A stretch of DNA of 64,000 bases from Oerskovia jenensis. GTDB lineage: Bacteria > Actinomycetota > Actinomycetes > Actinomycetales > Cellulomonadaceae. Shown piece after piece: positions 1 to 64,000 of this stretch. A program made the position numbers and the translations under genes. Location of the stretch: assembly GCF_016907235.1 (NCBI RefSeq), contig NZ_JAFBBO010000001.1:2604001-2668000 (forward strand), read 5' to 3'. Position 1 is the first letter of the stretch. Every line of letters begins with the position of its first letter. Under the pieces are notes generated by a model. It saw nothing but the letters and a program-made list of their open reading frames with translations. It ran no database searches and was not told where the DNA came from.

Positions 1-604
1 CTCGGGTGACGTCGACGCTGCGTCCGAGCACCCCGACGGTCGCTGCCGCGAGCTCGTCGACGTCGCCCTGGAGGCGCTGGAGCGTCGCCGTGAGGGTGCC
101 GAGGGTCTGGAGCCGGCGGGCGTCGACCACGTGGTCGGTGGTCTCGGTCGCGACGTCGAGGACACCGCGGATGACGCCTTCGTCGTCACGCAACGGGCTG
201 TAGGAGAACGTGAAGGCCGTCTCCTCGTCGAAGCCCGAGCGGTTCATGATCAGGGGCTGGTCCTCGGACCAGGTGGGCTCGCCGGTCTTCAGGACCCCGG
301 CGAACAGGGGCTCGATCTCGTCCCAGATCTCGGCCCACACGTCGGCCGCGGGGGCGCCCATGGCGCCGGGGTGCTTGTCCTGCCCGAGCATGGGCCGGTA
401 GCCGTCGTTGTACAGCATCACGAGGTCCGGTCCCCAGGCGATGAAGATGGGGAAGCGCGTGCTGAAGCACAGGCGCACGGCGGCGCGCAGCGTCTTGGGC
501 CAGGTGTCGGGGGAGCCGAGCGAGGTGGCGGACCAGTCGATCGACCGGGCCAGCTCACCGCTCTCGGTGCCCTGGGTGGCCAGGTCGAACCAGTCGGAAC
601 TCAC
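1..604 (-). CDS. PAS-domain sensor protein, N-terminal part (cut by window edge)
   Basis: The frame opens at GTG 604 and runs off the left edge, giving the first 201 residues. They form a PAS-type sensory module of a family common in multi-domain sensors: SLGSPDTWPK near residue 30, WGPDLVMLYNDGYR near 60, and FTFSYSPLRDDEG near 135. A helical stretch begins about residue 165 and normally leads into GAF, histidine kinase or PP2C-phosphatase domains, which lie outside the window, so the output is unknown. The ATG at 611 is out of frame. No Shine-Dalgarno is evident, but TATCAT on the minus strand (610-615) lies 5 nt before the GTG, so the mRNA is probably leaderless. The response regulator upstream on the same strand (714-1367) may or may not be functionally related. 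Confidence 0.75.
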   Translation of the reverse strand, partial: MSSDWFDLATQGTESGELARSIDWSATSLGSPDTWPKTLRAAVRLCFSTRFPIFIAWGPDLVMLYNDGYRPMLGQDKHPGAMGAPAADVWAEIWDEIEPLFAGVLKTGEPTWSEDQPLIMNRSGFDEETAFTFSYSPLRDDEGVIRGVLDVATETTDHVVDARRLQTLGTLTATLQRLQGDVDELAAATVGVLGRSVDVTR

Positions 605-689
605 GCCTCATGATAGGAGGTCCGTGCCTCGGAGCCCGCATCCTGTGCAGTGCACGCCGGGAGGGCCGCCGCTCGTCGAGCGGGTGCCT

Positions 690-729
690 GTCAGAACGAA
701 CGAGCCCTCGGGGTCACGCTCGTTCTGAC
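690..729. repeat. Palindromic repeat, family A, copy 1
   Basis: A 40-nt inverted repeat whose ends GTCAGAACGA and TCGTTCTGAC are complementary over 10 bp. Read on the minus strand it begins GTCAGAACGAGCGTGACCC, 19 bases identical to copy 2 at 30518-30563. It overlaps the stop codon of the response regulator (TGA at 714-716) and so encodes that protein's last residues. It could act as a terminator for the minus-strand operon. Confidence 0.75.
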
Positions 730-1367
730 GGCCCGACCAGGCCCGACTCGTAGGCCGCGATCACGAGCTGCACGCGGTCGCGGCAGCCCAGCTTGCGCAG
801 CGCCTCCGACACGTGCGACTTCACGGTCTGCTCGGAGATGAACAGCTCGGCCCCGATCTCGGCGTTCGACAGCCCGCGCGCGACCGTGAGCAGCACCTCG
901 CGCTCGCGGCACGTGAGGTCCTCGATCCCGGGGGCGACCCGGGGGGCGCGCTGCGCGAAGTCGCCCACGAGGCGGCGGGTGACCGTGGGCCCCAGGAGCA
1001 TCGAGCCGTCGGCCACGAGCCGCACACCCTCGACCAGCCGGGGCGCCGGGGTGTCCTTGAGCAGGAATCCCGACGCCCCGGCCTGGAGCGCGTCGAACAC
1101 GTACTCGTCGAGGTCGAACGTCGTGAGGATGAGGACGCTCGTGCCGGGGTACCGGTCGCAGATCGCGGCGGTCGCGGCGATCCCGTCCAGGACGGGCATG
1201 CGCACGTCCACGACGGCGACGTCGGGCCGGCGGGCCGCGACGACGTCGAGCAGCTCGGCGCCGTTCCCTGCCGAGCCGACGACCTCGATGTCCTCGGCCG
1301 CGTCGAGGATCGCCGCGAAGCCGTACCGGACCACGGGCTGGTCGTCGGCGACCACGACCCGGGTCAT
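714..1367 (-). CDS. NarL/FixJ-family response regulator
   Basis: A 217-residue response regulator. The receiver domain (about 1-120) has the acidic pair D8-D9, phospho-acceptor D54 in VVDVRMP, the switch threonine in LTTF and lysine in FLLKD. The C-terminal LuxR-type HTH (about 150-210) shows LTCREREVLLTVARGLSNAEI and SEQTVKSHVSEALRKLG. It should be phosphorylated by the DesK-type kinase encoded just upstream: its ATG overlaps the kinase stop codon (1364-1367), indicating translational coupling. The last residues lie inside palindrome 690-729. The target genes are not evident; the signal is unknown. Confidence 0.9.
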   Translation of the reverse strand: MTRVVVADDQPVVRYGFAAILDAAEDIEVVGSAGNGAELLDVVAARRPDVAVVDVRMPVLDGIAATAAICDRYPGTSVLILTTFDLDEYVFDALQAGASGFLLKDTPAPRLVEGVRLVADGSMLLGPTVTRRLVGDFAQRAPRVAPGIEDLTCREREVLLTVARGLSNAEIGAELFISEQTVKSHVSEALRKLGCRDRVQLVIAAYESGLVGPSERA

Positions 1368-2803
1368 GCGTCGATCCCGTCCGCGGCGTCGGGGAGCGGC
1401 AGGGGGTCGCCCGCGTGGCCGTACAGGGACGTGCCCGTGCGCTCGGCGGCCGTGGCCGGTTCCGGCCCGTCGACCGGGAGCGCGAGCTCCACGACGAACG
1501 AGCCGTCCTCCTCGCCCGCCGTGAGCGAGCCGCCGATGGACTCGACGCGTTCGCGCATCCCGAGCAGCCCGCGGCCTGGAGCAGCGGGGGATGTGCGCGG
1601 GACGAGGGGGTTCGCGACGCGCGCGGTCACGGTGGTCCTCGCCTCGTGGCCGGCCGTCGGGGACGGGCCGTCCGGGGGAACGGGCAGCGTGCCCGTGCCC
1701 GACGGCGCCGCTCCCGTCCCGAGGGCGAGCGTCACCGGTTGCCCCGGGGCATGGCGGCGCGCGTTAGTGAGCGACTCCTGCACCGCGCGGTAGAGCACGA
1801 TGCCCTGGGCCGGTGGCAGCACCGGCACGTCGCCCACGACCGTCACGGACTGCCCGGCCGAGCGTGCCGCGTCCACGAGCGCGACGACGTCCGCGGCCCC
1901 GGGCTGCGGGGCCCGGTCGGCGTCCTCGGTGCGTTGCAGGACCGCGAGCACCTGCCGCAGCTCGCCCAGCGCGCGCCGGGCGTCGTCGGCGATGTCCGCG
2001 AGCACGACCCTGGACTCGGCGTCCATCGAGGGGTGCACGTACGGCGCCGACTCCGCGCGGACCGCGACGAGCGAGATGTGGTGCGCGACGACGTCGTGCA
2101 GGTCGTGCGCGATCCGCGCTCTCTCGCTCGCGACGGTCTCGACCGCGAGCGCGTGCTCGGTGGCGCGAGCGGCCTCGGCCGTGCGCCGCCGAGCACGCAC
2201 CCCGGCCCCGATCGCCCCGCTGATCGCGGTCGTCGCGAGCGCGACGACGGTGTAGAGGACGAAGGTGACCTCCCGGCCGCCCGTCCCGGCAGTCACCGGG
2301 CCGATCGGCAGGAGGGCGGCGATGCCTGTCGCGCAGTAGACGCCTGCCACCGTGATCGTGAGGAACAGGGGCAGGGCGGCCTGCAGGACCTTGTCGACCG
2401 CGGCGACCACGGTGATGGCGAGGAGGGCGAGCCACCACGCCCACACGAACGTCCCGATCAGCGCGACGAGCAGGAACGGCCAGGTCGCGAGCACGCAGGC
2501 GAGGCCCGTCGACCGCCGGGAGACGAGGACCCCGACGACGGCGCTGAAGCTGCCCAGCGCGATGACCGGGTGGACGAGCGGGAACCCTTCGAGCGAGCTC
2601 TGCCAGAGCCCGGTGCCCACGTACCCGTAGGACAGGATCGGTGTGCTGATCGCGAACAGCCCCACGAGCATCGCGAGCACCGCGGGCAGGACCCAGGGCC
2701 GCCAGTCCTCGCGCTCGGCGGCGGCGCTCGCCGAGCGACCGGGGACGACGACCCCGGCGGGTGGCAGCGGGATGGGCTGGGTCGGAGGGGCGGCGGTGAC
2801 CAT
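1364..2803 (-). CDS. DesK/LiaS-type sensor histidine kinase
   Basis: A 479-residue membrane kinase. The N-terminal half has a proline-rich leader (about 1-30) and five or six hydrophobic segments (about 35-215). The HisKA_3 dimerisation box ARIAHDLHDVVAHHISL places the phospho-histidine near residue 233. The HATPase has an N-box ESLTNARRHA and a G-box GRGLLGMRERVESIGG. Between these ATPase boxes lies a Gly/Pro/Thr-rich stretch of about 30 residues (GTGAAPSGTGTLP and following) not typical of the fold; its DNA contains the dispersed GCCCGACGGCGC motif (1697-1708). It forms a pair with the regulator at 714-1367 through a 4-nt ATGA overlap. Ligand unknown. Confidence 0.88.
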   Translation of the reverse strand: MVTAAPPTQPIPLPPAGVVVPGRSASAAAEREDWRPWVLPAVLAMLVGLFAISTPILSYGYVGTGLWQSSLEGFPLVHPVIALGSFSAVVGVLVSRRSTGLACVLATWPFLLVALIGTFVWAWWLALLAITVVAAVDKVLQAALPLFLTITVAGVYCATGIAALLPIGPVTAGTGGREVTFVLYTVVALATTAISGAIGAGVRARRRTAEAARATEHALAVETVASERARIAHDLHDVVAHHISLVAVRAESAPYVHPSMDAESRVVLADIADDARRALGELRQVLAVLQRTEDADRAPQPGAADVVALVDAARSAGQSVTVVGDVPVLPPAQGIVLYRAVQESLTNARRHAPGQPVTLALGTGAAPSGTGTLPVPPDGPSPTAGHEARTTVTARVANPLVPRTSPAAPGRGLLGMRERVESIGGSLTAGEEDGSFVVELALPVDGPEPATAAERTGTSLYGHAGDPLPLPDAADGIDA

Positions 2804-3048
2804 GCGGACGATTCTTGCGGGTCCGGCCCGGGGCCCGGCACCGGCGCGCGACGGACCCGCCCTCCCTCCTGCGGGGGAGGTCGAGGTTCACCCGTCCCAG
2901 CCCGCGAGAGCATCGACGAACCGCTTGACCCGTCCCGAGCCTGTGCCTACGGTCCGCCGACGCGCGCGACCCACGACCTCCTCGACCGACCGGCCCGCCG
3001 GGCCCGCGAGGACCGTCCGCAGGAGGGGCCGCGCCGGACGGAGGAGAC

Positions 3049-4266
3049 ATGACCGCCGCGATCCACTGGTTCCTGCCGACGTCGGGGGACGGCCGCACGG
3101 TCGTCGGTTCCTCGCACGCCGCGACGACCCCCGGGACGGCGCGGGCCTTCCGGGCGCCGACGCTCGAGTACCTCACCGACGTCGCGCGCACCGCCGACCG
3201 CCTGGGCTACGAGGCCGTCCTGACCCCGACCGGCACCTGGTGCGAGGACGCGTGGCTGACCACCGCGGCGCTGCTGCGCGAGACGCAGAGGCTGCACTTC
3301 CTCGTCGCGTTCCGCCCGGGCCTGGTGTCGCCGACGCTCGCGGCGCAGATGGCCGCGACGCTCCAGCGGTTCTCGGGCGGGCGCGTGCGCCTCAACGTCG
3401 TGACGGGCGGGGACGAGAGCGAGCAGCAACGGTTCGGCGACTGGCTCGACCACGACGAGCGCTACGCCCGCACGGCCGAGTTCCTGGCCGTGGTGCGCGG
3501 GCTGTTCTCGGGCGAGCCCCTCGACCTCGACGGGCAGCACTACCGCATCCGCGACGGCCGGGTCCCCGTGCCGCCGGACCCGGCGCCGCCCATCTACTTC
3601 GGAGGGTCCTCGGAGGCCGCGCTGCCCGTCGCGGCCGAGCACGCCGACGTCTACCTCACGTGGGGCGAGCCACCGGCCCAGGCCAAGGCCAAGATCGACC
3701 GCGTGCGTGAGCTCGCGGCCGAGCGGGGGCGGACCCTGCGGTTCGGCATCCGGCTGCACACCATCAGCCGTGACTCGTCGGCCGAGGCGTGGGGCGTGAC
3801 CGAGACGTTCCTCGACGCGTGGTCGCCCGAGCAGGTCGCGGCCGCGCAGGCCCAGTTCCGTGCGTCGTCCTCGACGGGCCAGCGGCGCATGGCCGCGCTC
3901 AACGGCGACCGTTTCGACGGCCGCTCGCGGTCCCTGGAGGTGCACCCGGGCCTGTGGGCGGGCGTGGGGCTCGTGCGCGGCGGCGCCGGGACGTCGCTCG
4001 TGGGCAGCCACGAGGAGGTCGCCGACCTCGTGCAGGAGTACCACGAGGCGGGCTTCGACGAGTTCGTGCTCTCGGGCTACCCGCACCTCGAGGAGGCGCA
4101 CTGGTTCGCCGAGGGGGTGCGCCCGATCCTCGACCAGCGCGGAGTGACGCGGCCGGTCGGGGCGCGCGGCGCCGTCGGGCAGGGGGACCAGGGGAGCGAC
4201 GGGCCGGCGGGCGCCCGGCCGGCACGCGACGAGGCCGCGCTCAGGACGCACTCGGTGGCGTTCTAG
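3049..4266 (+). CDS. ssuD: FMNH2-dependent alkanesulfonate monooxygenase (SsuD-type LLM flavoprotein)
   Basis: A 405-residue bacterial luciferase-like monooxygenase. It aligns by eye with E. coli SsuD throughout: WFLPTSGDG at the N-terminus, LGYEAVLTPTG with CEDAW, LHFLVAFRPG, FSGGRVRLNVVTGGD, ERYARTAEF, IYFGGSSEAA, DVYLTWGEPP, RFGIRLH, LWAGVGLVRGGAGTSLVG and DEFVLSGYPHLEEA. The reaction releases sulfite from alkanesulfonates using reduced FMN from a separate reductase. No ssuABC transporter or reductase adjoins it, so substrate and flavin supply must come from elsewhere. The protein runs about 25-35 residues past the usual SsuD end with a Gly/Ala-rich tail; that stretch carries the GCGCCGTCGGGC motif at 4169. 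GGAGGAGAC precedes the ATG. Confidence 0.88.
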   Translation: MTAAIHWFLPTSGDGRTVVGSSHAATTPGTARAFRAPTLEYLTDVARTADRLGYEAVLTPTGTWCEDAWLTTAALLRETQRLHFLVAFRPGLVSPTLAAQMAATLQRFSGGRVRLNVVTGGDESEQQRFGDWLDHDERYARTAEFLAVVRGLFSGEPLDLDGQHYRIRDGRVPVPPDPAPPIYFGGSSEAALPVAAEHADVYLTWGEPPAQAKAKIDRVRELAAERGRTLRFGIRLHTISRDSSAEAWGVTETFLDAWSPEQVAAAQAQFRASSSTGQRRMAALNGDRFDGRSRSLEVHPGLWAGVGLVRGGAGTSLVGSHEEVADLVQEYHEAGFDEFVLSGYPHLEEAHWFAEGVRPILDQRGVTRPVGARGAVGQGDQGSDGPAGARPARDEAALRTHSVAF

Positions 4267-4309
4267 GCGCGGCCCCGGGCCGGGCCGGCACGAGGCCGGC
4301 CGGAGAACC

Positions 4310-5311
4310 TCAGACGCGCACGACCATCTTCCCGGTGTTCGCGCCGCGCATGAGGTCGAGGAACGCGTCGACCGAGTTCTCGATCCCGTCGACCACGGTC
4401 TCGTCGAACACGACCTCGCCCGCCTGGAGCCAGGCGCCCATGTCGCGCGAGAACGCGGGGAAGTGCTCGAGGTGGTTGCCGATCGTGAAGCCGCGGAGCA
4501 TGAGGCTGCGCGTCACCATGTTGCCCATGTTCCGCGGGCCCACCGCGGGCTCGGTCTCGTTGTACTGCGAGATCGCGCCGCACAGGGCCGCGCGCCCGAA
4601 GTCGTTGAACGCGCCCAGCGCGGCCTCGAGGTGCTCGCCGCCGACGTTGTCGAAGTAGACGTCGATCCCGTCGGGCGCGGCCACGGCGAGCTGGTCGGCG
4701 ACGGGCCCGTCCTTGTAGCTGAACGCGGCGTCGTAGCCGTAGCGCTCGGTCAGGAGCGCGACCTTCTCGGGGGTCCCGGCGGACCCGACGACGCGGCCCG
4801 CGCCCTTGAGGCGCGCGATCTGCCCGACGGCGGTGCCCACGGCCCCGGCGGCGCCCGAGACGAACACGGTGTCGCCCTCGCGCAGGCCCGCGATCTCGAG
4901 CAGCCCGACGTACGCCGTGAGACCCGTCATGCCCAGCGTCCCCAGGTAGGCGGACAGCGGGACGCCCGGGATCTCGGGGACCACGCGGAAGGCGGCCGCA
5001 TCGCCCTGGGCGACGTCGCGCCACCCGAGCTGGTGCAGCACGACGTCGCCGACCGCGAAGCCCTCGGCCGTCGAGGCCTCGACGCGCCCGACGGCGCCGC
5101 CCGTCATGGTCTCGCCCAGCGCGTAGGGCGGGGTGTACGACTTCACGTCGTTCATGCGCCCGCGCATGTACGGGTCGACGGACACGAACTCGTTCCGGAC
5201 GCGCACCTGGCCGGGCGCGAGGTCGGGGAGGTCGACCTGGACGGTGCGGAAGTCGTCGTGCGTGGGCCAGCCCGTGGGGCGGGCGACGAGCTGGATCTGC
5301 GTGGAGGTCAT
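4310..5311 (-). CDS. NADP-dependent zinc-independent oxidoreductase, CurA/PTGR-like (MDR superfamily)
   Basis: A 333-residue medium-chain reductase. The GroES-like N-domain has VDPYMRGRM and the family signature around GETMTGGAVG; the Rossmann domain has VFVSGAAGAVGTAVGQIARL, followed by IDVYFDNVGGEHLEAAL and GAISQYN. These match the curcumin/prostaglandin/alkenal double-bond reductases, which lack the zinc ligands of alcohol dehydrogenases and reduce alpha,beta-unsaturated ketones or aldehydes with NADPH. It lies downstream of the DUF1304 gene on the same strand (124-nt gap) and both are divergent from a TetR gene, so TetR control is likely. The natural substrate is unknown. Confidence 0.85.
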   Translation of the reverse strand: MTSTQIQLVARPTGWPTHDDFRTVQVDLPDLAPGQVRVRNEFVSVDPYMRGRMNDVKSYTPPYALGETMTGGAVGRVEASTAEGFAVGDVVLHQLGWRDVAQGDAAAFRVVPEIPGVPLSAYLGTLGMTGLTAYVGLLEIAGLREGDTVFVSGAAGAVGTAVGQIARLKGAGRVVGSAGTPEKVALLTERYGYDAAFSYKDGPVADQLAVAAPDGIDVYFDNVGGEHLEAALGAFNDFGRAALCGAISQYNETEPAVGPRNMGNMVTRSLMLRGFTIGNHLEHFPAFSRDMGAWLQAGEVVFDETVVDGIENSVDAFLDLMRGANTGKMVVRV

Positions 5312-5435
5312 GGGTGTCCTTCGGTTGCGGTTCTGCGGGGGAGCAGGCCCGACGGCGTCGCTCGGGCCGGGAGGGCCCGTGCGGCGGGTGGGGGTTCGGG
5401 CCGTGGGGTGGTCGGTGCGTGGGGCCTGGCGGCCG

Positions 5436-5822
5436 TCAGGACACCAGGGCGATCACGAGCAGCACGACCGCGATCGCGGGCGGGACGGCCTGGACGAGCG
5501 CGGCGCGGGCCTTGGCGGGGGACGAGAGGATCAGGACCAGCCCGGCGAGGACCATCGAGCCGGTCGCGCTCAGGACGAGCGCGGCGCCGACCCCGGTGTG
5601 CCCGCTCGTGACCAGCAGGATGCCGATCACGGTGATGGCCGCCAGGAACAGGTTGTAGAAGCCCTGGTTGAACGCGAGCTCCTTGGTGGCGCGGGCCTCC
5701 TGCTCGGTGGTCCCGAACGTGGCACGGGTCCGCGGGGAGGTCCAGGACACCGACTCGAGCACGAAGATGTAGACGTGGATCAGCGCGGCGAGGCCGGCGA
5801 AGACCAGTGCTGTCGCGGTCAT
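5436..5822 (-). CDS. DUF1304 membrane protein
   Basis: A 128-residue protein with four predicted membrane helices: about 4-24, 50-72, 78-100 and 108-127. Conserved DUF1304 features are the early HVYIFVLESVSW, the loop FGTTEQEA, and NQGFYNLFLA at the second helix. The function of the family is not established. It starts immediately after the TetR intergenic region and precedes the CurA-like reductase; across actinobacteria such genes often sit beside TetR regulators and oxidoreductases. GGAGGACACC precedes the ATG. Confidence 0.85.
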   Translation of the reverse strand: MTATALVFAGLAALIHVYIFVLESVSWTSPRTRATFGTTEQEARATKELAFNQGFYNLFLAAITVIGILLVTSGHTGVGAALVLSATGSMVLAGLVLILSSPAKARAALVQAVPPAIAVVLLVIALVS

Positions 5823-5890
5823 GGGTGGTGTCCTCCAGGGTGAGGGGCGGTGCTCTCGCGTCTGCCGCTGCCGGTGAGACTTGATTCTGA

Positions 5891-5941
5891 ACTGATCGGT
5901 CTACTAATCGACGGTACAGTTGTGTACTGGTCGGTGCAATA
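5891..5941. promoter_or_regulatory. Candidate TetR operator in divergent promoter region
   Basis: This spacer segment is clearly more AT-rich than its surroundings. It holds a perfect dyad GTACA-GTTG-TGTAC (5914-5927), and an imperfect direct repeat ACTGATCGGT / ACTGGTCGGT at 5891 and 5926. Its position between the TetR gene (5969) and the DUF1304/reductase genes (5822 leftward) is where a TetR repressor would control both directions. Confidence 0.55.
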
Positions 5942-5968
5942 CGAGATGCGGAAAGTGAGGCGGTCCAC

Positions 5969-6586
5969 ATGGGCAGGTCGCAGTCGTTCGACACCACCAC
6001 GGTGGTCCAGGCGGCCCGGGACGTGTTCTGGGACCAGGGCCTGGACGGAGCATCTCTCCCCGACCTCGAACGCGCCACCGGGATCAACCGGTCGAGCCTC
6101 TACCACGCGTTCGGCTCCAAGCGTGGGCTGTTCGACGCGGCCGTCGAGGACTACCTCGACACCGTGATCCGGCCCCGGCTGCGGCCGCTCGTCACCGCAG
6201 GTCAGGGGAGCGGCACCGCGCCCGAGGCGGGGCGCGCGGTGGTGACGTACTTCGACCGGCTCGCCTCCGCCGTCGGGCAGCTTCCCGCCGACTCCCCGCG
6301 GCTCGGCTGCCTCCTCGTCGGGTGCGCGACCGGGGCCGCCGGGCACGACGAGGCGCTGCGCGGCGCGGTCGACGCCTATCGGGCCGAGCTGACCGACGCC
6401 CTCGCCGGGGCGCTGCGCGCCGCGGACCCGGCGCTCGCGGACGAGTCCGTCGAGCGGCGCGCGCGCCTGCTGCTCTCGCTCCAGCTCAGCGCGCTCGCGC
6501 TCGCGCGCGTCAACCAGGACGAGGCCGTCGCGATGCTGCGCGCCGCGCGCGACCAGGCGGCAGAGTGGGTTCCGCGCGACGCGTAG
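5969..6586 (+). CDS. TetR-family transcriptional regulator
   Basis: A 205-residue one-component repressor. The N-terminal HTH (about 8-55) has VVQAARDVFWDQGLDGASL followed by the recognition helix INRSSLYHAFGSKRGLF. The C-terminal all-helical ligand domain is generic, with GCLLVGCATG near residue 115, a pattern of the TetR_C group associated with small electrophiles or alkylating substrates (a family-level hint only). It is divergent from DUF1304 and a CurA-like reductase and most likely represses both. The ATG lies about 40 nt after the candidate operator. Confidence 0.85.
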   Translation: MGRSQSFDTTTVVQAARDVFWDQGLDGASLPDLERATGINRSSLYHAFGSKRGLFDAAVEDYLDTVIRPRLRPLVTAGQGSGTAPEAGRAVVTYFDRLASAVGQLPADSPRLGCLLVGCATGAAGHDEALRGAVDAYRAELTDALAGALRAADPALADESVERRARLLLSLQLSALALARVNQDEAVAMLRAARDQAAEWVPRDA

Positions 6587-6648
6587 CGGTGCGGGGCGCA
6601 GATGCTTCGTCTGATAGGAAGTAATCTCCCGAGCGAGACGAGAAGCCC

Positions 6649-8571
6649 ATGGAGTTCGTCCCCTACCTGATCGCCGGCGTCCTGGCGGTGGTCGGCGTGA
6701 CCGCGCTCGCACCACGCCTGGGAGTCGCCGCCCCGCTGATCCTCGTGCTGCTGGGCGTCGCGGTGTCGTTCCTGCCCGCGGTCTCGGCCGTCGAGGTCGA
6801 GCCCGAGTGGATCCTTGCCGGAGTCCTGCCGCCGCTGCTGTACTCGGCGTCCGTCAGCATGCCCGCGATGGACTTCCGGCGAGACCTCAAGGCCATCAGC
6901 GGGCTGTCCGTGGTGCTCGTCGTCATCAGCGCCGTGGTGCTCGGGTTCCTGTTCCACCTGCTCATCCCGGGGATCGGCCTCGCGACGGGCATCGCGCTCG
7001 GCGCGATCATCAGCCCCACCGACGCGGTCGCGACCTCGATCGTCAAGAAGGCCGGGGTCTCGCCGCGCGTCGTGACGGTGCTCGAGGGCGAGAGCCTGCT
7101 CAACGACGCCTCGGCCCTGGTGCTGCTGCGCTCGGCCATCGCGGCCACGGCCGCGACCGTCTCGGTCGGGCAGGTCGCGGGCGACTTCGTCTACGCGGTG
7201 GCGGTCGCCGTGGCGATCGGGTTCGTCGTCGGCAAGGCCAACCTGTGGCTGCGCTCGCGGGTACGCGAGGCGACGTCCAACACCGCGATCTCGTTCGTCG
7301 TGCCCTTCATCGCGTTCCTGCCCTCGGAGCACCTGGGTGCGTCGGGTCTGGTCGCGGTCGTCACGGCCGGCATCGTCACGGGGCTCGGCGCGCCCAAGCA
7401 CCTGAGCCCGCAGGACCGGATCGCCGAGAAGGCGAACTGGAGGACGGTCGAGCTGCTGCTGGAGGGCGGGGTCTTCCTGCTCATGGGGCTCGAGGTGTTC
7501 GGGCTCGTCGAGGAGGTCCGCGAGGAGCACGGCAGCCTGTGGACGGCCGCGGGGCTCGCGCTCCTGGCCGCGGTCGTGGTCATCGCGCTGCGGTCGGTGT
7601 TCGTCGCGGCGCTGCTGTGGCTCATGAAGCGCTCCAACCGCCGCAACCCCGAGGTGCGCGAGAAGCTCGCGGCCGTGACCGACAAGCTCGACCGCGGCGA
7701 GCTGCCCACGGTCGAGGACCGCGGGCCGGGCCGGGGGAGACGACGGCGCCGCGCGCCGCGAGGGGGCACGGCAGGCGGTCCGGAGGGTGCTGCGGCCGGC
7801 GGTCCGGGCGGGGACCGGACGGGCGCGCGCGTCCCCGGCCTGGGTGGCCCGGGCGGCCTCGCCGGGGCGCGCGGCGGCCCCGGGCGGAGCGCCGGTCCGG
7901 GGGAGGCGCCCTCGCTCGACGACCCGCGCGTCCAGACCCGCATGGCCCGGATCCAGACGTTCCTCACGCGCCGCATCGCCGACATCGACTACCTGGCGGC
8001 CGAGCCGCTCGGTCGTCGCGAGGGCGTGCTGCTCGTGTGGGCGGGCATGCGCGGCGTCGTGACGCTCGCGGCGGCCCAGTCCCTCCCGGCCGGCACGCCG
8101 CACCGGGCGCTGCTGGTCCTCATCGCGTTCTTCGTGGCCGCCGGGACGCTGCTGGTCCAGGGCGGGACGCTGCCGTGGGTCGTGCGACGCCTCGACCTGA
8201 CGGTCGACGCCTCGACCGAGAACGACGAGCGGCTCGCGCTCCTCGGCGAGCTCTCGCGCGTGGCCGCCGAGGTGATCGACGCGCCCGGCCTCGCCCGTCC
8301 GGACGGGACGCCCTACGCCCCCGAGACGATCGAGCGCGTGCGCCAGGAGATCGCGCACGACGACCTCGTGGACCGGGAGGCCACCGAGGGGGACGACCGG
8401 CACCGCCAGTACCGTGAGCTGCGCCTCGCGGTGCTCGCGGCCCAGCGCGAGGAGCTGCTGCACGTGCGCGACCACGGCACCTACAGCTCGGGGGCGATGG
8501 ACGAGACGCTCAAGGTGCTCGACGCGAGCCAGATCAGCGTCGAGATGCACGCGCCGTCCGCGGAACGGTAG
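6649..8571 (+). CDS. Na+/H+ antiporter, CPA1 family
   Basis: A 640-residue cation/proton antiporter. The membrane part (about 1-325) has eleven or twelve helices with the CPA1 landmarks: LPPLLYSASVSMP, GAIISPTDAVATSIVKKAG, and GESLLNDASALVLL, which carries the ion-binding ND pair. About residues 365-425 form an Arg/Gly/Pro-rich low-complexity insert that interrupts the region before the last helices (VWAGMRGVVTLAAAQSLP). The hydrophilic C-terminus (about 520-640) resembles the cytoplasmic tails of NhaP-like exchangers. It should export Na+ in exchange for H+. It ends at the convergent palindrome 8631-8688, likely its terminator. Confidence 0.9.
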   Translation: MEFVPYLIAGVLAVVGVTALAPRLGVAAPLILVLLGVAVSFLPAVSAVEVEPEWILAGVLPPLLYSASVSMPAMDFRRDLKAISGLSVVLVVISAVVLGFLFHLLIPGIGLATGIALGAIISPTDAVATSIVKKAGVSPRVVTVLEGESLLNDASALVLLRSAIAATAATVSVGQVAGDFVYAVAVAVAIGFVVGKANLWLRSRVREATSNTAISFVVPFIAFLPSEHLGASGLVAVVTAGIVTGLGAPKHLSPQDRIAEKANWRTVELLLEGGVFLLMGLEVFGLVEEVREEHGSLWTAAGLALLAAVVVIALRSVFVAALLWLMKRSNRRNPEVREKLAAVTDKLDRGELPTVEDRGPGRGRRRRRAPRGGTAGGPEGAAAGGPGGDRTGARVPGLGGPGGLAGARGGPGRSAGPGEAPSLDDPRVQTRMARIQTFLTRRIADIDYLAAEPLGRREGVLLVWAGMRGVVTLAAAQSLPAGTPHRALLVLIAFFVAAGTLLVQGGTLPWVVRRLDLTVDASTENDERLALLGELSRVAAEVIDAPGLARPDGTPYAPETIERVRQEIAHDDLVDREATEGDDRHRQYRELRLAVLAAQREELLHVRDHGTYSSGAMDETLKVLDASQISVEMHAPSAER

Positions 8572-8630
8572 CCCTGAGCGGTACCGCCTGTACTGCCTGT
8601 GGCCGCCCGGACCGCCTGCGCCGCCTGCGC

Positions 8631-8688
8631 CGAGAAGTGAGCAGCTGCCCCTGGATCCGGCGATCCAGGGGCAGCTGCTCACTTCTCG
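8631..8688. repeat. Palindromic repeat, family B, copy 1
   Basis: A perfect 27-bp inverted repeat with a 4-nt loop (CGGC). Arms start CGAGAAGTGAGCAGCTGCCC at 8631 and end at 8688. The arm sequence is shared with copies at 25911-25974 and 28366-28427. It sits between the convergent antiporter (stop 8571) and DUF1801 gene (stop 8725). No T-run follows, but it could serve as a bidirectional terminator. Confidence 0.92.
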
Positions 8689-8724
8689 CGACGTCCGGAC
8701 CGGGGCCCGGACGTGCGGGTCGCG

Positions 8725-9159
8725 CTACGCCGTCTGCTCCCGGGCGATGCGCACCAGGTGCAGCACGGCGTCCAGGTCGATGTCGGCGAGCGACTTGAAG
8801 CTCACGCTCGAGCTGCCGATCTTGGCGCGCCCGAGCGTGTGGGCGTACTTCTGGGCGACGTACTGGTCGTCCTCGACGGCGTTGACGTACACGCTGAGGT
8901 AGTTCTGCTGGACCGCGAGGCCGACGGCGAACCACTCGACGCTCCCGCCGCGGGGGCGAGCCTGGAGCACGTCGCCGTACCCGATGATCCGCTGGTCGGT
9001 GCCGCCCCAGAAGACCCCCTCCCAGAGCACCCGGGAGCGGCCGGCCATCACCTCCGAGATCGCGGCGTCGAGGCGCAGGGCGTCGTCGCGGAATCGTTCG
9101 GGAAGGGTCGTGAGGTACTCGTCGGGATCGGTCCCGGTCTTCTGCACGGAAAGCTCCAT
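8725..9159 (-). CDS. DUF1801 (YdhG-like) protein
   Basis: A 144-residue single-domain protein of the YdhG/YjbR-like fold. It shows the family course DPDEYLTTLPERFRDDALRLDAAI near the N-terminus, a central aromatic strand IIGYGDVLQ, EWFAVGLAVQQNYLSVYV, and a C-terminal ADIDLDAVLHLVR helix. Biochemical function of DUF1801 is unknown; some relatives bind iron or small molecules. It is monocistronic, divergent from the GntR gene and ends facing the palindrome at 8631-8688. Confidence 0.8.
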   Translation of the reverse strand: MELSVQKTGTDPDEYLTTLPERFRDDALRLDAAISEVMAGRSRVLWEGVFWGGTDQRIIGYGDVLQARPRGGSVEWFAVGLAVQQNYLSVYVNAVEDDQYVAQKYAHTLGRAKIGSSSVSFKSLADIDLDAVLHLVRIAREQTA

Positions 9160-9263
9160 CCGGTCGGGTCGGCTGGTCGAACGAGGCTATGCGGGGTCCT
9201 GGGGTCCGGCGACCGGGCGGGCCGATCGTGACCGGACCGTAGCCGTCACGACCCGGATGCTCC

Positions 9264-9291
9264 CTTGCATCTAAGGTGCTAGGGTCGCAAG
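9264..9291 (+). promoter_or_regulatory. Leaderless promoter and candidate operator of the GntR gene
   Basis: A -10-like TAGGGT (9280-9285) ends 6 nt before ATG 9292, which would start the mRNA at or next to the initiation codon. The same stretch is bounded by CTTGC and GCAAG and contains TTGCATCTAAG, a weak dyad that could be an autoregulatory site. Confidence 0.4.
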
Positions 9292-9942
9292 ATGTCGCCT
9301 CGCAAGAAGTCCGACGACCAGGCCCCCAGCGCCGTCGAGCGCGCCTTCGCCGCGGTGTCCGCCTCGATCATCACGGGCGAGACCGCCCCGGGCTCGCTCG
9401 TCACGGAGGGCGAGGTCGCCGACGAGCTCGGCATCAGCCGCACCCCCGTCCGCGAGGCGTTCCTCCAGCTCCAGACGTGCCGCCTGCTCACGCTGTTCCC
9501 CAAGCGAGGAGCGATCGTCGCCACGGTCACGGACAAGGAGGTCACGGACCTCCTCGCCGTGCGGATCATGCTCGAGTCGTCCGCGATCCGCGCCCTGGAC
9601 GGTCATTCCCTGCCCGACGGCGTCGCGCGCGACCTCGACGACCTCGTCGCCCGCCAGGTGGTCGCCGAACAGGAAGGCGACCTGCTCGCCTTCTCGCAGG
9701 CGGACTTCGCGTTCCACTCGCGGGTCATCCGCGCGGGGGACAACGACGTGATCGAAGACCTCTTCGCGCAGCTCGGACCACGCCTCGAGCTCCTGACCCA
9801 CCGCGCCGTCCGACGCGACGCGACCTCGCCCACGCGACTCCTCGCCGACCACCGTGTGCTCGCCACGCTGGCGCGCGCAGGCGATGCCGCGGCGTACGAG
9901 GCCGCGCTGCGCGCGCACGTCCAGCGAGGCAACTACGGCTGA
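9292..9942 (+). CDS. GntR-family (FadR/FCD subgroup) transcriptional regulator
   Basis: A 216-residue regulator. The winged HTH (about 15-80) has GSLVTEGEVADELGISRTPV followed by REAF and the wing LFPKRGAIV. The FCD ligand domain (about 90-210) has VRIMLESSAIRAL, FHSRVI and a late DHRVLATLARAGD with HVQRG, where FCD proteins place metal-binding His/Asp residues. It lies directly upstream of an MFS transporter on the same strand (118-nt gap) and probably responds to that transporter's substrate, presumably a carboxylate or sugar acid by family habit. The final residues contain no palindrome. Confidence 0.87.
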   Translation: MSPRKKSDDQAPSAVERAFAAVSASIITGETAPGSLVTEGEVADELGISRTPVREAFLQLQTCRLLTLFPKRGAIVATVTDKEVTDLLAVRIMLESSAIRALDGHSLPDGVARDLDDLVARQVVAEQEGDLLAFSQADFAFHSRVIRAGDNDVIEDLFAQLGPRLELLTHRAVRRDATSPTRLLADHRVLATLARAGDAAAYEAALRAHVQRGNYG

Positions 9943-10060
9943 CGGGCGCCGCGCCCTCCCGGCCGCCATCACCCCGCCCTCCCGCTCGGCCTCCCGTCGT
10001 GGCCGTGCCCTGCCCGCCGACGGGCCACCGTCCCACCGTCCTCGTCACCGAGAAATGATC

Positions 10061-11257
10061 ATGAACCGCCAACGCCCCTTCCCCGGCTGGCTGCGCGTCG
10101 CCCCCGCCCTCGTCGTCATGGCCTGGGGCGGGAACCACTTCACGCCGCTCCTGCACATGTACCAGGACCTCGGGGACTACTCCGTCGTCATGGTCGACCT
10201 GTTCCTCGGCATGTACGTCCTGGGTCTCGTGCCCGGGCTGCTCGTCGCGGGCCCGCTGTCCGACCGGTACGGCCGCAAGCCGCTCGCCGTCGTCGGCGTC
10301 CTGGGTGGGATCGGAGCCAGCGTCCTGCTGGCCCTGGGGTTCGGCAGCGAGGTCGTCATCTGCCTGGGGCGCCTGCTCGCCGGGCTGAGCGTGGGCGTCG
10401 CGATGTCGGTCGGCACGAGCTGGGTCAAGGAGCTGTCGAGCGCACCGTTCGACCTGGGGACCGACCCGACCGCGGGTGCGCGCCGCCCGTCGTTGTCCCT
10501 GACCCTCGGGTTCGGGATCGGAGCCGGGGTCTCGGGCGTGCTCGCCCAGTGGGGTCCGTGGCCGACGGTCACGCCCTACGTGGTCCACGTCGTGCTCAGC
10601 GTGGTCGCGCTCGTCCTGCTCGCGACCGCGACCGAGACCATCGGGGGCCACCGGTCGACGACCTCGCTCCTCGCCGACCTGCGGGTCCCCGCCGCCTCTC
10701 ACCGCCGGTTCGTGCGCGTCGTGGTGCCCGCCGCCCCCTGGATCTTCGGGGCCGCCGGGATCGCCTACGCCGTCATGCCACAGCTCGTGGTCGAGCAGAC
10801 CGGCGACCTGTCGTTGGCCTACGCGACCCTGCTCACGGTCCTCACGCTCGGCACGGGCGCGGTGGTCCAGCCGTTCGTCAAGGCGATCGACCGGGTCACG
10901 GGCGGACGGTCGCTCGTCGTCGGGATGTGCCTGATGCTGCTCGGCATGGCGCTGGCCGCGGCCAACGGGACCGTCGTCTCCCCGGTCCTCGGCGCAGTCG
11001 CAGCGGTCACGCTCGGCGCCGCGTACGGGATCTGCGTGGTCGCAGGACTGATCGAGGTGCAGGCCATCGCGACACCCACCGACCTCGCGGGACTCACGGG
11101 CGTCTACTACAGCCTGTCCTACGTGGGCTTCCTGCTCCCCGTGGTCCTGGCCGGGGCGACGGCGCTCGCCGGGTACACCGTGCTGCTCGCCGTGGTCGCG
11201 GTGGCCTGCGCGGGCTGCCTGGTGACGGTCGTCCGGGGGGTGCGCCGTACGGCGTGA
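10061..11257 (+). CDS. MFS transporter (DHA1-like)
   Basis: About 398 residues with twelve membrane helices. The MFS signature between helices 2 and 3 is GPLSDRYGRKPLAV, and WGGNHFTPLLHMY lies in helix 1. The repeated motif in the second half is weak. Two starts are possible: ATG 10055 or ATG 10061; the later one has GAGAA at better spacing. The frame stays open far upstream, but that part overlaps the GntR gene and does not look like protein. Together with the GntR gene it is likely a regulated uptake or efflux unit; the substrate cannot be told from sequence. Confidence 0.82.
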   Translation: MNRQRPFPGWLRVAPALVVMAWGGNHFTPLLHMYQDLGDYSVVMVDLFLGMYVLGLVPGLLVAGPLSDRYGRKPLAVVGVLGGIGASVLLALGFGSEVVICLGRLLAGLSVGVAMSVGTSWVKELSSAPFDLGTDPTAGARRPSLSLTLGFGIGAGVSGVLAQWGPWPTVTPYVVHVVLSVVALVLLATATETIGGHRSTTSLLADLRVPAASHRRFVRVVVPAAPWIFGAAGIAYAVMPQLVVEQTGDLSLAYATLLTVLTLGTGAVVQPFVKAIDRVTGGRSLVVGMCLMLLGMALAAANGTVVSPVLGAVAAVTLGAAYGICVVAGLIEVQAIATPTDLAGLTGVYYSLSYVGFLLPVVLAGATALAGYTVLLAVVAVACAGCLVTVVRGVRRTA

Positions 11258-11461
11258 GCCGCACCGCGTGAAGCGTCGTGCGCGCACCGTCCGGGCCCGC
11301 CCCTCCGAGGGCACCGTGGACGATGCCCGACGGCGCGGGGTCGAGACGTTCGGATGAGGGGGGTCGGTCCGAACGGGTGAGTCGGGGACCCCCTGGTGGG
11401 CGGGAACGTAGAGGGATCAGGGCGCGACCGGTGCCCACCTCACCTCAGGAGCTCGACGATC

Positions 11462-13492
11462 ATGAAGGTTCTTCGTACCGTCACCACCACCGCAGTCTCC
11501 GCGGCGCTCGTGCTGGGCGGTGGAGCAGCGGCCTTCGCGGCCGAGGGAACGGACGCCCCCGAGGCGGGCGCGCCCGCGGCTCCCGACGCCGGTACGTCCG
11601 GGGCTGGTGCCGAGCAGGCGGTCCCCGCCGCCCCGGCCGACGCTGCCGTACCTGCCGCCGAGGCGCCCGTTGCGCCCCCGGCGCCGGTGGACCCGGTCGT
11701 GGCGCCCGCCCCCGAGGCGAGCGCTCCCGAGGCGCCCGCCGAGGAGGCGGCGCCAGCCGATCCTGCCCCCGCCCCTGCCGGCGAGCAGGAGGATCTCCCC
11801 GTCGCCGACCCCGCAGCCGACCCCGCGGCCGAGGCCGCTCCGGTGGACGAGGCCACGGCCACCGAGCAGGCCGACGACGCCGTGATCCCCGAGGCCGCGA
11901 CCGTCGCCCCCCTGGGCGCGCCCTCCGTGGTCGGTGCGCTGCAGTCGGTGCCCGTCTACCCCGACGCCGACTACCACCCGCACTGGGAGGACAGCTACAA
12001 CAACGGCTTCTCGTGCGACTACTGGTACTTCCTGGAGGACGACGACGCCACGTCGGGCCGCGACTGGACGGGGTGGAGCGGCCAGCCGCAGCTGCACATC
12101 CTGCACCACTCGCTCACGGACGACGACGGCACGATCCACATGGTCTACGACCGCGACATCGCGAGCTACTGGTACCACGTGTGGTCGGGCGACGAGACGG
12201 TGTCCCCGGACGCCGAGGGCATCCACTGGGAGAACACCTCCGCCCAGCAGACCGTGCTCGTCAACGGCTACAAGGGCGGCGCCGACCTGGCCGCTCGCGG
12301 TGCCGACGCCCGGGTGCTGTTCGACCGGGCCGGGGTGAGCGTGCCCGACACCGCCACGATCGCCGACTACCAGTACAGCATCGACAACGGGTGGATCACC
12401 CTGGCCGACGCCGAGCAGGCCGTCGCGGAGCAGAACCTCCGCCGCGCCGACTACACCGCGTACGAGGCCACCCAGTTCGCTGTGTGGTACTTCTCGACCG
12501 GCCACGACGTCATGGGGCTGTTCTTCGACGTCGACGACGCCGGGCACGTGACCCTGAGCCAGAAGGCGCTCGACCAGTTCGCCGGCCAGCAGGCGGAGGA
12601 CTGGACCCGCACCTGGGACCAGGGCTACCTGAGCGACCGCATGGCGACGATGCAGACCGCGGCCTGGCTCATCGAGAACGCGCTGACCACCAACGTGGTC
12701 ATGCCTCAGCCCGGCTTCGTCTCGCACGGCTACGTCAGGAACACCGACGGCTCGACCGACTACGGCTTCACGGCCTCGCTCGTCGGTGGGACCGGTGACA
12801 TCCACGTCGAGCTGCGCACCGCCGACGGCCAGGCCGTGCCGGCCGGAGTGACGCTGGTCGACGCGAACGGCGCCACGGTCACGTCCGTGACGCCGGGGCA
12901 GCGCGTGTTCGTCCGCGTCCCCGCGGGTCTGGACGTCGCGTCGCTGCCGCAGTTCCAGCTCTGGGGCTCGGCGCAGGGCACCGAGCAGGGCAGCCCGCAC
13001 TTCTACACGGGCAGCGACCACAACAACCACGGGACGACCGACGAGAACGGTCAGTGGACGGCCGCGACCTTCCCGCACTGGTTGATCGGCCTGGGCGAGC
13101 TCGACCAGCCCTCGACCGCGTGGGACTGGGTCGGCATCAGCCTGGCCGACGAGCCCGAGGCGCCCGTGGTCCCCGAGGACCCCACGGGTCCCGAGAACCC
13201 GGCCGTCCCCGAGGACCCCACGACGACCGTCGTCGAGACCGCCGACGCCGTGGACCCGGTCTTCGTCGGAACGGACGGGACCGTCCGGACCGTCGCCTCG
13301 ACCGACCCGACGAACCTCGGCCTGACGGACACCGTCCCGGTGGCCGCAGCGGTCCAGCGGACCGACGCCGGGAACCTCGCCTCGACCGGCGTGAACGCGG
13401 GCATGCTCGCCGTCGCAGGAGCCTTCATCGTCCTGACCGGCACGGGCCTCGTCCTCGCCGGGCGTCGCAAGACCAGCTCGACCGAGAGCTGA
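11462..13492 (+). CDS. Cell-wall-anchored thioester-domain (TQXA) surface protein
   Basis: A 676-residue secreted protein. A signal peptide (about 1-27, ending AAAFAAEG) is followed by about 130 residues almost wholly of Ala, Pro and Glu that should form a wall-spanning stalk. The folded region (about 160-470) fits a thioester domain: a single cysteine in GFSCDYW (about 185), VLVNGYKGG, and YEATQFAVWYFSTG (TQ at about 337-338). In characterised family members Cys and Gln form an internal thioester that reacts covalently with surface targets. A second beta domain (about 430-550) and a Pro-rich spacer precede the sorting signal LASTG (about 639), a membrane helix and RRK. Class E sortase anchoring is likely. 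AGGAG precedes the ATG; TCS genes follow. Confidence 0.8.
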   Translation: MKVLRTVTTTAVSAALVLGGGAAAFAAEGTDAPEAGAPAAPDAGTSGAGAEQAVPAAPADAAVPAAEAPVAPPAPVDPVVAPAPEASAPEAPAEEAAPADPAPAPAGEQEDLPVADPAADPAAEAAPVDEATATEQADDAVIPEAATVAPLGAPSVVGALQSVPVYPDADYHPHWEDSYNNGFSCDYWYFLEDDDATSGRDWTGWSGQPQLHILHHSLTDDDGTIHMVYDRDIASYWYHVWSGDETVSPDAEGIHWENTSAQQTVLVNGYKGGADLAARGADARVLFDRAGVSVPDTATIADYQYSIDNGWITLADAEQAVAEQNLRRADYTAYEATQFAVWYFSTGHDVMGLFFDVDDAGHVTLSQKALDQFAGQQAEDWTRTWDQGYLSDRMATMQTAAWLIENALTTNVVMPQPGFVSHGYVRNTDGSTDYGFTASLVGGTGDIHVELRTADGQAVPAGVTLVDANGATVTSVTPGQRVFVRVPAGLDVASLPQFQLWGSAQGTEQGSPHFYTGSDHNNHGTTDENGQWTAATFPHWLIGLGELDQPSTAWDWVGISLADEPEAPVVPEDPTGPENPAVPEDPTTTVVETADAVDPVFVGTDGTVRTVASTDPTNLGLTDTVPVAAAVQRTDAGNLASTGVNAGMLAVAGAFIVLTGTGLVLAGRRKTSSTES

Positions 13493-13500
13493 CCGTCCCC

Positions 13501-13548
13501 CCGAAGCAGGCCGCCCCCTTCCGTCACGGAGGGGGCGGCCTGCTTCGG
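13501..13548 (+). terminator. Strong hairpin terminator after the surface protein
   Basis: A perfect 19-bp stem (13501-13519 with 13530-13548, arm start CCGAAGCAGGCCGCCCCC) and 10-nt loop, 6 nt after the stop codon. No U-tract follows, as is common in GC-rich actinobacteria. Confidence 0.8.
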
Positions 13549-13598
13549 TGCGTGCGCTTCGACCGCCGTATCCCGGCGTTCCTGGCTAGCCTGGCAGC

Positions 13599-14705
13599 AT
13601 GCGGATGCCCGCCCTGGGGTCGATCTCGCGGCGCGACGTCGCGATCGCCTCGTTCGCCGCGCTCGCCGGTGTCGGTCTGGCGGTGTCACGCGTGGCGGTG
13701 GGGCTGTGGGGGACTCCGCTCTGGGCCGAGGTCACGGCGCAGGTCGTCGGGGCCTCGCTGCTCCTGTGGCCGCGACTGACCGGCCCGGCGGTCCTGGGAT
13801 GCGCGCTGCTCTCGTGGGTCTCACCCGTCCCGGCCACGCTGCTCGCCGCGTTCGACGCGGGGGAGCGCCTCGCGCCCCGACGTAGTGCGGCCTGGGCGGT
13901 CACCGGCGCCGTGGTGATCCTCCCGGCTGCTTCTCTGGCGATGGGACGGTCGGACATCGCGATGTCCCTGACCCTGGTCCTGCTCGTCCTGGGCCCCTGG
14001 TTGGCCGGCCGCAGCAGGCGTGCCGAGCGGGTCGCGAACGCAGCCATCCGGGACCGGAGCATCGAGGCGGCCGAGCACGTGGCGGCGCAGGTGCGCACGA
14101 CCGAGCGCGAGCGGCTCGCCCGTGAGATGCACGACGTCGTCGCCCACCGGATCAGCTACGTCGTGCTGCAGACCAATCTCCTGGAGACCAAGGTCGAGGA
14201 CCCGCAGGTCCGCGTCGACGTGGACCGGATCCGGGACACCGCGCGCGAGGCGCTCGAGGAGATGCGGGGCGTGCTGCACCTGCTCAGCCGGGACGGGAGC
14301 CCGGCGGGGCTCGAGCAGCCGTCGTTCCGGGACGTCGCCGTGCTGGTGGCGGAGGCGCGAGCCGTGGGTCAACCGGTCGAGGTGGACGCCGACGTCGACC
14401 CGGGGGAGCCGCCGGGCGTCACCGAGCGCACCGCGGTGCGCATCGTGCGCGAGGCGCTGACGAACGCGGTGCGGCACGCGCCCGGAGCCGAGACCTCCGT
14501 GCAGGTCCACGAAGGGGCGGACTCGTTGCGGGTCGAGGTCGTCAACGGGCCGACGGCGATCCCCGAGGTCGAGCTGCCCACCGGCGGGCACGGGCTCCAG
14601 GGCATCCGCGAGAGGGTCGAGCTCGTCGGCGGGCGCTCCACGATCGGACCGACGCCCGACGGCGGCTTCCGGGTCGAGGCCGTGCTGCCGTGGGGGACCG
14701 CATGA
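13599..14705 (+). CDS. DesK/NarX-type sensor histidine kinase
   Basis: A 368-residue kinase with four or five N-terminal hydrophobic segments (about 15-135). The HisKA_3 box has LAREMHDVVAHRISYVVLQT with the phospho-histidine near residue 178. The HATPase N-box is EALTNAVRHAPG, and GGHGLQGIRERVELVGG is the glycine box. The ATG context has no obvious Shine-Dalgarno; GTTCCTGGCTAGCCTGGCAGC precedes it and the gene may be leaderless from TAGCCT. The stop overlaps the start of the downstream regulator by 4 nt (ATGA). The pair follows the thioester-domain adhesin and its terminator, suggesting but not proving a link with surface physiology. Confidence 0.88.
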   Translation: MRMPALGSISRRDVAIASFAALAGVGLAVSRVAVGLWGTPLWAEVTAQVVGASLLLWPRLTGPAVLGCALLSWVSPVPATLLAAFDAGERLAPRRSAAWAVTGAVVILPAASLAMGRSDIAMSLTLVLLVLGPWLAGRSRRAERVANAAIRDRSIEAAEHVAAQVRTTERERLAREMHDVVAHRISYVVLQTNLLETKVEDPQVRVDVDRIRDTAREALEEMRGVLHLLSRDGSPAGLEQPSFRDVAVLVAEARAVGQPVEVDADVDPGEPPGVTERTAVRIVREALTNAVRHAPGAETSVQVHEGADSLRVEVVNGPTAIPEVELPTGGHGLQGIRERVELVGGRSTIGPTPDGGFRVEAVLPWGTA

Positions 14706-15367
14706 TCCGGGTCGTGGTCGTCGACGACGAGAGCCTCTTCCGCGAGGGGATGGCCGCCCTCGTCGACGCGGCCGACGACCTCGACGTCGTCGGGACGGCC
14801 GAGAACGGCCGCCTGGGGGTCGAGGCAGTGATCGCACGCCGCCCCGACGTCGTCCTCATGGACATGCAGATGCCCGTCATGAACGGCATCGAGGCCACGC
14901 AGGAGATCCGTCGGGTGGCGCCCGAGGTCGCGGTCGTCATCCTCACGAACTTCCAGTACGACGAGTACGTCGTGCCCGCGCTGCGGGCCGGTGCCGCGGG
15001 CTATCTCCTCAAGGACAGCACGGTGAGCGAGGTCCAGCGGGGGATCCGGGCCGCGGCGGAGGGGGACGCGATGCTGTCGCCGGCCGTGACCCGTCGGTTG
15101 CTGGACTCCCTCGGCCCGGCCATGACCACGCGGCAGGCGGAGGCACGGGCCAGGGTGGGGGAGCTGAGCGAGCGGGAGCGGGCCGTCGTCGGGCTCCTCG
15201 CCACGGGTCTGTCGAACGCGGAGATCGCGCGAGCGCTCTACATGGCCGAGCCGACGGTCAAGACCCACCTGACCCACGCCATGGTCAAGCTCGGGGTCAC
15301 GAACCGCACGCAGGCCGCGATCCTCGGCCACGACGCGGGCCTGCCCGACGACGCGGCCACGACCTGA
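14702..15367 (+). CDS. NarL/FixJ-family response regulator
   Basis: A 221-residue partner of the kinase at 13599-14705. The receiver has D9-D10, phospho-acceptor D54 in VLMDMQMPV, LTNF in place of the usual LTTF, and K in YLLKD. The LuxR HTH (about 150-215) has LSERERAVVGLLATGLSNAEI and AEPTVKTHLTHAMVKLG. The start ATG 14702 is chosen over an in-frame ATG 12 nt upstream, because the downstream one gives the canonical MIRVVVVDDE opening and the ATGA overlap. Confidence 0.9.
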   Translation: MIRVVVVDDESLFREGMAALVDAADDLDVVGTAENGRLGVEAVIARRPDVVLMDMQMPVMNGIEATQEIRRVAPEVAVVILTNFQYDEYVVPALRAGAAGYLLKDSTVSEVQRGIRAAAEGDAMLSPAVTRRLLDSLGPAMTTRQAEARARVGELSERERAVVGLLATGLSNAEIARALYMAEPTVKTHLTHAMVKLGVTNRTQAAILGHDAGLPDDAATT

Positions 15368-15442
15368 GGGACGCCGCGGTGGGGCCCGTGCGCCCGGCCG
15401 CCACAGACCGGTCGGGGGAACTCGCGTCATGGATCCGTTTCC

Positions 15443-15479
15443 ATCCGGTCTCTTGAGTAGGAGCCAGAAGAGACCGGAT
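15443..15479. repeat. Perfect 12-bp inverted repeat ahead of the LuxR-HTH gene
   Basis: Arms ATCCGGTCTCTT (15443-15454) and AAGAGACCGGAT (15468-15479) are perfectly complementary with a 13-nt loop. The repeat lies 42 nt before ATG 15522 and 75 nt after the regulator's stop, so it may be a terminator for the sensor pair, an attenuator, or a binding site. Confidence 0.7.
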
Positions 15480-15521
15480 CACAACGTGGGCGACGTGCGG
15501 CGACCACGGACGGAGGAACCC

Positions 15522-15773
15522 ATGTCCATCACGGAGCGAACGTCGCCCCAGTCCCCACCACCCGACGAGGTGCAGGAGGAGGTCGTGCTCTCACGTCGAG
15601 AGCTCGTGGTCCTCACGCACCTCACGGAGGACATGACCCTGGAGCAGCTCGCAGCGATCCTGTTCGTCACCCGGAACACGGTCAAGTCCCAGCTGCGCAG
15701 CATCTACCGCAAGGTCGGTGTCTCGAACCGCGAGGACATCCTGCGCTGGGCCAGGGACCGCGGCATCTCGTAG
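15522..15773 (+). CDS. Small stand-alone LuxR-type HTH protein
   Basis: An 83-residue protein that is little more than a LuxR/GerE HTH: after about 25 disordered residues comes VLSRRELVVLTHLTEDMTLE, then FVTRNTVKSQLRSIYRKVG and VSNREDILRWARDRG. There is no receiver or ligand domain. Such single-domain regulators may act as constitutive DNA binders or dimerise with larger LuxR proteins. It follows a NarL-type pair and a 12-bp inverted repeat. GGAGGAACCC gives ATG 15522 a proper ribosome site; the frame is open further upstream across the inverted repeat, but that part is not protein-like. Confidence 0.82.
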   Translation: MSITERTSPQSPPPDEVQEEVVLSRRELVVLTHLTEDMTLEQLAAILFVTRNTVKSQLRSIYRKVGVSNREDILRWARDRGIS

Positions 15774-15902
15774 GTCCGGCCCCGGCACCGGGCTCGCCGA
15801 CGGGCGAGCGGGTGCGCACCCGAGGTGCGTGCCGACCGGGTGGTGGGATGCTCGAAGGACGTGCCGGTCGACGACGACGGGCCACGAGGTTCCGAGGCGA
15901 GC

Positions 15903-16256
15903 ATGGGACAGGACCAGCAGGCGTCGGACGATCCGACGGTCACCGATCCGGACCACTACCGGGTGGTCTTCGAGAACGATCGCGTCCGGGTGCTGGAGTA
16001 CGAGGACCAGCCGGGTACGCGCACGCACCCGCACCACCATCCCGACAGCGTCATGTACACGCTGAGCGGTTTCGAGCGGCGGATCACGTCGGGGGACCGG
16101 GTCATGGAGGTGGTGCTGGCGCCGGGGGAGACGCGCTGGCTGCCGGACCAGGTGCACGTGGGGGAGAACACGGGCACGACGGCGACCCACGCGATCTTCG
16201 TCGAGCTCAAGGAGACGGGCCCACGGTCCGGGGGCGAGCTCGGGGCCTCTTCCTGA
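15903..16256 (+). CDS. Small cupin-fold protein
   Basis: A 117-residue single cupin. After a polar start, DHYRVVFENDRVRVLEYED opens the barrel; THPHHHPDSVMYTLSG supplies three or four histidines of the first metal-binding motif, and APGETRWLPDQVHVGENTG the second. Such short cupins bind a metal and may act as small-molecule sensors or isomerases; the substrate is unknown. The start ATG 15903 is preferred over the in-frame ATG 78 nt upstream because GAGGCGAGC precedes it and residue content becomes protein-like from there. It is convergent with the small gene at 16275-16430. Confidence 0.72.
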   Translation: MGQDQQASDDPTVTDPDHYRVVFENDRVRVLEYEDQPGTRTHPHHHPDSVMYTLSGFERRITSGDRVMEVVLAPGETRWLPDQVHVGENTGTTATHAIFVELKETGPRSGGELGASS

Positions 16257-16274
16257 CCCGTCGTCGCAGCGGGG

Positions 16275-16430
16275 TCAGTGGAACTCGTGACCCGCGTCGT
16301 CGGTGCCGACGGCTTCCATCGTGACGTCCTCGCCAGGGGCGGAGGGCAGTGCGACGAAGCGCATCTCGACCAGGACCACGTCCTGGCACTGCGGGCACAG
16401 GCGCTGTTCTTTCCATCGGCGGTGCGGCAT
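16275..16430 (-). CDS. Small hypothetical protein with a single CPxC knuckle
   Basis: A 51-residue ORF starting MPHRRWKEQRLCPQC. It has one CxxC pair (CPQC) but no second pair, so a zinc ribbon would be half-formed unless it dimerises. The start has GAGGA five bases upstream (minus strand). It ends GHEFH at a TGA 18 nt from the cupin stop. I do not recognise a family; the ribosome site and the conserved-looking knuckle are the only support. Confidence 0.5.
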   Translation of the reverse strand: MPHRRWKEQRLCPQCQDVVLVEMRFVALPSAPGEDVTMEAVGTDDAGHEFH

Positions 16431-16470
16431 CGCGATCCTCGGTTCTTGCGGGTAGAGCACGGCCGTCGCA

Positions 16471-16507
16471 AACGCCCCTGACCGGCCGACGGCCGGTCAG
16501 GGGCGTT
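16471..16507. terminator. Hairpin, 17-bp perfect stem
   Basis: AACGCCCCTGACCGGCC (16471-16487) pairs with GGCCGGTCAGGGGCGTT (16491-16507) with a 3-nt loop. It lies upstream of the small minus-strand gene and the possible plus-strand ORF at 16608, where it could block read-through in either direction. Confidence 0.65.
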
Positions 16508-16607
16508 GTCTCGCTGAGGTGGCGACGCGGGCAGGGGCTCGCGTCGCCGTCGCTGATCGTAGCCCCTGGCGACGGTCCGCGGATACGGGTGGGGAGAAGT
16601 TCCCTGG

Positions 16608-16769
16608 GTGCTCGTGCTCGTCCTGCTGCTGGCCGTCGCCTACGTCGCGTACCGGTTCGCTGCGGCCTGGACGGTCGGCGTGGTCGCGGTCGGGGTGTGG
16701 GGCGCAGAGCTCATGATCGCCCGTGAGGTCGTCCGTCAGCGCGCGAGCCGTTCCACGACCGTCCCGTAG
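16608..16769 (+). CDS. Possible small membrane protein
   Basis: GTG 16608 opens a 53-residue ORF starting VLVLVLLLAVAYVAYRFAAA, then another hydrophobic stretch and a basic tail (REVVRQRASR). GGGGAGAAG lies at a workable ribosome-site distance. Its 3' end overlaps the convergent FAD enzyme by 34 nt, which argues for caution. It is reported because it is the only sensible content of this 300-nt stretch. Confidence 0.3.
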   Translation: MLVLVLLLAVAYVAYRFAAAWTVGVVAVGVWGAELMIAREVVRQRASRSTTVP

Positions 16770-17905
16770 AGCCACGGCACGTGCGCCGCGAGCGGCACGA
16801 TCGCTCGGCGCGCGGGCGAGGTGGCCCACGCCACGAGCCCCGAGGTCAGCACGCGGTAGTCACGCGTCACGCGCGACCAGTCGCGCTCGTACGCGTCCGG
16901 GTCGTCCAGGTGCCCGACGGCGGCGCTCGCCTGCGCGAGCCCCACGCGCAGTCCTTCACCCGTGAGGGCGTCCACGTACCCCGACGCGTCCCCGACGAGG
17001 CGCACCCGGCCGGTGCTGCGCCGTCGGGACCGTTGACGCAGGGGGCCCGCGCCGCGGACCGGGCCCGACGGCTCGGCGTCCCGCAGGTGCTCGCGCAGCT
17101 CGGCGAAGCCCGCGAGGGCGTCGTCGAAGTGCGTCCCGGTGGGGCCGAGCATCGCGATCCCGACGACGTCTCGTGCCACGGGCGTCACGTACGCCTCGAC
17201 GTGGTCGCCCCAGTGGACCTCGACGAGGTCCGTCCACGCGGGCACGCGGAAGTGGCGGCGCAGGCCGAAGCGGCGCCGGGGATCGGGTCCGGGGCGCACG
17301 GGCGGCGCGGTGCCGCCGAGCTCGGTGGGGATGCGTGCGGCGTGCGGCGCGGCCTCGTCGCCCGAGCCGGTCGCCCCGCCGGGGCCCTCGCCGCCGTGGC
17401 GGCTGCGCGCCAGGAGCGACTCGTGCGCGGGGGCGTCGGCGCCGACCTCCAGCCCGGCGAGGCGTCGCACGGTCGAGTGCAGCCCGTCGCACCCCAGGAG
17501 CCAGCGGGCGCTGATCCCGGCGGCGGTCACGGCGCCGGCGCTCTCCTCGACGCTCTCGACCCGGCCGCGCACGGTCGTGGCCCCGAGGGCGGCCGCGCGC
17601 TCGGCGAGCGCGGCGTGCAGCGTGGTCCGTCGCACGCCGCGGCCCTGCCCGGCCGTGAAGAGATGGTCGGCGTGCCGGTGCGCGTCGCGGTAGCTGATGC
17701 CCCGCAGGACGTGCCCGTCGGGATCGACGTCCAGGGCCTGGAGCGCGCGCAGCGCGCCGGGCATGAGCCCCTCGCCGCACGCCTTGTCCACAGGGCCTGT
17801 GCGCGGTTCGACCACGATGACGTCGTAGCCCGCGAGCCGCGCTTCGATCGCGGCGGCCAGCCCGACCGGTCCGCCGCCCACGACCAGGACGTCGGTGTCG
17901 GTCAC
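16736..17905 (-). CDS. FAD-dependent monooxygenase/hydroxylase of the phenolic-lipid operon (SrsC-like)
   Basis: A 389-residue flavoprotein of the geranylgeranyl reductase/PHBH group. It starts at GTG 17905 with the dinucleotide fold VLVVGGGPVGLAAAIEARLAG. It has CGEGLMPGAL typical of the group, RRTTLHAALAERA, LGCDGLHSTVRRLAG with the DG motif, and the second FAD motif RVRLVGDASGYVDALTGEGL. A charged Gly-rich insert lies about residues 160-190. In Streptomyces griseus the flavoprotein SrsC hydroxylates alkylresorcinol after methylation; gene order here (synthase, methyltransferase, flavoprotein) is the same. The start overlaps the methyltransferase stop (GTGA), so translation is coupled. Confidence 0.82.
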   Translation of the reverse strand: MTDTDVLVVGGGPVGLAAAIEARLAGYDVIVVEPRTGPVDKACGEGLMPGALRALQALDVDPDGHVLRGISYRDAHRHADHLFTAGQGRGVRRTTLHAALAERAAALGATTVRGRVESVEESAGAVTAAGISARWLLGCDGLHSTVRRLAGLEVGADAPAHESLLARSRHGGEGPGGATGSGDEAAPHAARIPTELGGTAPPVRPGPDPRRRFGLRRHFRVPAWTDLVEVHWGDHVEAYVTPVARDVVGIAMLGPTGTHFDDALAGFAELREHLRDAEPSGPVRGAGPLRQRSRRRSTGRVRLVGDASGYVDALTGEGLRVGLAQASAAVGHLDDPDAYERDWSRVTRDYRVLTSGLVAWATSPARRAIVPLAAHVPWLYGTVVERLAR

Positions 17906-18483
17906 GGCCGGCTGACCGGGCCCGGGGCCCGCGTCTGCGTGTGCGGCAGCGCGTCGAGCGCGCGCTCCTCGGCCGGGAGCCGGAACCGCAGCAGCAGCAC
18001 GGCGTTGAGCACCGTGAAGACGAGCGCGGTCGTCCAGCACGAGTGGACGAGCGGCAGCGCGAAGCCCTCGACGACCACCGCGACGTAGTTGGGGTGCCGG
18101 AACCAGCGCTGCCCGGGGTGCTGCGCGATCCAGCGGTACGGCCCGCGGTCGACCCACGGCAGCCCGGGGACCACGATCACGCGCGTGTTCCACCGCGGCC
18201 CGAGCGAGGTGATGCACCACCAGCGCAGCGCCTGGCTCGCGACCACGAGCACGAACGCGGGCCACCCGACCCAGGGGATGAACGGCCGGTCCGCGACGTT
18301 GACCTCGACCACGCACGCGACGAGCAGGCCCGTGTGCAGGGCGACCATCGCGGGGAAGTGGCCGCGCCCCGACTCGACGCCACCGCGCGCGAACGACCAC
18401 CTCGCGTTGCGCGCCGAGACGACGAGCTCGGCGAGCCGTTCGAGCGCGGTCGCCCCGACCACGACGTAGAAGAAGACGAGCAT
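17902..18483 (-). CDS. Isoprenylcysteine carboxyl methyltransferase-family membrane O-methyltransferase (SrsB-like)
   Basis: A 193-residue integral membrane methyltransferase. Five hydrophobic segments run from the N-terminus. The conserved C-terminal SAM-binding block has GPYRWIAQHPGQRWFRHPNY with the RHPNY signature and then ALPLVHSCW and LRFRLPAEERAL. Members of this fold methylate prenylcysteines in eukaryotes, but bacterial ones encoded beside type III polyketide synthases (SrsB) O-methylate alkylresorcinols. It overlaps the upstream synthase by 4 nt (ATGA) and the downstream flavoprotein likewise, so all three are one translationally coupled operon. Confidence 0.83.
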   Translation of the reverse strand: MLVFFYVVVGATALERLAELVVSARNARWSFARGGVESGRGHFPAMVALHTGLLVACVVEVNVADRPFIPWVGWPAFVLVVASQALRWWCITSLGPRWNTRVIVVPGLPWVDRGPYRWIAQHPGQRWFRHPNYVAVVVEGFALPLVHSCWTTALVFTVLNAVLLLRFRLPAEERALDALPHTQTRAPGPVSRP

Positions 18484-19691
18484 CAGCCCTCCGTGACGTC
18501 GGGGAGGCGGAGCAGGACGAGCTCGGCGCTCACGCCCGGGCCGAACGCCATGAGGACGCCGTGCCGGCCGTGGGTCGGGCGCGGCGTCGCGAGGCGCCGC
18601 GCGCCGGGCGACTCGCGTGCCGCGAGCGTCGCGGCGAGCACGTGCAGCACCGAGGACGACGACAGGTTCCCGACGGCGGCGAGCGACTCCCGGCTGAGCG
18701 TCAGGTCCCGCTCGTCGAGGCTCAGGGAGTCGCGCACGACGTCGAGGATGCGCGGCCCGCCCGCGTGCACGACCCACGTCCCGACGTCCTCGGTCGTGAG
18801 GTCGTGCTCGGCCAGCAGCGACTTCACGTCGCCCGCGAGGTGCGCCGCGATGACGTCGGGCAGGCCCGCCGACAGCACGATCCCGAACCCGCTGTCGCGG
18901 ATCGTCCAGCCGAGGTGGTCGGCCGTCTCGGGGTACAGGCGGCTGCGCGTGTCGAGGACCTCGACGCCCTGCGGCACGGGTCGCGCCGGGACGCCTGCGG
19001 TGCCCACGGTCCGGGTGCCGAGCGCACCGGGGGCGCGCGCTCCGCCGTCGGGCGAGGAGTCCTCGGGCGCGAGGCACGCCGGATGCGCGTCGCCGACCAT
19101 GACGACCGCGGCCGCGCCGTCGCCGAACAGGCCGGTCGAGACCAGGTTCGCCATCGAGTCGTCGCCGTGCTGGAGCGTCAACGAGCACAGCTCGACCGAC
19201 ACCAGCAGGGCCACGTCCTGCGGGTGACCCGTCAGGTAGTCGTGGACGCGCGCGATCCCCGCGGCCCCCGCGACGCAGCCGAGACCGAACGACGGCAGCC
19301 GCTTGACGTCGGTGCGCAACCCCAGCCGCGTCACGAGCTGCGCGTCGATCGAGGGCGCCGCGATCCCTGTCACGGACGTGAACAGCAGGAAGTCGACGTC
19401 GCCCGGGGCCAGCCCCGCGTCGTCGAGCGCCCGACGGCACGCCTCCTCCGCGAGACCCGTCCCGACGCGGATGAAGTGGTCGTTCGCGACCCCGAACGAC
19501 CTGAGCCCCGCGTACTCGTCGAGGGGCAGGGCGGTGTGCCGGGTCCGCACGCCGCTCGCCTCGTGCAGCCGGCGCAGGACGGCGCGCTTGGCGGGCGACG
19601 GGGTCAGCAGGGGCCCGATCGTCTCCGTGATCTCGCTCTGAGGGTGTGCGACGCCCGGCAGAGCCGGTCCGACCGCGAGCAACCGCGACAT
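18483..19691 (-). CDS. Type III polyketide synthase (alkylresorcinol/phenolic lipid synthase, SrsA-like)
   Basis: A 402-residue thiolase-fold synthase. Catalytic Cys139 lies in LPSFGLGCVAGAAG; the catalytic His is in WVVHAGGPRIL (about 308) and Asn in VGNLSSSSV (about 341). The C-terminal GFG-type loop is LMAFGPGVSAELVLLRL. It should condense a fatty acyl starter with malonyl-CoA units to an alkylresorcinol or alkylpyrone; the co-operonic methyltransferase and hydroxylase favour resorcinol. A Pro/Gly-rich insert about residues 205-240 (EDSSPDGGARAPG and following) is unusual and its DNA carries CTCCGCCGTCGGGC. Divergent from a UbiA gene with 75 nt between starts. Confidence 0.87.
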   Translation of the reverse strand: MSRLLAVGPALPGVAHPQSEITETIGPLLTPSPAKRAVLRRLHEASGVRTRHTALPLDEYAGLRSFGVANDHFIRVGTGLAEEACRRALDDAGLAPGDVDFLLFTSVTGIAAPSIDAQLVTRLGLRTDVKRLPSFGLGCVAGAAGIARVHDYLTGHPQDVALLVSVELCSLTLQHGDDSMANLVSTGLFGDGAAAVVMVGDAHPACLAPEDSSPDGGARAPGALGTRTVGTAGVPARPVPQGVEVLDTRSRLYPETADHLGWTIRDSGFGIVLSAGLPDVIAAHLAGDVKSLLAEHDLTTEDVGTWVVHAGGPRILDVVRDSLSLDERDLTLSRESLAAVGNLSSSSVLHVLAATLAARESPGARRLATPRPTHGRHGVLMAFGPGVSAELVLLRLPDVTEG

Positions 19692-19766
19692 TCCCGCATC
19701 GTGTCACGGCGACGCGCGGCCCGCGCGTTGCTAGCGTCGGGCGGGTGGAGGTCGGGTGATGACGAG

Positions 19767-20627
19767 GTGACGTCGGGGGCGGCGGCGACGTCGACGACCC
19801 TGCGCGGGCTCGCGCTCGCGAGCCACGCGGGGCCCACGGTCGTGGTCACGGCGCTCGCGGGCCTCTTCGCCGTGGGCGTCGGGTCCGGGCCGGGCACGAC
19901 GGCGCTCGTCACCGCCGCGGTCCTCACCGGTCAGCTCTCGGTCGGCTGGTCCAACGACTGGCTCGACGCCCGCCGCGACGTCGCGGTGCAGCGCACCGAC
20001 AAGCCCGTCGTCGCCGGGCTGGTCTCGACGCGGCAGGTGCACGCGGCCGCGCTCGTCGCAGCGGCCCTGTGCGTGGTCCTGTCGCTCGCGACCGGGCTCG
20101 TGGCCGGGCTGGTGCACCTCGTGGCCGTCGCGAGCGCGTGGACCTACAACGCGTGGCTCAAGTCGACGGCGTGGTCCTGGGCGCCCTACGCGGTGTCGTT
20201 CGGGCTGCTGCCGCTGTTCGTGGTGCTCGCGTCGCCCGGCGACCGCGTCGCCGCCCCCTGGGCCATGACCGCGACCGCCCTGCTCGGCGTCGGGGCGCAC
20301 GTCGCGAACACCCTCCCGGACCTCGAGGACGACCGGGCGACCGGCATCCGGGGGCTGCCGCACCGGCTCGGGCGGACGCGCGCGAGCGTCCTGGCCCCCG
20401 CCGTGCTCGTGGCCGCGGTCGCGGTCGTGGTGCTCGGTCCGCCGGGGACGCCGAGCGTCGCGGCCTGGACGGGCGGGGTCGTCGCGGTGGCCCTCGCGGT
20501 GTCCGCAGGTGTCGTCGCCGTGCGGCGGACCACGAGCCGGCTGCCCTTCGCGCTCAGCATGGCCGTCGCGGCGGTGTGCGCGGTCCTGCTGGTGCTCGCG
20601 GGACCGGACGTCGCGGTGCCGGGGTGA
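19767..20627 (+). CDS. UbiA-family prenyltransferase
   Basis: A 286-residue polytopic protein, eight or nine helices. The first aspartate motif is NDWLDARRDVAVQRTDKP (NDxxDxxxD) and the second is DLEDDRATGIRGLPHRLG. These bind the Mg-diphosphate of an isoprenoid donor; the acceptor is normally an aromatic ring. GTG 19767 is the only start giving a full first helix without overlapping the neighbour; the ribosome site is weak. Because it is divergent from the phenolic-lipid operon with a shared 75-nt spacer, prenylation of the resorcinol product is an attractive inference, but a separate quinone pathway is possible. Confidence 0.82.
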   Translation: MTSGAAATSTTLRGLALASHAGPTVVVTALAGLFAVGVGSGPGTTALVTAAVLTGQLSVGWSNDWLDARRDVAVQRTDKPVVAGLVSTRQVHAAALVAAALCVVLSLATGLVAGLVHLVAVASAWTYNAWLKSTAWSWAPYAVSFGLLPLFVVLASPGDRVAAPWAMTATALLGVGAHVANTLPDLEDDRATGIRGLPHRLGRTRASVLAPAVLVAAVAVVVLGPPGTPSVAAWTGGVVAVALAVSAGVVAVRRTTSRLPFALSMAVAAVCAVLLVLAGPDVAVPG

Positions 20628-20630
20628 GCG

Positions 20631-20642
20631 GCGCCGTCGGGC
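20631..20642. repeat. Representative copy of dispersed GCGCCGTCGGGC motif
   Basis: This 12-mer, here as GAGCGGCGCCGTCGGGCC just after the UbiA stop, occurs on one or the other strand at 1697, 4169, 5087, 11325, 20631, 21957, 24342, 27739, 29268, 43528 and 51338. Near copies CTCCGCCGTCGGGC are at about 19040, 39019 and 63509. Copies fall in spacers and in coding linkers. Confidence 0.6.
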
Positions 20643-20657
20643 CTGCGGCCACGCCGG

Positions 20658-21629
20658 TCAGGCAGGGGCGCGCGGACGCGACGTGAGCACCCGGTGGCCC
20701 ACCGCGAGGACCGCGACCGCCACGGCCGCGGCGGCGACCGTGAACAGGGCACGTTCGAGGTCGGCCGCGAGCAGGACGTCCTCACCACCCGACGTCTGCA
20801 GGATCACCGCCGGGGTCAGGAAGAGCGTGAAGACCCAGTACGGCTGCTTCAGGTAGGCCCACCCCGCGGCCCCCGTCAGGACGAGCGCCACGGCCGACAG
20901 CACGGTCGGTGAACCGCTCAGGAAGTGCGCCACGACCCCCGCGAGCACGGCGCCCGCGAGCGTGCCGCCGACCCGGGCCAGGGTCCGCGAGAGCGTCGCC
21001 GCGAAGTACGGCTGGACGACCACGAACAGCGTGAGCAGCAGCCACCAGGCGTTGGGGGAGTCGACCCAGCCCATCGCGACGTAGGTCGCGACGCCCGCGA
21101 GGACCGCGAGCGCCAGGCCGAAGTAGGTCGCGACCCGTTCGGGCACGGGCTTGGGCCCGGGCAGACGCATGCCCCTGGTCAGGAGCCCGCCGATCAGAGC
21201 CGTCCACAGACCGCCGAACGCGACCCAGCCGGCCATGGCCGCGAGGGCACCCACGGACGTCGAGGCCGCGACCGTCCCCGAGGGGAGCGCGACGAGCGGC
21301 CCGCCGATGAGCGCGAACGCCGTCTGCGGCCCGACGAACCCGCCGATCCCGTGCCAGCCCCGGACTGCCGAGAAGCCCACGCACGCCCCGAGGACCGTCA
21401 TGAAGACCGCCCCCGCGAGCGGCAGGTCGCTCAGCGAGACACCCACCGCCATGCAGACGGCCGTGAGCGGTCCCGCGACGAGCGCGGCGCCCCGCCCCAC
21501 GAGCAGACCCACGCCCGCAGGGAGCATCCCCAGGTAGACCAGGGTGCCGTCGTGCTTCCACGGCGAGAGCATGAGCGCGACCATGGGCGCGACGAGCAGC
21601 AGGACCAGGCCGATCTTCCGGGGGCTCAT
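20658..21629 (-). CDS. FUSC-family membrane protein
   Basis: A 323-residue membrane protein with about ten helices in two similar halves. The second half has the FUSC signature region NAWWLLLTLFVVVQPYFAATL followed by RVGGTLAGAVLAGVVAHFL, the most conserved patch of the fusaric-acid-resistance/aromatic acid exporter family. Family members export aromatic acids or are of unknown function. It converges on UbiA with only 30 nt between stops. Start ATG 21629 gives MSPRKIGLVLLL; the frame is open further upstream but runs into the RDD gene. A link to the phenolic products next door is speculative. Confidence 0.78.
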   Translation of the reverse strand: MSPRKIGLVLLLVAPMVALMLSPWKHDGTLVYLGMLPAGVGLLVGRGAALVAGPLTAVCMAVGVSLSDLPLAGAVFMTVLGACVGFSAVRGWHGIGGFVGPQTAFALIGGPLVALPSGTVAASTSVGALAAMAGWVAFGGLWTALIGGLLTRGMRLPGPKPVPERVATYFGLALAVLAGVATYVAMGWVDSPNAWWLLLTLFVVVQPYFAATLSRTLARVGGTLAGAVLAGVVAHFLSGSPTVLSAVALVLTGAAGWAYLKQPYWVFTLFLTPAVILQTSGGEDVLLAADLERALFTVAAAAVAVAVLAVGHRVLTSRPRAPA

Positions 21630-21676
21630 GCGTCTCACGCTAGGTCGGGCCGGAAGAATCGGCTCGGCGGGGCGGC

Positions 21677-22870
21677 TCAGGAGGGGAGGTCGGCGCCACA
21701 GCTCGGGGTCGCGACGCCGTCGACGCGCATCTGGGCGGACCAGGTCCACCCGGGTCCGCCGTCTCCGAGAGCGTCCGCGGGCAGGACGATCACGCCGGGG
21801 CTCGTGGGATCGGCGCCGAACCCGGCGTAGCGCGTGTCGAGCGGCGTCGAGTACTCCTGCCGGGTGCCGTCCGGGGCCGTGAGGACGGCCTCGAGCGAGA
21901 CCGTGGAGCCCGCCGGGAGGTCGCCGTCCCAGACGAGCGTGATCTCCGCCGGGACCGCGCCGTCGGGCGGGTAGGGGTGGGTCACTCCCAGGCGGGTGAT
22001 CGTGCCGGACGTCGTGCTGCTGAAGGACGCCTCGCTGAGCCGGGCCGGGTCGGGGCGGTCCTCGTGCTCCCACGTCGTGCAGGCCACCGACGACCCGAAC
22101 CTCCCACCCGTGGTCGTGGTGGGGCCGTAGGCGTACGCCAGCCCGGCCACGCACAGGACGGTCGCCGCCGCGGTGACGACCGTCGACCCGCGTCGTCCCT
22201 GCCGGACGAACGGGGCGAGCACGGCGTGGGGCTCGGGTGCGACGGACCGCACGACGATCGTCGACAGCAGGCTGTCCGCGAACGTGCGGCGCTGCTCGTC
22301 CCACAGCGGGCGCAGGTACCCGATGAAGCACAGTGCATCGAGGAGGTGCGCGAGCCAGCGCAGGACCGTGGCGAGGAACCCGACCGGGCGGCCGGAGTCC
22401 CGCTGGACGACGACGATCCCCGCCGCCCGCTTGCCGGGCGTCGCGCCGGTGTACGCCTGGAGAAGAACCATCGCAAGGACCGCGCCGATCATCCACGCGC
22501 TCTCGGACCAGGTCACGTCCTCGAACGCGGTGCCCGTGCTGCCGGTGTTGTCCAGGCCGGGGAGCGCGCTCGGCGCGACCCCCGGGCCGACGACCACGAA
22601 CATGAGCCCGGCCAGGATCGAGTTGTCGAGCAGGAACGCCCCGACGCGACGCAACCAGCTCGCGTACGGGCCGACGAGCGGGGCGTCGTCGAGGTCGTCG
22701 AGGTCCGGCGGGAAGGAGGTGGCACGGCCCGGGGGGAGGGCGGGCGCTGGGCGCGCGGCGGGCTCGGCGACGCCGTGGGCGGGGGCGGTGGCCGAGGCCC
22801 CCACCGTCGCGCGGGCAGGCTCGTGGTGGTCACCGTCGTGCGGTGCCGGCGTCGTCGCGGGGTCCCCCAT
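21677..22870 (-). CDS. RDD-domain membrane protein with extracytoplasmic tail
   Basis: A 397-residue protein. An Ala/Pro-rich cytoplasmic leader of about 60 residues precedes the RDD domain (about 65-215): SWLRRVGAFLLDNSILAGL, ATPGKRAAGIVVVQRDSGRP, TVLRWLAHLLDALCFIGYL and DEQRRTFADSLLSTIVV. One more helix near residue 235 leads to a C-terminal soluble region of about 150 residues with two cysteines (VACTTWEHED and TPSCGADLPS), probably outside the membrane and disulfide-linked. RDD proteins are often auxiliary transport or sorting proteins; the precise role here is unknown. Confidence 0.78.
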   Translation of the reverse strand: MGDPATTPAPHDGDHHEPARATVGASATAPAHGVAEPAARPAPALPPGRATSFPPDLDDLDDAPLVGPYASWLRRVGAFLLDNSILAGLMFVVVGPGVAPSALPGLDNTGSTGTAFEDVTWSESAWMIGAVLAMVLLQAYTGATPGKRAAGIVVVQRDSGRPVGFLATVLRWLAHLLDALCFIGYLRPLWDEQRRTFADSLLSTIVVRSVAPEPHAVLAPFVRQGRRGSTVVTAAATVLCVAGLAYAYGPTTTTGGRFGSSVACTTWEHEDRPDPARLSEASFSSTTSGTITRLGVTHPYPPDGAVPAEITLVWDGDLPAGSTVSLEAVLTAPDGTRQEYSTPLDTRYAGFGADPTSPGVIVLPADALGDGGPGWTWSAQMRVDGVATPSCGADLPS

Positions 22871-23059
22871 GGGACGAGCGTCCCAGATGTGGGGCGGGTT
22901 GTCAGCCGACCCCCTCGCGGGGTGCTGGACGGACTCCGCAGGCGTGCGGTCCGGTTCGTCCGCGAGCGCTCGGGACGACCCGAGCTGCGCGCTCGGTGAG
23001 CGGTCCGCACTCGGTGACCGAGCCGCGCCCTCCCCCCGAGGGGCGCAGGGCGGTGGCTC

Positions 23060-23542
23060 TCAGGCGGTCGCGCTCACGGGGGCCGCGCTCGCCGACGGTT
23101 CGGCCGGCAGCTCGTGGAGCGCCGCGACGAGAGGCGCGAGCTCCTCGACCTGGCAGGCCTCGGTCAGCGCCCGCTCGAGGGCCGCGTCGTGCGTGGGCCG
23201 GGCCTGGCGCAGGAGCTGCTCGCCCTGCGGGGTGAGCTCGGTGTAGATGCCGCGGCGGTCGTCCTGGCACAGGATGCGCGTGAGCAGGCCGCGGTCCTCG
23301 AGGCGGTTCACGAGCCGGGTCGTGGCGCTGCTGCTCAGGGCTGCGGCGCGCGCGAGCTGCTGCATGCGCATGTGCCAGCCGTCCTGGCGCGAGAGCGCGT
23401 CGAGCACGGTGTACTCGACGACCGAGAGGCCGTGGTCGGCCTGGAGCGCGCGTTCGAGCGCGGTGTCGAGGATGCCGTGCAGCGCGGCGAGCGTGCGCCA
23501 GCCCTGCGAGCGGATCTCGACGGCGTCGTCCCCGATGCCCAT
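23060..23542 (-). CDS. MarR-family transcriptional regulator
   Basis: A 160-residue winged-helix regulator: LSVVEYTVLDALSRQDGWHM opens the DNA-binding domain, then ALSSSATTRLVNRLEDRGLL (recognition helix) and ILCQDDRRGIYTELTPQG (wing, with the conserved DxR). ATG 23542 is preferred because AGGAGG precedes it, though the frame continues 12 codons upstream. It is divergent from an MFS transporter and aldo-keto reductase, which it probably represses. Cys in the wing (ILCQD) might be redox-responsive, but that is only a possibility. Confidence 0.86.
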   Translation of the reverse strand: MGIGDDAVEIRSQGWRTLAALHGILDTALERALQADHGLSVVEYTVLDALSRQDGWHMRMQQLARAAALSSSATTRLVNRLEDRGLLTRILCQDDRRGIYTELTPQGEQLLRQARPTHDAALERALTEACQVEELAPLVAALHELPAEPSASAAPVSATA

Positions 23543-23569
23543 GCGTGCCTCCTGTGCCTGTCGTGACGT

Positions 23570-23660
23570 CGCTCTCAACTATACCGCTTGTGTGAACTAC
23601 CAGCGCGTGCAACTATTTAGGAGGCGCCTGCAACTACTGCACGCGCCGGTTGTTGCACAC
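23570..23660. promoter_or_regulatory. Divergent MarR-controlled promoter region
   Basis: This AT-richer spacer contains four spaced copies of an AACTA core (AACTATACC, AACTACCAG, AACTATTTA, AACTACTGC), two preceded by TGC, and the complementary GGTTGTTGCAC nearby. Such spaced half-sites between divergent MarR and efflux genes suggest several operator copies. Confidence 0.45.
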
Positions 23661-23702
23661 ACGCTGTTGCGCGAGGTGCCAGACACAGACAAGGAGCAGC
23701 GC

Positions 23703-24986
23703 ATGCCGCTGGGTCTTCTCGCCCTCGCCGTCGGGGGCTTCGGGATCGGGCTCACCGAGTTCGTCATCATGGGTCTCCTGCCGGAGATCGCACGAGAGTT
23801 CGGCGTGACCGAGGCCGTCGCCGGCTACCTCATCTCGGGCTACGCGCTCGCGGTCGCGGTCGGAGCGATCGGCCTCACGGCCGCCGTGATCCGCCTCGAC
23901 CGCAAGACGGTCCTCGGCAGCCTCATGATCCTGTTCATCGCCGGGAACCTGCTCTCGGCCCTCGCCCCCACCTATGAGCTGTTGCTCGGCGGGCGCATCC
24001 TCGCGGCCCTGTGCCACGGCGCGTTCTTCGGGATCGGCGCGGTCGTCGCCGCGGACATGGTCGCCCCGGCCAAGCGGGCGGGCGCCATCGCGACGATGTT
24101 CGCGGGCCTCACGACCGCCAACGTCCTGGGCGTGCCGTTCGGCACGTTCCTCGGACAGCAGTACGGCTGGCGCTCGACGTTCTGGGCCATCACGGCCATC
24201 GGCGTCGTCGCGCTCGTCGGGATCCTGCTGCTCGTGCCGTCCACGCGCCGGGCGGCCGGCGCGCACGGCGTCGCGGCGGCCCCCGGCGACGCGGCCCGCT
24301 CGGCCACCGCCCACGGCGACCCCGCGCTCCCGGCCGGGGCTGCGCCGTCGGGCACGCCGTCCCTGCGGACCGAGCTCGCGGCCTTCCGCAACCCGCAGGT
24401 CTGGTGGTCGATCCTCGTCACCGTGCTCGGGTTCGGTGGCATGTTCGGCGCGTTCACCTACATCGCGTTCACGGTCACCGAGGTCGGCGGGTTCGCGACC
24501 ACGAGCGTGCCGTGGCTGCTCGTGCTGTTCGGCGTCGGGCTGTTCGTGGGCAACTACCTGGGCGGCAAGGCCGCGGACCGGTACCTGACCACGAGCCTGC
24601 TCGTGCTCCTCGGCGCGCTGACCGTGGTCCTCGCGGTCTTCGCGCTCACCGCGACGAGCCAGGTCATGACCCTGGTCTCGCTGTTCCTCATGGGGGCCTT
24701 CGGGTTCGCGACCGTGCCCGGCCTCCAGATGCGCATCATGGGCCACGCGCAGGCCGCCCCGACCATGGCGTCGGGCGCCAACATCGCGGCGTTCAACGTG
24801 GGCAACGCGCTCGGCGCGTGGATCGGCGGCCTGGCCGTCGCGGCCGGGCTCGGCTTCACCTCGCCCCTGTGGGCGGGCGCGGCGCTGACGCTGCTCGCGG
24901 TCGTGGCCCTGGGAGTCGCGACGCTCCAGGAGCGTCGGACCCCCGTGGCGCCGGCTGCGGCGCCCGTGCCCGTCGCGGCCCACTGA
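23703..24986 (+). CDS. MFS transporter (AraJ/DHA1-type efflux)
   Basis: A 427-residue twelve-helix transporter. GFGIGLTEFVIMGLLPEIA in helix 1 and ISGYALAVAVGA are characteristic of the AraJ/chloramphenicol-efflux branch; a family motif LGGRILAALCHGAFFGIG marks helix 4. The central cytoplasmic loop (about 180-225) is expanded with Ala/Gly/Pro and His (GVAAAPGDAARSATAHGDPA), and its DNA includes the GCGCCGTCGGGC motif at 24342. AAGGAG precedes ATG 23703. It forms an apparent operon with the aldo-keto reductase 27 nt downstream and is divergent from MarR, fitting export and detoxification of a toxic compound. Confidence 0.85.
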   Translation: MPLGLLALAVGGFGIGLTEFVIMGLLPEIAREFGVTEAVAGYLISGYALAVAVGAIGLTAAVIRLDRKTVLGSLMILFIAGNLLSALAPTYELLLGGRILAALCHGAFFGIGAVVAADMVAPAKRAGAIATMFAGLTTANVLGVPFGTFLGQQYGWRSTFWAITAIGVVALVGILLLVPSTRRAAGAHGVAAAPGDAARSATAHGDPALPAGAAPSGTPSLRTELAAFRNPQVWWSILVTVLGFGGMFGAFTYIAFTVTEVGGFATTSVPWLLVLFGVGLFVGNYLGGKAADRYLTTSLLVLLGALTVVLAVFALTATSQVMTLVSLFLMGAFGFATVPGLQMRIMGHAQAAPTMASGANIAAFNVGNALGAWIGGLAVAAGLGFTSPLWAGAALTLLAVVALGVATLQERRTPVAPAAAPVPVAAH

Positions 24987-25012
24987 CCCACCCACCACCC
25001 GAAGGAGAAATC

Positions 25013-25852
25013 ATGACCAGCACCACCACCGTCCCTGCGGTCGCTCTGCGCGGCGGGACGAGCATCCCGCAGCTCGGCTTCGGCGTCTTCAAGGTGCCCG
25101 ACGGCGAGGCCGCCCAGGTCGTCTCGCTCGCCCTGGACGCGGGGTACCGAAGCATCGACACCGCCGCGGTCTACGGCAACGAGGCGGGGGTCGGCGCGGG
25201 CATCGCCGCGTCGGGCCTGCCCCGGGACGAGGTCTTCGTGACGAGCAAGCTGTGGATCGACGCGATGGCGCGCGAGGCCGTGCGACCCGCGTTCGAGCAG
25301 AGCCTCGAGCGGCTCGGGCTCGATCACCTCGACCTGTACCTGATCCACTGGCCCGTGCCCGGGGCGGGCCGGTTCGTCGAGGCGTGGGAGGAGCTCGTGG
25401 CGCTGCGCGAGGCGGGGCTCGTCCGAGAGGTCGGCGTCTCGAACTTCACGGCCGAGCACCTCGACGCGCTCGTCGCGGCCACGGACGTGACGCCCGCCGT
25501 GAACCAGGTCGAGCTGCACCCGGCGTTCTCGCAGCGGGCGCTGCGGGCGCACCACCGCGAGCTCGGGATCGTGACCGAGGCGTGGAGCCCGCTGGGCCAG
25601 GGGACCGTGCTGGGCGACCCGGTCCTGGGTGAGATCGCCGACGCGCACGGCGTGACGCCCGCGCAGGTCGTGCTCCGCTGGCACCTGCAGGCCGGGACCG
25701 TCGCGATCCCCAAGTCGGTCACGCCCGAGCGCATCGCGTCGAACCTCGACGTGCTGGGCTTCGAGCTCTCGGCCGAGCAGGTCGAGGCGATCGACGGGCT
25801 CGACCGCGCTGACGGGCGCATCGGGCCGGACCCGGACGCGTTCAACGGCTGA
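25013..25852 (+). CDS. Aldo-keto reductase (2,5-diketo-gluconate reductase-like)
   Basis: A 279-residue TIM-barrel reductase. The AKR catalytic tetrad is visible: D in SIDTAAVYGNEAGVG, Y in the same block, K in VFVTSKLW and H in LYLIHWPVP. The NADPH site follows in VAIPKSVTPERIASNLDV. It matches the DkgA/B-like group that reduces aldehydes, methylglyoxal and keto sugars. GAAGGAGAAATC gives a strong ribosome site. It follows the MFS gene by 27 nt, so both are probably co-transcribed under MarR. Just after the stop come a hexanucleotide repeat and a long palindrome. Confidence 0.9.
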   Translation: MTSTTTVPAVALRGGTSIPQLGFGVFKVPDGEAAQVVSLALDAGYRSIDTAAVYGNEAGVGAGIAASGLPRDEVFVTSKLWIDAMAREAVRPAFEQSLERLGLDHLDLYLIHWPVPGAGRFVEAWEELVALREAGLVREVGVSNFTAEHLDALVAATDVTPAVNQVELHPAFSQRALRAHHRELGIVTEAWSPLGQGTVLGDPVLGEIADAHGVTPAQVVLRWHLQAGTVAIPKSVTPERIASNLDVLGFELSAEQVEAIDGLDRADGRIGPDPDAFNG

Positions 25853-25873
25853 GCTGCAGCTCCTGCGCTGCGG

Positions 25874-25910
25874 CACCTGCACCTGCACCTGCACCTGCAC
25901 CTGCACCTGC
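25874..25910. repeat. Hexanucleotide tandem repeat (CACCTG)6
   Basis: Six uninterrupted copies of CACCTG plus one base, 21 nt downstream of the aldo-keto reductase stop and touching the palindrome at 25911. Such repeats can change copy number by slippage; here it lies in a 3' untranslated region. Confidence 0.9.
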
Positions 25911-25974
25911 CGCCGAGAAGTGAGTAGATGCCCCTGATCCGTGGGGATCAGGGGCATCTACTCACTTCTCGGCG
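25911..25974. repeat. Palindromic repeat, family B, copy 2
   Basis: A perfect 30-bp inverted repeat with a 4-nt loop (GTGG). Arms start CGCCGAGAAGTGAGTAGATG. It shares most of its arm with copies at 8631 and 28366 and again lies between convergent genes (reductase stop 25852, lipoprotein stop 26034). It is the longest perfect hairpin in the window. Confidence 0.93.
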
Positions 25975-26033
25975 GGTCGGGCTGGCCAGGCTGGGCTCGG
26001 CGGGCCGGGCTCGGCGGGCCCGGGCTCGGCGGG

Positions 26034-26408
26034 TCAGGCGCAGAGGTCGATCGCTGCGGTCGCGCCCTCGCGCACCTCGAAGACCTCCTCGTGCCCCTGG
26101 TCGTCCGTGAAGGTCGCGCGGTCACCCTCGACGAGCAGCCACCCCGCCTGGGAGGGGTTGTCCCAGCCGCGTGGGGGATTGCCGCCGCCGATGTCGAGCG
26201 GACCGTCGACCCGCTGGTACCAGAGGCCCTCGTGCACGAGCTCGTCGATGCCGCAGTGGGTCGTGAGCTCGAAGGGGACAGCCCCCGGGTCGGGCTCGTA
26301 CGCCGCTCCGGCGCAACCGCCGACGAGCAGCAGCCCGGCGAGCAGCGGCCCGGCGAGGGCGAGCGGCGAGCCTGTGCGGAGCGGACGTGCTGGTCGGCGG
26401 TGCGGCAT
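26034..26408 (-). CDS. Small putative lipoprotein
   Basis: A 124-residue protein with a basic N-region (RRPARPLR), a hydrophobic core and a lipobox LLVGGC (Cys about 32), so it should be a lipid-anchored exported protein. The mature part of about 92 residues has THCGIDEL and a terminal DLCA, which could form a disulfide, and strands such as AGWLLVEGDRATFTDDQG. I do not recognise a family with a known function; small actinobacterial lipoproteins of this kind are usually hypothetical. It is monocistronic and convergent with the reductase across palindrome copy 2. Confidence 0.75.
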   Translation of the reverse strand: MPHRRPARPLRTGSPLALAGPLLAGLLLVGGCAGAAYEPDPGAVPFELTTHCGIDELVHEGLWYQRVDGPLDIGGGNPPRGWDNPSQAGWLLVEGDRATFTDDQGHEEVFEVREGATAAIDLCA

Positions 26409-26475
26409 GGGTCCCCCTGGGTGTCTCCGACGGCGTCACCCTGTCTGTGTCCCGACGCCCCTGGTGCTTGCACCG

Positions 26476-26533
26476 CGAGATCGGGGTCGTTGTCGCCCGA
26501 CGAGGCGATCCAGCGACAACGAGCCCGATCTCG
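26476..26533. repeat. Long inverted repeat (single copy)
   Basis: 21-bp arms, CGAGATCGGGGTCGTTGTCG starting at 26476 and the complement ending at 26533, with one mismatch and a 16-nt loop. It lies between the MFS stop (26563) and the lipoprotein start (26408), both on the minus strand, so it is positioned to terminate the MFS transcript. Confidence 0.85.
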
Positions 26534-26562
26534 ACGTTCGACGGCCAGGGCCGGGCGCGCCC

Positions 26563-27921
26563 CTACGTCCCATCGGGCCGCGCGTCACCCCGCGTCGCCG
26601 GGAACGCGTGCCGCCGCGCCCCCAGCACGATCCCCACGACCGGCACCGCGAGCGCGAGCGTCGCCCACGGCAGCGCGCCGGACCCGCCCGCACCCAGCAC
26701 GACGCCGCCCACGATCCCGCCGAGCGCGAGCGCCCCGTTCCACGAGGTGACGAACGCGGACTGCGCGACGTCGGCCGCAGGACCCGCTGCTCGCGCGAGC
26801 GCCGTCTGGAACAGGGTCCCGCTGCCGCCGAACGCGAAGCCCAGCGCGGCGACCGCGGCGTAGACCGCGACGGGGGAGCCCGCCGCGACCGCGAGCGTCA
26901 GGCCCGCGAGCCCCAGGAGCGAGGCGGCGAGGACCGTCATGACGCGCAGGTGCGTGTCGATCAGCGCCCCGATCACGACGAGGCTCGCGAACGACGTCGC
27001 GCCGAGCACCGCGAGCAGCACCCCGGTCTGCGCGCCGAGCCCGACGTCGTCGAGGAACACCGCGACGTACGTCGAGAACACGTTGTAGGCGAGGACGGTC
27101 AGACCCGTCACGAGCACGACCGGCGCGACGCCGGGCAGCCGCAGCGCCCGCCCGATCGGCACCTGGGTCCCGCGCGGCTCGCCCGGGAAGTCCCGCACGC
27201 CCCAGCGCACCCATGCCGCCAGCCCGAGGCTGAGGATCGTCATGGCGCCGAACGCCCAGCGCCACCCGACGGTCGCGCCCAGCGCGGTCCCGGCCGGGAC
27301 GCCGAGCGCCAGCGCGAGCGGCGCTCCGCCCATCGCGATCGCGAGCGCTCGCCCGGCCTGCTCCGGCGCGGCGAGGCGCCGTGCGTACCCGGCGAGGAGC
27401 GCCCAGGTCAGCCCGGCGACGAGCCCCGCCGCGAAGCGCGCGCCGAGCGTGAGGGCGTAGCTCGACGACACGGCCGTCACGGTGTTCGCGACCGCGAACC
27501 CGGCGATCGTCGTGAGCAGCAGGCGGCGCCGGGGCCAGCGTGCCGTCGCGCGGCTGAGGGGGATCGCGGCGACGATCGCCCCGATCGCGAAGACCGTGAC
27601 GGTCTGCCCGGCGGCGCTCGCGGAGACCCCGAGGTCGGCGCTGAGCGCGGGCAGCACGCCCGCGGGCAGCACCTCGGTGAGGAGCGTGACGAACCCGGTC
27701 GCGGCCAGGGCGAGCAGGGGCAGGAGGGGAAAGCGCGGGCCCGACGGCGCAGCGTCCGCGGGTGCGCCGGTCCGGTGCGGGCGCGTGGTCGTCGGGGGCG
27801 CAGGTGGCGCTGTGGCCGTCGGGGGGCCCGCCGGCGCGGCGAACGCGGCGGGCGAGACGGGCGCTGTGGCCGTCGGGGGAGCGTCGGTCGACGGCTCGGT
27901 CGGAGCGGTGCAGGTGGTCAT
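26563..27921 (-). CDS. MFS transporter (Cmx/AraJ-type)
   Basis: About 452 residues from ATG 27921. The first 60 residues are a Thr/Ala/Pro-rich cytoplasmic leader far longer than usual for this family; its last part is encoded over a copy of GCCCGACGGCGC (27739). Twelve helices follow with the branch landmarks GFVTLLTEVLPAGVLPALS, GQTVTVFAIGAIVAAIPLS and MGGAPLALALGVPAGTALG. It resembles chloramphenicol/arabinose-efflux permeases. An alternative in-frame ATG lies at 27945. It is divergent from a MerR gene (66 nt), its probable activator or repressor; the substrate is unknown. Confidence 0.84.
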   Translation of the reverse strand: MTTCTAPTEPSTDAPPTATAPVSPAAFAAPAGPPTATAPPAPPTTTRPHRTGAPADAAPSGPRFPLLPLLALAATGFVTLLTEVLPAGVLPALSADLGVSASAAGQTVTVFAIGAIVAAIPLSRATARWPRRRLLLTTIAGFAVANTVTAVSSSYALTLGARFAAGLVAGLTWALLAGYARRLAAPEQAGRALAIAMGGAPLALALGVPAGTALGATVGWRWAFGAMTILSLGLAAWVRWGVRDFPGEPRGTQVPIGRALRLPGVAPVVLVTGLTVLAYNVFSTYVAVFLDDVGLGAQTGVLLAVLGATSFASLVVIGALIDTHLRVMTVLAASLLGLAGLTLAVAAGSPVAVYAAVAALGFAFGGSGTLFQTALARAAGPAADVAQSAFVTSWNGALALGGIVGGVVLGAGGSGALPWATLALAVPVVGIVLGARRHAFPATRGDARPDGT

Positions 27922-27929
27922 AGGGTTAG

Positions 27930-27950
27930 CATGAATGTCTGACATGGATG
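27930..27950. promoter_or_regulatory. Candidate MerR operator
   Basis: The dyad CAT-GA-ATGTC-T-GACAT-GG-ATG is centred at 27940 between the divergent MFS and MerR starts. A TTGACC on the minus strand precedes it, so the dyad would sit in the -35/-10 spacer of the MFS promoter, the usual place for MerR-type control. Confidence 0.55.
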
Positions 27951-27987
27951 TGAAGGTCAAGCTCGACCCGTGAGAGAGGCGTAGCGC

Positions 27988-28377
27988 ATGCGCATCGGCG
28001 AGCTGTCCCGCCGCACCGGCACGGCCACCCGGCTGCTCCGGTACTACGAGGAGCAGGGCCTCCTGACCCCGCAGCGCGAGGAGAACGGTTACCGCGAGTA
28101 CGGCGAGCACCTCGTCGACCGCGTCCTCCAGATCCGGGGCCTGCTCGAGGTCGGTTTCCCGACGCGGATCATCGCCGAGCTCCTGCCGTGCCTCAACCAG
28201 CCCCGCGAGATCCACCTGCACAACGCCTACCCGGACAAGATCGCACTGCTCGAGACCGAGCTGGGACGGATGACCGAGCGCATCGACACCCTCACCAGGA
28301 ACCGCGATGCGATCGCGAACTACCTCGAGGCCATCCGGGTCGACGCCGCGCCGGCAGACGTTCTCGCCGAGAAGTGA
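27988..28377 (+). CDS. MerR-family transcriptional regulator
   Basis: A 129-residue regulator. The N-terminal HTH is textbook MerR: MRIGELSRRTGTATRLLRYY, then EEQGLLTPQREENGYREYGE. An antiparallel coiled-coil helix (about 85-120) follows. There is one cysteine (LLPCLNQ, about 69) but no CxxC or metal-binding C-terminal set, so a metal ligand is unlikely and an organic effector is more probable. The last residues (LAEK) and the stop codon are encoded by palindrome copy 3 (28366-28427), which suggests that the repeat entered the gene end or was co-opted. Confidence 0.86.
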   Translation: MRIGELSRRTGTATRLLRYYEEQGLLTPQREENGYREYGEHLVDRVLQIRGLLEVGFPTRIIAELLPCLNQPREIHLHNAYPDKIALLETELGRMTERIDTLTRNRDAIANYLEAIRVDAAPADVLAEK

Positions 28378-28427
28378 GCAGATGCCCCTGATCCGAGCGA
28401 TTCAGGGGCATCTACTCACTTCTCGGC
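28366..28427. repeat. Palindromic repeat, family B, copy 3
   Basis: A 62-nt inverted repeat with outer arms GCCGAGAAGTGAG and a few internal mismatches. It matches copies 1 and 2 through GAGAAGTGAG and CAGGGGCAT. It spans the MerR stop codon and ends 6 nt from the stop of the convergent dehydrogenase (28433). Confidence 0.92.
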
Positions 28428-28432
28428 GGCCA

Positions 28433-29827
28433 TCACCGCAGCGGATCGAAGCTCCTGATCTCGGGCGGCACCGTCCCGGTCATGATCTGCTCGGCGAGCA
28501 GCCTGCCCGTCGCGGGCCCGAGCACGATGCCCCACATCCCGTGCCCGCCCGCGACGTAGACGCCGGGAGCCCGGGTCGCGCCGACGAGCGGCAGCCCGTC
28601 GGGGGTCACCGGCCGGGAGCCGACCCACTCGTCGTGCCGGTCGTCGAGGTCGACTCCCTGGAACAGGTCGCGCACCGACGCGAGGATCGCGTCGATGCGC
28701 CGCGGCTGGAACGGCTCGTCGGGGCCCCGGAACTCCATGGTCCCCGCGATGCGGAACCGCCCCTGGTAGGGCGTGCACGCGACGCGGCGCGACGGGAGGT
28801 AGATCGGCTGCTCGACGGGCACGTCGGTCTTGACGGTGAACGAGTAGCCGCGCCCGGCCTGCACGAGCGTGCGCACCCCGAGCGGCTTCGCGAGCCCGGG
28901 GAGCCACGCGCCGGTCGCGAGGACCGCGACGTCGGCGACCACGGGGTCCTGCCCGTCGACGAGCACCTGCACGCCGCGCCCTTCCTGGGCGCGCAGGCCC
29001 GTGACGGTCGCGCCGGTCACGATGCGCCCGCCGCGCGCGCGGACCGCGTCGCCCAGCGCGCCGACGAACGGTCCGGGCTCGATGAACCGCTGGCCCTCCA
29101 GGGTGTACACGGCACGCACGTGGTCGGTGAGCTGCGCGGGCCGCCCGACGGGGTCGGTCTCGGGCGCCCGGTCGCGAGGGTCCGTCGAGGGTGAGGCGTG
29201 CCCGACGGCGTCGCGCACCCCGGGTGCCCGGCCCCCGCCCGGGTGCGGCGTACCGGAGGGGCGAGCGGCGCCGTCGGGCCGGTCGACGCGGCGCAGCGGG
29301 ACCACCTGCCCCGCGGCCTCGACCTGGGCGATCTCGTGGAGGAACGGCGCGGCCTGCCTCTCGTCCTCGAAGCCGATGACGAACGGTCCGGGCGTGGAGC
29401 GGGCCGCGACGCCGTGCGCGGCGAGCTCGTCGAACGCGTCGAGCGCCAGCCGGTCGATCGGGGTGAGCGCGGCCATCGCGCGGTCCCAGGCGCGCTGGGT
29501 CGCGTGCGTCGCGAACCTCGCGAGGAAGGACCACAGGCGCGGGTCGAGCCGTGCCGGGACGTGCAGGGGTGCGGCCGGGTCGAGCAGCGCCTTGGGGGCG
29601 TAGGTCCAGAGCGTGGGGTCGGCCAGCGGCATGGCCATGCCGGGCGTGAGCCAGCCGGCGTTGCCCCACGACGAACCTGCGGCGACTCCCTCGCGGTCGA
29701 GGACCGTGACCTCGACGCCGAGCCGCTGCAGGTGCCAGGCGGTCGCGAGACCCACCATGCCTGCGCCGACGACGACCGCCGTGCGGGGGGCGGGGGAACC
29801 AGGGGTGGTGCGTGACGGGGTGGTCAT
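28433..29827 (-). CDS. FAD-dependent D-amino acid dehydrogenase-like oxidoreductase (DadA family)
   Basis: A 464-residue DAO-fold flavoprotein. The N-terminal dinucleotide site is VVVGAGMVGLATAWHLQRLG with E/D at the second strand end; SSWGNAGWLTPGMAMPL is characteristic of DadA. The C-terminal FAD motif is DGLPLVGATRAPGVYVAGGH. It probably oxidises a D-amino acid, glycine or proline-like imino acid and passes electrons to the respiratory chain. Residues about 185-235 hold a Pro/Gly/Arg-rich insert (RPDGAARPSGTPHPGGGRAP) rarely seen in DadA; its DNA carries GCGCCGTCGGGC at 29268. It is divergent from an Lrp gene, its likely regulator. AAAGGAG precedes the ATG. Confidence 0.85.
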   Translation of the reverse strand: MTTPSRTTPGSPAPRTAVVVGAGMVGLATAWHLQRLGVEVTVLDREGVAAGSSWGNAGWLTPGMAMPLADPTLWTYAPKALLDPAAPLHVPARLDPRLWSFLARFATHATQRAWDRAMAALTPIDRLALDAFDELAAHGVAARSTPGPFVIGFEDERQAAPFLHEIAQVEAAGQVVPLRRVDRPDGAARPSGTPHPGGGRAPGVRDAVGHASPSTDPRDRAPETDPVGRPAQLTDHVRAVYTLEGQRFIEPGPFVGALGDAVRARGGRIVTGATVTGLRAQEGRGVQVLVDGQDPVVADVAVLATGAWLPGLAKPLGVRTLVQAGRGYSFTVKTDVPVEQPIYLPSRRVACTPYQGRFRIAGTMEFRGPDEPFQPRRIDAILASVRDLFQGVDLDDRHDEWVGSRPVTPDGLPLVGATRAPGVYVAGGHGMWGIVLGPATGRLLAEQIMTGTVPPEIRSFDPLR

Positions 29828-29855
29828 CGGGGGCTCCTTTGCCCTGAGACGTTGT

Positions 29856-29888
29856 CGACCCGGCCTCGAGGATGCTGAGGCCGGGTCG
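29856..29888. promoter_or_regulatory. Hairpin in the leader of the dehydrogenase gene
   Basis: CGACCCGGCCTC pairs with GAGGCCGGGTCG over 12 bp with a 9-nt loop, 29 nt upstream of the dehydrogenase ATG (minus strand). Downstream on the minus strand reads GTCTCAGGGCAAAGGAG, which recalls the 3' part of a glycine aptamer but also contains the ribosome site. It may be a structured leader or simply a terminator-like stem for the divergent region. Confidence 0.4.
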
Positions 29889-30018
29889 TGGGAGACGGGT
29901 TGCGCCTCACCCCCCATGGTGGAGGGATCTTCGGTAGGGTTCAAGCAGGCTGGTCGGTTCTTCGTCAGAGAGGCGTCTGGCCGAACGATCTTCTCCAGGA
30001 CGACGAGAGTGGGGGACC

Positions 30019-30501
30019 ATGCCGAACGATCTTCGGGCCGGGTCGACGCAGGTCCAGGCGGCCGTGCTCGACGAGACCGACCGCCACATCCTCGCCGTCC
30101 TCGACGCCGACGCGCGGGCCACCAACAAGGCCGTCGCGGAAGCCGTCGGGATCGCGCCATCGACGTGCCACGCGCGCATCCGTTCGCTCCAGGAGCGCGG
30201 CGTCATCCAGGGCTTCCGCACCGAGATCGACCCGGCGGCCATGGGCCGGAGCCTCCAGGCACTCATCGCGGTGCGCCTGCACTCGCACGCCCGGTCGGGC
30301 CTCACGGCGTTCCGCGACTACCTCGCGGGGTTGCCCAACGTCGAGGGCATCTACTTCGTGACGGGGGACCGGGACTTCATGGTGCACGTCGCGGTGCGTG
30401 ACTCGACCGTGCTGCGGGACCTCGTCGCGAGCACGCTGAGCGTCCGCCCGGAGGTCGCGGGCACGAGCACGACGCTGATCTTCGACTACCTACGGCCGTG
30501 A
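30019..30501 (+). CDS. Lrp/AsnC-family transcriptional regulator
   Basis: A 160-residue regulator. The HTH has LDETDRHILAVLDADARATN with the recognition part IAPSTCHARIRSLQERGVI. The RAM effector domain (about 85-150) shows ALIAVRLHSHARSGL and VEGIYFVTGDRDFMVHVAV. Lrp proteins of this type sense an amino acid and control its catabolism, so the divergent DadA-like gene (192-nt spacer) is the obvious target. A frame-related ATG far upstream overlaps only spacer sequence; ATG 30019 follows GGGGGACC. Confidence 0.88.
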   Translation: MPNDLRAGSTQVQAAVLDETDRHILAVLDADARATNKAVAEAVGIAPSTCHARIRSLQERGVIQGFRTEIDPAAMGRSLQALIAVRLHSHARSGLTAFRDYLAGLPNVEGIYFVTGDRDFMVHVAVRDSTVLRDLVASTLSVRPEVAGTSTTLIFDYLRP

Positions 30502-30517
30502 CCTGCGGACCCCGGTT

Positions 30518-30563
30518 CGTGTCAGAACGAGCGTGACCCATGCACCACGCGGGTTCTGACACG
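30518..30563. repeat. Palindromic repeat, family A, copy 2
   Basis: Outer arms CGTGTCAGAAC and GTTCTGACACG (11 bp perfect), plus an inner CGTG/CACG pairing. From GTCAGAACGAGCGTGACCC it is identical over 19 bases to copy 1 (690-729, minus strand). It lies 17 nt after the Lrp stop and may terminate that transcript. Confidence 0.8.
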
Positions 30564-30656
30564 ACGCGCGCCGGGTTCCCGCCCGCGTGCGGGCCCGCCG
30601 GATAAGTTGGCAGAAGGGTCTAGCGCGTCGGTCGGGCCCACCACGAACGGAGCATC

Positions 30657-31493
30657 ATGTCCCCACGTGCCGAGCTCTCGTCCCGGTGGCGCGTCGCCCC
30701 CTCGGTCCCTGTCGCGGCGGTCGTGTTCGTCGTGTACTGCGTGGTCGTCATCGGCCTCATGCGGATCTCGGGCATCGGGTACGAGGACTTCTTCGACACG
30801 GCCGCGTCCACGATGCGCGCGGTCGTCCTGCCGCTCGCGGCCGGGGCGGTCTGGCTCGTCGCCTTCCTCGCCTGGGCGCGCTGGGACCACGTGTTCCGTG
30901 ACGCGCGCCGCCTGCCGATGGGCTGGTTCCTGTGGGCCCTGCCGGCCGTCGTCCTCCTCGTCGCGGTCCTGCACCTCGCGGGCCTCGACTGGTCGCTGTT
31001 CGAGCCCGAGCACCTGCTCGCGGTCCTCCTGGCGAGCCTGCTGGTCGGGTTCACCGAGGAGACCCTGTTCCGCGGCGTCGTCCTGCGCGCGATGCGGCAG
31101 GGCGACCGCTCCGAAGGCATGGCGATCCTCTGGACGACGCTGTGGTTCGGCGGCTTCCACCTCACCAACCTGCTGCTGAACGAGCCGGGCGCCGTCATCC
31201 AGATCTTCTTCGCGGCCCTCACGGGGACCGGGCTGTACCTGGCCCGTCGTGGGACCGGGACGATCCTCGCGGCCATGGCGCTCCACGCCCTGTGGGACTT
31301 CTCGTCCTTCCTGGCGGGAGTCCACATGTCCGACTCCGGCGCCACGCTCGCCGCGAACTTCTTCGTCCCGGTCGTCTACGTCCTGGCGGCCGTGACCCTT
31401 GTGGTGCTCGTCGTGCGGGAGCGCACCCGACCCGCGCGGGAGGCGATCACGCCGGTCTCCGTGGCGTCGCCGAGCCCGGGGGTGTCGTCCTGA
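30657..31493 (+). CDS. CPBP-family intramembrane metalloprotease (Abi/CAAX-like)
   Basis: A 278-residue protein with eight or so membrane helices. The protease motifs are FTEETLFRGVVLRAM (EExxxR, about 134-139), WFGGFHLTNLL (FxxxH-type, about 165) and HALWDFSSFLAG (late His/Asp). Family members cleave prenylated or other membrane peptides, and several bacterial ones mature bacteriocins or anti-sigma factors. It is the first gene of a run with a sensor kinase and response regulator; its stop touches the proposed kinase start, so they are probably co-expressed. Confidence 0.85.
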   Translation: MSPRAELSSRWRVAPSVPVAAVVFVVYCVVVIGLMRISGIGYEDFFDTAASTMRAVVLPLAAGAVWLVAFLAWARWDHVFRDARRLPMGWFLWALPAVVLLVAVLHLAGLDWSLFEPEHLLAVLLASLLVGFTEETLFRGVVLRAMRQGDRSEGMAILWTTLWFGGFHLTNLLLNEPGAVIQIFFAALTGTGLYLARRGTGTILAAMALHALWDFSSFLAGVHMSDSGATLAANFFVPVVYVLAAVTLVVLVVRERTRPAREAITPVSVASPSPGVSS

Positions 31494-32725
31494 CCAGTGG
31501 TGGAGAGCTGCCGCCTCCCGGCGACGGGGCGCGGCGCGCTGCGGAGCGCGCGGGCACGACGGGGCAGGCCGGCCGCTCGGGCGAGATCGCGACGCTCGTC
31601 CTCGCCGCGGCCGTGGGGGCACTCTTCCTCGCCTTCGCCGTGGCGGAGTCGCCCGGCTCCCCGCCCCTGCGCTGGGTCGCGGACGCTGCTGCGGGCATCG
31701 CCGCAGTGGCGCTCCTGAGGATCCGTCGTTCCCGGCCGGTGCTGGTCGCGGTCCTGCTCGTCGTCGCCGCGGCGTTCTGCTCGTCGGTGCTGGGAGCGAT
31801 GTTCGTCGCCGTGGCCTCGCTGGCCACGTGGCGCCGGTGGTGGCCCGTCGCGGGTGTCGGTGTGCTGTTCCTCGCGAGCAGCGCGCTCGACGACCTGACC
31901 GGCGACGCGACCGGACCGTGGTGGCAGCGGGGCGCCGTCGCGGCCGGGGTCTACGCCGCGTGCGTCGGGCTCGGCGCGTACCAGGGGAACCGGCGGGAGC
32001 TCGTCGAGGCGCTGAGCGAGCGGGCCCGTGCGGCAGAGCGGGAGCAAGCCGCACGCGTCGAGCAGGCGAAGGTCGCCGAGCGCACGCGCATCGCGCGCGA
32101 GATGCACGACGTCCTGGCGCACCGGATCTCGCTGGTCGCGATGAACGCGGGAGTGCTCGCGTTCCGGCCCGACCTCCCGGCAGACGACGTCGCAGAGGCG
32201 GCGGGCGTGGTCCGGGACAACGCGAACCTCGCGCTGGTCGAGCTCCGGCAGGTCCTGGGCGTGCTCCGGTCGTCCGACGCCGACCAGGGCACGATCGTCC
32301 CCGATCGTCCCCAGCCGACCCTCGCCGACGTGGACGACCTGGCTCGCGAAGCCGTCGACGCCGGCACACCGGTACGCGTCGAGGTCGTCGCCGCGACGAG
32401 GGAGCATCTGCCCGAGCTGCCGGGACAGCTGAGCAGGGACGGGTACCGGATCGTCCAGGAAGCACTCACCAACGCGCGCAAGCACGCGGCCGGCGCCCAG
32501 GTCGTCGTCCGGATCGACGGCGCCCCGGGCGGGCTGCTGACCGTCGAGGTGCGCAACGCCGCGGGCAGCACGAGCGCACCGCACCAGATCGAGGGAGGAC
32601 GCATGGGACTCGTCGGCATCGCCGAACGAGCACGGTTGGCCGGGGGCCGGCTCGAGCACGGCCCGGACACGCACGGAGGCTACGTGCTGCGGACCGTTCT
32701 GCCCTGGCCCGGGGAGGACTCGTGA
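31490..32725 (+). CDS. DesK/NarX-type sensor histidine kinase (start uncertain)
   Basis: A roughly 411-residue kinase with five hydrophobic segments (about 30-165). The HisKA_3 box is RIAREMHDVLAHRISLVAMN with the phospho-histidine near residue 206. A long coiled stretch (SERARAAEREQAARVEQAK) precedes it, and the HATPase N-box EALTNARKHA and G-box GRMGLVGIAERARLAGG follow. No ATG, GTG or TTG exists in frame near the N-terminus. CTG 31490, which overlaps the CPBP stop as CTGA behind CGGGGGTG, would give the complete first helix; the next choice, GTG 31613, removes about 40 residues. The regulator start overlaps this stop by 4 nt. Confidence 0.82.
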   Translation: MTSGGELPPPGDGARRAAERAGTTGQAGRSGEIATLVLAAAVGALFLAFAVAESPGSPPLRWVADAAAGIAAVALLRIRRSRPVLVAVLLVVAAAFCSSVLGAMFVAVASLATWRRWWPVAGVGVLFLASSALDDLTGDATGPWWQRGAVAAGVYAACVGLGAYQGNRRELVEALSERARAAEREQAARVEQAKVAERTRIAREMHDVLAHRISLVAMNAGVLAFRPDLPADDVAEAAGVVRDNANLALVELRQVLGVLRSSDADQGTIVPDRPQPTLADVDDLAREAVDAGTPVRVEVVAATREHLPELPGQLSRDGYRIVQEALTNARKHAAGAQVVVRIDGAPGGLLTVEVRNAAGSTSAPHQIEGGRMGLVGIAERARLAGGRLEHGPDTHGGYVLRTVLPWPGEDS

Positions 32726-33387
32726 CGTCGTCCGAGGACCCGGTCCGCGTCGTCCTGGTCGACGACGAACAGCTCGTCCGAGCCGGGTTGCGCATGATGC
32801 TCGGCGCAGACCCCGGCATCGACGTCGTGGGCGAGGCGGACGACGGGGTGCAGGCCCTGCGGCTCGTCGAGGAGACGTCCCCGCAGGTCGTCCTGATGGA
32901 CATCCGGATGCCGCGCATGGACGGCCTGGAGGCGCTGCGGCGGCTGCGGACCACCCACCCGGACCTGGCCGTGATCATGCTGACCACGTTCGACACCGAC
33001 GACATGGTCCTCACCGCGCTGCGCGACGGAGCCACGGGCTTCCTCCTGAAGAACACCGCACCGCCCGACCTGCTCGCGGCGGTCCGGGCCGTCTCGGCCG
33101 GCCGGCCGATCCTCTCGCCCTCGGTCACGGCCCAGCTCATCGCCGCGGTGGCGCACCGGACGGACCGGGGCACGGTCACGGACGCACGCGAGCGCCTGGC
33201 GACCCTCACGGAACGCGAGGCGGAGGTCGCCCAGGCGGTCGCGCGCGGGCTGTCCAACGCGGGCATCGCCGCCGAGCTCTTCATGAGCATCGGGACCGTC
33301 AAGTCCCACATCGGGCACCTGTTCGACAAGCTCGGCGTCGACAACCGGGTGCAGATCGCCCTGATGGTCCGCGACGCCGCCGACTGA
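32722..33387 (+). CDS. NarL/FixJ-family response regulator
   Basis: A 221-residue regulator, cognate to the kinase 31490-32725 (GTGA overlap). The receiver has DD14-15, phospho-acceptor D60 in VVLMDIRMPRMDG, LTTFDTDD and K in FLLKN. The LuxR HTH has LTEREAEVAQAVARGLSNAG and SIGTVKSHIGHLFDKLG. Start GTG 32722 gives MTSSEDPVRVVLVDDE. Downstream, after 115 nt, lies an LVQTG-anchored surface protein that could be a target. The spacer has GACCAAAGTCGG next to GACATCG, possible regulator sites, but no clear dyad. Confidence 0.9.
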   Translation: MTSSEDPVRVVLVDDEQLVRAGLRMMLGADPGIDVVGEADDGVQALRLVEETSPQVVLMDIRMPRMDGLEALRRLRTTHPDLAVIMLTTFDTDDMVLTALRDGATGFLLKNTAPPDLLAAVRAVSAGRPILSPSVTAQLIAAVAHRTDRGTVTDARERLATLTEREAEVAQAVARGLSNAGIAAELFMSIGTVKSHIGHLFDKLGVDNRVQIALMVRDAAD

Positions 33388-33502
33388 GGTCGCGCCGCCG
33401 ACTGAGGCGGCGAGGTCCCGAACCGGACATCGACCAAAGTCGGGCGTCCTGGTCGACGCCGGGTCGATCCGCCGCAGGGGGTGCGGGCGGGAGGCTGGAG
33501 GC

Positions 33503-34453
33503 ATGTCCTCGACAGACGCCCACCGCCCCCGCACGTTCCGTACCGCCGCCGCCCGCACCGTGCAGGTGGGCGCTCTCGTGCTCGCCGTCACCGCCACGCT
33601 GCCACTGGCCGCGTCGACGGCCCACGCCGATCCGGCGCCGGGTGAGCCGACGTGCCAGGACGTCGGCGCCGACCAGCTCGGCCGCGGTGACGACGGACGG
33701 TTCCCGATCGGCGACACCGGCCTCGTGCTCGTCCTCCAGCGTTCCGTGGTGTCGGTCGAGGGCGACGGGCCGAACCTCCGCAGCCTCACCGTCGTCACGG
33801 CCGAGGGGCGAGCGCTGCCGGGCTGGGGGTCCGGGGCGGACCTGCACGGCGAGCTGAACGCACCGACCTACGACCACGTGCGGGTCTGCTGGGAGGCTCC
33901 GGCCACCGAGCACGTCGAGGTTCCCGAGACGACCCCGACGACGGTGCCGTGGACGGACGTGGAGGAGCCGTCCACGACCCCGTGGACGCAGGTCACCGAA
34001 CGACCTGGGACCACCCCGACGGCGACCGTCCCCACGAAGCGGTCGACGGCGGCGACGGACACGAAGTGGTCGACGATCCTCGAGCCGACCGACGAGCCGA
34101 GCACTCCCGTGGACCGGAAGCGCTCGACGCCCACCACCACGCAGGAGCCGACGACGCCCCCGCAGGAGCCGACGACGCCCGCGGCGAACCTCGCTCAGCC
34201 CGAGGTCCCCGGGGACGTGACCGAGGCCGCCGACAGCACGCCGGCTCCGTCGGCGACCACGCAGCCGGCCGCTGCCGCGCAGGTCAGGACGGCCACCCCG
34301 TCCGAGGCGCCCGTCGAACGGCTCGTCCAGACCGGTGCCGAGACGATGCCGCTGGTCGTGGCGAGCACGTCCCTGGTGGTCCTCGGCGGTGTCCTCGTGC
34401 ACCTCTCGCGCCCGTCGCGTCGCCCCGCCGCTCGTCGGCGCAGCGTCCGGTGA
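33503..34453 (+). CDS. Secreted, cell-wall-anchored hypothetical protein (LVQTG sorting signal)
   Basis: A 316-residue exported protein. Signal peptide about 1-42 (ending STAHADPAPG). A small folded domain (about 43-132) has two cysteines, in EPTCQDVG and VRVCWEAP, probably disulfide-bonded, and the strands GLVLVLQRSVVSVEG and LRSLTVVTAEG. The next 130 residues are Thr/Pro/Glu/Lys-rich repeats (TTPTTVPWT, TQEPTTPPQEPTTP) forming a wall-spanning stalk. The end is LVQTG, a helix and Arg-rich tail (RPAARRRSVR), a sorting signal of the LAxTG/class E type. The small domain has no family I recognise. It follows a CPBP/TCS cluster. Confidence 0.75.
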   Translation: MSSTDAHRPRTFRTAAARTVQVGALVLAVTATLPLAASTAHADPAPGEPTCQDVGADQLGRGDDGRFPIGDTGLVLVLQRSVVSVEGDGPNLRSLTVVTAEGRALPGWGSGADLHGELNAPTYDHVRVCWEAPATEHVEVPETTPTTVPWTDVEEPSTTPWTQVTERPGTTPTATVPTKRSTAATDTKWSTILEPTDEPSTPVDRKRSTPTTTQEPTTPPQEPTTPAANLAQPEVPGDVTEAADSTPAPSATTQPAAAAQVRTATPSEAPVERLVQTGAETMPLVVASTSLVVLGGVLVHLSRPSRRPAARRRSVR

Positions 34454-34478
34454 GGCGGTAGCACCGCCCCCAAGACTC

Positions 34479-34522
34479 GTGTCGGGGCGGGCGTGACGTC
34501 GAGGCCACGCCCGCTCCGGCAC
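34479..34522. terminator. Bidirectional hairpin terminator
   Basis: GTGTCGGGGCGGGCGTG (34479-34495) pairs with CACGCCCGCTCCGGCAC (34506-34522) in 15 of 17 positions. It lies between convergent genes (surface protein stop 34453, epimerase stop 34618). Confidence 0.7.
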
Positions 34523-34617
34523 GACCGACCACCCCCACGGACCGGTCGTCGGACGTGCACCCGGGAAGCCCCGGCCACGTCCTGTCGACGGGTCCGTGCT
34601 CGTCCCGGCGCGGGGCG

Positions 34618-35619
34618 TCAGCCCGCGAGCGCCCGCGCCTCCTTGTCCGGGTCGAGCCCCACCCCGGGGCGGTCCGCACGCTGGGGAGCGCCGTCGTCGG
34701 GCAGGGTTCCCAGCCACGCCCACGTGTCCGCGACCGTCTCCTCGACAGGCCGGTTGCGCAGTCCCGCCGCGAGTGCGCGCGACACGTCGCCGCGGTGCAG
34801 GGTGTCGTGCAGCTCGCCCGGGGGGAGCCAGACGGGCAGCTCGGTCCAGGGTGCGATGCCCGCGGCCTCGATGGCCTCGGGCGATGTCCAGCGCAGCTCG
34901 GCGTCCGAGCCCGTCGCGGCCACGCACGCCTCGAGCAGCTCGGCCATGGTCGCGTGCCCGCTGGGGCTCACGACGTTGTACGGTCCACCGAGCCCCTGCT
35001 CGGTCGCGTCGAGCACGAACGCGGCGAGGTCGCGCGCGTCGACGTACTGCAGCGGCAGCGCGCCGGGACCGGGGGCGAGCACGGGCCCGCCGCGGGCGAT
35101 CCGCTGCAACCACCAGGGCAGACGCCCCACGTTCTCCCGCGGCCCCAGGATCAGCCCCGCCCGGGCGAGGATCGCACGGTGCCCGAACGACTCCTCGACG
35201 GCCAGCTCGCCGCCGCGCTTGGCGCGTGCGTAGTCGACGTCGGCGCCGTCGTCGGGGGACGCCTCGACGAGGGGGGCGTCCTCGTCCGCCCCGGCCTCGG
35301 CCGGGTAGGTGTAGACCGACCGGCTCGACACGTACACGTACCGGCCCACGCGGTCGTCGAGCAGGCGGGTGGCGTCGCGGACCACGCTCGGGGCCCCCGA
35401 CCACGTGTCGACCGCGACGTCCCACTCGCCGTCCGCGAGGGCGTCCAGGCCCCCGACGGCGGTGCGGTCACCGTGCCGGACCCGCACCCCGTGCGGCGCC
35501 TCGCGCGTGCCCCGGTGGAACGTCGTGACGTCCCAGCCGCGACCCAGCGCGTCGTCGACGACCGCGCGTCCCACGAACTCCGTCCCGCCCAGCACCAGCA
35601 ACCGCGTCCCGTCCGTCAT
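34618..35619 (-). CDS. NAD-dependent epimerase/dehydratase-family protein
   Basis: A 333-residue SDR-extended protein. The N-terminal cofactor site is LLVLGGTEFVGRAVVDDAL (GGTxFVGR), followed by TFHRGTR with an arginine typical of NADP binding. The active-site region has YVSSRSVYT with YARAKRGGE (YxxxK). It resembles the group containing CsfB/RNA-binding relatives and reductases acting on NAD-linked substrates; the substrate is not deducible. Its GPGALPLQYVDARDLAAF block is conserved in the family. Start ATG 35619; divergent from the transporter at 35756. Confidence 0.83.
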   Translation of the reverse strand: MTDGTRLLVLGGTEFVGRAVVDDALGRGWDVTTFHRGTREAPHGVRVRHGDRTAVGGLDALADGEWDVAVDTWSGAPSVVRDATRLLDDRVGRYVYVSSRSVYTYPAEAGADEDAPLVEASPDDGADVDYARAKRGGELAVEESFGHRAILARAGLILGPRENVGRLPWWLQRIARGGPVLAPGPGALPLQYVDARDLAAFVLDATEQGLGGPYNVVSPSGHATMAELLEACVAATGSDAELRWTSPEAIEAAGIAPWTELPVWLPPGELHDTLHRGDVSRALAAGLRNRPVEETVADTWAWLGTLPDDGAPQRADRPGVGLDPDKEARALAG

Positions 35620-35755
35620 ACCCTCGACTCTGCCCGCTGCGGGCGCGGCGCGAAAGCCCGCGACGCCCAGGGCGTACGAGCGCAGGGAGCGACGCCGACC
35701 TGGCGACGGGTCGGGCGGCGCGCTCCCGGGGGCGGGGACGAGCAGGGAGAGCAGC

Positions 35756-36943
35756 GTGGCAGGTCGACGGGTACGGGTGCCGCTGTGGGCGGCGGCGGTC
35801 GTCGTGGGCGTCCTCGTGGTCGCGGTCGGGTGGTTGCCGCTCGATCGTGCGGGAGAGCTCGCGGCGCGCGTCGGTCCCATCCTGCTGTTCCTCGTCGCGA
35901 TCACCGTGGTCGCGGAGATGTGCGCGGCCGCCGGCCTGTTCGACGCCGCAGCCTCCTGGGCGTTGCGTCTCGCCCGGGGCGGCCGCCTGCGCCTGTGGGG
36001 GCTCGTGGTGCTCCTCGCGAGCGCGTGCACGGTCGTCCTGTCGCTCGACACCACGGCCGTCCTGGTCACGCCCGTGGTCCTGACGATCGCGCGTCGCACG
36101 GGGTCCAGGCCGCTGCCCTTCGCGCTCACAGTGCTCGCGCTCGCGAACACGGCCTCGCTGCTGCTGCCCGTCTCCAACCTGACGAACCTGCTCGCGGCCC
36201 ACCGGCTCGCGGGGCTCCAGCCGGGCGTCCCGTACGCCGCGACCATGTGGCTGCCGGCGCTCGTGGTGGTCGCGGTGACGGTCGCCTACCTGTTCGCGGC
36301 TCACCACCGGGACCTGCGCGGGACGTTCGACGCGCTCCCGCTGGTCGCCGAGCGCGACCACGTGCTCCTGCCGCTCGCCGCACTGGTGACGGTCGCGCTC
36401 GGGGTGTGCTTCGCCGTCGGGCTGCCCGTGCCCGCCGTCGCGACGGCGGGGGCCGTGGTGCTGCTGGTGGTGACGCTCGTGCGGCGCCGCGACCTCGTGG
36501 CGCCCGTCGGGGAGCTCGTGCCGTGGCGGACCGTCCTGGTCCTCGCCGCGCTCTTCGTGACCGTCGAGGCGTGGCAGGTCCACGGGCTCGGGGACCTGCT
36601 CGCGCGGTTCGCGGGCACCGGGACCGGGACGGGCGACCTGCTCCAGGTCGCGGGGGTCGGCGCCCTCGCGGCCAACGTCGTGAACAACCTGCCGGCCTAC
36701 CTCGCGCTCGAACCCGCCGCCGCGGCCGACCCCGCGCGCCTCGCGGCGCTGCTCGTCGGTGTGAACGCCGGTCCGCTGATCACGCCGTGGGCGTCGGTCG
36801 CGACCGTGCTGTGGTGGGTCCAGTGCTCGCGGCACTGGATGGGGTTCCGCGAGGTCGGCTGGTGGCCGCTCGTGCGCCAGGGACTCGTCCTCGCGCCCCT
36901 GGCCGTGGTCGCCGGGACGCTCGCGGTCGCGGCGGTCGCCTAG
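35756..36943 (+). CDS. SLC13/ArsB-superfamily anion transporter
   Basis: A 395-residue polytopic protein with about eleven helices. Landmarks are VLSLDTTAVLVTPVVLTIA (the ArsB/CitM helix with DTTAVL), LALANTASLLLPVSNLTN and, in the second half, ANVVNNLPAYLALEP with VGVNAGPLITPWAS. These paired NxxN regions form the substrate site in the ion transporter superfamily. Arsenite, citrate or other anions are possible; no arsenic genes are near. GTG 35756 has AGGGAGAGCAGC upstream. It converges with the GNAT-like gene at 37064 across a palindrome. Confidence 0.82.
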   Translation: MAGRRVRVPLWAAAVVVGVLVVAVGWLPLDRAGELAARVGPILLFLVAITVVAEMCAAAGLFDAAASWALRLARGGRLRLWGLVVLLASACTVVLSLDTTAVLVTPVVLTIARRTGSRPLPFALTVLALANTASLLLPVSNLTNLLAAHRLAGLQPGVPYAATMWLPALVVVAVTVAYLFAAHHRDLRGTFDALPLVAERDHVLLPLAALVTVALGVCFAVGLPVPAVATAGAVVLLVVTLVRRRDLVAPVGELVPWRTVLVLAALFVTVEAWQVHGLGDLLARFAGTGTGTGDLLQVAGVGALAANVVNNLPAYLALEPAAAADPARLAALLVGVNAGPLITPWASVATVLWWVQCSRHWMGFREVGWWPLVRQGLVLAPLAVVAGTLAVAAVA

Positions 36944-36974
36944 CCGAGCCCAGCCCTCCGGGACCCTCCGGGTG

Positions 36975-37052
36975 CCGAGAACGGGGTTGGGGCCGTCATC
37001 GAGGGAATGGCGACCTCAGCCCCGTTCTCGGGCGCACGGAACCCCGTTCTCG
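36975..37052. repeat. Palindromic element with an extra half-copy
   Basis: CCGAGAACGGGG (36975-36986) pairs with CCCCGTTCTCGG (37020-37031), with weaker inner pairing of GGCCGTCAT with ATGGCGACC. A further half-copy ACCCCGTTCTCG follows, ending near 37052. It separates convergent genes (stops 36943 and 37064). Confidence 0.8.
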
Positions 37053-37063
37053 CGCGCTGCCGC

Positions 37064-37780
37064 TCAGGCCCGCACGCCGATCCACAGCCGCCCGTGCGGC
37101 ACGAGGTCCACGACGGCGTGCTCGACGAACCCGACCGCCCGCATGCCCTCGACGCGCGCCGGGTCGACGACCGCGGTCAGCAGCGGGCCCTCCGCCGGGG
37201 GCACCGGGAGGCCGCCCGGGGTGCGCGGGGCGCTCGCGGGCGCGTCCACGAGGAGGCGCAACGTGTCGGCGCGGTCGGGGCCCTCGACGTCGGGGGCGAC
37301 GGCCGCCGCGACCAGGATCAGTCGCGGGCGGACGGCGTCGAGCGCGTCGGCGATCACGGACTGCGCCACGTCCAGGGCCTGGCGGGTCGCGACGCGTACC
37401 GGTTCCTCGTCGTCGGGCTCGTCGAGCGGGTCGACGCCCACCTCGCGCACCAGGACCCCGCGCAGCTCGTCCTCGAAGGCCGGCACCTCGGGCGGGAGCC
37501 ACACGGTCGTGGCGCGCAGCCCGTCGGAGTCCTCGGCGACCCAGATCTCGCCCTGCTCCAGGATCCCGTGGCTCAGGACCAGGCGGGTCGCGGAGGAGAG
37601 GTGCTCGGGGTCGACCGGGGCGTCGGGGGCGCCGTCGCCGTCGAGGTCGACCACGGGGTGGTCGGCAGTGAGCAGGCGCGCGACGCCGGGCACGTCGACG
37701 AAGCGCGCGCGCCGGACGGTCACGCCGGGCGTCGTCCCGTCGCCCCGGTGGGCGACCGGCTCGGTGTCGGGGTGGGGCAT
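37064..37780 (-). CDS. Putative GNAT-like N-acetyltransferase
   Basis: A 238-residue protein. [18 protein letters not shown] is a typical GNAT opening strand and helix, [20 protein letters not shown] fits the next strands, and [13 protein letters not shown]-like [16 protein letters not shown] precedes a region where the acetyl-CoA loop would be ([20 protein letters not shown]). The usual RxxGxG/A loop is not obvious, so the assignment is tentative and the protein could be catalytically altered. The middle has an acidic stretch ([13 protein letters not shown]). It starts at ATG 37780, divergent from YnfA. Confidence 0.55.
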
Positions 37781-37951
37781 CGGGTCTCCGATCCTTCGGT
37801 GCTGCGGCTCGTGCCAGTCTTGCCTGCCGGCCTGTGAGGGGGCTGTGCGCGAGAGGATGGGCGCGGTGCCGGTCCCGGCACCTGCGCCCGTGCCCGCACC
37901 TACACCCCCGTCGGCACGCGCCGTGGCCGGGCCCGCGCGGGCCCAGGCGCC

Positions 37952-37993
37952 CGCACGCCGCACGCCGCACCCCGCACCCCGCACCCCGCACGA
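37952..37993. repeat. Heptanucleotide tandem repeat before the YnfA ribosome site
   Basis: Six copies of a 7-bp unit, two CGCACGC, three CGCACCC and one CGCACGA, end just before GAGGAGAC and ATG 38008. The unit lies in the 5' untranslated region, so a change in copy number would alter promoter-to-ribosome-site spacing. Confidence 0.85.
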
Positions 37994-38007
37994 CCGAGGA
38001 GACCACC

Positions 38008-38343
38008 ATGACCGTCCTGCGATCGATGCTGCTCTTCGGCGCCGCCGCCCTCTTCGAGATCGGTGGCGCGTGGCTGGTCTGGCAGGGGATCCGCGAGCAC
38101 AAGGGGTGGGTCTGGATCGGGGCGGGGGTCGTGGCGCTCGGGCTGTACGGCTTCTTCGCGACGCTCCAGCCCGACGCGAGCTTCGGCCGGATCCTGGCGG
38201 CGTACGGGGGAGTGTTCGTCGCGGGCTCGCTCGTGTGGGGCATGGCCGTCGACGGTTTCCGTCCGGACCGCTGGGACGTGCTCGGCGCGCTGCTGTGCCT
38301 CGTGGGCGTCGCCGTGATCATGTACGCGCCGCGTCCGCAGTGA
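38008..38343 (+). CDS. YnfA/UPF0060-family membrane protein
   Basis: A 111-residue protein with four helices. [40 protein letters not shown] and [20 protein letters not shown] are the conserved YnfA landmarks including the early Glu and Trp. The family resembles small multidrug-resistance transporters and some members export cations such as quaternary ammonium compounds. A heptanucleotide repeat sits in its leader. The downstream GNAT gene starts 5 nt after its stop, so they are co-transcribed. Confidence 0.88.
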
Positions 38344-38348
38344 GTGAG

Positions 38349-38969
38349 ATGTCCTCGACGGCGCCGGCGCCGTTCGCCAGGATGTCGGCCATGCCTTCCC
38401 ACCTCGCGCGCCCCTCGTCCATCAGTACCGACGGTTCCACCAGCACCGACGCGTCCACCAGCACCGACAGGCTCACCAGCACCGACGCGTCCACCAGCGC
38501 CATCGGTGGCGAGGTGGCCGCGCTCTCGGTCCGCGCGTTCGCGGCCGACGACTACTCGTGGCTGCAGGTCTGGTACGAGGACCCGGTGCTCGACGAGGAG
38601 CTCGGCCCGCTCGACGACGAGTGGCTCGCGTACGTCCTGGCCGACGAGACGGGCGAGGAGCTGGTCGTCCTCGCCGACGGTGTGCCCGTCGCGGTGGTCG
38701 GGATCGTGTGGGCGAACGGGGAGAACGCGGCGCACGCCGTCACCGACATCGCCGTCGACCCGGCACGCCGGGGGACGGGCCTGGGGCGCACGGCCCTCGA
38801 CCAGGTCGTGGCTCACGTCGAGCGGGAGGCCCCCGACGGTTGGGTCGCGTTCGTCGACCGGGAGAACCTGGCCGCGTTCGCGTTCTTCTCGGCGCTGGGC
38901 TGGGAGCACGCGGCCGAGCCCGATCCCGAGGACGAGGACGGCATGCACACGTTCGCGCTGCGCCCGTAG
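38349..38969 (+). CDS. GNAT-family acetyltransferase with repeat-rich N-terminus
   Basis: About 206 residues from ATG 38349 (later in-frame ATGs at 38382 and 38391 are alternatives). The first 60 residues are disordered and contain repeated STDxST units, encoded by three copies of an 18-nt unit (38440-38499). The GNAT domain (about 60-205) has LSVRAFAADDYSWLQVWYED, VVGIVWANGENAAHAVTDIA and the acetyl-CoA loop RRGTGLGRTALDQVV, then VDRENLAAFAFFSALGWE. Substrate unknown. It is coupled to YnfA and followed by a perfect terminator. Confidence 0.82.
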   Translation: MSSTAPAPFARMSAMPSHLARPSSISTDGSTSTDASTSTDRLTSTDASTSAIGGEVAALSVRAFAADDYSWLQVWYEDPVLDEELGPLDDEWLAYVLADETGEELVVLADGVPVAVVGIVWANGENAAHAVTDIAVDPARRGTGLGRTALDQVVAHVEREAPDGWVAFVDRENLAAFAFFSALGWEHAAEPDPEDEDGMHTFALRP

Positions 38970-38980
38970 CCGTCCCCCCT

Positions 38981-39033
38981 GGCCCGACGGCGGAGCGCAC
39001 CCGGGCGTCCGGGGCGCGCTCCGCCGTCGGGCC
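38981..39033 (+). terminator. Perfect 18-bp hairpin built from the dispersed motif
   Basis: GGCCCGACGGCGGAGCGC (38981-38998) pairs perfectly with GCGCTCCGCCGTCGGGCC (39016-39033), loop 17 nt, 11 nt after the GNAT stop. Each arm contains GCCGTCGGGC, linking the motif to the palindrome class. Confidence 0.82.
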
Positions 39034-39099
39034 GGGCGTGCGTGACCCACGCCACCCCGTGGCACGGGGAATAACCCCGGGACCCTCCCGGTTCTCCTC

Positions 39100-39125
39100 C
39101 AAGTACATGCAAATGCATCAACTTG
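39100..39125. promoter_or_regulatory. 26-bp dyad, probable repressor operator of the LLM gene
   Basis: CAAGT-N2-ATGCA-N2-TGCAT-N2-ACTTG is perfectly symmetric in its paired blocks, is AT-rich in a GC-rich region, and ends 21 nt before ATG 39147, overlapping where the promoter should lie. Its size and symmetry suit a MarR-type repressor, but no regulator adjoins it. Confidence 0.7.
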
Positions 39126-39146
39126 AAGGACGAGGGAGCAACCCCC

Positions 39147-40361
39147 ATGCAGTTCGGCATCTTCACCGTCGGCGACGTCACCACCGACCCCGTCACCGGT
39201 CGCACGCCCAACGACACCGAGCGCGTGCGGTCCATGCTCACCATCGCGAAGCACGCGGACGAGGCAGGCCTCGACGTGTTCGCCACGGGTGAGCACCACA
39301 ACCCCCCGTTCGTCCCGTCGTCCCCGACGACGATGCTCGGCTACCTCGCCGGGCAGACGAAGAACATCATCCTGTCGACCTCCACGACGCTCATCACCAC
39401 GAACGACCCGGTGAAGATCGCCGAGGACTACGCGATGCTCCAGGTCATCTCGGACGGCCGCATGGACCTCATGATGGGCCGCGGCAACACCGGTCCCGTC
39501 TACCCGTGGTTCGGCAAGGACATCCGCGAGGGCGTCAACCTCGCGATCGAGAACTACGCGCTGCTGCGCCGCCTCTGGGAGGAGGAGGTCGTGGACTGGC
39601 AGGGCAAGTACCGCACGCCGCTCCAGGGCTTCACGGCCACGCCGCGCCCGCTCGACGGCGTCGCGCCCTTCGTGTGGCACGGCTCGATCCGCACCCCGGA
39701 GATCGCCGAGCAGGCCGCCTACTACGGTGACGGCTTCTTCCACAACAACATCTTCTGGCCCATCAGCCACACCCAGCAGATGGTCCAGTACTACCGTCAG
39801 CGCTTCGAGCACTACGGCCACGGCCAGGCGGACCAGGCGATCGTCGGGCTCGGCGGCCAGGTCTTCATGCGCAAGAACTCCCAGGACGCGGTGCGCGAGT
39901 TCCGGCCCTACTTCGACAACGCGCCCGTCTACGGGCACGGCCCCTCGCTCGAGGACTTCAGCGCGCAGACCCCGTTGACCGTGGGCAGCCCGCAGGAGGT
40001 CATCGACCGCTACGGCGCCATGCGTGAGCACGTCGGCGACTACCAGCGCCAGCTCTTCCTCATGGACCACGCGGGCCTGCCGCTCAAGACGGTCCTCGAG
40101 CAGATCGACCTGCTGGCCGGCGAGGTCGTCCCCGTGCTCCGCAAGGAGATGGAGGCCAAGCGCCCCGCCCACGTCCCGAGCGACCCGCCGAGCCACGCCC
40201 AGCGCGTCGCCAAGGCCCGCGCCGAGGGCAAGATCGCGGAGCAGGTCGTCGCGGCCGCGGACCACTGGACGGGCAAGACCGCCGAGGACGACATCCTCGC
40301 CGCCGAGGCCGCCGAGGGCGCTGCGGGCACCACCCGCAAGGGCTCCGCGTTCGGTCTCTGA
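39147..40361 (+). CDS. LLM-class FMN-dependent monooxygenase (CE1758 family)
   Basis: A 404-residue luciferase-like TIM-barrel protein. MQFGIFTVGDVTTDP opens it; AKHADEAGLDVFATGEHHNP, SSPTTMLGYLAGQT, YAMLQVISDGRMDLMMGRGN and FVWHGSIRTPEIAEQAA are hallmarks of the actinobacterial CE1758-like group. The flavin supply is almost certainly the FMN reductase encoded next (40532), since this pair recurs together (CE1758/CE1759). The substrate is unknown. GAGGGAGC precedes the ATG. A Glu/Ala/Lys-rich tail (EGKIAEQVVAAADHW) closes the protein. The 26-bp dyad upstream indicates regulated, probably stress-induced, expression. Confidence 0.9.
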   Translation: MQFGIFTVGDVTTDPVTGRTPNDTERVRSMLTIAKHADEAGLDVFATGEHHNPPFVPSSPTTMLGYLAGQTKNIILSTSTTLITTNDPVKIAEDYAMLQVISDGRMDLMMGRGNTGPVYPWFGKDIREGVNLAIENYALLRRLWEEEVVDWQGKYRTPLQGFTATPRPLDGVAPFVWHGSIRTPEIAEQAAYYGDGFFHNNIFWPISHTQQMVQYYRQRFEHYGHGQADQAIVGLGGQVFMRKNSQDAVREFRPYFDNAPVYGHGPSLEDFSAQTPLTVGSPQEVIDRYGAMREHVGDYQRQLFLMDHAGLPLKTVLEQIDLLAGEVVPVLRKEMEAKRPAHVPSDPPSHAQRVAKARAEGKIAEQVVAAADHWTGKTAEDDILAAEAAEGAAGTTRKGSAFGL

Positions 40362-40391
40362 CCGAGCGTCCGCCCGGGGTCACCCGGGCGG

Positions 40392-40425
40392 GCCGGGCCG
40401 CCCTTGTGGCCAGGGGCGGCCCGGC
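40392..40425 (+). terminator. Hairpin between the monooxygenase and FMN reductase genes
   Basis: GCCGGGCCGCCC (40392-40403) pairs with GGGCGGCCCGGC (40414-40425), 10-nt loop, 31 nt after the monooxygenase stop. It could be an attenuator that lowers expression of the downstream reductase, or a full terminator. Confidence 0.65.
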
Positions 40426-40531
40426 TCCTCAGCACCGTCGGGCCACGAGCAGCACCACGCACCACGCACCACCCGCCGCACGTCCCGTGCGGCACACTCG
40501 AAGAACCCTCACGAACCAGGAGCACCACCTC

Positions 40532-41155
40532 ATGACCGCTCGCCAGATCGTCGCGATCTCCGCCGGCCTCGGCCAGCCGTCCTCGACCCGCCTCCTCGCC
40601 GACCGTCTCTCCGCCGCGACCGCGGCCGAGCTCGGCGACCTGGGCGTGGACGCCGAGGTCACGACCGTCGAGCTGCGCGACGTCGCCCACGCCATCACCG
40701 ACGCGATGCTCACGGGCTTCGCGAGCGGCGACCTCGCCGAGGTGATCGAGAAGGTCACGGGCGCCGACGCGCTCGTCCTGGTCACGCCGTTGTTCACGAC
40801 CACCTACTCGGGCCTCTTCAAGTCCTTCGTCGACATCCTCGACAAGGACTCGCTCCAGGGCATGCCCGTGCTGCTGGGCGCCACGGGCGGCACGTCCCGC
40901 CACTCGCTGGCCGTCGAGTACTCGATGCGCCCGCTGTTCACGTACCTGCACGCGGACGTCGCGACGACGTCGGTCTTCGCGGCCACGGACGACTGGGCCG
41001 CCGAGGGCGACAGCACGCACGACGCCGGCCCGCTCCCGGCCCGCATCCGCAAGGCGGCCAAGGAGCTCGCGGGCACGGTCGCGGCCCGCGACCCGCGCAC
41101 CACGACGGGCATGTTCGACGGCGTGCCGTCCTTCGCGCAGATGTTCGGCAAGTAG
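40532..41155 (+). CDS. NADPH-dependent FMN reductase (CE1759 family)
   Basis: A 207-residue flavodoxin-fold protein. QIVAISAGLGQPSSTRLLAD is the phosphate-binding opening; ALVLVTPLFTTTYSGLFKSF carries the flavin-contacting TPLF/Y segment, and MPVLLGATGGTSRHSLAVEY supplies the GxTGG loop. It should provide reduced FMN to the monooxygenase encoded just upstream. CAGGAGCACC precedes ATG 40532. The intergenic gap of 170 nt contains a hairpin, so the two genes may be only partly co-transcribed. Confidence 0.9.
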   Translation: MTARQIVAISAGLGQPSSTRLLADRLSAATAAELGDLGVDAEVTTVELRDVAHAITDAMLTGFASGDLAEVIEKVTGADALVLVTPLFTTTYSGLFKSFVDILDKDSLQGMPVLLGATGGTSRHSLAVEYSMRPLFTYLHADVATTSVFAATDDWAAEGDSTHDAGPLPARIRKAAKELAGTVAARDPRTTTGMFDGVPSFAQMFGK

Positions 41156-41246
41156 GGGCTTCGCCCGAGGACCCACCGGCGCGCCGGGTGGTGGACCCGG
41201 TTGAGGGACCGGGGTGCGCGCCGGGGACCCGCAGCGGTGCGGGAGA

Positions 41247-41280
41247 CGAAGGCCCCGACGGCTCGCCGTCGGGGCCTTCG
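41247..41280 (+). terminator. Hairpin terminator of the FMN reductase gene
   Basis: CGAAGGCCCCGACGGC (41247-41262) pairs with GCCGTCGGGGCCTTCG (41265-41280). The 16-bp stem is perfect; a few bases must open to form a loop. It lies 91 nt after the stop. Confidence 0.75.
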
Positions 41281-41410
41281 TGCTGCCCGGGGCGGAAGGG
41301 TGGGTGAAACGGGGTGTGACCCGCATCACCCGTCGCCCGGGAGGGCTCCTTCTGGATGTGCGCCCGACGACGAGGCGCCGACAACCCACCACCTCCCGAA
41401 AGGCACGTCC

Positions 41411-41917
41411 ATGTCCACCCTCTCCGTCAACGGTCCGGCGGTCTCCCGCCGAGGCTCCGTCTCGACCCACGTGAGCGACGCCGTCGACGCCCTCGCACGC
41501 TTCCTGACCCGCTGGTCCGTCCCCGCGCTGCGGGTCGCGCTCGGCCTGGTCTTCCTCGGGTTCGGGATCCTGAAGTTCTTCCCCGGAGCGAGCCCGGCCG
41601 AGGTCGTCGCCGAGCGCACGATCGACACCCTGACCCTGGGGCTCGTCCACGGCACGGTCGCCGTGGTCGCGACCGCGGTCGTCGAGTGCTTCATCGGGAT
41701 CACGCTCGTCACCGGGTACTGGCTGCGGGCGGGGCTCGTGGTCCTGGCCGGTGCGTTCGTCGGGATCCTCGCGCCGACGGTGCTGTTCTTCGACGAGCTG
41801 TTCGCCTCGGGCATGACGCTGCTCGGGCAGTACGTCCTCAAGGACGTCGTGCTGGTCGCCGCGGCGACCGTCGTCGGGGCCTACGCGCTGGGCGCCCGGC
41901 TGCGCCGCACCGCCTGA
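41411..41917 (+). CDS. DoxX-family membrane protein
   Basis: A 168-residue protein with four membrane helices. VPALRVALGLVFLGFGILKF followed by FFPGASPAEVVAERTID, and IGITLVTGYWLRAGLVVLAG are DoxX/DoxD landmarks. Related bacterial proteins are implicated in redox and thiol stress in mycobacteria, which is family knowledge rather than evidence here. ATG 41411 has AAAGGCACGTCC upstream. It converges with the HTTM gene, and both stop codons lie beside or inside a palindrome (41931-41977). Confidence 0.82.
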   Translation: MSTLSVNGPAVSRRGSVSTHVSDAVDALARFLTRWSVPALRVALGLVFLGFGILKFFPGASPAEVVAERTIDTLTLGLVHGTVAVVATAVVECFIGITLVTGYWLRAGLVVLAGAFVGILAPTVLFFDELFASGMTLLGQYVLKDVVLVAAATVVGAYALGARLRRTA

Positions 41918-41930
41918 GCGCGACGCGAGC

Positions 41931-41977
41931 TGCGGCGACGTGGGGTCATGGACGGACCGTGACCCCACGTCGCCGCA
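41931..41977. repeat. Perfect 18-bp palindrome overlapping a gene end
   Basis: TGCGGCGACGTGGGGTCA (41931-41948) pairs with TGACCCCACGTCGCCGCA (41960-41977), 11-nt loop. It provides the stop codon and last ten residues of the HTTM protein, and sits 14 nt after the DoxX stop. Confidence 0.9.
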
Positions 41978-42908
41978 TCTCGACGACGGGGCCCGCAGCG
42001 GGGCGCGCACCGTCCTCGCGCCCCGGCCCCGACGACCACCGCCCCGGCACCCGCCGCCCGGGCCGCAGCGCCATCGGCACCGCGACGGCCGCGGCCGTCA
42101 GGACCCACGCCGAGTAGTCCAGCCCGAGGAACGCCCAGATGCTGCCGTGCATCGCGGCGACCGCGAGCACGAACGGGACGCGCGTGACCCGGACCGCGAG
42201 CCACACCGGAGCCGTCAGCACGAGCACGAGCGCCCCGCCCGCGAGCGCCTGCGTGAGCCACGGCTGGTCGGCGACGGCGTGGACCCATGCCTCCCCGAAC
42301 GGGGACCCGCCCGCGCCCTGGCGCAGGACCCACGACATGTTGTCGCTGAGGACCCACCCGGTGCCGCTGTGCCGCAGCTTCTGCGCCCCGGTGAGGAAGT
42401 ACACCGTGGCGAGCGCCGCGAGCGCGGCGCGTGGCGGCCAGCCCCAGCGCGTGCTCCGCTCCGTGGTGGGCAGCGCTCGTGGCGGGTCGCCCGCGAACAG
42501 CAGGACGAACCCGACCGTGACCGTCAGGACGTCGGGGTGCAGGACCTTTCCCGAGCTGCCCCACAGGGCGGCGAGAGCGGTGTACGCGCACCAGGCGAGC
42601 ACGAACCCCGCGCGTCCGGAGCGGCGTGCCACGACGAGCGTCACGCCCAGCAGCCCGGCGCACTGCACCACGACGAGCAGCCAGGCGGGCGGGGCCAGGA
42701 GCAGCCAGCCCAGGACGGACCCGTGGTCGGTGAGCGCGGCGGGCCGGTCGGCGACCACGGTCCAGTCGCGCGTGGCCAGGCGCAGCCCGATCACGAGCGC
42801 GAGGAGCGTGCGCACCTCGAGCAGCCGGTAGGCGGGACCGGGGGCCACGAGGGCGCGGTCGAGGACGTGAACCGCCCGGCACAGCGACGACCCGGCCGGC
42901 CCGCTCAC
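41946..42908 (-). CDS. HTTM-domain membrane protein
   Basis: A 320-residue protein with eight or nine helices, resembling the HTTM (vitamin K-dependent carboxylase-like transmembrane) family: YRLLEVRTLLALVIGLRLAT, WGSSGKVLHPDVLTVTVGFV and LATVYFLTGAQKLRHSGTGW with the K-x-x-x-SGxxW signature. True carboxylase activity is not expected. Its C-terminus (MRRRGVTVRP) is encoded by palindrome 41931-41977. The start is GTG 42908, overlapping the stop of the upstream membrane-anchored partner, a gene arrangement that is common for this family in actinobacteria. Confidence 0.8.
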   Translation of the reverse strand: MSGPAGSSLCRAVHVLDRALVAPGPAYRLLEVRTLLALVIGLRLATRDWTVVADRPAALTDHGSVLGWLLLAPPAWLLVVVQCAGLLGVTLVVARRSGRAGFVLAWCAYTALAALWGSSGKVLHPDVLTVTVGFVLLFAGDPPRALPTTERSTRWGWPPRAALAALATVYFLTGAQKLRHSGTGWVLSDNMSWVLRQGAGGSPFGEAWVHAVADQPWLTQALAGGALVLVLTAPVWLAVRVTRVPFVLAVAAMHGSIWAFLGLDYSAWVLTAAAVAVPMALRPGRRVPGRWSSGPGREDGARPAAGPVVEMRRRGVTVRP

Positions 42909-43417
42909 GGCACGACCTCCAGGACCGTCTCGCGCGACCGCTCGACCCAGCCGCTCGCGCTGTCGGGCAAAGTGCGCACCGTGCGTTCGAGCCGGACGGT
43001 GCGCACCTCTGCGGGGTCGATCCCCGCCAGGTCCAACCAGGCGGACACCATCTCACGGCGACGCTCGGGTGGGGCCGCGGCGAGGTCCGGGTACTGGCGG
43101 GTCGTCGTGGCGAGGGGCTCGGCAGGGTCGGTCGGGTGGACGAGGACGTCACCGTCGTCGGTCTCGGCCACGAGCTCGAGGGTCACGGTCGTGCCGGTCC
43201 GTACCGTGCTGAAGAGCCGGTACGCGGTGAGCGGCCACACCTCGGCCTCGGCGGCGGCCGTCACCAGCAGCGTGAGCACGACCCCGTACGTGACACCTCG
43301 TGCTCGACGCAGGTCGTGGCGGACCGCACGACCCGCGCGGGTGGTGGCGTCGGGCCAGGGCGCGGCCCAGGCGGGGCGGCGCCCGCGCGTGGTTCGGGCA
43401 TCGTCGCGGAGGGGCAC
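42905..43417 (-). CDS. Hypothetical single-pass membrane protein, partner of the HTTM protein
   Basis: A 170-residue protein. A basic N-terminus (RRPAWAAPWPDATTRAGRAV) leads to one hydrophobic helix (about 43-65) and a soluble C-terminal part of about 105 residues, presumably outside: WPLTAYRLFSTVRTGTTVTL, then VLVHPTDPAE and ETVLEVVP. The phrase YRLFS near the membrane is typical of proteins encoded beside HTTM genes. No enzyme motif is present. It overlaps the HTTM start (GTGA), so the two are probably made together as a membrane complex. Confidence 0.7.
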   Translation of the reverse strand: MPLRDDARTTRGRRPAWAAPWPDATTRAGRAVRHDLRRARGVTYGVVLTLLVTAAAEAEVWPLTAYRLFSTVRTGTTVTLELVAETDDGDVLVHPTDPAEPLATTTRQYPDLAAAPPERRREMVSAWLDLAGIDPAEVRTVRLERTVRTLPDSASGWVERSRETVLEVVP

Positions 43418-43527
43418 GCGTCGACCTTCCCAGGCCCCCCGGCACGGGACATCCGCCCGACGGCGGCACTCGCCCTCGCCCCAGGGTGCGGTCCTCGCGG
43501 GGTGGGGTCAGCCCTGGGGCTGTTGCG

Positions 43528-43539
43528 GCGCCGTCGGGC
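43528..43539. repeat. Dispersed GCGCCGTCGGGC motif copy in a divergent promoter region
   Basis: This copy is in the spacer between the divergent hypothetical protein (43417) and ClC (43594) genes; the related GCCCGACGGC is at 43455. See the finding on the dispersed motif. Confidence 0.5.
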
Positions 43540-43593
43540 AGGGGGCGCGGGCCCCGGGGCGCGCGCGGGCGGCCCGCGTGCCACGCTGGGCGC

Positions 43594-44928
43594 ATGGCTG
43601 CGAGGGACGACGACGCGACCTCCCGCCCGGCGCCGCCCAACCCGCTCCCGCCGGACGCCCCGGCGCTGCGCACGCTGCTGAGGCTGTGCGTGCCCGCGGT
43701 GCTGGTCGGGATCGTGTCGGCGCTCGTGCTCTACGCGCTCGACTGGTTGTCGGCGGCGGCCGAGGACCTCCTGTGGACGGACCTGCCGGGATCGCTGGGG
43801 GTGGACCCGGACTCCCGCTGGTGGATCTTCGGGATGCTGACCGGCGCGGGACTGCTCGTGGGGCTCGTCGTGTGGCTCGTGCCGGGCCACGGAGGCCGCG
43901 ACTCCGCGACGACCGAGCTCATCGCGCCCCCGCTGCCGCTCCACGTGCTGCCGAGCCTCGCGGTCGTCACGGTCCTGGGGCTCGCCGGGGGAGTGAGCCT
44001 GGGACCCGAGAACCCGATCATCGCGATCAACACCGCGCTGCTCGTCGCGCTGGTCGCGCGGCTGTGGCGCCAGGTCCCCACGGACCTCGTCGTGATGCTG
44101 GCCGCGGCAGCGACGATCGGTGCGCTGTTCGGGACCCCCGTCGCGGCCGCGCTCGTGTTCACGGGCGTCGTCGCGGGCTTCCCCCGGGGTGGGCCGCTGT
44201 TCGACCGGTTGTTCCTGCCGCTCGTCTCGGCCGGTGCGGGGGCCATGACCATGGACGCGATCGGGCGCCCGTTCGGTTCGATGGACCTGCCCGACCTCGG
44301 GGTGCCGGACCTCGGCGACGTCGGCATCTCGCTCGCGGTCGCGACGCTCGCCGCAGGCGCGGCCCTGCTGGGCGTGCTCGCGTTCAGGCACCTGCACCGG
44401 TTCTTCCACGGCATGGGGAACCCGGTCCTGTACGTGACGCTCGGCGGCGTGCTCCTGGGGATCCTCGGCGCGATCGGCGGACCGCTCACGCTCTTCAAGG
44501 GCTCCCAGCAGTCGTTCGAGCTCGTCCAGCAGCGCGCCGACTTCTCGACGTGGAACCTGGTCCTCATCTTCGCGGTCAAGCTCGTGGCGCTCGTGATCGC
44601 GGCCGCGGCGGGCTTCCGGGGCGGGCGGATCTTCCCCGCGGTGTTCATCGGGGTCGCGGCCGGGGTCGCCGTCAACGCGGCCTTCCCCGGCGCGCCGCTC
44701 GGGCTCTCGGTCGCGAGCGGCGTCCTGGGCGTGGTCCTGGCCGTCGGGCGCGACGGATGGATCGCGTTGTTCGTCGCGGTCGCGGTCGTGGGGGACGTCG
44801 GGGTCCTGCCCGTGCTGTGCCTCGCGATCCTGCCGGCGTGGCTGCTCGTGCGCAGCTTCCCGGAGATGCTCGCGGCCCCCGAGGTCACGGACGTGCCCGT
44901 GCCGCGCGCAGGCACGGGCGGCGACTAG
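43594..44928 (+). CDS. ClC-family chloride channel/transporter (YfeO-like)
   Basis: A 444-residue protein with ten or more helices. The selectivity motifs are altered from classical ClC: GGVSLGPENP stands where GREGP is expected, FRGGRIFPA is the later GGxFxP, and GRDGWIALFVAV lies near the last helices. These variants match the YfeO/ion-channel subgroup rather than CLC-ec1. The proton glutamate is retained in SLGPENP. It may move chloride or another anion such as fluoride; which one is not evident. ATG 43594 follows CGCTGGGCGC. Confidence 0.83.
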   Translation: MAARDDDATSRPAPPNPLPPDAPALRTLLRLCVPAVLVGIVSALVLYALDWLSAAAEDLLWTDLPGSLGVDPDSRWWIFGMLTGAGLLVGLVVWLVPGHGGRDSATTELIAPPLPLHVLPSLAVVTVLGLAGGVSLGPENPIIAINTALLVALVARLWRQVPTDLVVMLAAAATIGALFGTPVAAALVFTGVVAGFPRGGPLFDRLFLPLVSAGAGAMTMDAIGRPFGSMDLPDLGVPDLGDVGISLAVATLAAGAALLGVLAFRHLHRFFHGMGNPVLYVTLGGVLLGILGAIGGPLTLFKGSQQSFELVQQRADFSTWNLVLIFAVKLVALVIAAAAGFRGGRIFPAVFIGVAAGVAVNAAFPGAPLGLSVASGVLGVVLAVGRDGWIALFVAVAVVGDVGVLPVLCLAILPAWLLVRSFPEMLAAPEVTDVPVPRAGTGGD

Positions 44929-44946
44929 CGGCCCTCGGGTACTCGC

Positions 44947-45168
44947 TCACCCGCTGCCCGGGGCACCCGCCGGACACGCTGCCGGCCCCGACGGGACCGA
45001 CAGCACCGACATGCTCGACGTCGACAGCGGGGCGTCGCGCGCCACGAGCTCGTACGCCGACACCGCGCTCGCCAGGATCCCGGCCCCGATGACCGCCGCG
45101 TACACGCGGTCCGCGAGGGACGGCCGACAGTGATGGACCGGGGGCGGGGCAGGCACGGTGCGGGACAT
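44947..45168 (-). CDS. Small hypothetical membrane protein
   Basis: A 73-residue ORF: MSRTVPAPPPVHHC, then one hydrophobic helix VYAAVIGAGILASAVSAYEL, and an extracellular-looking Ser/Pro tail ending AGAPGSG. It is divergent from the sensor kinase at 45342 and converges with ClC (stop 44928). Single-helix proteins beside sensor kinases sometimes modulate them, but nothing here proves it. No clear ribosome site; evidence is codon texture and a credible helix. Confidence 0.42.
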   Translation of the reverse strand: MSRTVPAPPPVHHCRPSLADRVYAAVIGAGILASAVSAYELVARDAPLSTSSMSVLSVPSGPAACPAGAPGSG

Positions 45169-45341
45169 GCCCCGAGCATCGCCCGGCCCACGGACGCGGG
45201 GCATCGCTCCCAGGGCGGTACCGGGCCTCGCCGTAGGGTGCCCCGCGCCCCGCCGGGCTCCCTCCTGGGGCGGACGCGCCGTCGTCGGGCACCAGCCCCA
45301 GGGCGGTGCCGTGCCCGCAGCCGACTCGCTACGGTGGGGGC

Positions 45342-46526
45342 GTGCCGCCCCTCCACCGCGCGCCCGTGTGGGCGCAGGACCTCCTCGTCGCCCTCGCGGT
45401 CGGTGCGGTCTGGTTCGGGTTCGTCGGCTCCATGTACCGGGGCGACTACTGGCGGCCGCACTTCATCGAGCCGTACTGGTGGACGGGGGCCTGGCTCGTC
45501 CTGACGCTCGCCCTGCGGCGGGTCGCGCCCGGGTGGGCCTTCTGGGGCACCGTGACCTTCTACCCCCTGTGCCAGGACGGCGCGGGGGGCAACCAGTTCC
45601 ACCTCGTGCCGCTCCTGGTCGCGGCCTTCGGCGCGACCCGGCACGGGGCCGTGCCGCTGCCGCTCGCGACGATCGCGGTCACGCTCTCGGGCTGGGCGCT
45701 CAACCTCTGGATGCCGCCCTGGCCCGGGTACTCGGCGATCTACGCGTCGGGCAGCCCGTCGGAGATCCTCACCACGGTCGCCCTGGCGCTCGCGGCCGTC
45801 TCGCTCGGGTGGATGGTCCGGCGCATCGCGGTGACGGGCGAGGCCCTGCGCGAGCGCAACCAGGAGCTCACGGCCCTGCAGGGCCGCCTCGCAGAGCAGG
45901 CCGTGCTCGCCGAGCGCACGCGCATCGCCCGCGAGCTGCACGACGTCGTCGCGCACCACATGGCCGCGATCGTCGTCCGGGCGCAGGCCGCGGACCGTGT
46001 CGCGCCCAACCAGCCCCACGCCCCGGCCGAGGCCGTCACGTGGATCGCCGAGGAGGGCAAGAAGGCGCTGACCTCGATGCGCTCGGTCGTGCACGTGCTG
46101 CGCCGGGAGGCGGGGGACGCGCTCGAGCTCGCGCCCGCCCCCGCGCTCGTCGACGTCCGTGCCGCGGCCGCGCGCCTCGCCGACGCGGGCCGGGTCGTCG
46201 AGCTCGACCTGCCCGACGACCTGGGAGACCTGTCCGCCGAGGTGAGCCTCGCCGTCGTGCGCATCGCCCAGGAGGGCCTGACCAACGTCCTGCTGCACTC
46301 GATCGCGCCCCGCGCGAGCCTCGAGATCGTCTCGACCGCCGGCTACGTGCGCGTCGCCGTGCGCGACCCCGGGCCGCCCCTGCCCGACAACCCCGACCTG
46401 CACGGCGGCAACGGGCTGCTGAACATGCGCGAACGAGCCCAGTCCTGCGGCGGCACGCTGTCCGCCGGTCCCGACCAGAACGGCGGCTGGCGCGTCCAGG
46501 CCGTCCTGCCCCGAGAGGCGACATGA
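45342..46526 (+). CDS. DesK/NarX-type sensor histidine kinase
   Basis: A 394-residue kinase from GTG 45342, which follows TACGGTGGGGGC; an in-frame ATG 36 nt upstream would cross that probable promoter. Four or five membrane segments (about 10-150) include aromatic-rich loops (GDYWRPHFIEPYWW). A short coil (RERNQELTALQGRLAEQAV) leads to the HisKA_3 box RIARELHDVVAHHMAAIVVR with the phospho-histidine near residue 200. The HATPase has EGLTNVLLHS (N-box, unusual LLHS) and GNGLLNMRERAQSCGG. The stop overlaps the regulator start by 4 nt. Confidence 0.88.
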   Translation: MPPLHRAPVWAQDLLVALAVGAVWFGFVGSMYRGDYWRPHFIEPYWWTGAWLVLTLALRRVAPGWAFWGTVTFYPLCQDGAGGNQFHLVPLLVAAFGATRHGAVPLPLATIAVTLSGWALNLWMPPWPGYSAIYASGSPSEILTTVALALAAVSLGWMVRRIAVTGEALRERNQELTALQGRLAEQAVLAERTRIARELHDVVAHHMAAIVVRAQAADRVAPNQPHAPAEAVTWIAEEGKKALTSMRSVVHVLRREAGDALELAPAPALVDVRAAAARLADAGRVVELDLPDDLGDLSAEVSLAVVRIAQEGLTNVLLHSIAPRASLEIVSTAGYVRVAVRDPGPPLPDNPDLHGGNGLLNMRERAQSCGGTLSAGPDQNGGWRVQAVLPREAT

Positions 46527-47305
46527 CCCACGTCCCCGTCCCGCCCCCGCCGCCGCCCGGGAGCCCGCCCGCGACCGTTCGTGGGCCCCTCGTCGCCGAG
46601 AGCCGGGCGTTCGACGAGCCCGTGCGGGTGGTCGTGGTCGACGACCAGGCGACCATCCGTCTCGGCCTGCGCATGATCCTCGACAACGAGCCCGACATCA
46701 CGGTCGTGGGCGAGGCGGCCGACGGCGCCCAGGGGGTCCAGATGGCTCGCGCCCTCATGCCCGACGTCGTCCTCATGGACGTGCGCATGCCGCACCTCAA
46801 CGGGATCGACGCCGCCGCTCGGATCGCCGAGGATCCCGACCTCGCGGGCGTGCGCACGCTCGTCCTGACCACGTTCGACGACGACGAGTACGTCTACGGG
46901 GCCCTGCGCGCGGGGGCCGCCGGGTTCTTGCTCAAGGACGCCGACCCCGAGTCCCTCGTGACCGCGGTCCACCGGGTCCGCGCGGGGGACGGCCTGCTCG
47001 ACCCGGGGGTCACGCGCCGGATCATCGAGCGCTGGGTCGAGCTCTCGGACCGGCACGCAGTCGCGGGCGCGCAGAGCGCGGTACGCGCGGGGACGGGCCT
47101 CGAGGCCGCGACCCCGCGCGAGATCGAGGTCCTGCTGGCCGTCGCCCGTGGGCTGTCGAACAAGGAGGTCGGGGACGAGCTGTTCCTCTCGGAGGCGACC
47201 GTCAAGAGCCACGTCCGCTCGCTGCTGACCAAGGTGGGGCTCACGAACCGCGTCCAGCTCGTGATCCTCGCGTACGAGGCGGGGCTGGTGCGCCCGGGGC
47301 GGTGA
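46523..47305 (+). CDS. NarL/FixJ-family response regulator
   Basis: A 260-residue regulator with a 35-residue Pro-rich N-terminal extension (MTHVPVPPPPPPGSPP) unusual for the family. The receiver follows with VVVVDDQATIRLGLRMI, phospho-acceptor D86 in VVLMDVRMPHLNG, LTTFDDDEYVYGAL and K in FLLKD. The LuxR HTH has ATPREIEVLLAVARGLSNKE and SEATVKSHVRSLLTKVGLTN. It is the partner of the kinase 45342-46526. Downstream, pyridoxal kinase begins after 112 nt with its own TAGGCT box, so it is a separate unit. Confidence 0.9.
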   Translation: MTHVPVPPPPPPGSPPATVRGPLVAESRAFDEPVRVVVVDDQATIRLGLRMILDNEPDITVVGEAADGAQGVQMARALMPDVVLMDVRMPHLNGIDAAARIAEDPDLAGVRTLVLTTFDDDEYVYGALRAGAAGFLLKDADPESLVTAVHRVRAGDGLLDPGVTRRIIERWVELSDRHAVAGAQSAVRAGTGLEAATPREIEVLLAVARGLSNKEVGDELFLSEATVKSHVRSLLTKVGLTNRVQLVILAYEAGLVRPGR

Positions 47306-47417
47306 GCGGCCCGGGGTGCCCGGGCCACCTCGCGTGAGGGCCTGCGGCGCGGCGTAGGCTTTCCCGGGGGCTCGGCCCCGGTCCCACCACTCTTCCTCGA
47401 AGGACACAGGCAGCACC

Positions 47418-48218
47418 ATGGTCAACCTCGCGTACGTCATCGCCGGATCGGAAGCCACCGGGGGAGCCGGCATCCAGGCCGACCTCAAGACGTTCCAGGA
47501 GCTGGGCGTGTACGGCGTCGGGACCCTGACGTGCATCGTGTCGTTCGACCCGAAGAACGACTGGGGCCACCGCTTCGTCCCGGTCGAGCCGCAGGTCATC
47601 GCGGACCAGTTCGAGGCCGCGACCAGCACGTACGACCTCGACGTCGTGAAGATCGGCATGCTCGGCACGCCCGCGACGATCGACGTGGTCGCCGAGTCGC
47701 TCGCGAGCCAGCGCTGGCACCACGTGGTCCTCGACCCGGTCCTGATCTGCAAGGGCCAGGAGCCGGGCGCGGCCCTCGACACCGACACCGCGCTGCGCGA
47801 GAAGATCCTGCCGTTCGCCACGGTCATCACGCCCAACGTGTTCGAGGCCAAGGTCCTGTCCGGCATGGAGAAGATCGAGTCGATCGACGATCTCGTGGAG
47901 GCCGCCGAGCGCATCCACGCGCTGGGTCCGGACTTCGTGGTCGTCAAGGGCGGCGTGGAGCTGCCCGGTCCGGACGCGGTCGACGTCCTGTTCGACGGTC
48001 AGGAGATCACGGTCTTCTCCGTCCCCAAGGTGGGCGAGGAGCGCGTGAGCGGCGCGGGCTGCACGTTCGCCGCGGCCATCACGGCCGAGCTCGCCAAGGG
48101 CAACGACGTCGAGCGGGCCGTGGGCGTCGCGAAGCAGATGGTCACCGAGGCGATCGAGGCGCGCGTGAGCTCGCACGCGCCGTTCGACACGGTCTGGCAG
48201 GGCGCGTTCACGCACTGA
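47418..48218 (+). CDS. pdxK: Pyridoxal (dual-cysteine, ThiD/PdxK-type) kinase
   Basis: A 266-residue ribokinase-fold kinase. YVIAGSEATGGAGIQADLKT is the substrate-binding opening of the HMP-kinase-like clade; KIGMLGT and VVVKGG follow. It retains both cysteines of the dual-cysteine pyridoxal kinases known from Staphylococcus aureus and Bacillus: lid Cys111 in DPVLICKG and active-site Cys215 in SGAGCTFAAA, where the catalytic GAGD of other ribokinases is replaced. It should phosphorylate pyridoxal (and maybe HMP) with ATP. The promoter has TAGGCT near 47355, and CGAAGGACAC lies before ATG 47418. Confidence 0.85.
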   Translation: MVNLAYVIAGSEATGGAGIQADLKTFQELGVYGVGTLTCIVSFDPKNDWGHRFVPVEPQVIADQFEAATSTYDLDVVKIGMLGTPATIDVVAESLASQRWHHVVLDPVLICKGQEPGAALDTDTALREKILPFATVITPNVFEAKVLSGMEKIESIDDLVEAAERIHALGPDFVVVKGGVELPGPDAVDVLFDGQEITVFSVPKVGEERVSGAGCTFAAAITAELAKGNDVERAVGVAKQMVTEAIEARVSSHAPFDTVWQGAFTH

Positions 48219-48238
48219 CCCGGCCCGACGACGTCACG

Positions 48239-48267
48239 CGCCCGGGCGAGGTCTCCTCGCCCGGGCG
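48239..48267 (+). terminator. Hairpin terminator of the pyridoxal kinase gene
   Basis: CGCCCGGGCGAG (48239-48250) and CTCGCCCGGGCG (48256-48267), 12-bp perfect stem and 5-nt loop, 20 nt after the stop. Confidence 0.8.
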
Positions 48268-48358
48268 TCGTGCTTCCCGGGGAGGGTCCCGCGGGGCTCG
48301 TGGCCTCGTACGAGCGACCACCAGGCAGACGCCCCGACGCGCCGGGACGTGGAGCGCC

Positions 48359-48364
48359 TAGGCT
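48359..48364 (+). promoter_or_regulatory. -10 box TAGGCT of ppc, leaderless
   Basis: TAGGCT ends 8 nt before GTG 48373, so transcription should begin at or next to the start codon. The same box occurs before pyridoxal kinase (about 47355) and before the RAMA-domain gene (52575-52580). Confidence 0.55.
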
Positions 48365-48372
48365 ACGGACCC

Positions 48373-51051
48373 GTGACCGACAACGTTTCCCCCGAATCCA
48401 CCGACGGCAACGGCCGCACGGGCGCCCGGCACGAGGTCCCGGCGCCGCTGCGCGACGACGTCCGCCTCCTCGGCCGCCTGCTCGGCACGGTCCTGACGGA
48501 GTCGGGGGATCCCGCCCTGCTCGACGACGTCGAGCACCTGCGCGAGCTCTCGATCCGCGCGTACGGCGAGCACGCGGACGCCGCGCTCGAGGAGGCCGAG
48601 CGTCTCGTCGAGGGCTTCAGCCACGAGCGCGCCGAGCAGGTGGCCCGTGCGTTCACCGTGTACTTCCACCTCGCGAACCTCGCCGAGGAGCACCACCGCG
48701 TGCGGGTCCTGCACGACCGCGAGGCCGAGCTCGCGCCGTCGGTCGTCGACGACACGCTGCCCGAGGCCTTCACGCAGCTCGCGGACGAGGTGGGGCACGA
48801 GGAGGCGCTCGCTCGCCTCCAGCGGCTCGAGTTCCGCCCGGTCCTCACCGCGCACCCGACCGAGGCCCGCCGTCGGGCGATCTCCGCGTCGATCCGGCGC
48901 CTGTCGGGCCTGCTGACCGAGCGCGACGCCCTGCCCGCCGGTGGCGCGTCGCTGGCCGAGAACGAGCGCAAGCTCCTCGCCGAGATCGACGGCATGTGGC
49001 GGACGTCCCCGATCCGTGCGGCCAAGCCCTCGCCGCTCGACGAGGTCCGCACCGCGATGAGCGTGTTCGACGCGACCCTCTTCACGGTCTTCCCGACCGT
49101 CTACCGCCGCCTCGACGACTGGCTCCTCGCCGACAAGGCCGGCCACGACCGCCCGCTGGCCGCACCGTTCGTGCGCCTGGGGACCTGGATCGGCGGCGAC
49201 CGTGACGGGAACCCGAACGTCACCGCGGAGACCACGCGCCAGGCCGCGGCCATCGCGGCCGACCACGCGCTCCAGGCCCTCGAGCGCGCGGCCCAGCGGA
49301 TCGGGCGCACGCTCACGCTCGACGAGCAGGGCACGCCCGCGTCCGACGGCCTGCGCTCGCTCTGGCAGAAGCAGCGCCAGCTCTCCGAGGCCATCACGGC
49401 CGAGGCCGCCGCGGAGTCGCCGGCCGAGCCGCACCGCGCCGTCATGCTCGTCGTGGCCCGCCGCATCGCCGCGACCCGCCTGCGCGACGCGGACCTCGCG
49501 TACGCGGTGCCCGAGCAGCTCGAGGCCGACCTCAAGGTCGTCCAGGACTCGCTCATCGCGGCGGGTGCGCCCCGTGCGGCCTACGGGGACCTGCAGCAGC
49601 TCGTGTGGCAGGTGCAGACCTTCGGGTTCCACCTGGCCGAGCTCGAGGTCCGTCAGCACTCGCAGGTCCACGAGGCCGCACTCGCGGAGATCGCGGAGCA
49701 CGGCGTGCACGGCACGCTGTCCGACCGCACGCGCGAGGTCCTCGACACCTACCGGGCGATCGGCTCGATCCAGCAGCGCTACGGCATCCGTGCCGCGCGC
49801 CGCTACATCGTCTCGTTCACGCAGAAGCCCGAGCACCTGGCCGCGGTCTACCAGCTCGCCGAGCTCGCGTTCGAGGGCGCCGAGGACGCACCCGTGATCG
49901 ACGCGATCCCGCTGTTCGAGACCTTCGCGGACCTCGAGGCGAGCGTCGAGATCCTCGAGGCGGCGCTCGAGCTGCCCCAGGTCCAGCGCCGGCTCGCGGA
50001 GAACGGTCGCAAGGTCGAGGTCATGCTCGGCTACTCGGACTCGTCCAAGGACGTCGGCCCGGTCTCGGCGACCCTCGCCCTGCACTCCGCCCAGAGCCGC
50101 ATCGCGGAGTGGGCCCAGCGTCACGAGATCAACCTGACGCTGTTCCACGGCCGCGGCGGCGCCCTCGGGCGTGGCGGCGGCCCCGCGAACCGCGCGGTCC
50201 TCGCCCAGCCCCCGGGCTCGGTCGACGGCCGGTTCAAGCTCACCGAGCAGGGCGAGGTCATCACCGCCCGCTACGGCGACGCGACGATCGCCGCCCGCCA
50301 CATCGAGCAGGTGGCTGCGGCGACGCTGCTCGCCTCCGCCCCCTCGGTCGAGCGCCGCAACGCCGAGGCCACCGCGCGCTTCGCCGACGTGGCGTCCGCA
50401 CTGGACTCCACCTCGCGCGAGCACTTCCACGCTCTCGTGCGCAGCGAGGGATTCCCGCAGTGGTTCTCCGAGGTCACCCCTCTCGAGGAGGTCGGGCTCC
50501 TGCCGATCGGGTCCCGTCCCGCGCGACGCGGTCTGTCGGTCGAGTCGCTCGAGGACCTGCGCGCCATCCCGTGGGTGTTCTCGTGGTCGCAGGCCCGCAT
50601 CAACCTGGCCGGCTGGTACGGCCTGGGCACCTCGCTCCAGGAGTTCGGCGACCTCGAGCGGCTGCGCGAGGCGCACCGCGACTGGCCGCTGTTCGCGACG
50701 CTCATCGACAACGTCGAGATGTCGCTCGCCAAGGCCGACGAGCGGATCGCGGAGCGCTACCTCGCGCTCGGCGACCGGGACGACCTCGCGGCCAAGATCC
50801 TCGACGAGCTGCGCCTGACGCGCGAGTGGGTCCTCAAGATCAGCGGGAACGAGTGGCCGCTGGCCGGTCGCCGGGTCCTGGGACGTGCGGTCCAGCTCCG
50901 CAGCCCGTACGTCGACGCGCTCTCGCTGCTCCAGCTCCGTGCGCTGCGCGGCCTGCGCTCGGGGGCGGAGGGGCAGTACAAGGACGGCCTGCAGCACCTG
51001 CTGCTGCTCACGGTCAACGGCGTCGCGGCGGGCCTGCAGAACACGGGCTGA
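48373..51051 (+). CDS. ppc: Phosphoenolpyruvate carboxylase
   Basis: An 892-residue enzyme, close to the E. coli length. It converts PEP and bicarbonate to oxaloacetate, an anaplerotic step. Catalytic blocks are intact: VLTAHPTEARRR with His161, GGDRDGNPNVTAETTRQ, MLGYSDSSKDVGPVSATLAL, FHGRGGALGRGGGPANRAVL with His592 and Arg594, LTEQGEVITARYGD, and the C-terminal QNTG. Allosteric aspartate residues were not examined one by one. GTG 48373 is chosen for the leaderless promoter and for the VTDNV start. A 19-bp palindrome lies after the stop. Confidence 0.98.
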   Translation: MTDNVSPESTDGNGRTGARHEVPAPLRDDVRLLGRLLGTVLTESGDPALLDDVEHLRELSIRAYGEHADAALEEAERLVEGFSHERAEQVARAFTVYFHLANLAEEHHRVRVLHDREAELAPSVVDDTLPEAFTQLADEVGHEEALARLQRLEFRPVLTAHPTEARRRAISASIRRLSGLLTERDALPAGGASLAENERKLLAEIDGMWRTSPIRAAKPSPLDEVRTAMSVFDATLFTVFPTVYRRLDDWLLADKAGHDRPLAAPFVRLGTWIGGDRDGNPNVTAETTRQAAAIAADHALQALERAAQRIGRTLTLDEQGTPASDGLRSLWQKQRQLSEAITAEAAAESPAEPHRAVMLVVARRIAATRLRDADLAYAVPEQLEADLKVVQDSLIAAGAPRAAYGDLQQLVWQVQTFGFHLAELEVRQHSQVHEAALAEIAEHGVHGTLSDRTREVLDTYRAIGSIQQRYGIRAARRYIVSFTQKPEHLAAVYQLAELAFEGAEDAPVIDAIPLFETFADLEASVEILEAALELPQVQRRLAENGRKVEVMLGYSDSSKDVGPVSATLALHSAQSRIAEWAQRHEINLTLFHGRGGALGRGGGPANRAVLAQPPGSVDGRFKLTEQGEVITARYGDATIAARHIEQVAAATLLASAPSVERRNAEATARFADVASALDSTSREHFHALVRSEGFPQWFSEVTPLEEVGLLPIGSRPARRGLSVESLEDLRAIPWVFSWSQARINLAGWYGLGTSLQEFGDLERLREAHRDWPLFATLIDNVEMSLAKADERIAERYLALGDRDDLAAKILDELRLTREWVLKISGNEWPLAGRRVLGRAVQLRSPYVDALSLLQLRALRGLRSGAEGQYKDGLQHLLLLTVNGVAAGLQNTG

Positions 51052-51113
51052 CCCTCTCGGTACACCCGCGCGGCTGCCCCCGGGTGCAGCCCCCGTTTCC
51101 ACCCCCCCCGGTG

Positions 51114-51195
51114 CCGAGCATGCGGTGGGCGTTCGTCTCGACCCAGAAGCGGACGCCCACCGCATGCTCGGGCGACGCCCACCGCATGGTCGACG
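51114..51195. repeat. Palindromic element with extra half-copy between ppc and nfo
   Basis: CCGAGCATGCGGTGGGCGT (51114-51132) pairs perfectly with ACGCCCACCGCATGCTCGG (51153-51171), 20-nt loop. A third, imperfect half GACGCCCACCGCATGGTCGA follows. The half-copy layout matches the element at 36975. ppc and nfo are convergent. Confidence 0.88.
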
Positions 51196-51352
51196 GCGGA
51201 GCGGTCGCTGGAGCGCACCACCTGCCCGCACCGTCGGCACGGCACTGCCGCCCTGCCCGCGCGCCGCCCGCCCCGCCGCACGGGGAGCGCCCGGGCTCAC
51301 GCCACCGCCCACCGCACCCCGTGACCCGGGGCGAGCTGCGCCGTCGGGCCGC

Positions 51353-52135
51353 TCAGCCCAGACGCGAGCGCAGCCAGGCGATGTCCGGGCCCATGTCGCC
51401 GTGCGTCTCGCAGACGACGGGCGCCCCGGCGGACGCGATGACAGCGACCAGCTCGTCGGGCGGGATGAGCCCGTCGCCGAAGTGCGCGTGGCGGTCCGCC
51501 CCCGAGTCGAACGTGTCCCGGCTGTCGTTCGCGTGCACCAGGTCGATGCGGCCCGTCACGGCGCGGACCTGGTCCGCGGCGGTGGCCAGGTCGATCCCGC
51601 CCGCCCAGGCGTGGCACGTGTCGAGCGTGAAGCCGACCTCGTCCCCGCCCTCCGCGGCCCCGATCGCGTCCCACAGCCGCCCGATGCTCTCGATCGTGCG
51701 GGCCATCGACCTGGCCCCGCCCGCGGTGTTCTCGATCAGGACGGGCACCTTGGCGTCGAGCGCGTCGATCGCCTTGCGCCAGTTGTCGTAGCCGACCGCG
51801 ACGTCGTCGTCCGCGGTCACGTGGCCGCCGTGGACGATCACGCCCTTGGCGCCGATCTCGGCCGCGCCGTCGACGATCTTCTGGAGCGACTTGCGGCTCG
51901 GGATCCGGATGCGGTTGTTGGTGCTCGCGACGTTGATGACGTACGGCGCGTGCACGTAGAGGTCGAGGTCCGCGGCCGCGGCGTCCGCGCGCAGGGCCTC
52001 GGCGCCGCCGGGGTAGGTGAACTCGGCGCCCTTCCAGCCCTGCGGGTCGCCCAGGAAGATCTGGGCCTGGTCGGCGCCGATCGCCCGTGCCTGGTGGATG
52101 GCGTCTGCCTGGTCGACGTGTGCTCCGATACGCAT
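51353..52135 (-). CDS. nfo: Endonuclease IV (AP endonuclease)
   Basis: A 260-residue TIM-barrel nuclease of the AP endonuclease 2 family. Start [13 protein letters not shown] gives the first metal histidine block; [63 protein letters not shown] and [19 protein letters not shown] follow, in the order of the metal ligands of E. coli Nfo. It cleaves abasic sites in base excision repair. It converges on ppc with the dispersed motif (51338-51349) near its stop, and is divergent from the thiamine-binding protein. Confidence 0.92.
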
Positions 52136-52207
52136 GAGCCCCACGCTACGGGTACCGGGGGACGCTCGGCACGGCGAGCGGAGCCGTACGACGGGCATGA
52201 TGGCCCC

Positions 52208-52507
52208 ATGGCCATCTTCGCTTTCTCCGTCGCCCCGCTCGGTGCCGGCGAGTCCGTCACGGACGCCGTCGCCGAAGCCGTCCGCATCGTCCGCGCCTCG
52301 GGCCTGCCGAACCGGACCACGTCGATGTTCACCGAGATCGAGGGTGAGTGGGACGAGGTCATGGACGTCGTCAAGCGCGCCACCGAGGCCGTGGGCGCCG
52401 GCGGGCACCGCGTCTCGTTGGTGCTCAAGGCGGACATCCGCCCAGGTCGGACCGGGGAGCTCACCGGGAAGATCGAGCGCATCGAGGAGCGCCTGGCCGA
52501 GGACTGA
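52208..52507 (+). CDS. MTH1187/YkoF-family thiamine-binding protein
   Basis: A 99-residue ferredoxin-like protein: [40 protein letters not shown] and [17 protein letters not shown] fit the MTH1187/YkoF family, whose members bind thiamine or hydroxymethylpyrimidine as dimers or tetramers. It presumably has a role in handling free thiamine. No thiamine genes are adjacent apart from the ThiD-like kinase at 47418. GATGGCCCC precedes the ATG. Downstream, a promoter for the next gene begins at 52575. Confidence 0.86.
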
Positions 52508-52574
52508 CACCGGCTGGGACGCCCCCGTCCCAGTGGGTGAAACGCACTCGTTCGAGTCGCTCGCACGGGCGTCG

Positions 52575-52580
52575 TAGGCT
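52575..52580 (+). promoter_or_regulatory. -10 box TAGGCT of the RAMA-domain gene
   Basis: TAGGCT lies directly before an in-frame ATG at 52581, which would be upstream of the transcript start, so translation from ATG 52644 (with CAGGAGACC) is indicated. Confidence 0.5.
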
Positions 52581-52643
52581 ATGCGGCAACGCCGCCGTCC
52601 CGGGCAGCGTTCGAGGTCGCTTCCCGAGCCGCAGGAGACCAAG

Positions 52644-54131
52644 ATGCCCCTCTTCGAGGTGGACGCCGAGCGTCCAGTTCTCGTCCGCCCGTCGCAGCCG
52701 GCGGGTGGGGGGTTCGGCACGGTCGCGCAGCGTGTGGTCGACGGCCACCTGGACGGTCTGCTCGGTGAGCAGATCTTCCCCGTCCGGCAGGGGTCGTCGA
52801 CCGACGAGCCACACCTGCTGGCGCTCGACGCCGCGGGCCTGCCCGTCGTGATCGAGGTCGTCTCGGAGCTGACCGAGGAGACCCTGACCCGGGCCATGAA
52901 CCATGCCGGTCGCGCGGGGCAGCTCACGCGAGCCGAGCTCGCGAGCCGCTACGCCGGGGGAGCGGCCCGTTTCCAGCAGGACGTCACGACCTTCTACGAC
53001 AACGTCCCCCTGACGCGGTCGCAGGCGACGTCGCGGGCCACGGGGGCCCGGCTGATCGTCATCTGCTCGAGCGCGGAGGACGGCATCGTCGACGCGCTCG
53101 ACTTCCTGCGCCAGCCGGGGTCGTCGGTGTCGGTCCTCAAGCTCGGCGTGATGCACGGGGCGGACGGCCGCAGGTTCGTCGACGTCTCGCCGCTCGTGCC
53201 CGAGCGCACCGCACGGCCGGCGGCTCCGGCCGCCCCCCGCCGGGCGGCGGTCGAGCCCACGCGCTCGGCGCAGCGCACCGCGGACTTCGCCGAGGGCGTG
53301 GCGGTCGGGCGCGCGCTCACGGGCAAGCTGCCGATCGTGACGCAGCGGTCGCGCTCCGACCGTCGGCGAGGCTCGGAGCTCGAGGCCGCGGCGACCGTCT
53401 ACGGCAGCGCTGCGGGGTCGGCGGACGTGACCGGCACGCTCGAGCCGATCCACGAACCTCTGCTCGGCCGTGGTCCGGCCGCCGAGCTGTCGGTGCCGCC
53501 CGTCCCGGAGGCGCCCCCGGTCCCGCCCGTGCCGCTGCTCGCGTCGCCGCCCGTGGACGAGGCGTCCGAGTTCGGCCGCTACTCGTCGACGCAGGCTGCG
53601 GAGGACGCGCTGTCGTCGCGCACGCCGAGCCGCGCCTCGATCCTGACGCGCGAGTCCATCCGCACACGCGAGTCGATCCGGACCCGTGAGTCGGTGCTGA
53701 CGCGGGAGTCCTACGAGGCCGAGGCCCCCGCGTACGACCCGTTGTCGTACCAGCCGCCCGTGAACGTCCCGGTGGTCGACGCCCTGAGCACGATCGACCC
53801 GTTGGGCCAGGATCTCGTGCCGGCCCCGCCGCCGCCGTCCGCGTCCGTGCTCGACGACGACCCGGACGACGACCCGGACCTGCACGCCCTCGCCCGCGCC
53901 TTCGGCACGCCCGTGTCGCTCGTGTGGTCGCGCCCGCGTCGTGGGCAGCGCTTCGAGGCCGTCCTGTACCCGGACGGTTTCATCGAGTTGACCGACGGCG
54001 CCCGCTTCCGTCACCCGGACGCGGCGGCGATCGCGGCGTCGGGCACGGCGACGGCCGACGGGTGGAGCGTGTGGCGCCTGGGCGACGGCGGGCCGAGCCT
54101 CACGGACGCGTTCCGCGAGCAGTACGCCTGA
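52644..54131 (+). CDS. Nuclease-fold protein with C-terminal RAMA (modified-DNA reader) domain
   Basis: A 495-residue protein of unknown function. The N-terminal part (about 30-180) resembles a PD-(D/E)xK fold of the NucS/restriction type: [20 protein letters not shown] holds D62 and E71, but the lysine of ExK is Val73, so catalysis is doubtful. Residues about 190-420 are Ala/Pro/Ser-rich and include four hexapeptide repeats ([24 protein letters not shown]) at about 333-356. The C-terminus (about 420-495) is a RAMA domain: [33 protein letters not shown] and [13 protein letters not shown] domains are predicted readers of modified DNA. It is its own transcription unit. Confidence 0.75.
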
Positions 54132-54153
54132 CGTTCGTGCCGCGCGCGCGGCC

Positions 54154-54194
54154 GACGGAGGGGTGGCGCGCCGTGGGCGTGCCACCCCTCCGTC
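54154..54194. terminator. Bidirectional hairpin terminator
   Basis: GACGGAGGGGTGGC (54154-54167) pairs with GCCACCCCTCCGTC (54181-54194), 13-nt loop. It separates the convergent RAMA-domain gene (stop 54131) and ABC permease (stop 54208). Confidence 0.78.
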
Positions 54195-54207
54195 GTCCTC
54201 GGGGGCG

Positions 54208-55098
54208 TCAGTCCGTGCTGCGCACCATGGTCCGGATCCCCACGGCCAGCCCGACGGCGGCGGTCACCACCGCGGCGACCCAGCCCCAGGCGGCGGCCGA
54301 CGAGGTCAGGTCGCCCGCGAAGAGCGCGCGCTCTGCGTCGACCAGGTAGGTCAGGGGGTTGAGGTGGGCCGCGGCCTGCATCCAGCCCGGTCCGGTCTCG
54401 AGGGGCAGGAGCATGCCCGACAGGATCATGAGCGGGAAGAGCAGCGTCTGCTGCACGAGCCAGAACATCCACTCCTGCTTGCGCACGGCGAGGGCCAGGG
54501 CGTAGCTGAGCGACCCGATGCCCACCCCGAAGATCGCGAGCATGAGCAGCCCGAGCACGGCGCCCACGGGATAGAGCTCGAACCCGAACGGCAGCATCAC
54601 GAGCACGACCACGACGGACTGCGCCGCGATCGGCACCATCTCCTTGAGTGCGCGTCCCACGAGCAGCGACGGTCGGGACAGGGGCGAGACGAGCATGCGC
54701 TCGTGCGCGCCCGTGTTGAGCTCCTGCTGGAGGTTGGCGCCCGTGGTCGAGGTGCCGAACAGGGTCGTCATCACGAGGATCGACGGGACGAACCACTGCC
54801 AGACGCTGCCGCCCAGCGTCCCGTCCGCGCCGCCGTCCTGGCCGCTGAGCGTGCCGACGAGCAGGGGGCCGAACAAGGCGAGGAACACGAGCGGCTGCAC
54901 GAGGCCGAACACGACCGAGAACGGGTCGTGGAGCAGCGGGCGCAGCTCGCGGACCAGGACGATCGAGGTGTCGCGGGCGAGGTGCGCGAGCCGTCCGCGA
55001 GGCCGGGCACCGGGGCGACCTGTCGGGCCGGCGCCGCGCTGCGTGCGGGTGGGAGCGGGGCCGCCACGGCCCGTGGTCGTGGTGTCGACGGTGCTCAT
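54208..55098 (-). CDS. ABC-2-type exporter permease (DrrB family)
   Basis: A 296-residue permease. A Gly/Arg-rich cytoplasmic N-terminus (about 1-40) leads to six helices. DTSIVLVRELRPLLHDPFSV is the family opening; GANLQQELNTGAHERMLVSP and SRPSLLVGRALKEMVPIAAQ are conserved cytoplasmic loop motifs, and LPLETGPGWMQAAAHLNPLT precedes the last helices. With the ATP-binding protein encoded upstream (4-nt overlap) it should form a two-component drug or lipid exporter. The WYL regulator next door is the likely controller. Confidence 0.88.
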   Translation of the reverse strand: MSTVDTTTTGRGGPAPTRTQRGAGPTGRPGARPRGRLAHLARDTSIVLVRELRPLLHDPFSVVFGLVQPLVFLALFGPLLVGTLSGQDGGADGTLGGSVWQWFVPSILVMTTLFGTSTTGANLQQELNTGAHERMLVSPLSRPSLLVGRALKEMVPIAAQSVVVVLVMLPFGFELYPVGAVLGLLMLAIFGVGIGSLSYALALAVRKQEWMFWLVQQTLLFPLMILSGMLLPLETGPGWMQAAAHLNPLTYLVDAERALFAGDLTSSAAAWGWVAAVVTAAVGLAVGIRTMVRSTD

Positions 55099-56144
55099 GC
55101 TGCGTCCTTCCCGGAGAGCGCTGCGCTCTCGGTGGTCCGTGCGGAGGGTGAGGTCGCGCCGGGGACGTCCGGCGTCCCCGTCTCGCGCAGGCTGCGGCCG
55201 GTCAGCGCGAGGAACACGTCGTCGAGCGTGGGGCGGTGGACCTGGGCCGTGGCGACGACGACGCCCGCGTGGTCGGCCGCGCGCAGCAGGGCCGGGAGCA
55301 GCGCGGGGCCGTCCGTGACCCGTGCCGTGACCTGGGTGCCGGCTGCCTCGATCTCCCGGACCCCGTCCGCGCGGGCCACCAGCTGCGCGAGGCGGGCGCC
55401 GTCGTCGGGCGTGGTCTCGAGGACCACGCGGTCCCCGGCGAGGTTCGTCTTGAGCGCCTCCGCGGTGTCGTCCGCGATGACCTCGCCGTGGTCGACGACC
55501 ACGACACGTTCGGCCATGGTGTCGGCCTCGTCGAGGTAGTGCGTGGTCAGGACGATCGTCATGGGGTCGCCCGTGGTGGCGAGCGCGTCGGCCCGCATGC
55601 GCAGGACGTGCTCCCACAGGTTGGCGCGGTTGTGCGGGTCGAGCCCGGTCGAGGGCTCGTCGAGGAACAGCAGCGACGGCGAGTGGACGAGGCCCATCGC
55701 GACGTCGAGCCGGCGACGCTGCCCGCCCGAGAGGTCGGCGACCTTGCGCGTGCGCAGCGCGGTCAGGTCGAGCGCCTCGAACAGCTCGTCGGCGCGGCGG
55801 CGCGCGGCCCGGCGGTCGAGGCCGTAGACGACGCCCTGCGTCACGAGCTCGTCGACGGCTCGCTGGTTGTGGCCCGCGGCGTTGCCCTGCCCGACGTACC
55901 CGATGTGGTGACGGACCTGCGCGGGGTGCGCGACGACGTCGTACCCCGCGACGGTCGCGCTGCCCGAGGTGGGCGCGATGAGCGTCGTGAGCATGCGCAG
56001 GGTCGTGGTCTTGCCGGCCCCGTTGGGGCCCAGGACGGCGACGAGCTCGCCCGGCTCGATGTCGAGCGAGATCCCGCGCACGGCGTGCACGGTCTCGTGG
56101 CGGCTCACGACGAAGTCCTTCGTGAGGGAGCGGGTGTGGATCAC
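55095..56144 (-). CDS. ABC exporter ATP-binding protein (DrrA family)
   Basis: A 349-residue ATPase. Walker A GPNGAGKTTT (about 39-48), the Q-loop YVGQGNAAGH, signature LSGGQRRRLDVA, Walker B SLLFLDEPSTGLDP and the switch LTTHYLDEADTMAE are all present. The C-terminal ~100 residues (DRVVLETTPDDGARLAQLVA and following) form the DrrA-type accessory domain ending VFLALTGRSLRE. It pairs with the permease 54208-55098. ATG 56144 has CCTGGAGGACACC upstream. It is divergent from the WYL regulator. Confidence 0.92.
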   Translation of the reverse strand: MIHTRSLTKDFVVSRHETVHAVRGISLDIEPGELVAVLGPNGAGKTTTLRMLTTLIAPTSGSATVAGYDVVAHPAQVRHHIGYVGQGNAAGHNQRAVDELVTQGVVYGLDRRAARRRADELFEALDLTALRTRKVADLSGGQRRRLDVAMGLVHSPSLLFLDEPSTGLDPHNRANLWEHVLRMRADALATTGDPMTIVLTTHYLDEADTMAERVVVVDHGEVIADDTAEALKTNLAGDRVVLETTPDDGARLAQLVARADGVREIEAAGTQVTARVTDGPALLPALLRAADHAGVVVATAQVHRPTLDDVFLALTGRSLRETGTPDVPGATSPSARTTESAALSGKDAA

Positions 56145-56182
56145 GGTGTCCTCCAGGAGTGGGTGATGACTCCACCCTGGCG

Positions 56183-56213
56183 GAGGTAGAGGTCAGGTTC
56201 TGTCCGCTACCTC
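56183..56213. promoter_or_regulatory. Candidate operator of the WYL regulator
   Basis: GAGGTAG (56183-56189) and CTACCTC (56207-56213) form a perfect 7-bp dyad with 17-nt spacing in the 85-nt divergent spacer. The right arm lies 16 nt before ATG 56230. Confidence 0.6.
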
Positions 56214-56229
56214 GTGCGACGCTGGGACC

Positions 56230-57393
56230 ATGCTCGAGACCTCGGCCCGCCTCCTCGCCCTGCTCTCCCTGCTCCAGGCCCGGCGCGACTGGCCGGGGGA
56301 GGCGCTCGCGGAGCGCCTGCGCGTCAGCCCGCGCACGGTGCGGCGCGACGTCGACCGCCTGCGCGAGCTCGGCTACCCGGTGCGCGCGACCAAGGGGCCC
56401 GACGGCGGGTACCGCCTCGACGCCGGCGCCGACCTCCCGCCCCTGCTGTTCGACGACGAGCAGGCGGTCGCGGTCGCCATCGCGCTCCAGACCTCCTCGG
56501 TGGGCGGTCTCGAGGAGCCGGCGCAGCGGGCGCTCGCGACCATCCGCCAGGTCATGCCCGCACGGCTGCGCGGGCGGATCGACGCGCTCGAGGTGACCGC
56601 GGTGCCGTCCGCGCGGGACGGGGCGCGCCCGGACGTGGACCCGGCCGTGCTGGTCGCCGTGGGCAGCGCCGTGCGGGCGCGCGAGGTGCTGCGCTTCGAC
56701 TACGAGGGCGGTTCCTCGCCGCTGCTCGGCTCGGGCGCCGCGGCCTTCCGGGCCCCGCGTCGCGCCGAGCCGCACCACCTCGTGACGTGGGGCGGGCGCT
56801 GGTACCTCGTCGCGTGGGACCTCGAGCGCGAGGACTGGCGCACGTTCCGCGTCGACCGCATGACGCCCCGGACGCCCACGGGACCGCGCTTCGCACCGCG
56901 CGACCTGCCGGACGTGCCGACCGACCGCGGGCCCGCCGGGACAGGGGCGGTGGGCTCCGTGCGCGGCGGCGGCCCCTCGGGTGCTGGTGCGCCGGGTGCG
57001 CCGGGGGCGCGGCCGGGCGGCGACGGCGCTGCCGGGGGATCGCGGGGGAAGGGTGCGGGCAGGGAGCGGCGCGCGAGCCGCGTACCGGGCGCCGACGTCG
57101 CCGCGTACGTCGCGCACCAGTTCTCCCGTCCACGGTGGCCCGCCGAGGGCGAGGTGGTCCTGCACGCCCGGGCGGACGACCTCGCACCGTGGGTCGGCGA
57201 CCAGGGTCTCGTCGAGGCGATCGGCCCGGACCGGTCGAGGCTCGTCGCCGGCTCGTGGTCGTGGCGGGGGCTGGCCGCGTGGGTCGGGATGTTCGACGTC
57301 CCGTTCGAGGTGGTGGGTCCACCCGAGCTGCGCGCGGCGGTGCGCGAGATGGGCGCGCGGTACTGCGAGGCCGTCGGGGACGAAGGGTCGTGA
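56230..57393 (+). CDS. YafY-type HTH/WYL-domain transcriptional regulator
   Basis: A 387-residue regulator. HTH: LAERLRVSPRTVRRDVDRLR (about 28-47), then RATKGPDGGYRLDAG. The WYL domain (about 145-215) shows REVLRFDYEGG, RRAEPHHLVTWGGRWYLVAW and WRTFRVDRM. A Gly/Ala/Pro-rich insert of about 45 residues (about 230-280) separates it from the WCX domain, which ends SWRGLAAWVGMFDVPFEVVG. WYL domains bind ligands or nucleic acids. It is divergent from the DrrAB-type exporter, so a substrate-responsive control loop is likely. Confidence 0.87.
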   Translation: MLETSARLLALLSLLQARRDWPGEALAERLRVSPRTVRRDVDRLRELGYPVRATKGPDGGYRLDAGADLPPLLFDDEQAVAVAIALQTSSVGGLEEPAQRALATIRQVMPARLRGRIDALEVTAVPSARDGARPDVDPAVLVAVGSAVRAREVLRFDYEGGSSPLLGSGAAAFRAPRRAEPHHLVTWGGRWYLVAWDLEREDWRTFRVDRMTPRTPTGPRFAPRDLPDVPTDRGPAGTGAVGSVRGGGPSGAGAPGAPGARPGGDGAAGGSRGKGAGRERRASRVPGADVAAYVAHQFSRPRWPAEGEVVLHARADDLAPWVGDQGLVEAIGPDRSRLVAGSWSWRGLAAWVGMFDVPFEVVGPPELRAAVREMGARYCEAVGDEGS

Positions 57394-57573
57394 GAGGACG
57401 GCCGGTGAGTGCCGTACCGGGCACCTCGTCCGCCGTCGGGCGGGAGACCTGGAGGCGTGGAGGCCGGACGGCGGCGCGGTCCTGCCGGAAGCCGTCGCCT
57501 GCCCCTGGACGGTGTCGCCCGAGGTGGCGCGCCGTGCCCAGGTGAGCGGTGACCGGGGTCACGCGGAGCCGGG

Positions 57574-57603
57574 TTGACCGATGCGTTCACCTCCCCGTAA
57601 TGT
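57574..57603 (+). promoter_or_regulatory. rrn promoter P1
   Basis: TTGACC (57574-57579) and TAATGT (57598-57603) with an 18-nt spacer lie about 460 nt before 16S. This is a strong sigma-70-like promoter in a region with no gene. Confidence 0.7.
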
Positions 57604-57773
57604 TCTCGAAGTCAGCCCGGCAGGGAGAGACAGACACCACTGCGAAGCTCCTCGGAGCCGCCGCGAAGTGGCTGTTCCCCCGGACTGAAATCCGACCTCT
57701 TGACCTGGATGCTTCACGCCTCCGGTGCCTGACGTCGGGGATCGACCTCCGAGTTCGGCCCGGTTTGCCGGGT

Positions 57774-57802
57774 TTGAAACGAAGAAGCCGGTCTGGTAGG
57801 TT
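57774..57802 (+). promoter_or_regulatory. rrn promoter P2
   Basis: TTGAAA (57774-57779) and TAGGTT (57797-57802), 17-nt spacer, about 260 nt before 16S. Together with P1 it forms the tandem promoter arrangement usual for rrn operons. Confidence 0.65.
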
Positions 57803-58065
57803 AGAGAAGTTGCCCCGAGTGAAGGCCCCTGAGGGGTTGGAGTCGGTGCGTGTCGGTTGCTTGAGAACTCAACAGTGTGCTTGATAGTTAATGCCAATTG
57901 TCCTGCATGGGCGTGTGGCGCGCACCTTCGGTGTGTGTTGTGTGTTCGTGTTGAGACTTCTTTTGGTATGAATTGAAAACGTCATGTTTTCGGTTTGTAG
58001 CCATGATTATGGACCTTTGGGTCCGCTTCGTATGGTTGTTAATCCTTCGGGGTTGATAGCAAACA
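57803..58065 (+). other. 16S leader with antitermination/processing elements
   Basis: Transcribed leader of rrn. TTGAGAACTCAACAGTGTGC (57861-57880) resembles a second box in the 16S-23S spacer (59911), as in other actinobacteria. CAACAGTGTGCTTG (57870-57883) is exactly complementary to CAAGCACACTGTTG at 59779-59792, forming the RNase III-type stem around pre-16S. Several short hairpins with CTTCGGTG and CCTTTGGGTCC loops follow. No protein gene is seen. Confidence 0.7.
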
Positions 58066-63090
<5,025 letters not shown>

Positions 63091-63176
63091 CTCAAACTTT
63101 TTGCTACGCGTCCACTGTGCGGTTCCCGAGATACGGGCACACCCTTCGTAACCAGGGTCCCGACATCTCCATAGAG

Positions 63177-63293
63177 TTACGGCGGTCATAGCGAGAGGGA
63201 AACGCCCGGTCCCATTCCGAACCCGGAAGCTAAGCCTCTCAGCGCCGATGGTACTGCCCTGGAGACGGGGTGGGAGAGTAGGTCGCCGCCGGA
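63177..63293 (+). rRNA. rrf: 5S ribosomal RNA
   Basis: About 117 nt. TACGGCGGTCATAGCGAGAG at the start, CCCGGTCCCATTCCGAACCC and GGTGGGAGAGTAGGTCGCCG at the end; 5' ACGGCGGTC and 3' GCCGCCGG form helix I. It follows the 23S processing arm by about 55 nt. Confidence 0.95.
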
Positions 63294-63303
63294 CAACCAT
63301 TCA

Positions 63304-63337
63304 CCAAAGGCCCACCCCTCACGGGGTGGGCCTTTGG
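63304..63337 (+). terminator. rrn operon terminator
   Basis: CCAAAGGCCCACCCC (63304-63318) pairs with GGGGTGGGCCTTTGG (63323-63337); 15-bp stem with a short loop directly after 5S. Confidence 0.9.
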
Positions 63338-63458
63338 CATACCCCCAACACTCACGCGAGCCACGCACCAGCCCCCTCAGCCCCAGCACCCACCCGTGCC
63401 GGGGCTTTCCTGTCCCCGGAAACGCCGCCACGCTCCGACGACCCACCGGGAGCCAGCC
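63338..63458. other. Spacer with no recognised feature
   Basis: Pro-rich-looking sequence between the rrn terminator and the possible small membrane ORF. No gene, tRNA or strong repeat is seen. Confidence 0.5.
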
Positions 63459-63689
63459 TCACTGCCGGGCGCGCCCAGCATGGCCCGGGCCGGAGCCGGT
63501 GGGGTCAGCTCCGCCGTCGGGCCGGGCGCTCCGGCGCTCCGCCGCCGCTGCGGTGCACCCGGACGAGCGAACCTGCTGCGACGACGAGATGCCCCCGAGC
63601 ACGAAGGCCGTCAGGAGGAGCATCGGCGACATGGCGAGCGCCAGAGCCGGCGCAGCCACGACGAGCACGAACGTACCGCCGAGGCTCAC
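63459..63689 (-). CDS. Possible small membrane protein
   Basis: GTG 63689 opens a 76-residue ORF: VSLGGTFVLVVAAPALALAM followed by a second hydrophobic segment, then QVRSSG and a polar tail. The first 35 residues look like a helical hairpin; the tail overlaps GCCGTCGGGC (63513) and looks less protein-like. A TGA is in frame shortly upstream. No convincing ribosome site. It is reported as low-confidence content of this stretch. Confidence 0.3.
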   Translation of the reverse strand: MSLGGTFVLVVAAPALALAMSPMLLLTAFVLGGISSSQQVRSSGCTAAAAERRSARPDGGADPTGSGPGHAGRARQ

Positions 63690-63880
63690 GGCTGTCCGAC
63701 CCGGGGAAGTGGGGGAGGGCGGTGGAACGAGGCATGGTCATGTCCCCCGGACGCAGGTCCCGCACGACGCGTCGGCCGGGCTGCCGATCGAGGGACACAG
63801 TCTGCACCGGTCGTGAGCCGGTAGCCTTCCAGGGGGCGACGGCCGGACCGCGTCGCCGCACAACGGTTCAGGAGGAACAC

Positions 63881-64000
63881 GTGGTTACCCGCATCAGCGC
63901 ACGGAACGCACGCTTTCAGGTGCTGCAGACGTTGCTCGCGAACAGGACCAAGCGTCATCGCGCGGGCGAGTTCATCGTGCAGGGAGTCCGGCCCATCAAC
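63881..64000 (+). CDS. TrmH/SpoU-family RNA methyltransferase, N-terminal part
   Basis: GTG 63881 behind CAGGAGGAACAC starts a frame that runs off the right edge; 40 residues are visible. RISARNARFQVLQTLLANRT and HRAGEFIVQGVRPIN match the start of the SpoU substrate-binding domain, in which the query RNA is contacted before the knotted SAM domain. The expected product is a 2'-O-ribose methyltransferase acting on tRNA or 23S rRNA; its position directly after an rrn operon fits rRNA, but the conserved catalytic motifs lie outside the window. Confidence 0.75.
   Translation, partial: MVTRISARNARFQVLQTLLANRTKRHRAGEFIVQGVRPIN

Follow-up and report, generated by a model that had tools for sequence, protein, structure and literature searches.

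A small dispersed family of near-palindromes in Oerskovia and a Vsr-like nuclease gene as its candidate partner

Three closely similar hairpins lie between gene ends in a 64,000-nucleotide stretch of the Oerskovia jenensis genome (the window), and they raise the question of whether such structures are ordinary terminators or copies of a dispersed element with a gene of its own. An earlier note, made from the sequence of the window, had taken them for a dispersed element, either REP-like or a spreading bidirectional terminator. All three hairpins were present at the places given there, and gene calls made afresh again put each of them between convergent genes (Table 1). The hairpins had been described as perfect. 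This holds for copies 1 and 2, the latter being slightly longer than the 25911-25974 and 30 bp originally assigned to it, but copy 3 is imperfect, with 27-nt arms that are 96% complementary and separated by 10 nt. Similarly, compensatory changes were found between copies 1 and 2 (CAGCT versus TAGAT, each with a matching arm), but copy 3 has one C.A mismatch in this stretch. The sequence GAGAAGTGAGYAGNTGCCCCTG had six matches in the window compared with none in 100 dinucleotide shuffles, and RNA folding gave z-scores of -12.0, -12.8, and -10.3 for copies 1, 2, and 3. The last codons and the stop codon of the MerR-type regulator gene (GAG AAG TGA) fall within the arm of copy 3. As read from their flanks, the copies in the window are hairpins without a T run, and a simple scan requiring such a run returned no terminator-like site in window positions 24001-30000, which hold copies 2 and 3.

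Table 1. Hairpin copies and neighboring genes in the window
Feature	Position	Strand	Description
Copy 1	8631-8688; core of 56-nt palindrome 8632-8687	.	27-bp perfect stem, 4-nt loop
Copy 1 neighbors	6649-8571 and 8725-9147	+ and -	convergent genes
Copy 2	25910-25975; core 25915-25970	.	31-bp perfect stem, 4-nt loop
Copy 2 neighbors	25013-25852 and 26034-26408	+ and -	convergent genes
Copy 3	28365-28428; core 28369-28424	.	imperfect stem
Copy 3 neighbors	27988-28377 and 28433-29758	+ and -	convergent genes
MerR-type regulator gene (product named by eye)	27988-28377	+	overlaps copy 3 arm

The hairpins are members of a small family of near-palindromes dispersed between the genes of Oerskovia. A search of the whole genome yielded 17 copies rather than only the three of the window, in agreement with the REP-like dispersal proposed earlier. 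The copies favor the 3' ends of genes and convergent arrangements. Five sister species carry 4-20 copies each, and no copy of the Oerskovia palindrome was found in the sixth, G006. All exact copies in the O. jenensis genome are 56 nt long. The consensus of 79 distinct copies reads GAGAAGTGAG...CTCACTTCTC, where almost no variation occurs in the outer 10 bp or in a GCCCC core, and the intervening stretches co-vary. The arm co-variation first seen in the window thus extends across the family. That it implies a maintained fold, as had been concluded, is too strong a statement, since DNA-level correction of the palindrome, gene conversion among copies, or recognition by a protein would also produce it. 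With copies this close to symmetry, constraints on RNA cannot be told apart from constraints on DNA in these data. DNA uptake sequence terminators contain a motif that is also abundant singly in the genome. This reading was rejected, as 34 of the 37 exact GAGAAGTGAG sites in the O. jenensis genome fall within the 17 hairpins. A search for GAGAAGTGAG palindromes in other phyla gave at least 117 stretches, with 80 loci among the matches listed and one hit read for each. Four rows among these matches were Oerskovia with the GCCCC layout; the non-Oerskovia palindromes among them had variable spacing, consisted mostly of repeated GAGAAGT-like units without that layout, and were treated as unrelated.

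Genomic context was analyzed for 86 fetched Oerskovia copies, including 6 of the 10 copies of G003, those with listed coordinates. None lies inside a predicted gene. Convergent genes surround 49 of the 86; across the loci concerned, 79 of 386 gene pairs are convergent. Between co-directional genes, 23 of 26 copies are nearer to the 3' end of the upstream gene, and 11 of the 86 copies are in divergent placement. Most copies occupy sites shared between species, in about 24 groups, and therefore no recent movement is seen; neither a clean empty site nor a target duplication was found at the Oerskovia copy sites. A check for the existence of a RAYT gene had been suggested. The PF01797 search was empty in all seven Oerskovia genomes at E 0.001, with matches in 5 of 14 control genomes, and a RAYT or Y1 transposase was rejected as the partner.

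In all six Oerskovia species with copies, one gene is flanked by two of them, and it encodes a Vsr-like (MTES_1575/DUF559) endonuclease. The gene is found at one and the same site in the six species and is inherited vertically, one per genome of this lineage. Its stop codon lies inside the arm of the downstream palindrome. No ortholog was detected in G006, which has no copies; the presence or absence of nuclease and palindrome thus agrees over seven related genomes, one of them negative. The predicted protein of ~300 amino acids is a standalone putative nuclease with an AbiEi-like N-terminal half and an MTES_1575/DUF559 C-terminal half. The O. jenensis protein matched PF18741 at 7.5e-9 with 36.0 bits, just under the curated cut-off of 38.2, and reached 38.2 bits when scored on the genome. 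All six members of A1 match PF18741 and PF04480 (DUF559). Residues E192, D225, E236, D238, H242, and D252 are invariant in these six sequences, and we take them to form the putative nuclease active site. Apart from AbiEi, searches of PADLOC, NCBIfam, and PDB with the nuclease gave only weak matches.

The arrangement of a palindrome pair around a sister nuclease gene recurs in other actinobacteria. The 69 best related nuclease loci from outside the genus included 23 with hairpins on both sides, and at 21 of these 23, which span 12 genera, the two hairpins share at least 12 nt; with the threshold applied, no pair was found at the other 46 loci. As controls, none of 26 Ppx loci had matched hairpin pairs, 5 of 1000 mismatched pairings shared at least 12 nt, and none of 254 genes of at least 600 nt (212 from G041, 42 from the window) had hairpins on both sides. 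Genes between GAGTGC palindromes were mostly ordinary, with the palindromes in neighboring gaps, which led us to reject the notion that any gene between two palindromes is a partner. The claim for the nuclease therefore rests on close flanking with controls. Other nuclease lineages in Oerskovia carry other paired palindromes. Palindrome similarity followed nuclease similarity with a Mantel r of 0.62 over 34 loci, a value that is carried by close relatives, is expected from shared descent, and is therefore no proof of coevolution; at a nuclease identity of 0.45-0.60, palindromes showed no greater similarity than they did below that range.

These observations are best explained, with a probability of roughly 0.55, by a dispersed, REP-like palindrome with a dedicated partner, the Vsr-like nuclease gene elsewhere in the genome. 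Two copies of the palindrome flank the nuclease gene in the manner of REPs around a RAYT gene. First, the nuclease would recognize the duplex, cruciform, or hairpin form of its cognate palindrome, in which the GCCCC core and the outer 10 bp are invariant. Second, cutting at or beside the palindrome, followed by repair, would copy it into intergenic DNA or homogenize existing copies. Third, copies at 3' ends may persist because they function as bidirectional hairpin terminators lacking a U run or protect 3' ends, and they could also provide a stop codon. We infer recognition, mobilization, and termination by this system; what was observed is the association of palindrome and nuclease gene. Counting against the model are the 46 nuclease loci without a hairpin pair, the shared sites of most Oerskovia copies, and palindromes of the GAGTGC and L407 families (see below).

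A less probable explanation, although the strongest competitor, is that the palindromes arose separately, as 3'-end hairpins or terminators, and that the nuclease gene is a selfish, homing-like passenger that targets such a palindrome and places duplicates of it on either side of itself but does not spread the dispersed copies. The sole PDB profile match, a weak one (E 0.23), was 3r3p, a "mobile intron protein"; the nuclease gene adjoins the 3' end of a neighboring gene just as ordinary copies do; and palindromes of the GAGTGC family are likewise scattered through three Oerskovia genomes, G001, G002, and G003, where no ortholog of their cognate nuclease was detected. However, a passenger of this kind fits poorly with a nuclease that occupies a single site in six species rather than varied palindromes, and with each nuclease lineage having its own palindrome. 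Outside Oerskovia, cognate palindromes were dispersed in four of the five families tried, in three genomes (G133, G041, and G023). The cognate arm had 32 hits in G133 and none in 17 congeners; among the 18 genomes of this genus, the palindrome occurs only in the one whose nuclease it flanks. Samples of 400 kb from G041 and G023 contained further copies of their own families. The L381 family gave one hairpin with a strict filter and seven with a looser one, and the L407 motif found no extra copies in a 400-kb sample.

A further reading, which we consider rather improbable, takes the palindromes for operators or binding sites of a protein with a regulatory, toxin-antitoxin-like, or defense role; their dispersal would then reflect the host's use of this protein as a regulator or marker and not mobility. 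The N-terminal half of the Oerskovia nuclease matches PADLOC AbiEi models (2.7e-6), and AbiEi is reported to autoregulate through binding of inverted repeats (PMC7319586). Against operator function, the copies sit mostly at 3' ends and not at promoters, the AbiEi match covers no helix-turn-helix recognizable in profile searches, and no partner toxin gene was identified next to that of the nuclease. Gene conversion that makes ordinary strong hairpins alike at the ends of convergent genes, leaving the nuclease link incidental, would suit the convergent bias and the variable 5 bp that the two nuclease-flanking copies have in common in four of the six species and that differ between species, but it is disfavored by the Ppx and other-gene controls and by the difference in palindrome between nuclease lineages, and we consider it very improbable.

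Extended beyond Oerskovia, the partner-nuclease model would describe a RAYT-independent, REP-like route in Actinomycetales. Vsr-like nucleases would each have a private palindrome, with two copies at the borders of their own gene (often supplying its stop codon) and further copies dispersed and kept by the host as 3'-end hairpins, and sister lineages would have evolved different palindromes. We regard the chances of this broader proposal as about even. No published report of such a palindrome-nuclease system was found in the open-access literature, preprints not covered. If the model is correct, dispersed palindromes have also arisen with an enzyme class unrelated to the HUH tyrosine transposases, to which PMC2817692 and PMC3733652 tie those dispersed palindromes whose partner gene is known. 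It would also suggest a role for a protein group detected in 113 of the 198 genomes that were searched across the order, and could explain the origin of shared-sequence 3'-end hairpins in some high-GC genomes. Since every nuclease gene predicts the substrate of its product, the model can be tested directly.

Among known systems, intrinsic terminators between convergent genes are likewise strong GC-rich 3'-end hairpins usable from both strands, whereas the Oerskovia copies share sequence over dozens of members, have a fixed length of 56 nt, and lack a T run. By sequence, the nuclease belongs to the same domain family as the Vsr-like MTES_1575 REase/DUF559 proteins (PF18741, DUF559). The domain was named in HEPN/helicase fusions (PMC3710099, the main text of which contains neither "palindrom" nor "DUF559"), whereas the Oerskovia protein is standalone with an AbiEi-like half. 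CGTC-tagged REPs without a dedicated transposase, as described in PMC3733652, are also dispersed palindromes that flank no RAYT gene, but the Oerskovia consensus has no CGTC tag and the family has a flanked partner gene. A resemblance is also seen to REP/RAYT systems (REPtrons). The GTAG (or GTGG) tag of REPs is absent from the consensus of the 79 distinct Oerskovia copies, the 56-nt element is close to symmetric, a genome has about 4-20 copies where >100 are given as usual for REPs, and the partner is a Vsr-like nuclease and not a Y1/HUH transposase. The following features that PMC2817692 and PMC3733652 ascribe to RAYT/REP systems nevertheless have their counterparts in Oerskovia: palindromes dispersed between genes, a gene of the system with a copy on each side, palindromes that are specific to a lineage and maintained by complementary changes, and a gene whose presence agrees with that of the copies.

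The three hairpins of the window (copies 1-3 in the table) belong to a dispersed palindrome family with the 56-nt pattern GAGAAGTGAG-N5-GCCCC-N16-GGGGC-N5-CTCACTTCTC. Six matches to their common motif were found in the window compared with none in 100 shuffles, and the RNA fold z values of copies 1, 2 and 3 were -12.0, -12.8 and -10.3, far below the shuffled energies. The earlier note described three perfect hairpins; this applies to copies 1 and 2 but not to copy 3. Copy 2 is immediately preceded by a hexamer repeat, and a similar CACCTGC stretch occurs before the copy of that palindrome in the Oerskovia genome G002.

Features of the window and the partner nuclease gene
Feature	Position	Strand	Description
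Palindrome copy 1	8631-8688		perfect 27-bp stem, 4-nt loop
Hexamer repeat	25873-25910		perfect GCACCT repeat, 6.3 copies
Palindrome copy 2	25910-25975		perfect 31-bp stem, 4-nt loop
Inverted repeat	26456-26553		long, CGAGATCGGG(G/C)TCGTTGTCGC
Palindrome copy 3	28365-28428		27-nt arms, 96% complementary, 10 nt between arms
Palindrome	36975-37031		CCGAGAACGGGGTTGGGGCC...
Hairpin	38981-39033		GGCCCGACGGCGGAGCGC...
Palindrome	41926-41982		arm CGAGATGCGGC..., RNA fold z -9.6; overlaps end of gene 41946-42848 (-), faces gene 41411-41917 (+)
rRNA operon	58066-63294		complete 16S-23S-5S
Partner nuclease gene	C1:3552357-3553259	-	genome of the window (G000), outside the window

At up to three mismatches, the genome of the window (G000; 4,453,691 bases, one contig) contains 17 copies, and the other Oerskovia genomes contain 20 (G001), 4 (G002), 10 (G003), 19 (G004), 20 (G005) and 0 (G006), with 0 matches in each of the seven to a backward control pattern. 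The proposal of a dispersed element, to be sought in the genome and its relatives, was thus borne out in G000 and five sister species. A spacing-relaxed search returned 56-nt matches only, among the matches listed, and 34 of the 37 exact GAGAAGTGAG sites in G000 lay within the 17 hairpins. Of 59 relatives' genomes, among them that of the window, 6 contained GAGAAGTGAGYAG, all of them Oerskovia, and the layout also occurs in database records named Oerskovia. Separately, GAGAAGTGAG...CTCACTTCTC palindromes (L092-L171) were seen in many unrelated phyla among the matches listed (Rhodanobacter, Dyella, Hymenobacter, Desulfatirhabdium and others); these non-Oerskovia palindromes mostly contain repeated GAGAAGT-like units.

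Almost no variation was seen in the outer 10 bp or in the GCCCC core among 79 distinct copies. Positions 11-15 and 23-25 differ between copies, yet Watson-Crick pairing is kept there in 61-76 of the 79; the shuffles, which do not preserve the relatedness of the copies, gave mean pairing of 38-46 at all eight of these positions except position 13, where the mean was 67.7 (maximum 73) against 75 observed. The palindrome is maintained along with fixed sequence in part of it. To take the compensatory changes as implying a maintained fold, as the earlier note did, goes too far: the pattern is compatible with RNA, DNA structure or protein as cause alike.

Placement was analyzed for 86 copies (all those of G000, G001, G002, G004 and G005, and 6 of 10 from G003). 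Forty-nine lay between convergent genes, 26 between co-directional and 11 between divergent genes, and none within predicted genes; 23 of the 26 co-directional copies were closer to the 3' end of the upstream gene. In the same loci, convergent pairs made up 79 of 386 gene pairs and 6757 of 44969 intergenic bases. The copies are thus biased to gene 3' ends and lie mainly between convergent genes, the placement that the earlier note had asked to test; so do all three window copies, by gene calls from our own codon-usage script rather than a published gene finder. In 22 of the 86, the stop codon of a gene lies within the palindrome arm (GAG AAG TGA). The copies fall into ~24 orthologous site groups, 15 convergent by majority, in a grouping that merges some adjacent sites. 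Because many copies are orthologous, they are judged from the comparison to be mostly old and vertically inherited.

Turnover was also observed. One intergenic site carries a GAGAAGTGAG hairpin in G005 and hairpins of another family, CGAGAACG..., in G000 and G001, and the G002 counterpart of window copy 3 has decayed, which fits interchangeable 3'-end hairpins. The window palindrome at 36975 resembles the CGAGAACG hairpins. At the copy 3 site, G001 and G004 (loci L251, L263) have an extra gene of 644-666 aa between two copies, and G000 and G005 (L215, L226) have one copy; either gene and palindrome were gained, or they were lost by recombination between copies.

In every copy-bearing species, six in all, a single gene of ~300 aa with ppx-like and padR-like neighbours (named by eye) has a copy on either side. 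The one at the 3' end overlaps the stop codon of the gene, and the 5' copy lies ~100 nt ahead of the predicted start in five species and at 351 nt in G002, where our gene caller chose a later start. The G000 protein matched the Pfam families MTES_1575 REase at 7.5e-9 (36.0 bits; cut-off 38.2) and DUF559 at 0.0011, and both were matched by all six proteins of its alignment A1, in which E192, D225, E236, D238, H242 and D252 are invariant. A PADLOC search matched the N-terminal half to AbiEi models (2.7e-6). In G006, which has no copies, a PF18741 search detected no ortholog of this nuclease; its three matches were an ortholog of a different nuclease, flanked by GAGTGC palindromes, and two hits within long open frames, of 873 and 1370 aa. 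Gene and copies thus agree in 7 of 7 genomes, an agreement that comprises one negative genome and non-independent relatives. The two flanking copies share the same variable 5 bp in 4 of 6 species and differ between species, which suggests homogenization. In the main rival explanation, the nuclease gene would be a homing-like passenger, duplicating palindromes on either side of itself. The sole PDB profile match of the protein was 3r3p, a "mobile intron protein" (E 0.23); neither a clean empty site nor a target duplication was found at the Oerskovia sites compared.

Other nucleases of the genus are flanked by other palindromes. A second (C1:4255306 in G000; also in G004, G005 and G006) lies between GAGTGCGTGATTCGGCTGCGAC palindromes, one of them imperfect in G005. 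The GAGTGCGTGATTCGGCTGCGAC family is dispersed in all seven Oerskovia genomes, and no ortholog of the second nuclease was among the PF18741 matches of G001, G002 and G003, which argues against strict dependence. CGAGATGCGGC palindromes occur on both sides of a third type in G001 and, within the stretch read, on one side of its G000 relative; the window palindrome at 41926 resembles those beside this lineage. A fourth, in G003, has CTGAGTGCGGAGTAGTTGTCGTCG palindromes. In G070, from another genus of the family, a ppx-adjacent nuclease gene is flanked by GCCGAGAAGTCGAATTCGGCCCCT palindromes, which retain the outer GCCGAGAAGT and GCCCCT of the Oerskovia element. A 25-bp palindrome, GGTGTCGTTTCTGCGTAGCCACCAC, adjoins a long MTES_1575-containing gene (open frame ~1380 aa) at L284 2266-2319 (G004) and L285 887-940 (G001). 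Elsewhere in the window, the inverted repeat at 26456, with one copy among the clustered loci, is probably another palindrome family, and the hairpin at 38981, in a cluster of six distinct hairpins from the fetched Oerskovia loci, is possibly a shared terminator type. ARAGORN found no tRNA genes in the window.

At 1e-30 the A1 profile had matches in 113 of the 198 genomes of the order that were searched, spread over 42 of 73 genera. Among the 69 best-scoring matches outside Oerskovia (one, L417, cut by a contig end), hairpins scoring at least 15 lay within 400 nt to the left of the nuclease gene in 31 cases and to its right in 33, with 23 having both; no pair reached this threshold in the remaining 46. 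For 21 of the 23, drawn from 12 genera and 7 families, the left hairpin has at least 12 consecutive nucleotides exactly in common with the right one, compared with 5 of 1000 pairings between different loci. Control Ppx loci had two-sided hairpins in 3 of 26 and a matching pair in 0 of 26, and genes of at least 600 nt had two-sided hairpins in 0 of 212 (a sample of the non-Oerskovia genome G041) and 0 of 42 (window). In G133, also outside Oerskovia, the cognate arm had 32 matches at up to three mismatches, against 0 in 17 congeners and 0 in the control. Twenty of its loci held 13 distinct palindromes, 7 of them between convergent genes; two of the 13 flank the nuclease gene, and here too an arm contains the stop codon of that gene. 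A 400-kb sample of G041 that avoids the nuclease loci had three hairpins each from the palindrome families of nucleases L435 (by eye among five motif matches) and L405 and none from that of L407; 400 kb of G023 contained seven with the L381 core. Four of the five families tried outside Oerskovia are thus dispersed.

The palindromes form a dispersed family, and lineage-specific palindromes are recurrently tied to Vsr-like nuclease genes. In the mechanism we propose, the nuclease would recognize its own palindrome and spread or homogenize it, and the copies would end transcription. The open-licence PMC literature, without subscription papers or preprints, yielded no such association in the text available, including PMC3710099, PMC3733652 and PMC2817692. 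The earlier note had asked whether a REP-associated tyrosine transposase (RAYT) gene exists; no Y1 transposase was found in the seven Oerskovia genomes searched. The anatomy works like that of REP/RAYT systems, but enzyme and tag are unlike; for this reason the putative nuclease-palindrome system is rated a new kind, whereas the palindromes taken alone would merely be a new REP-like family.
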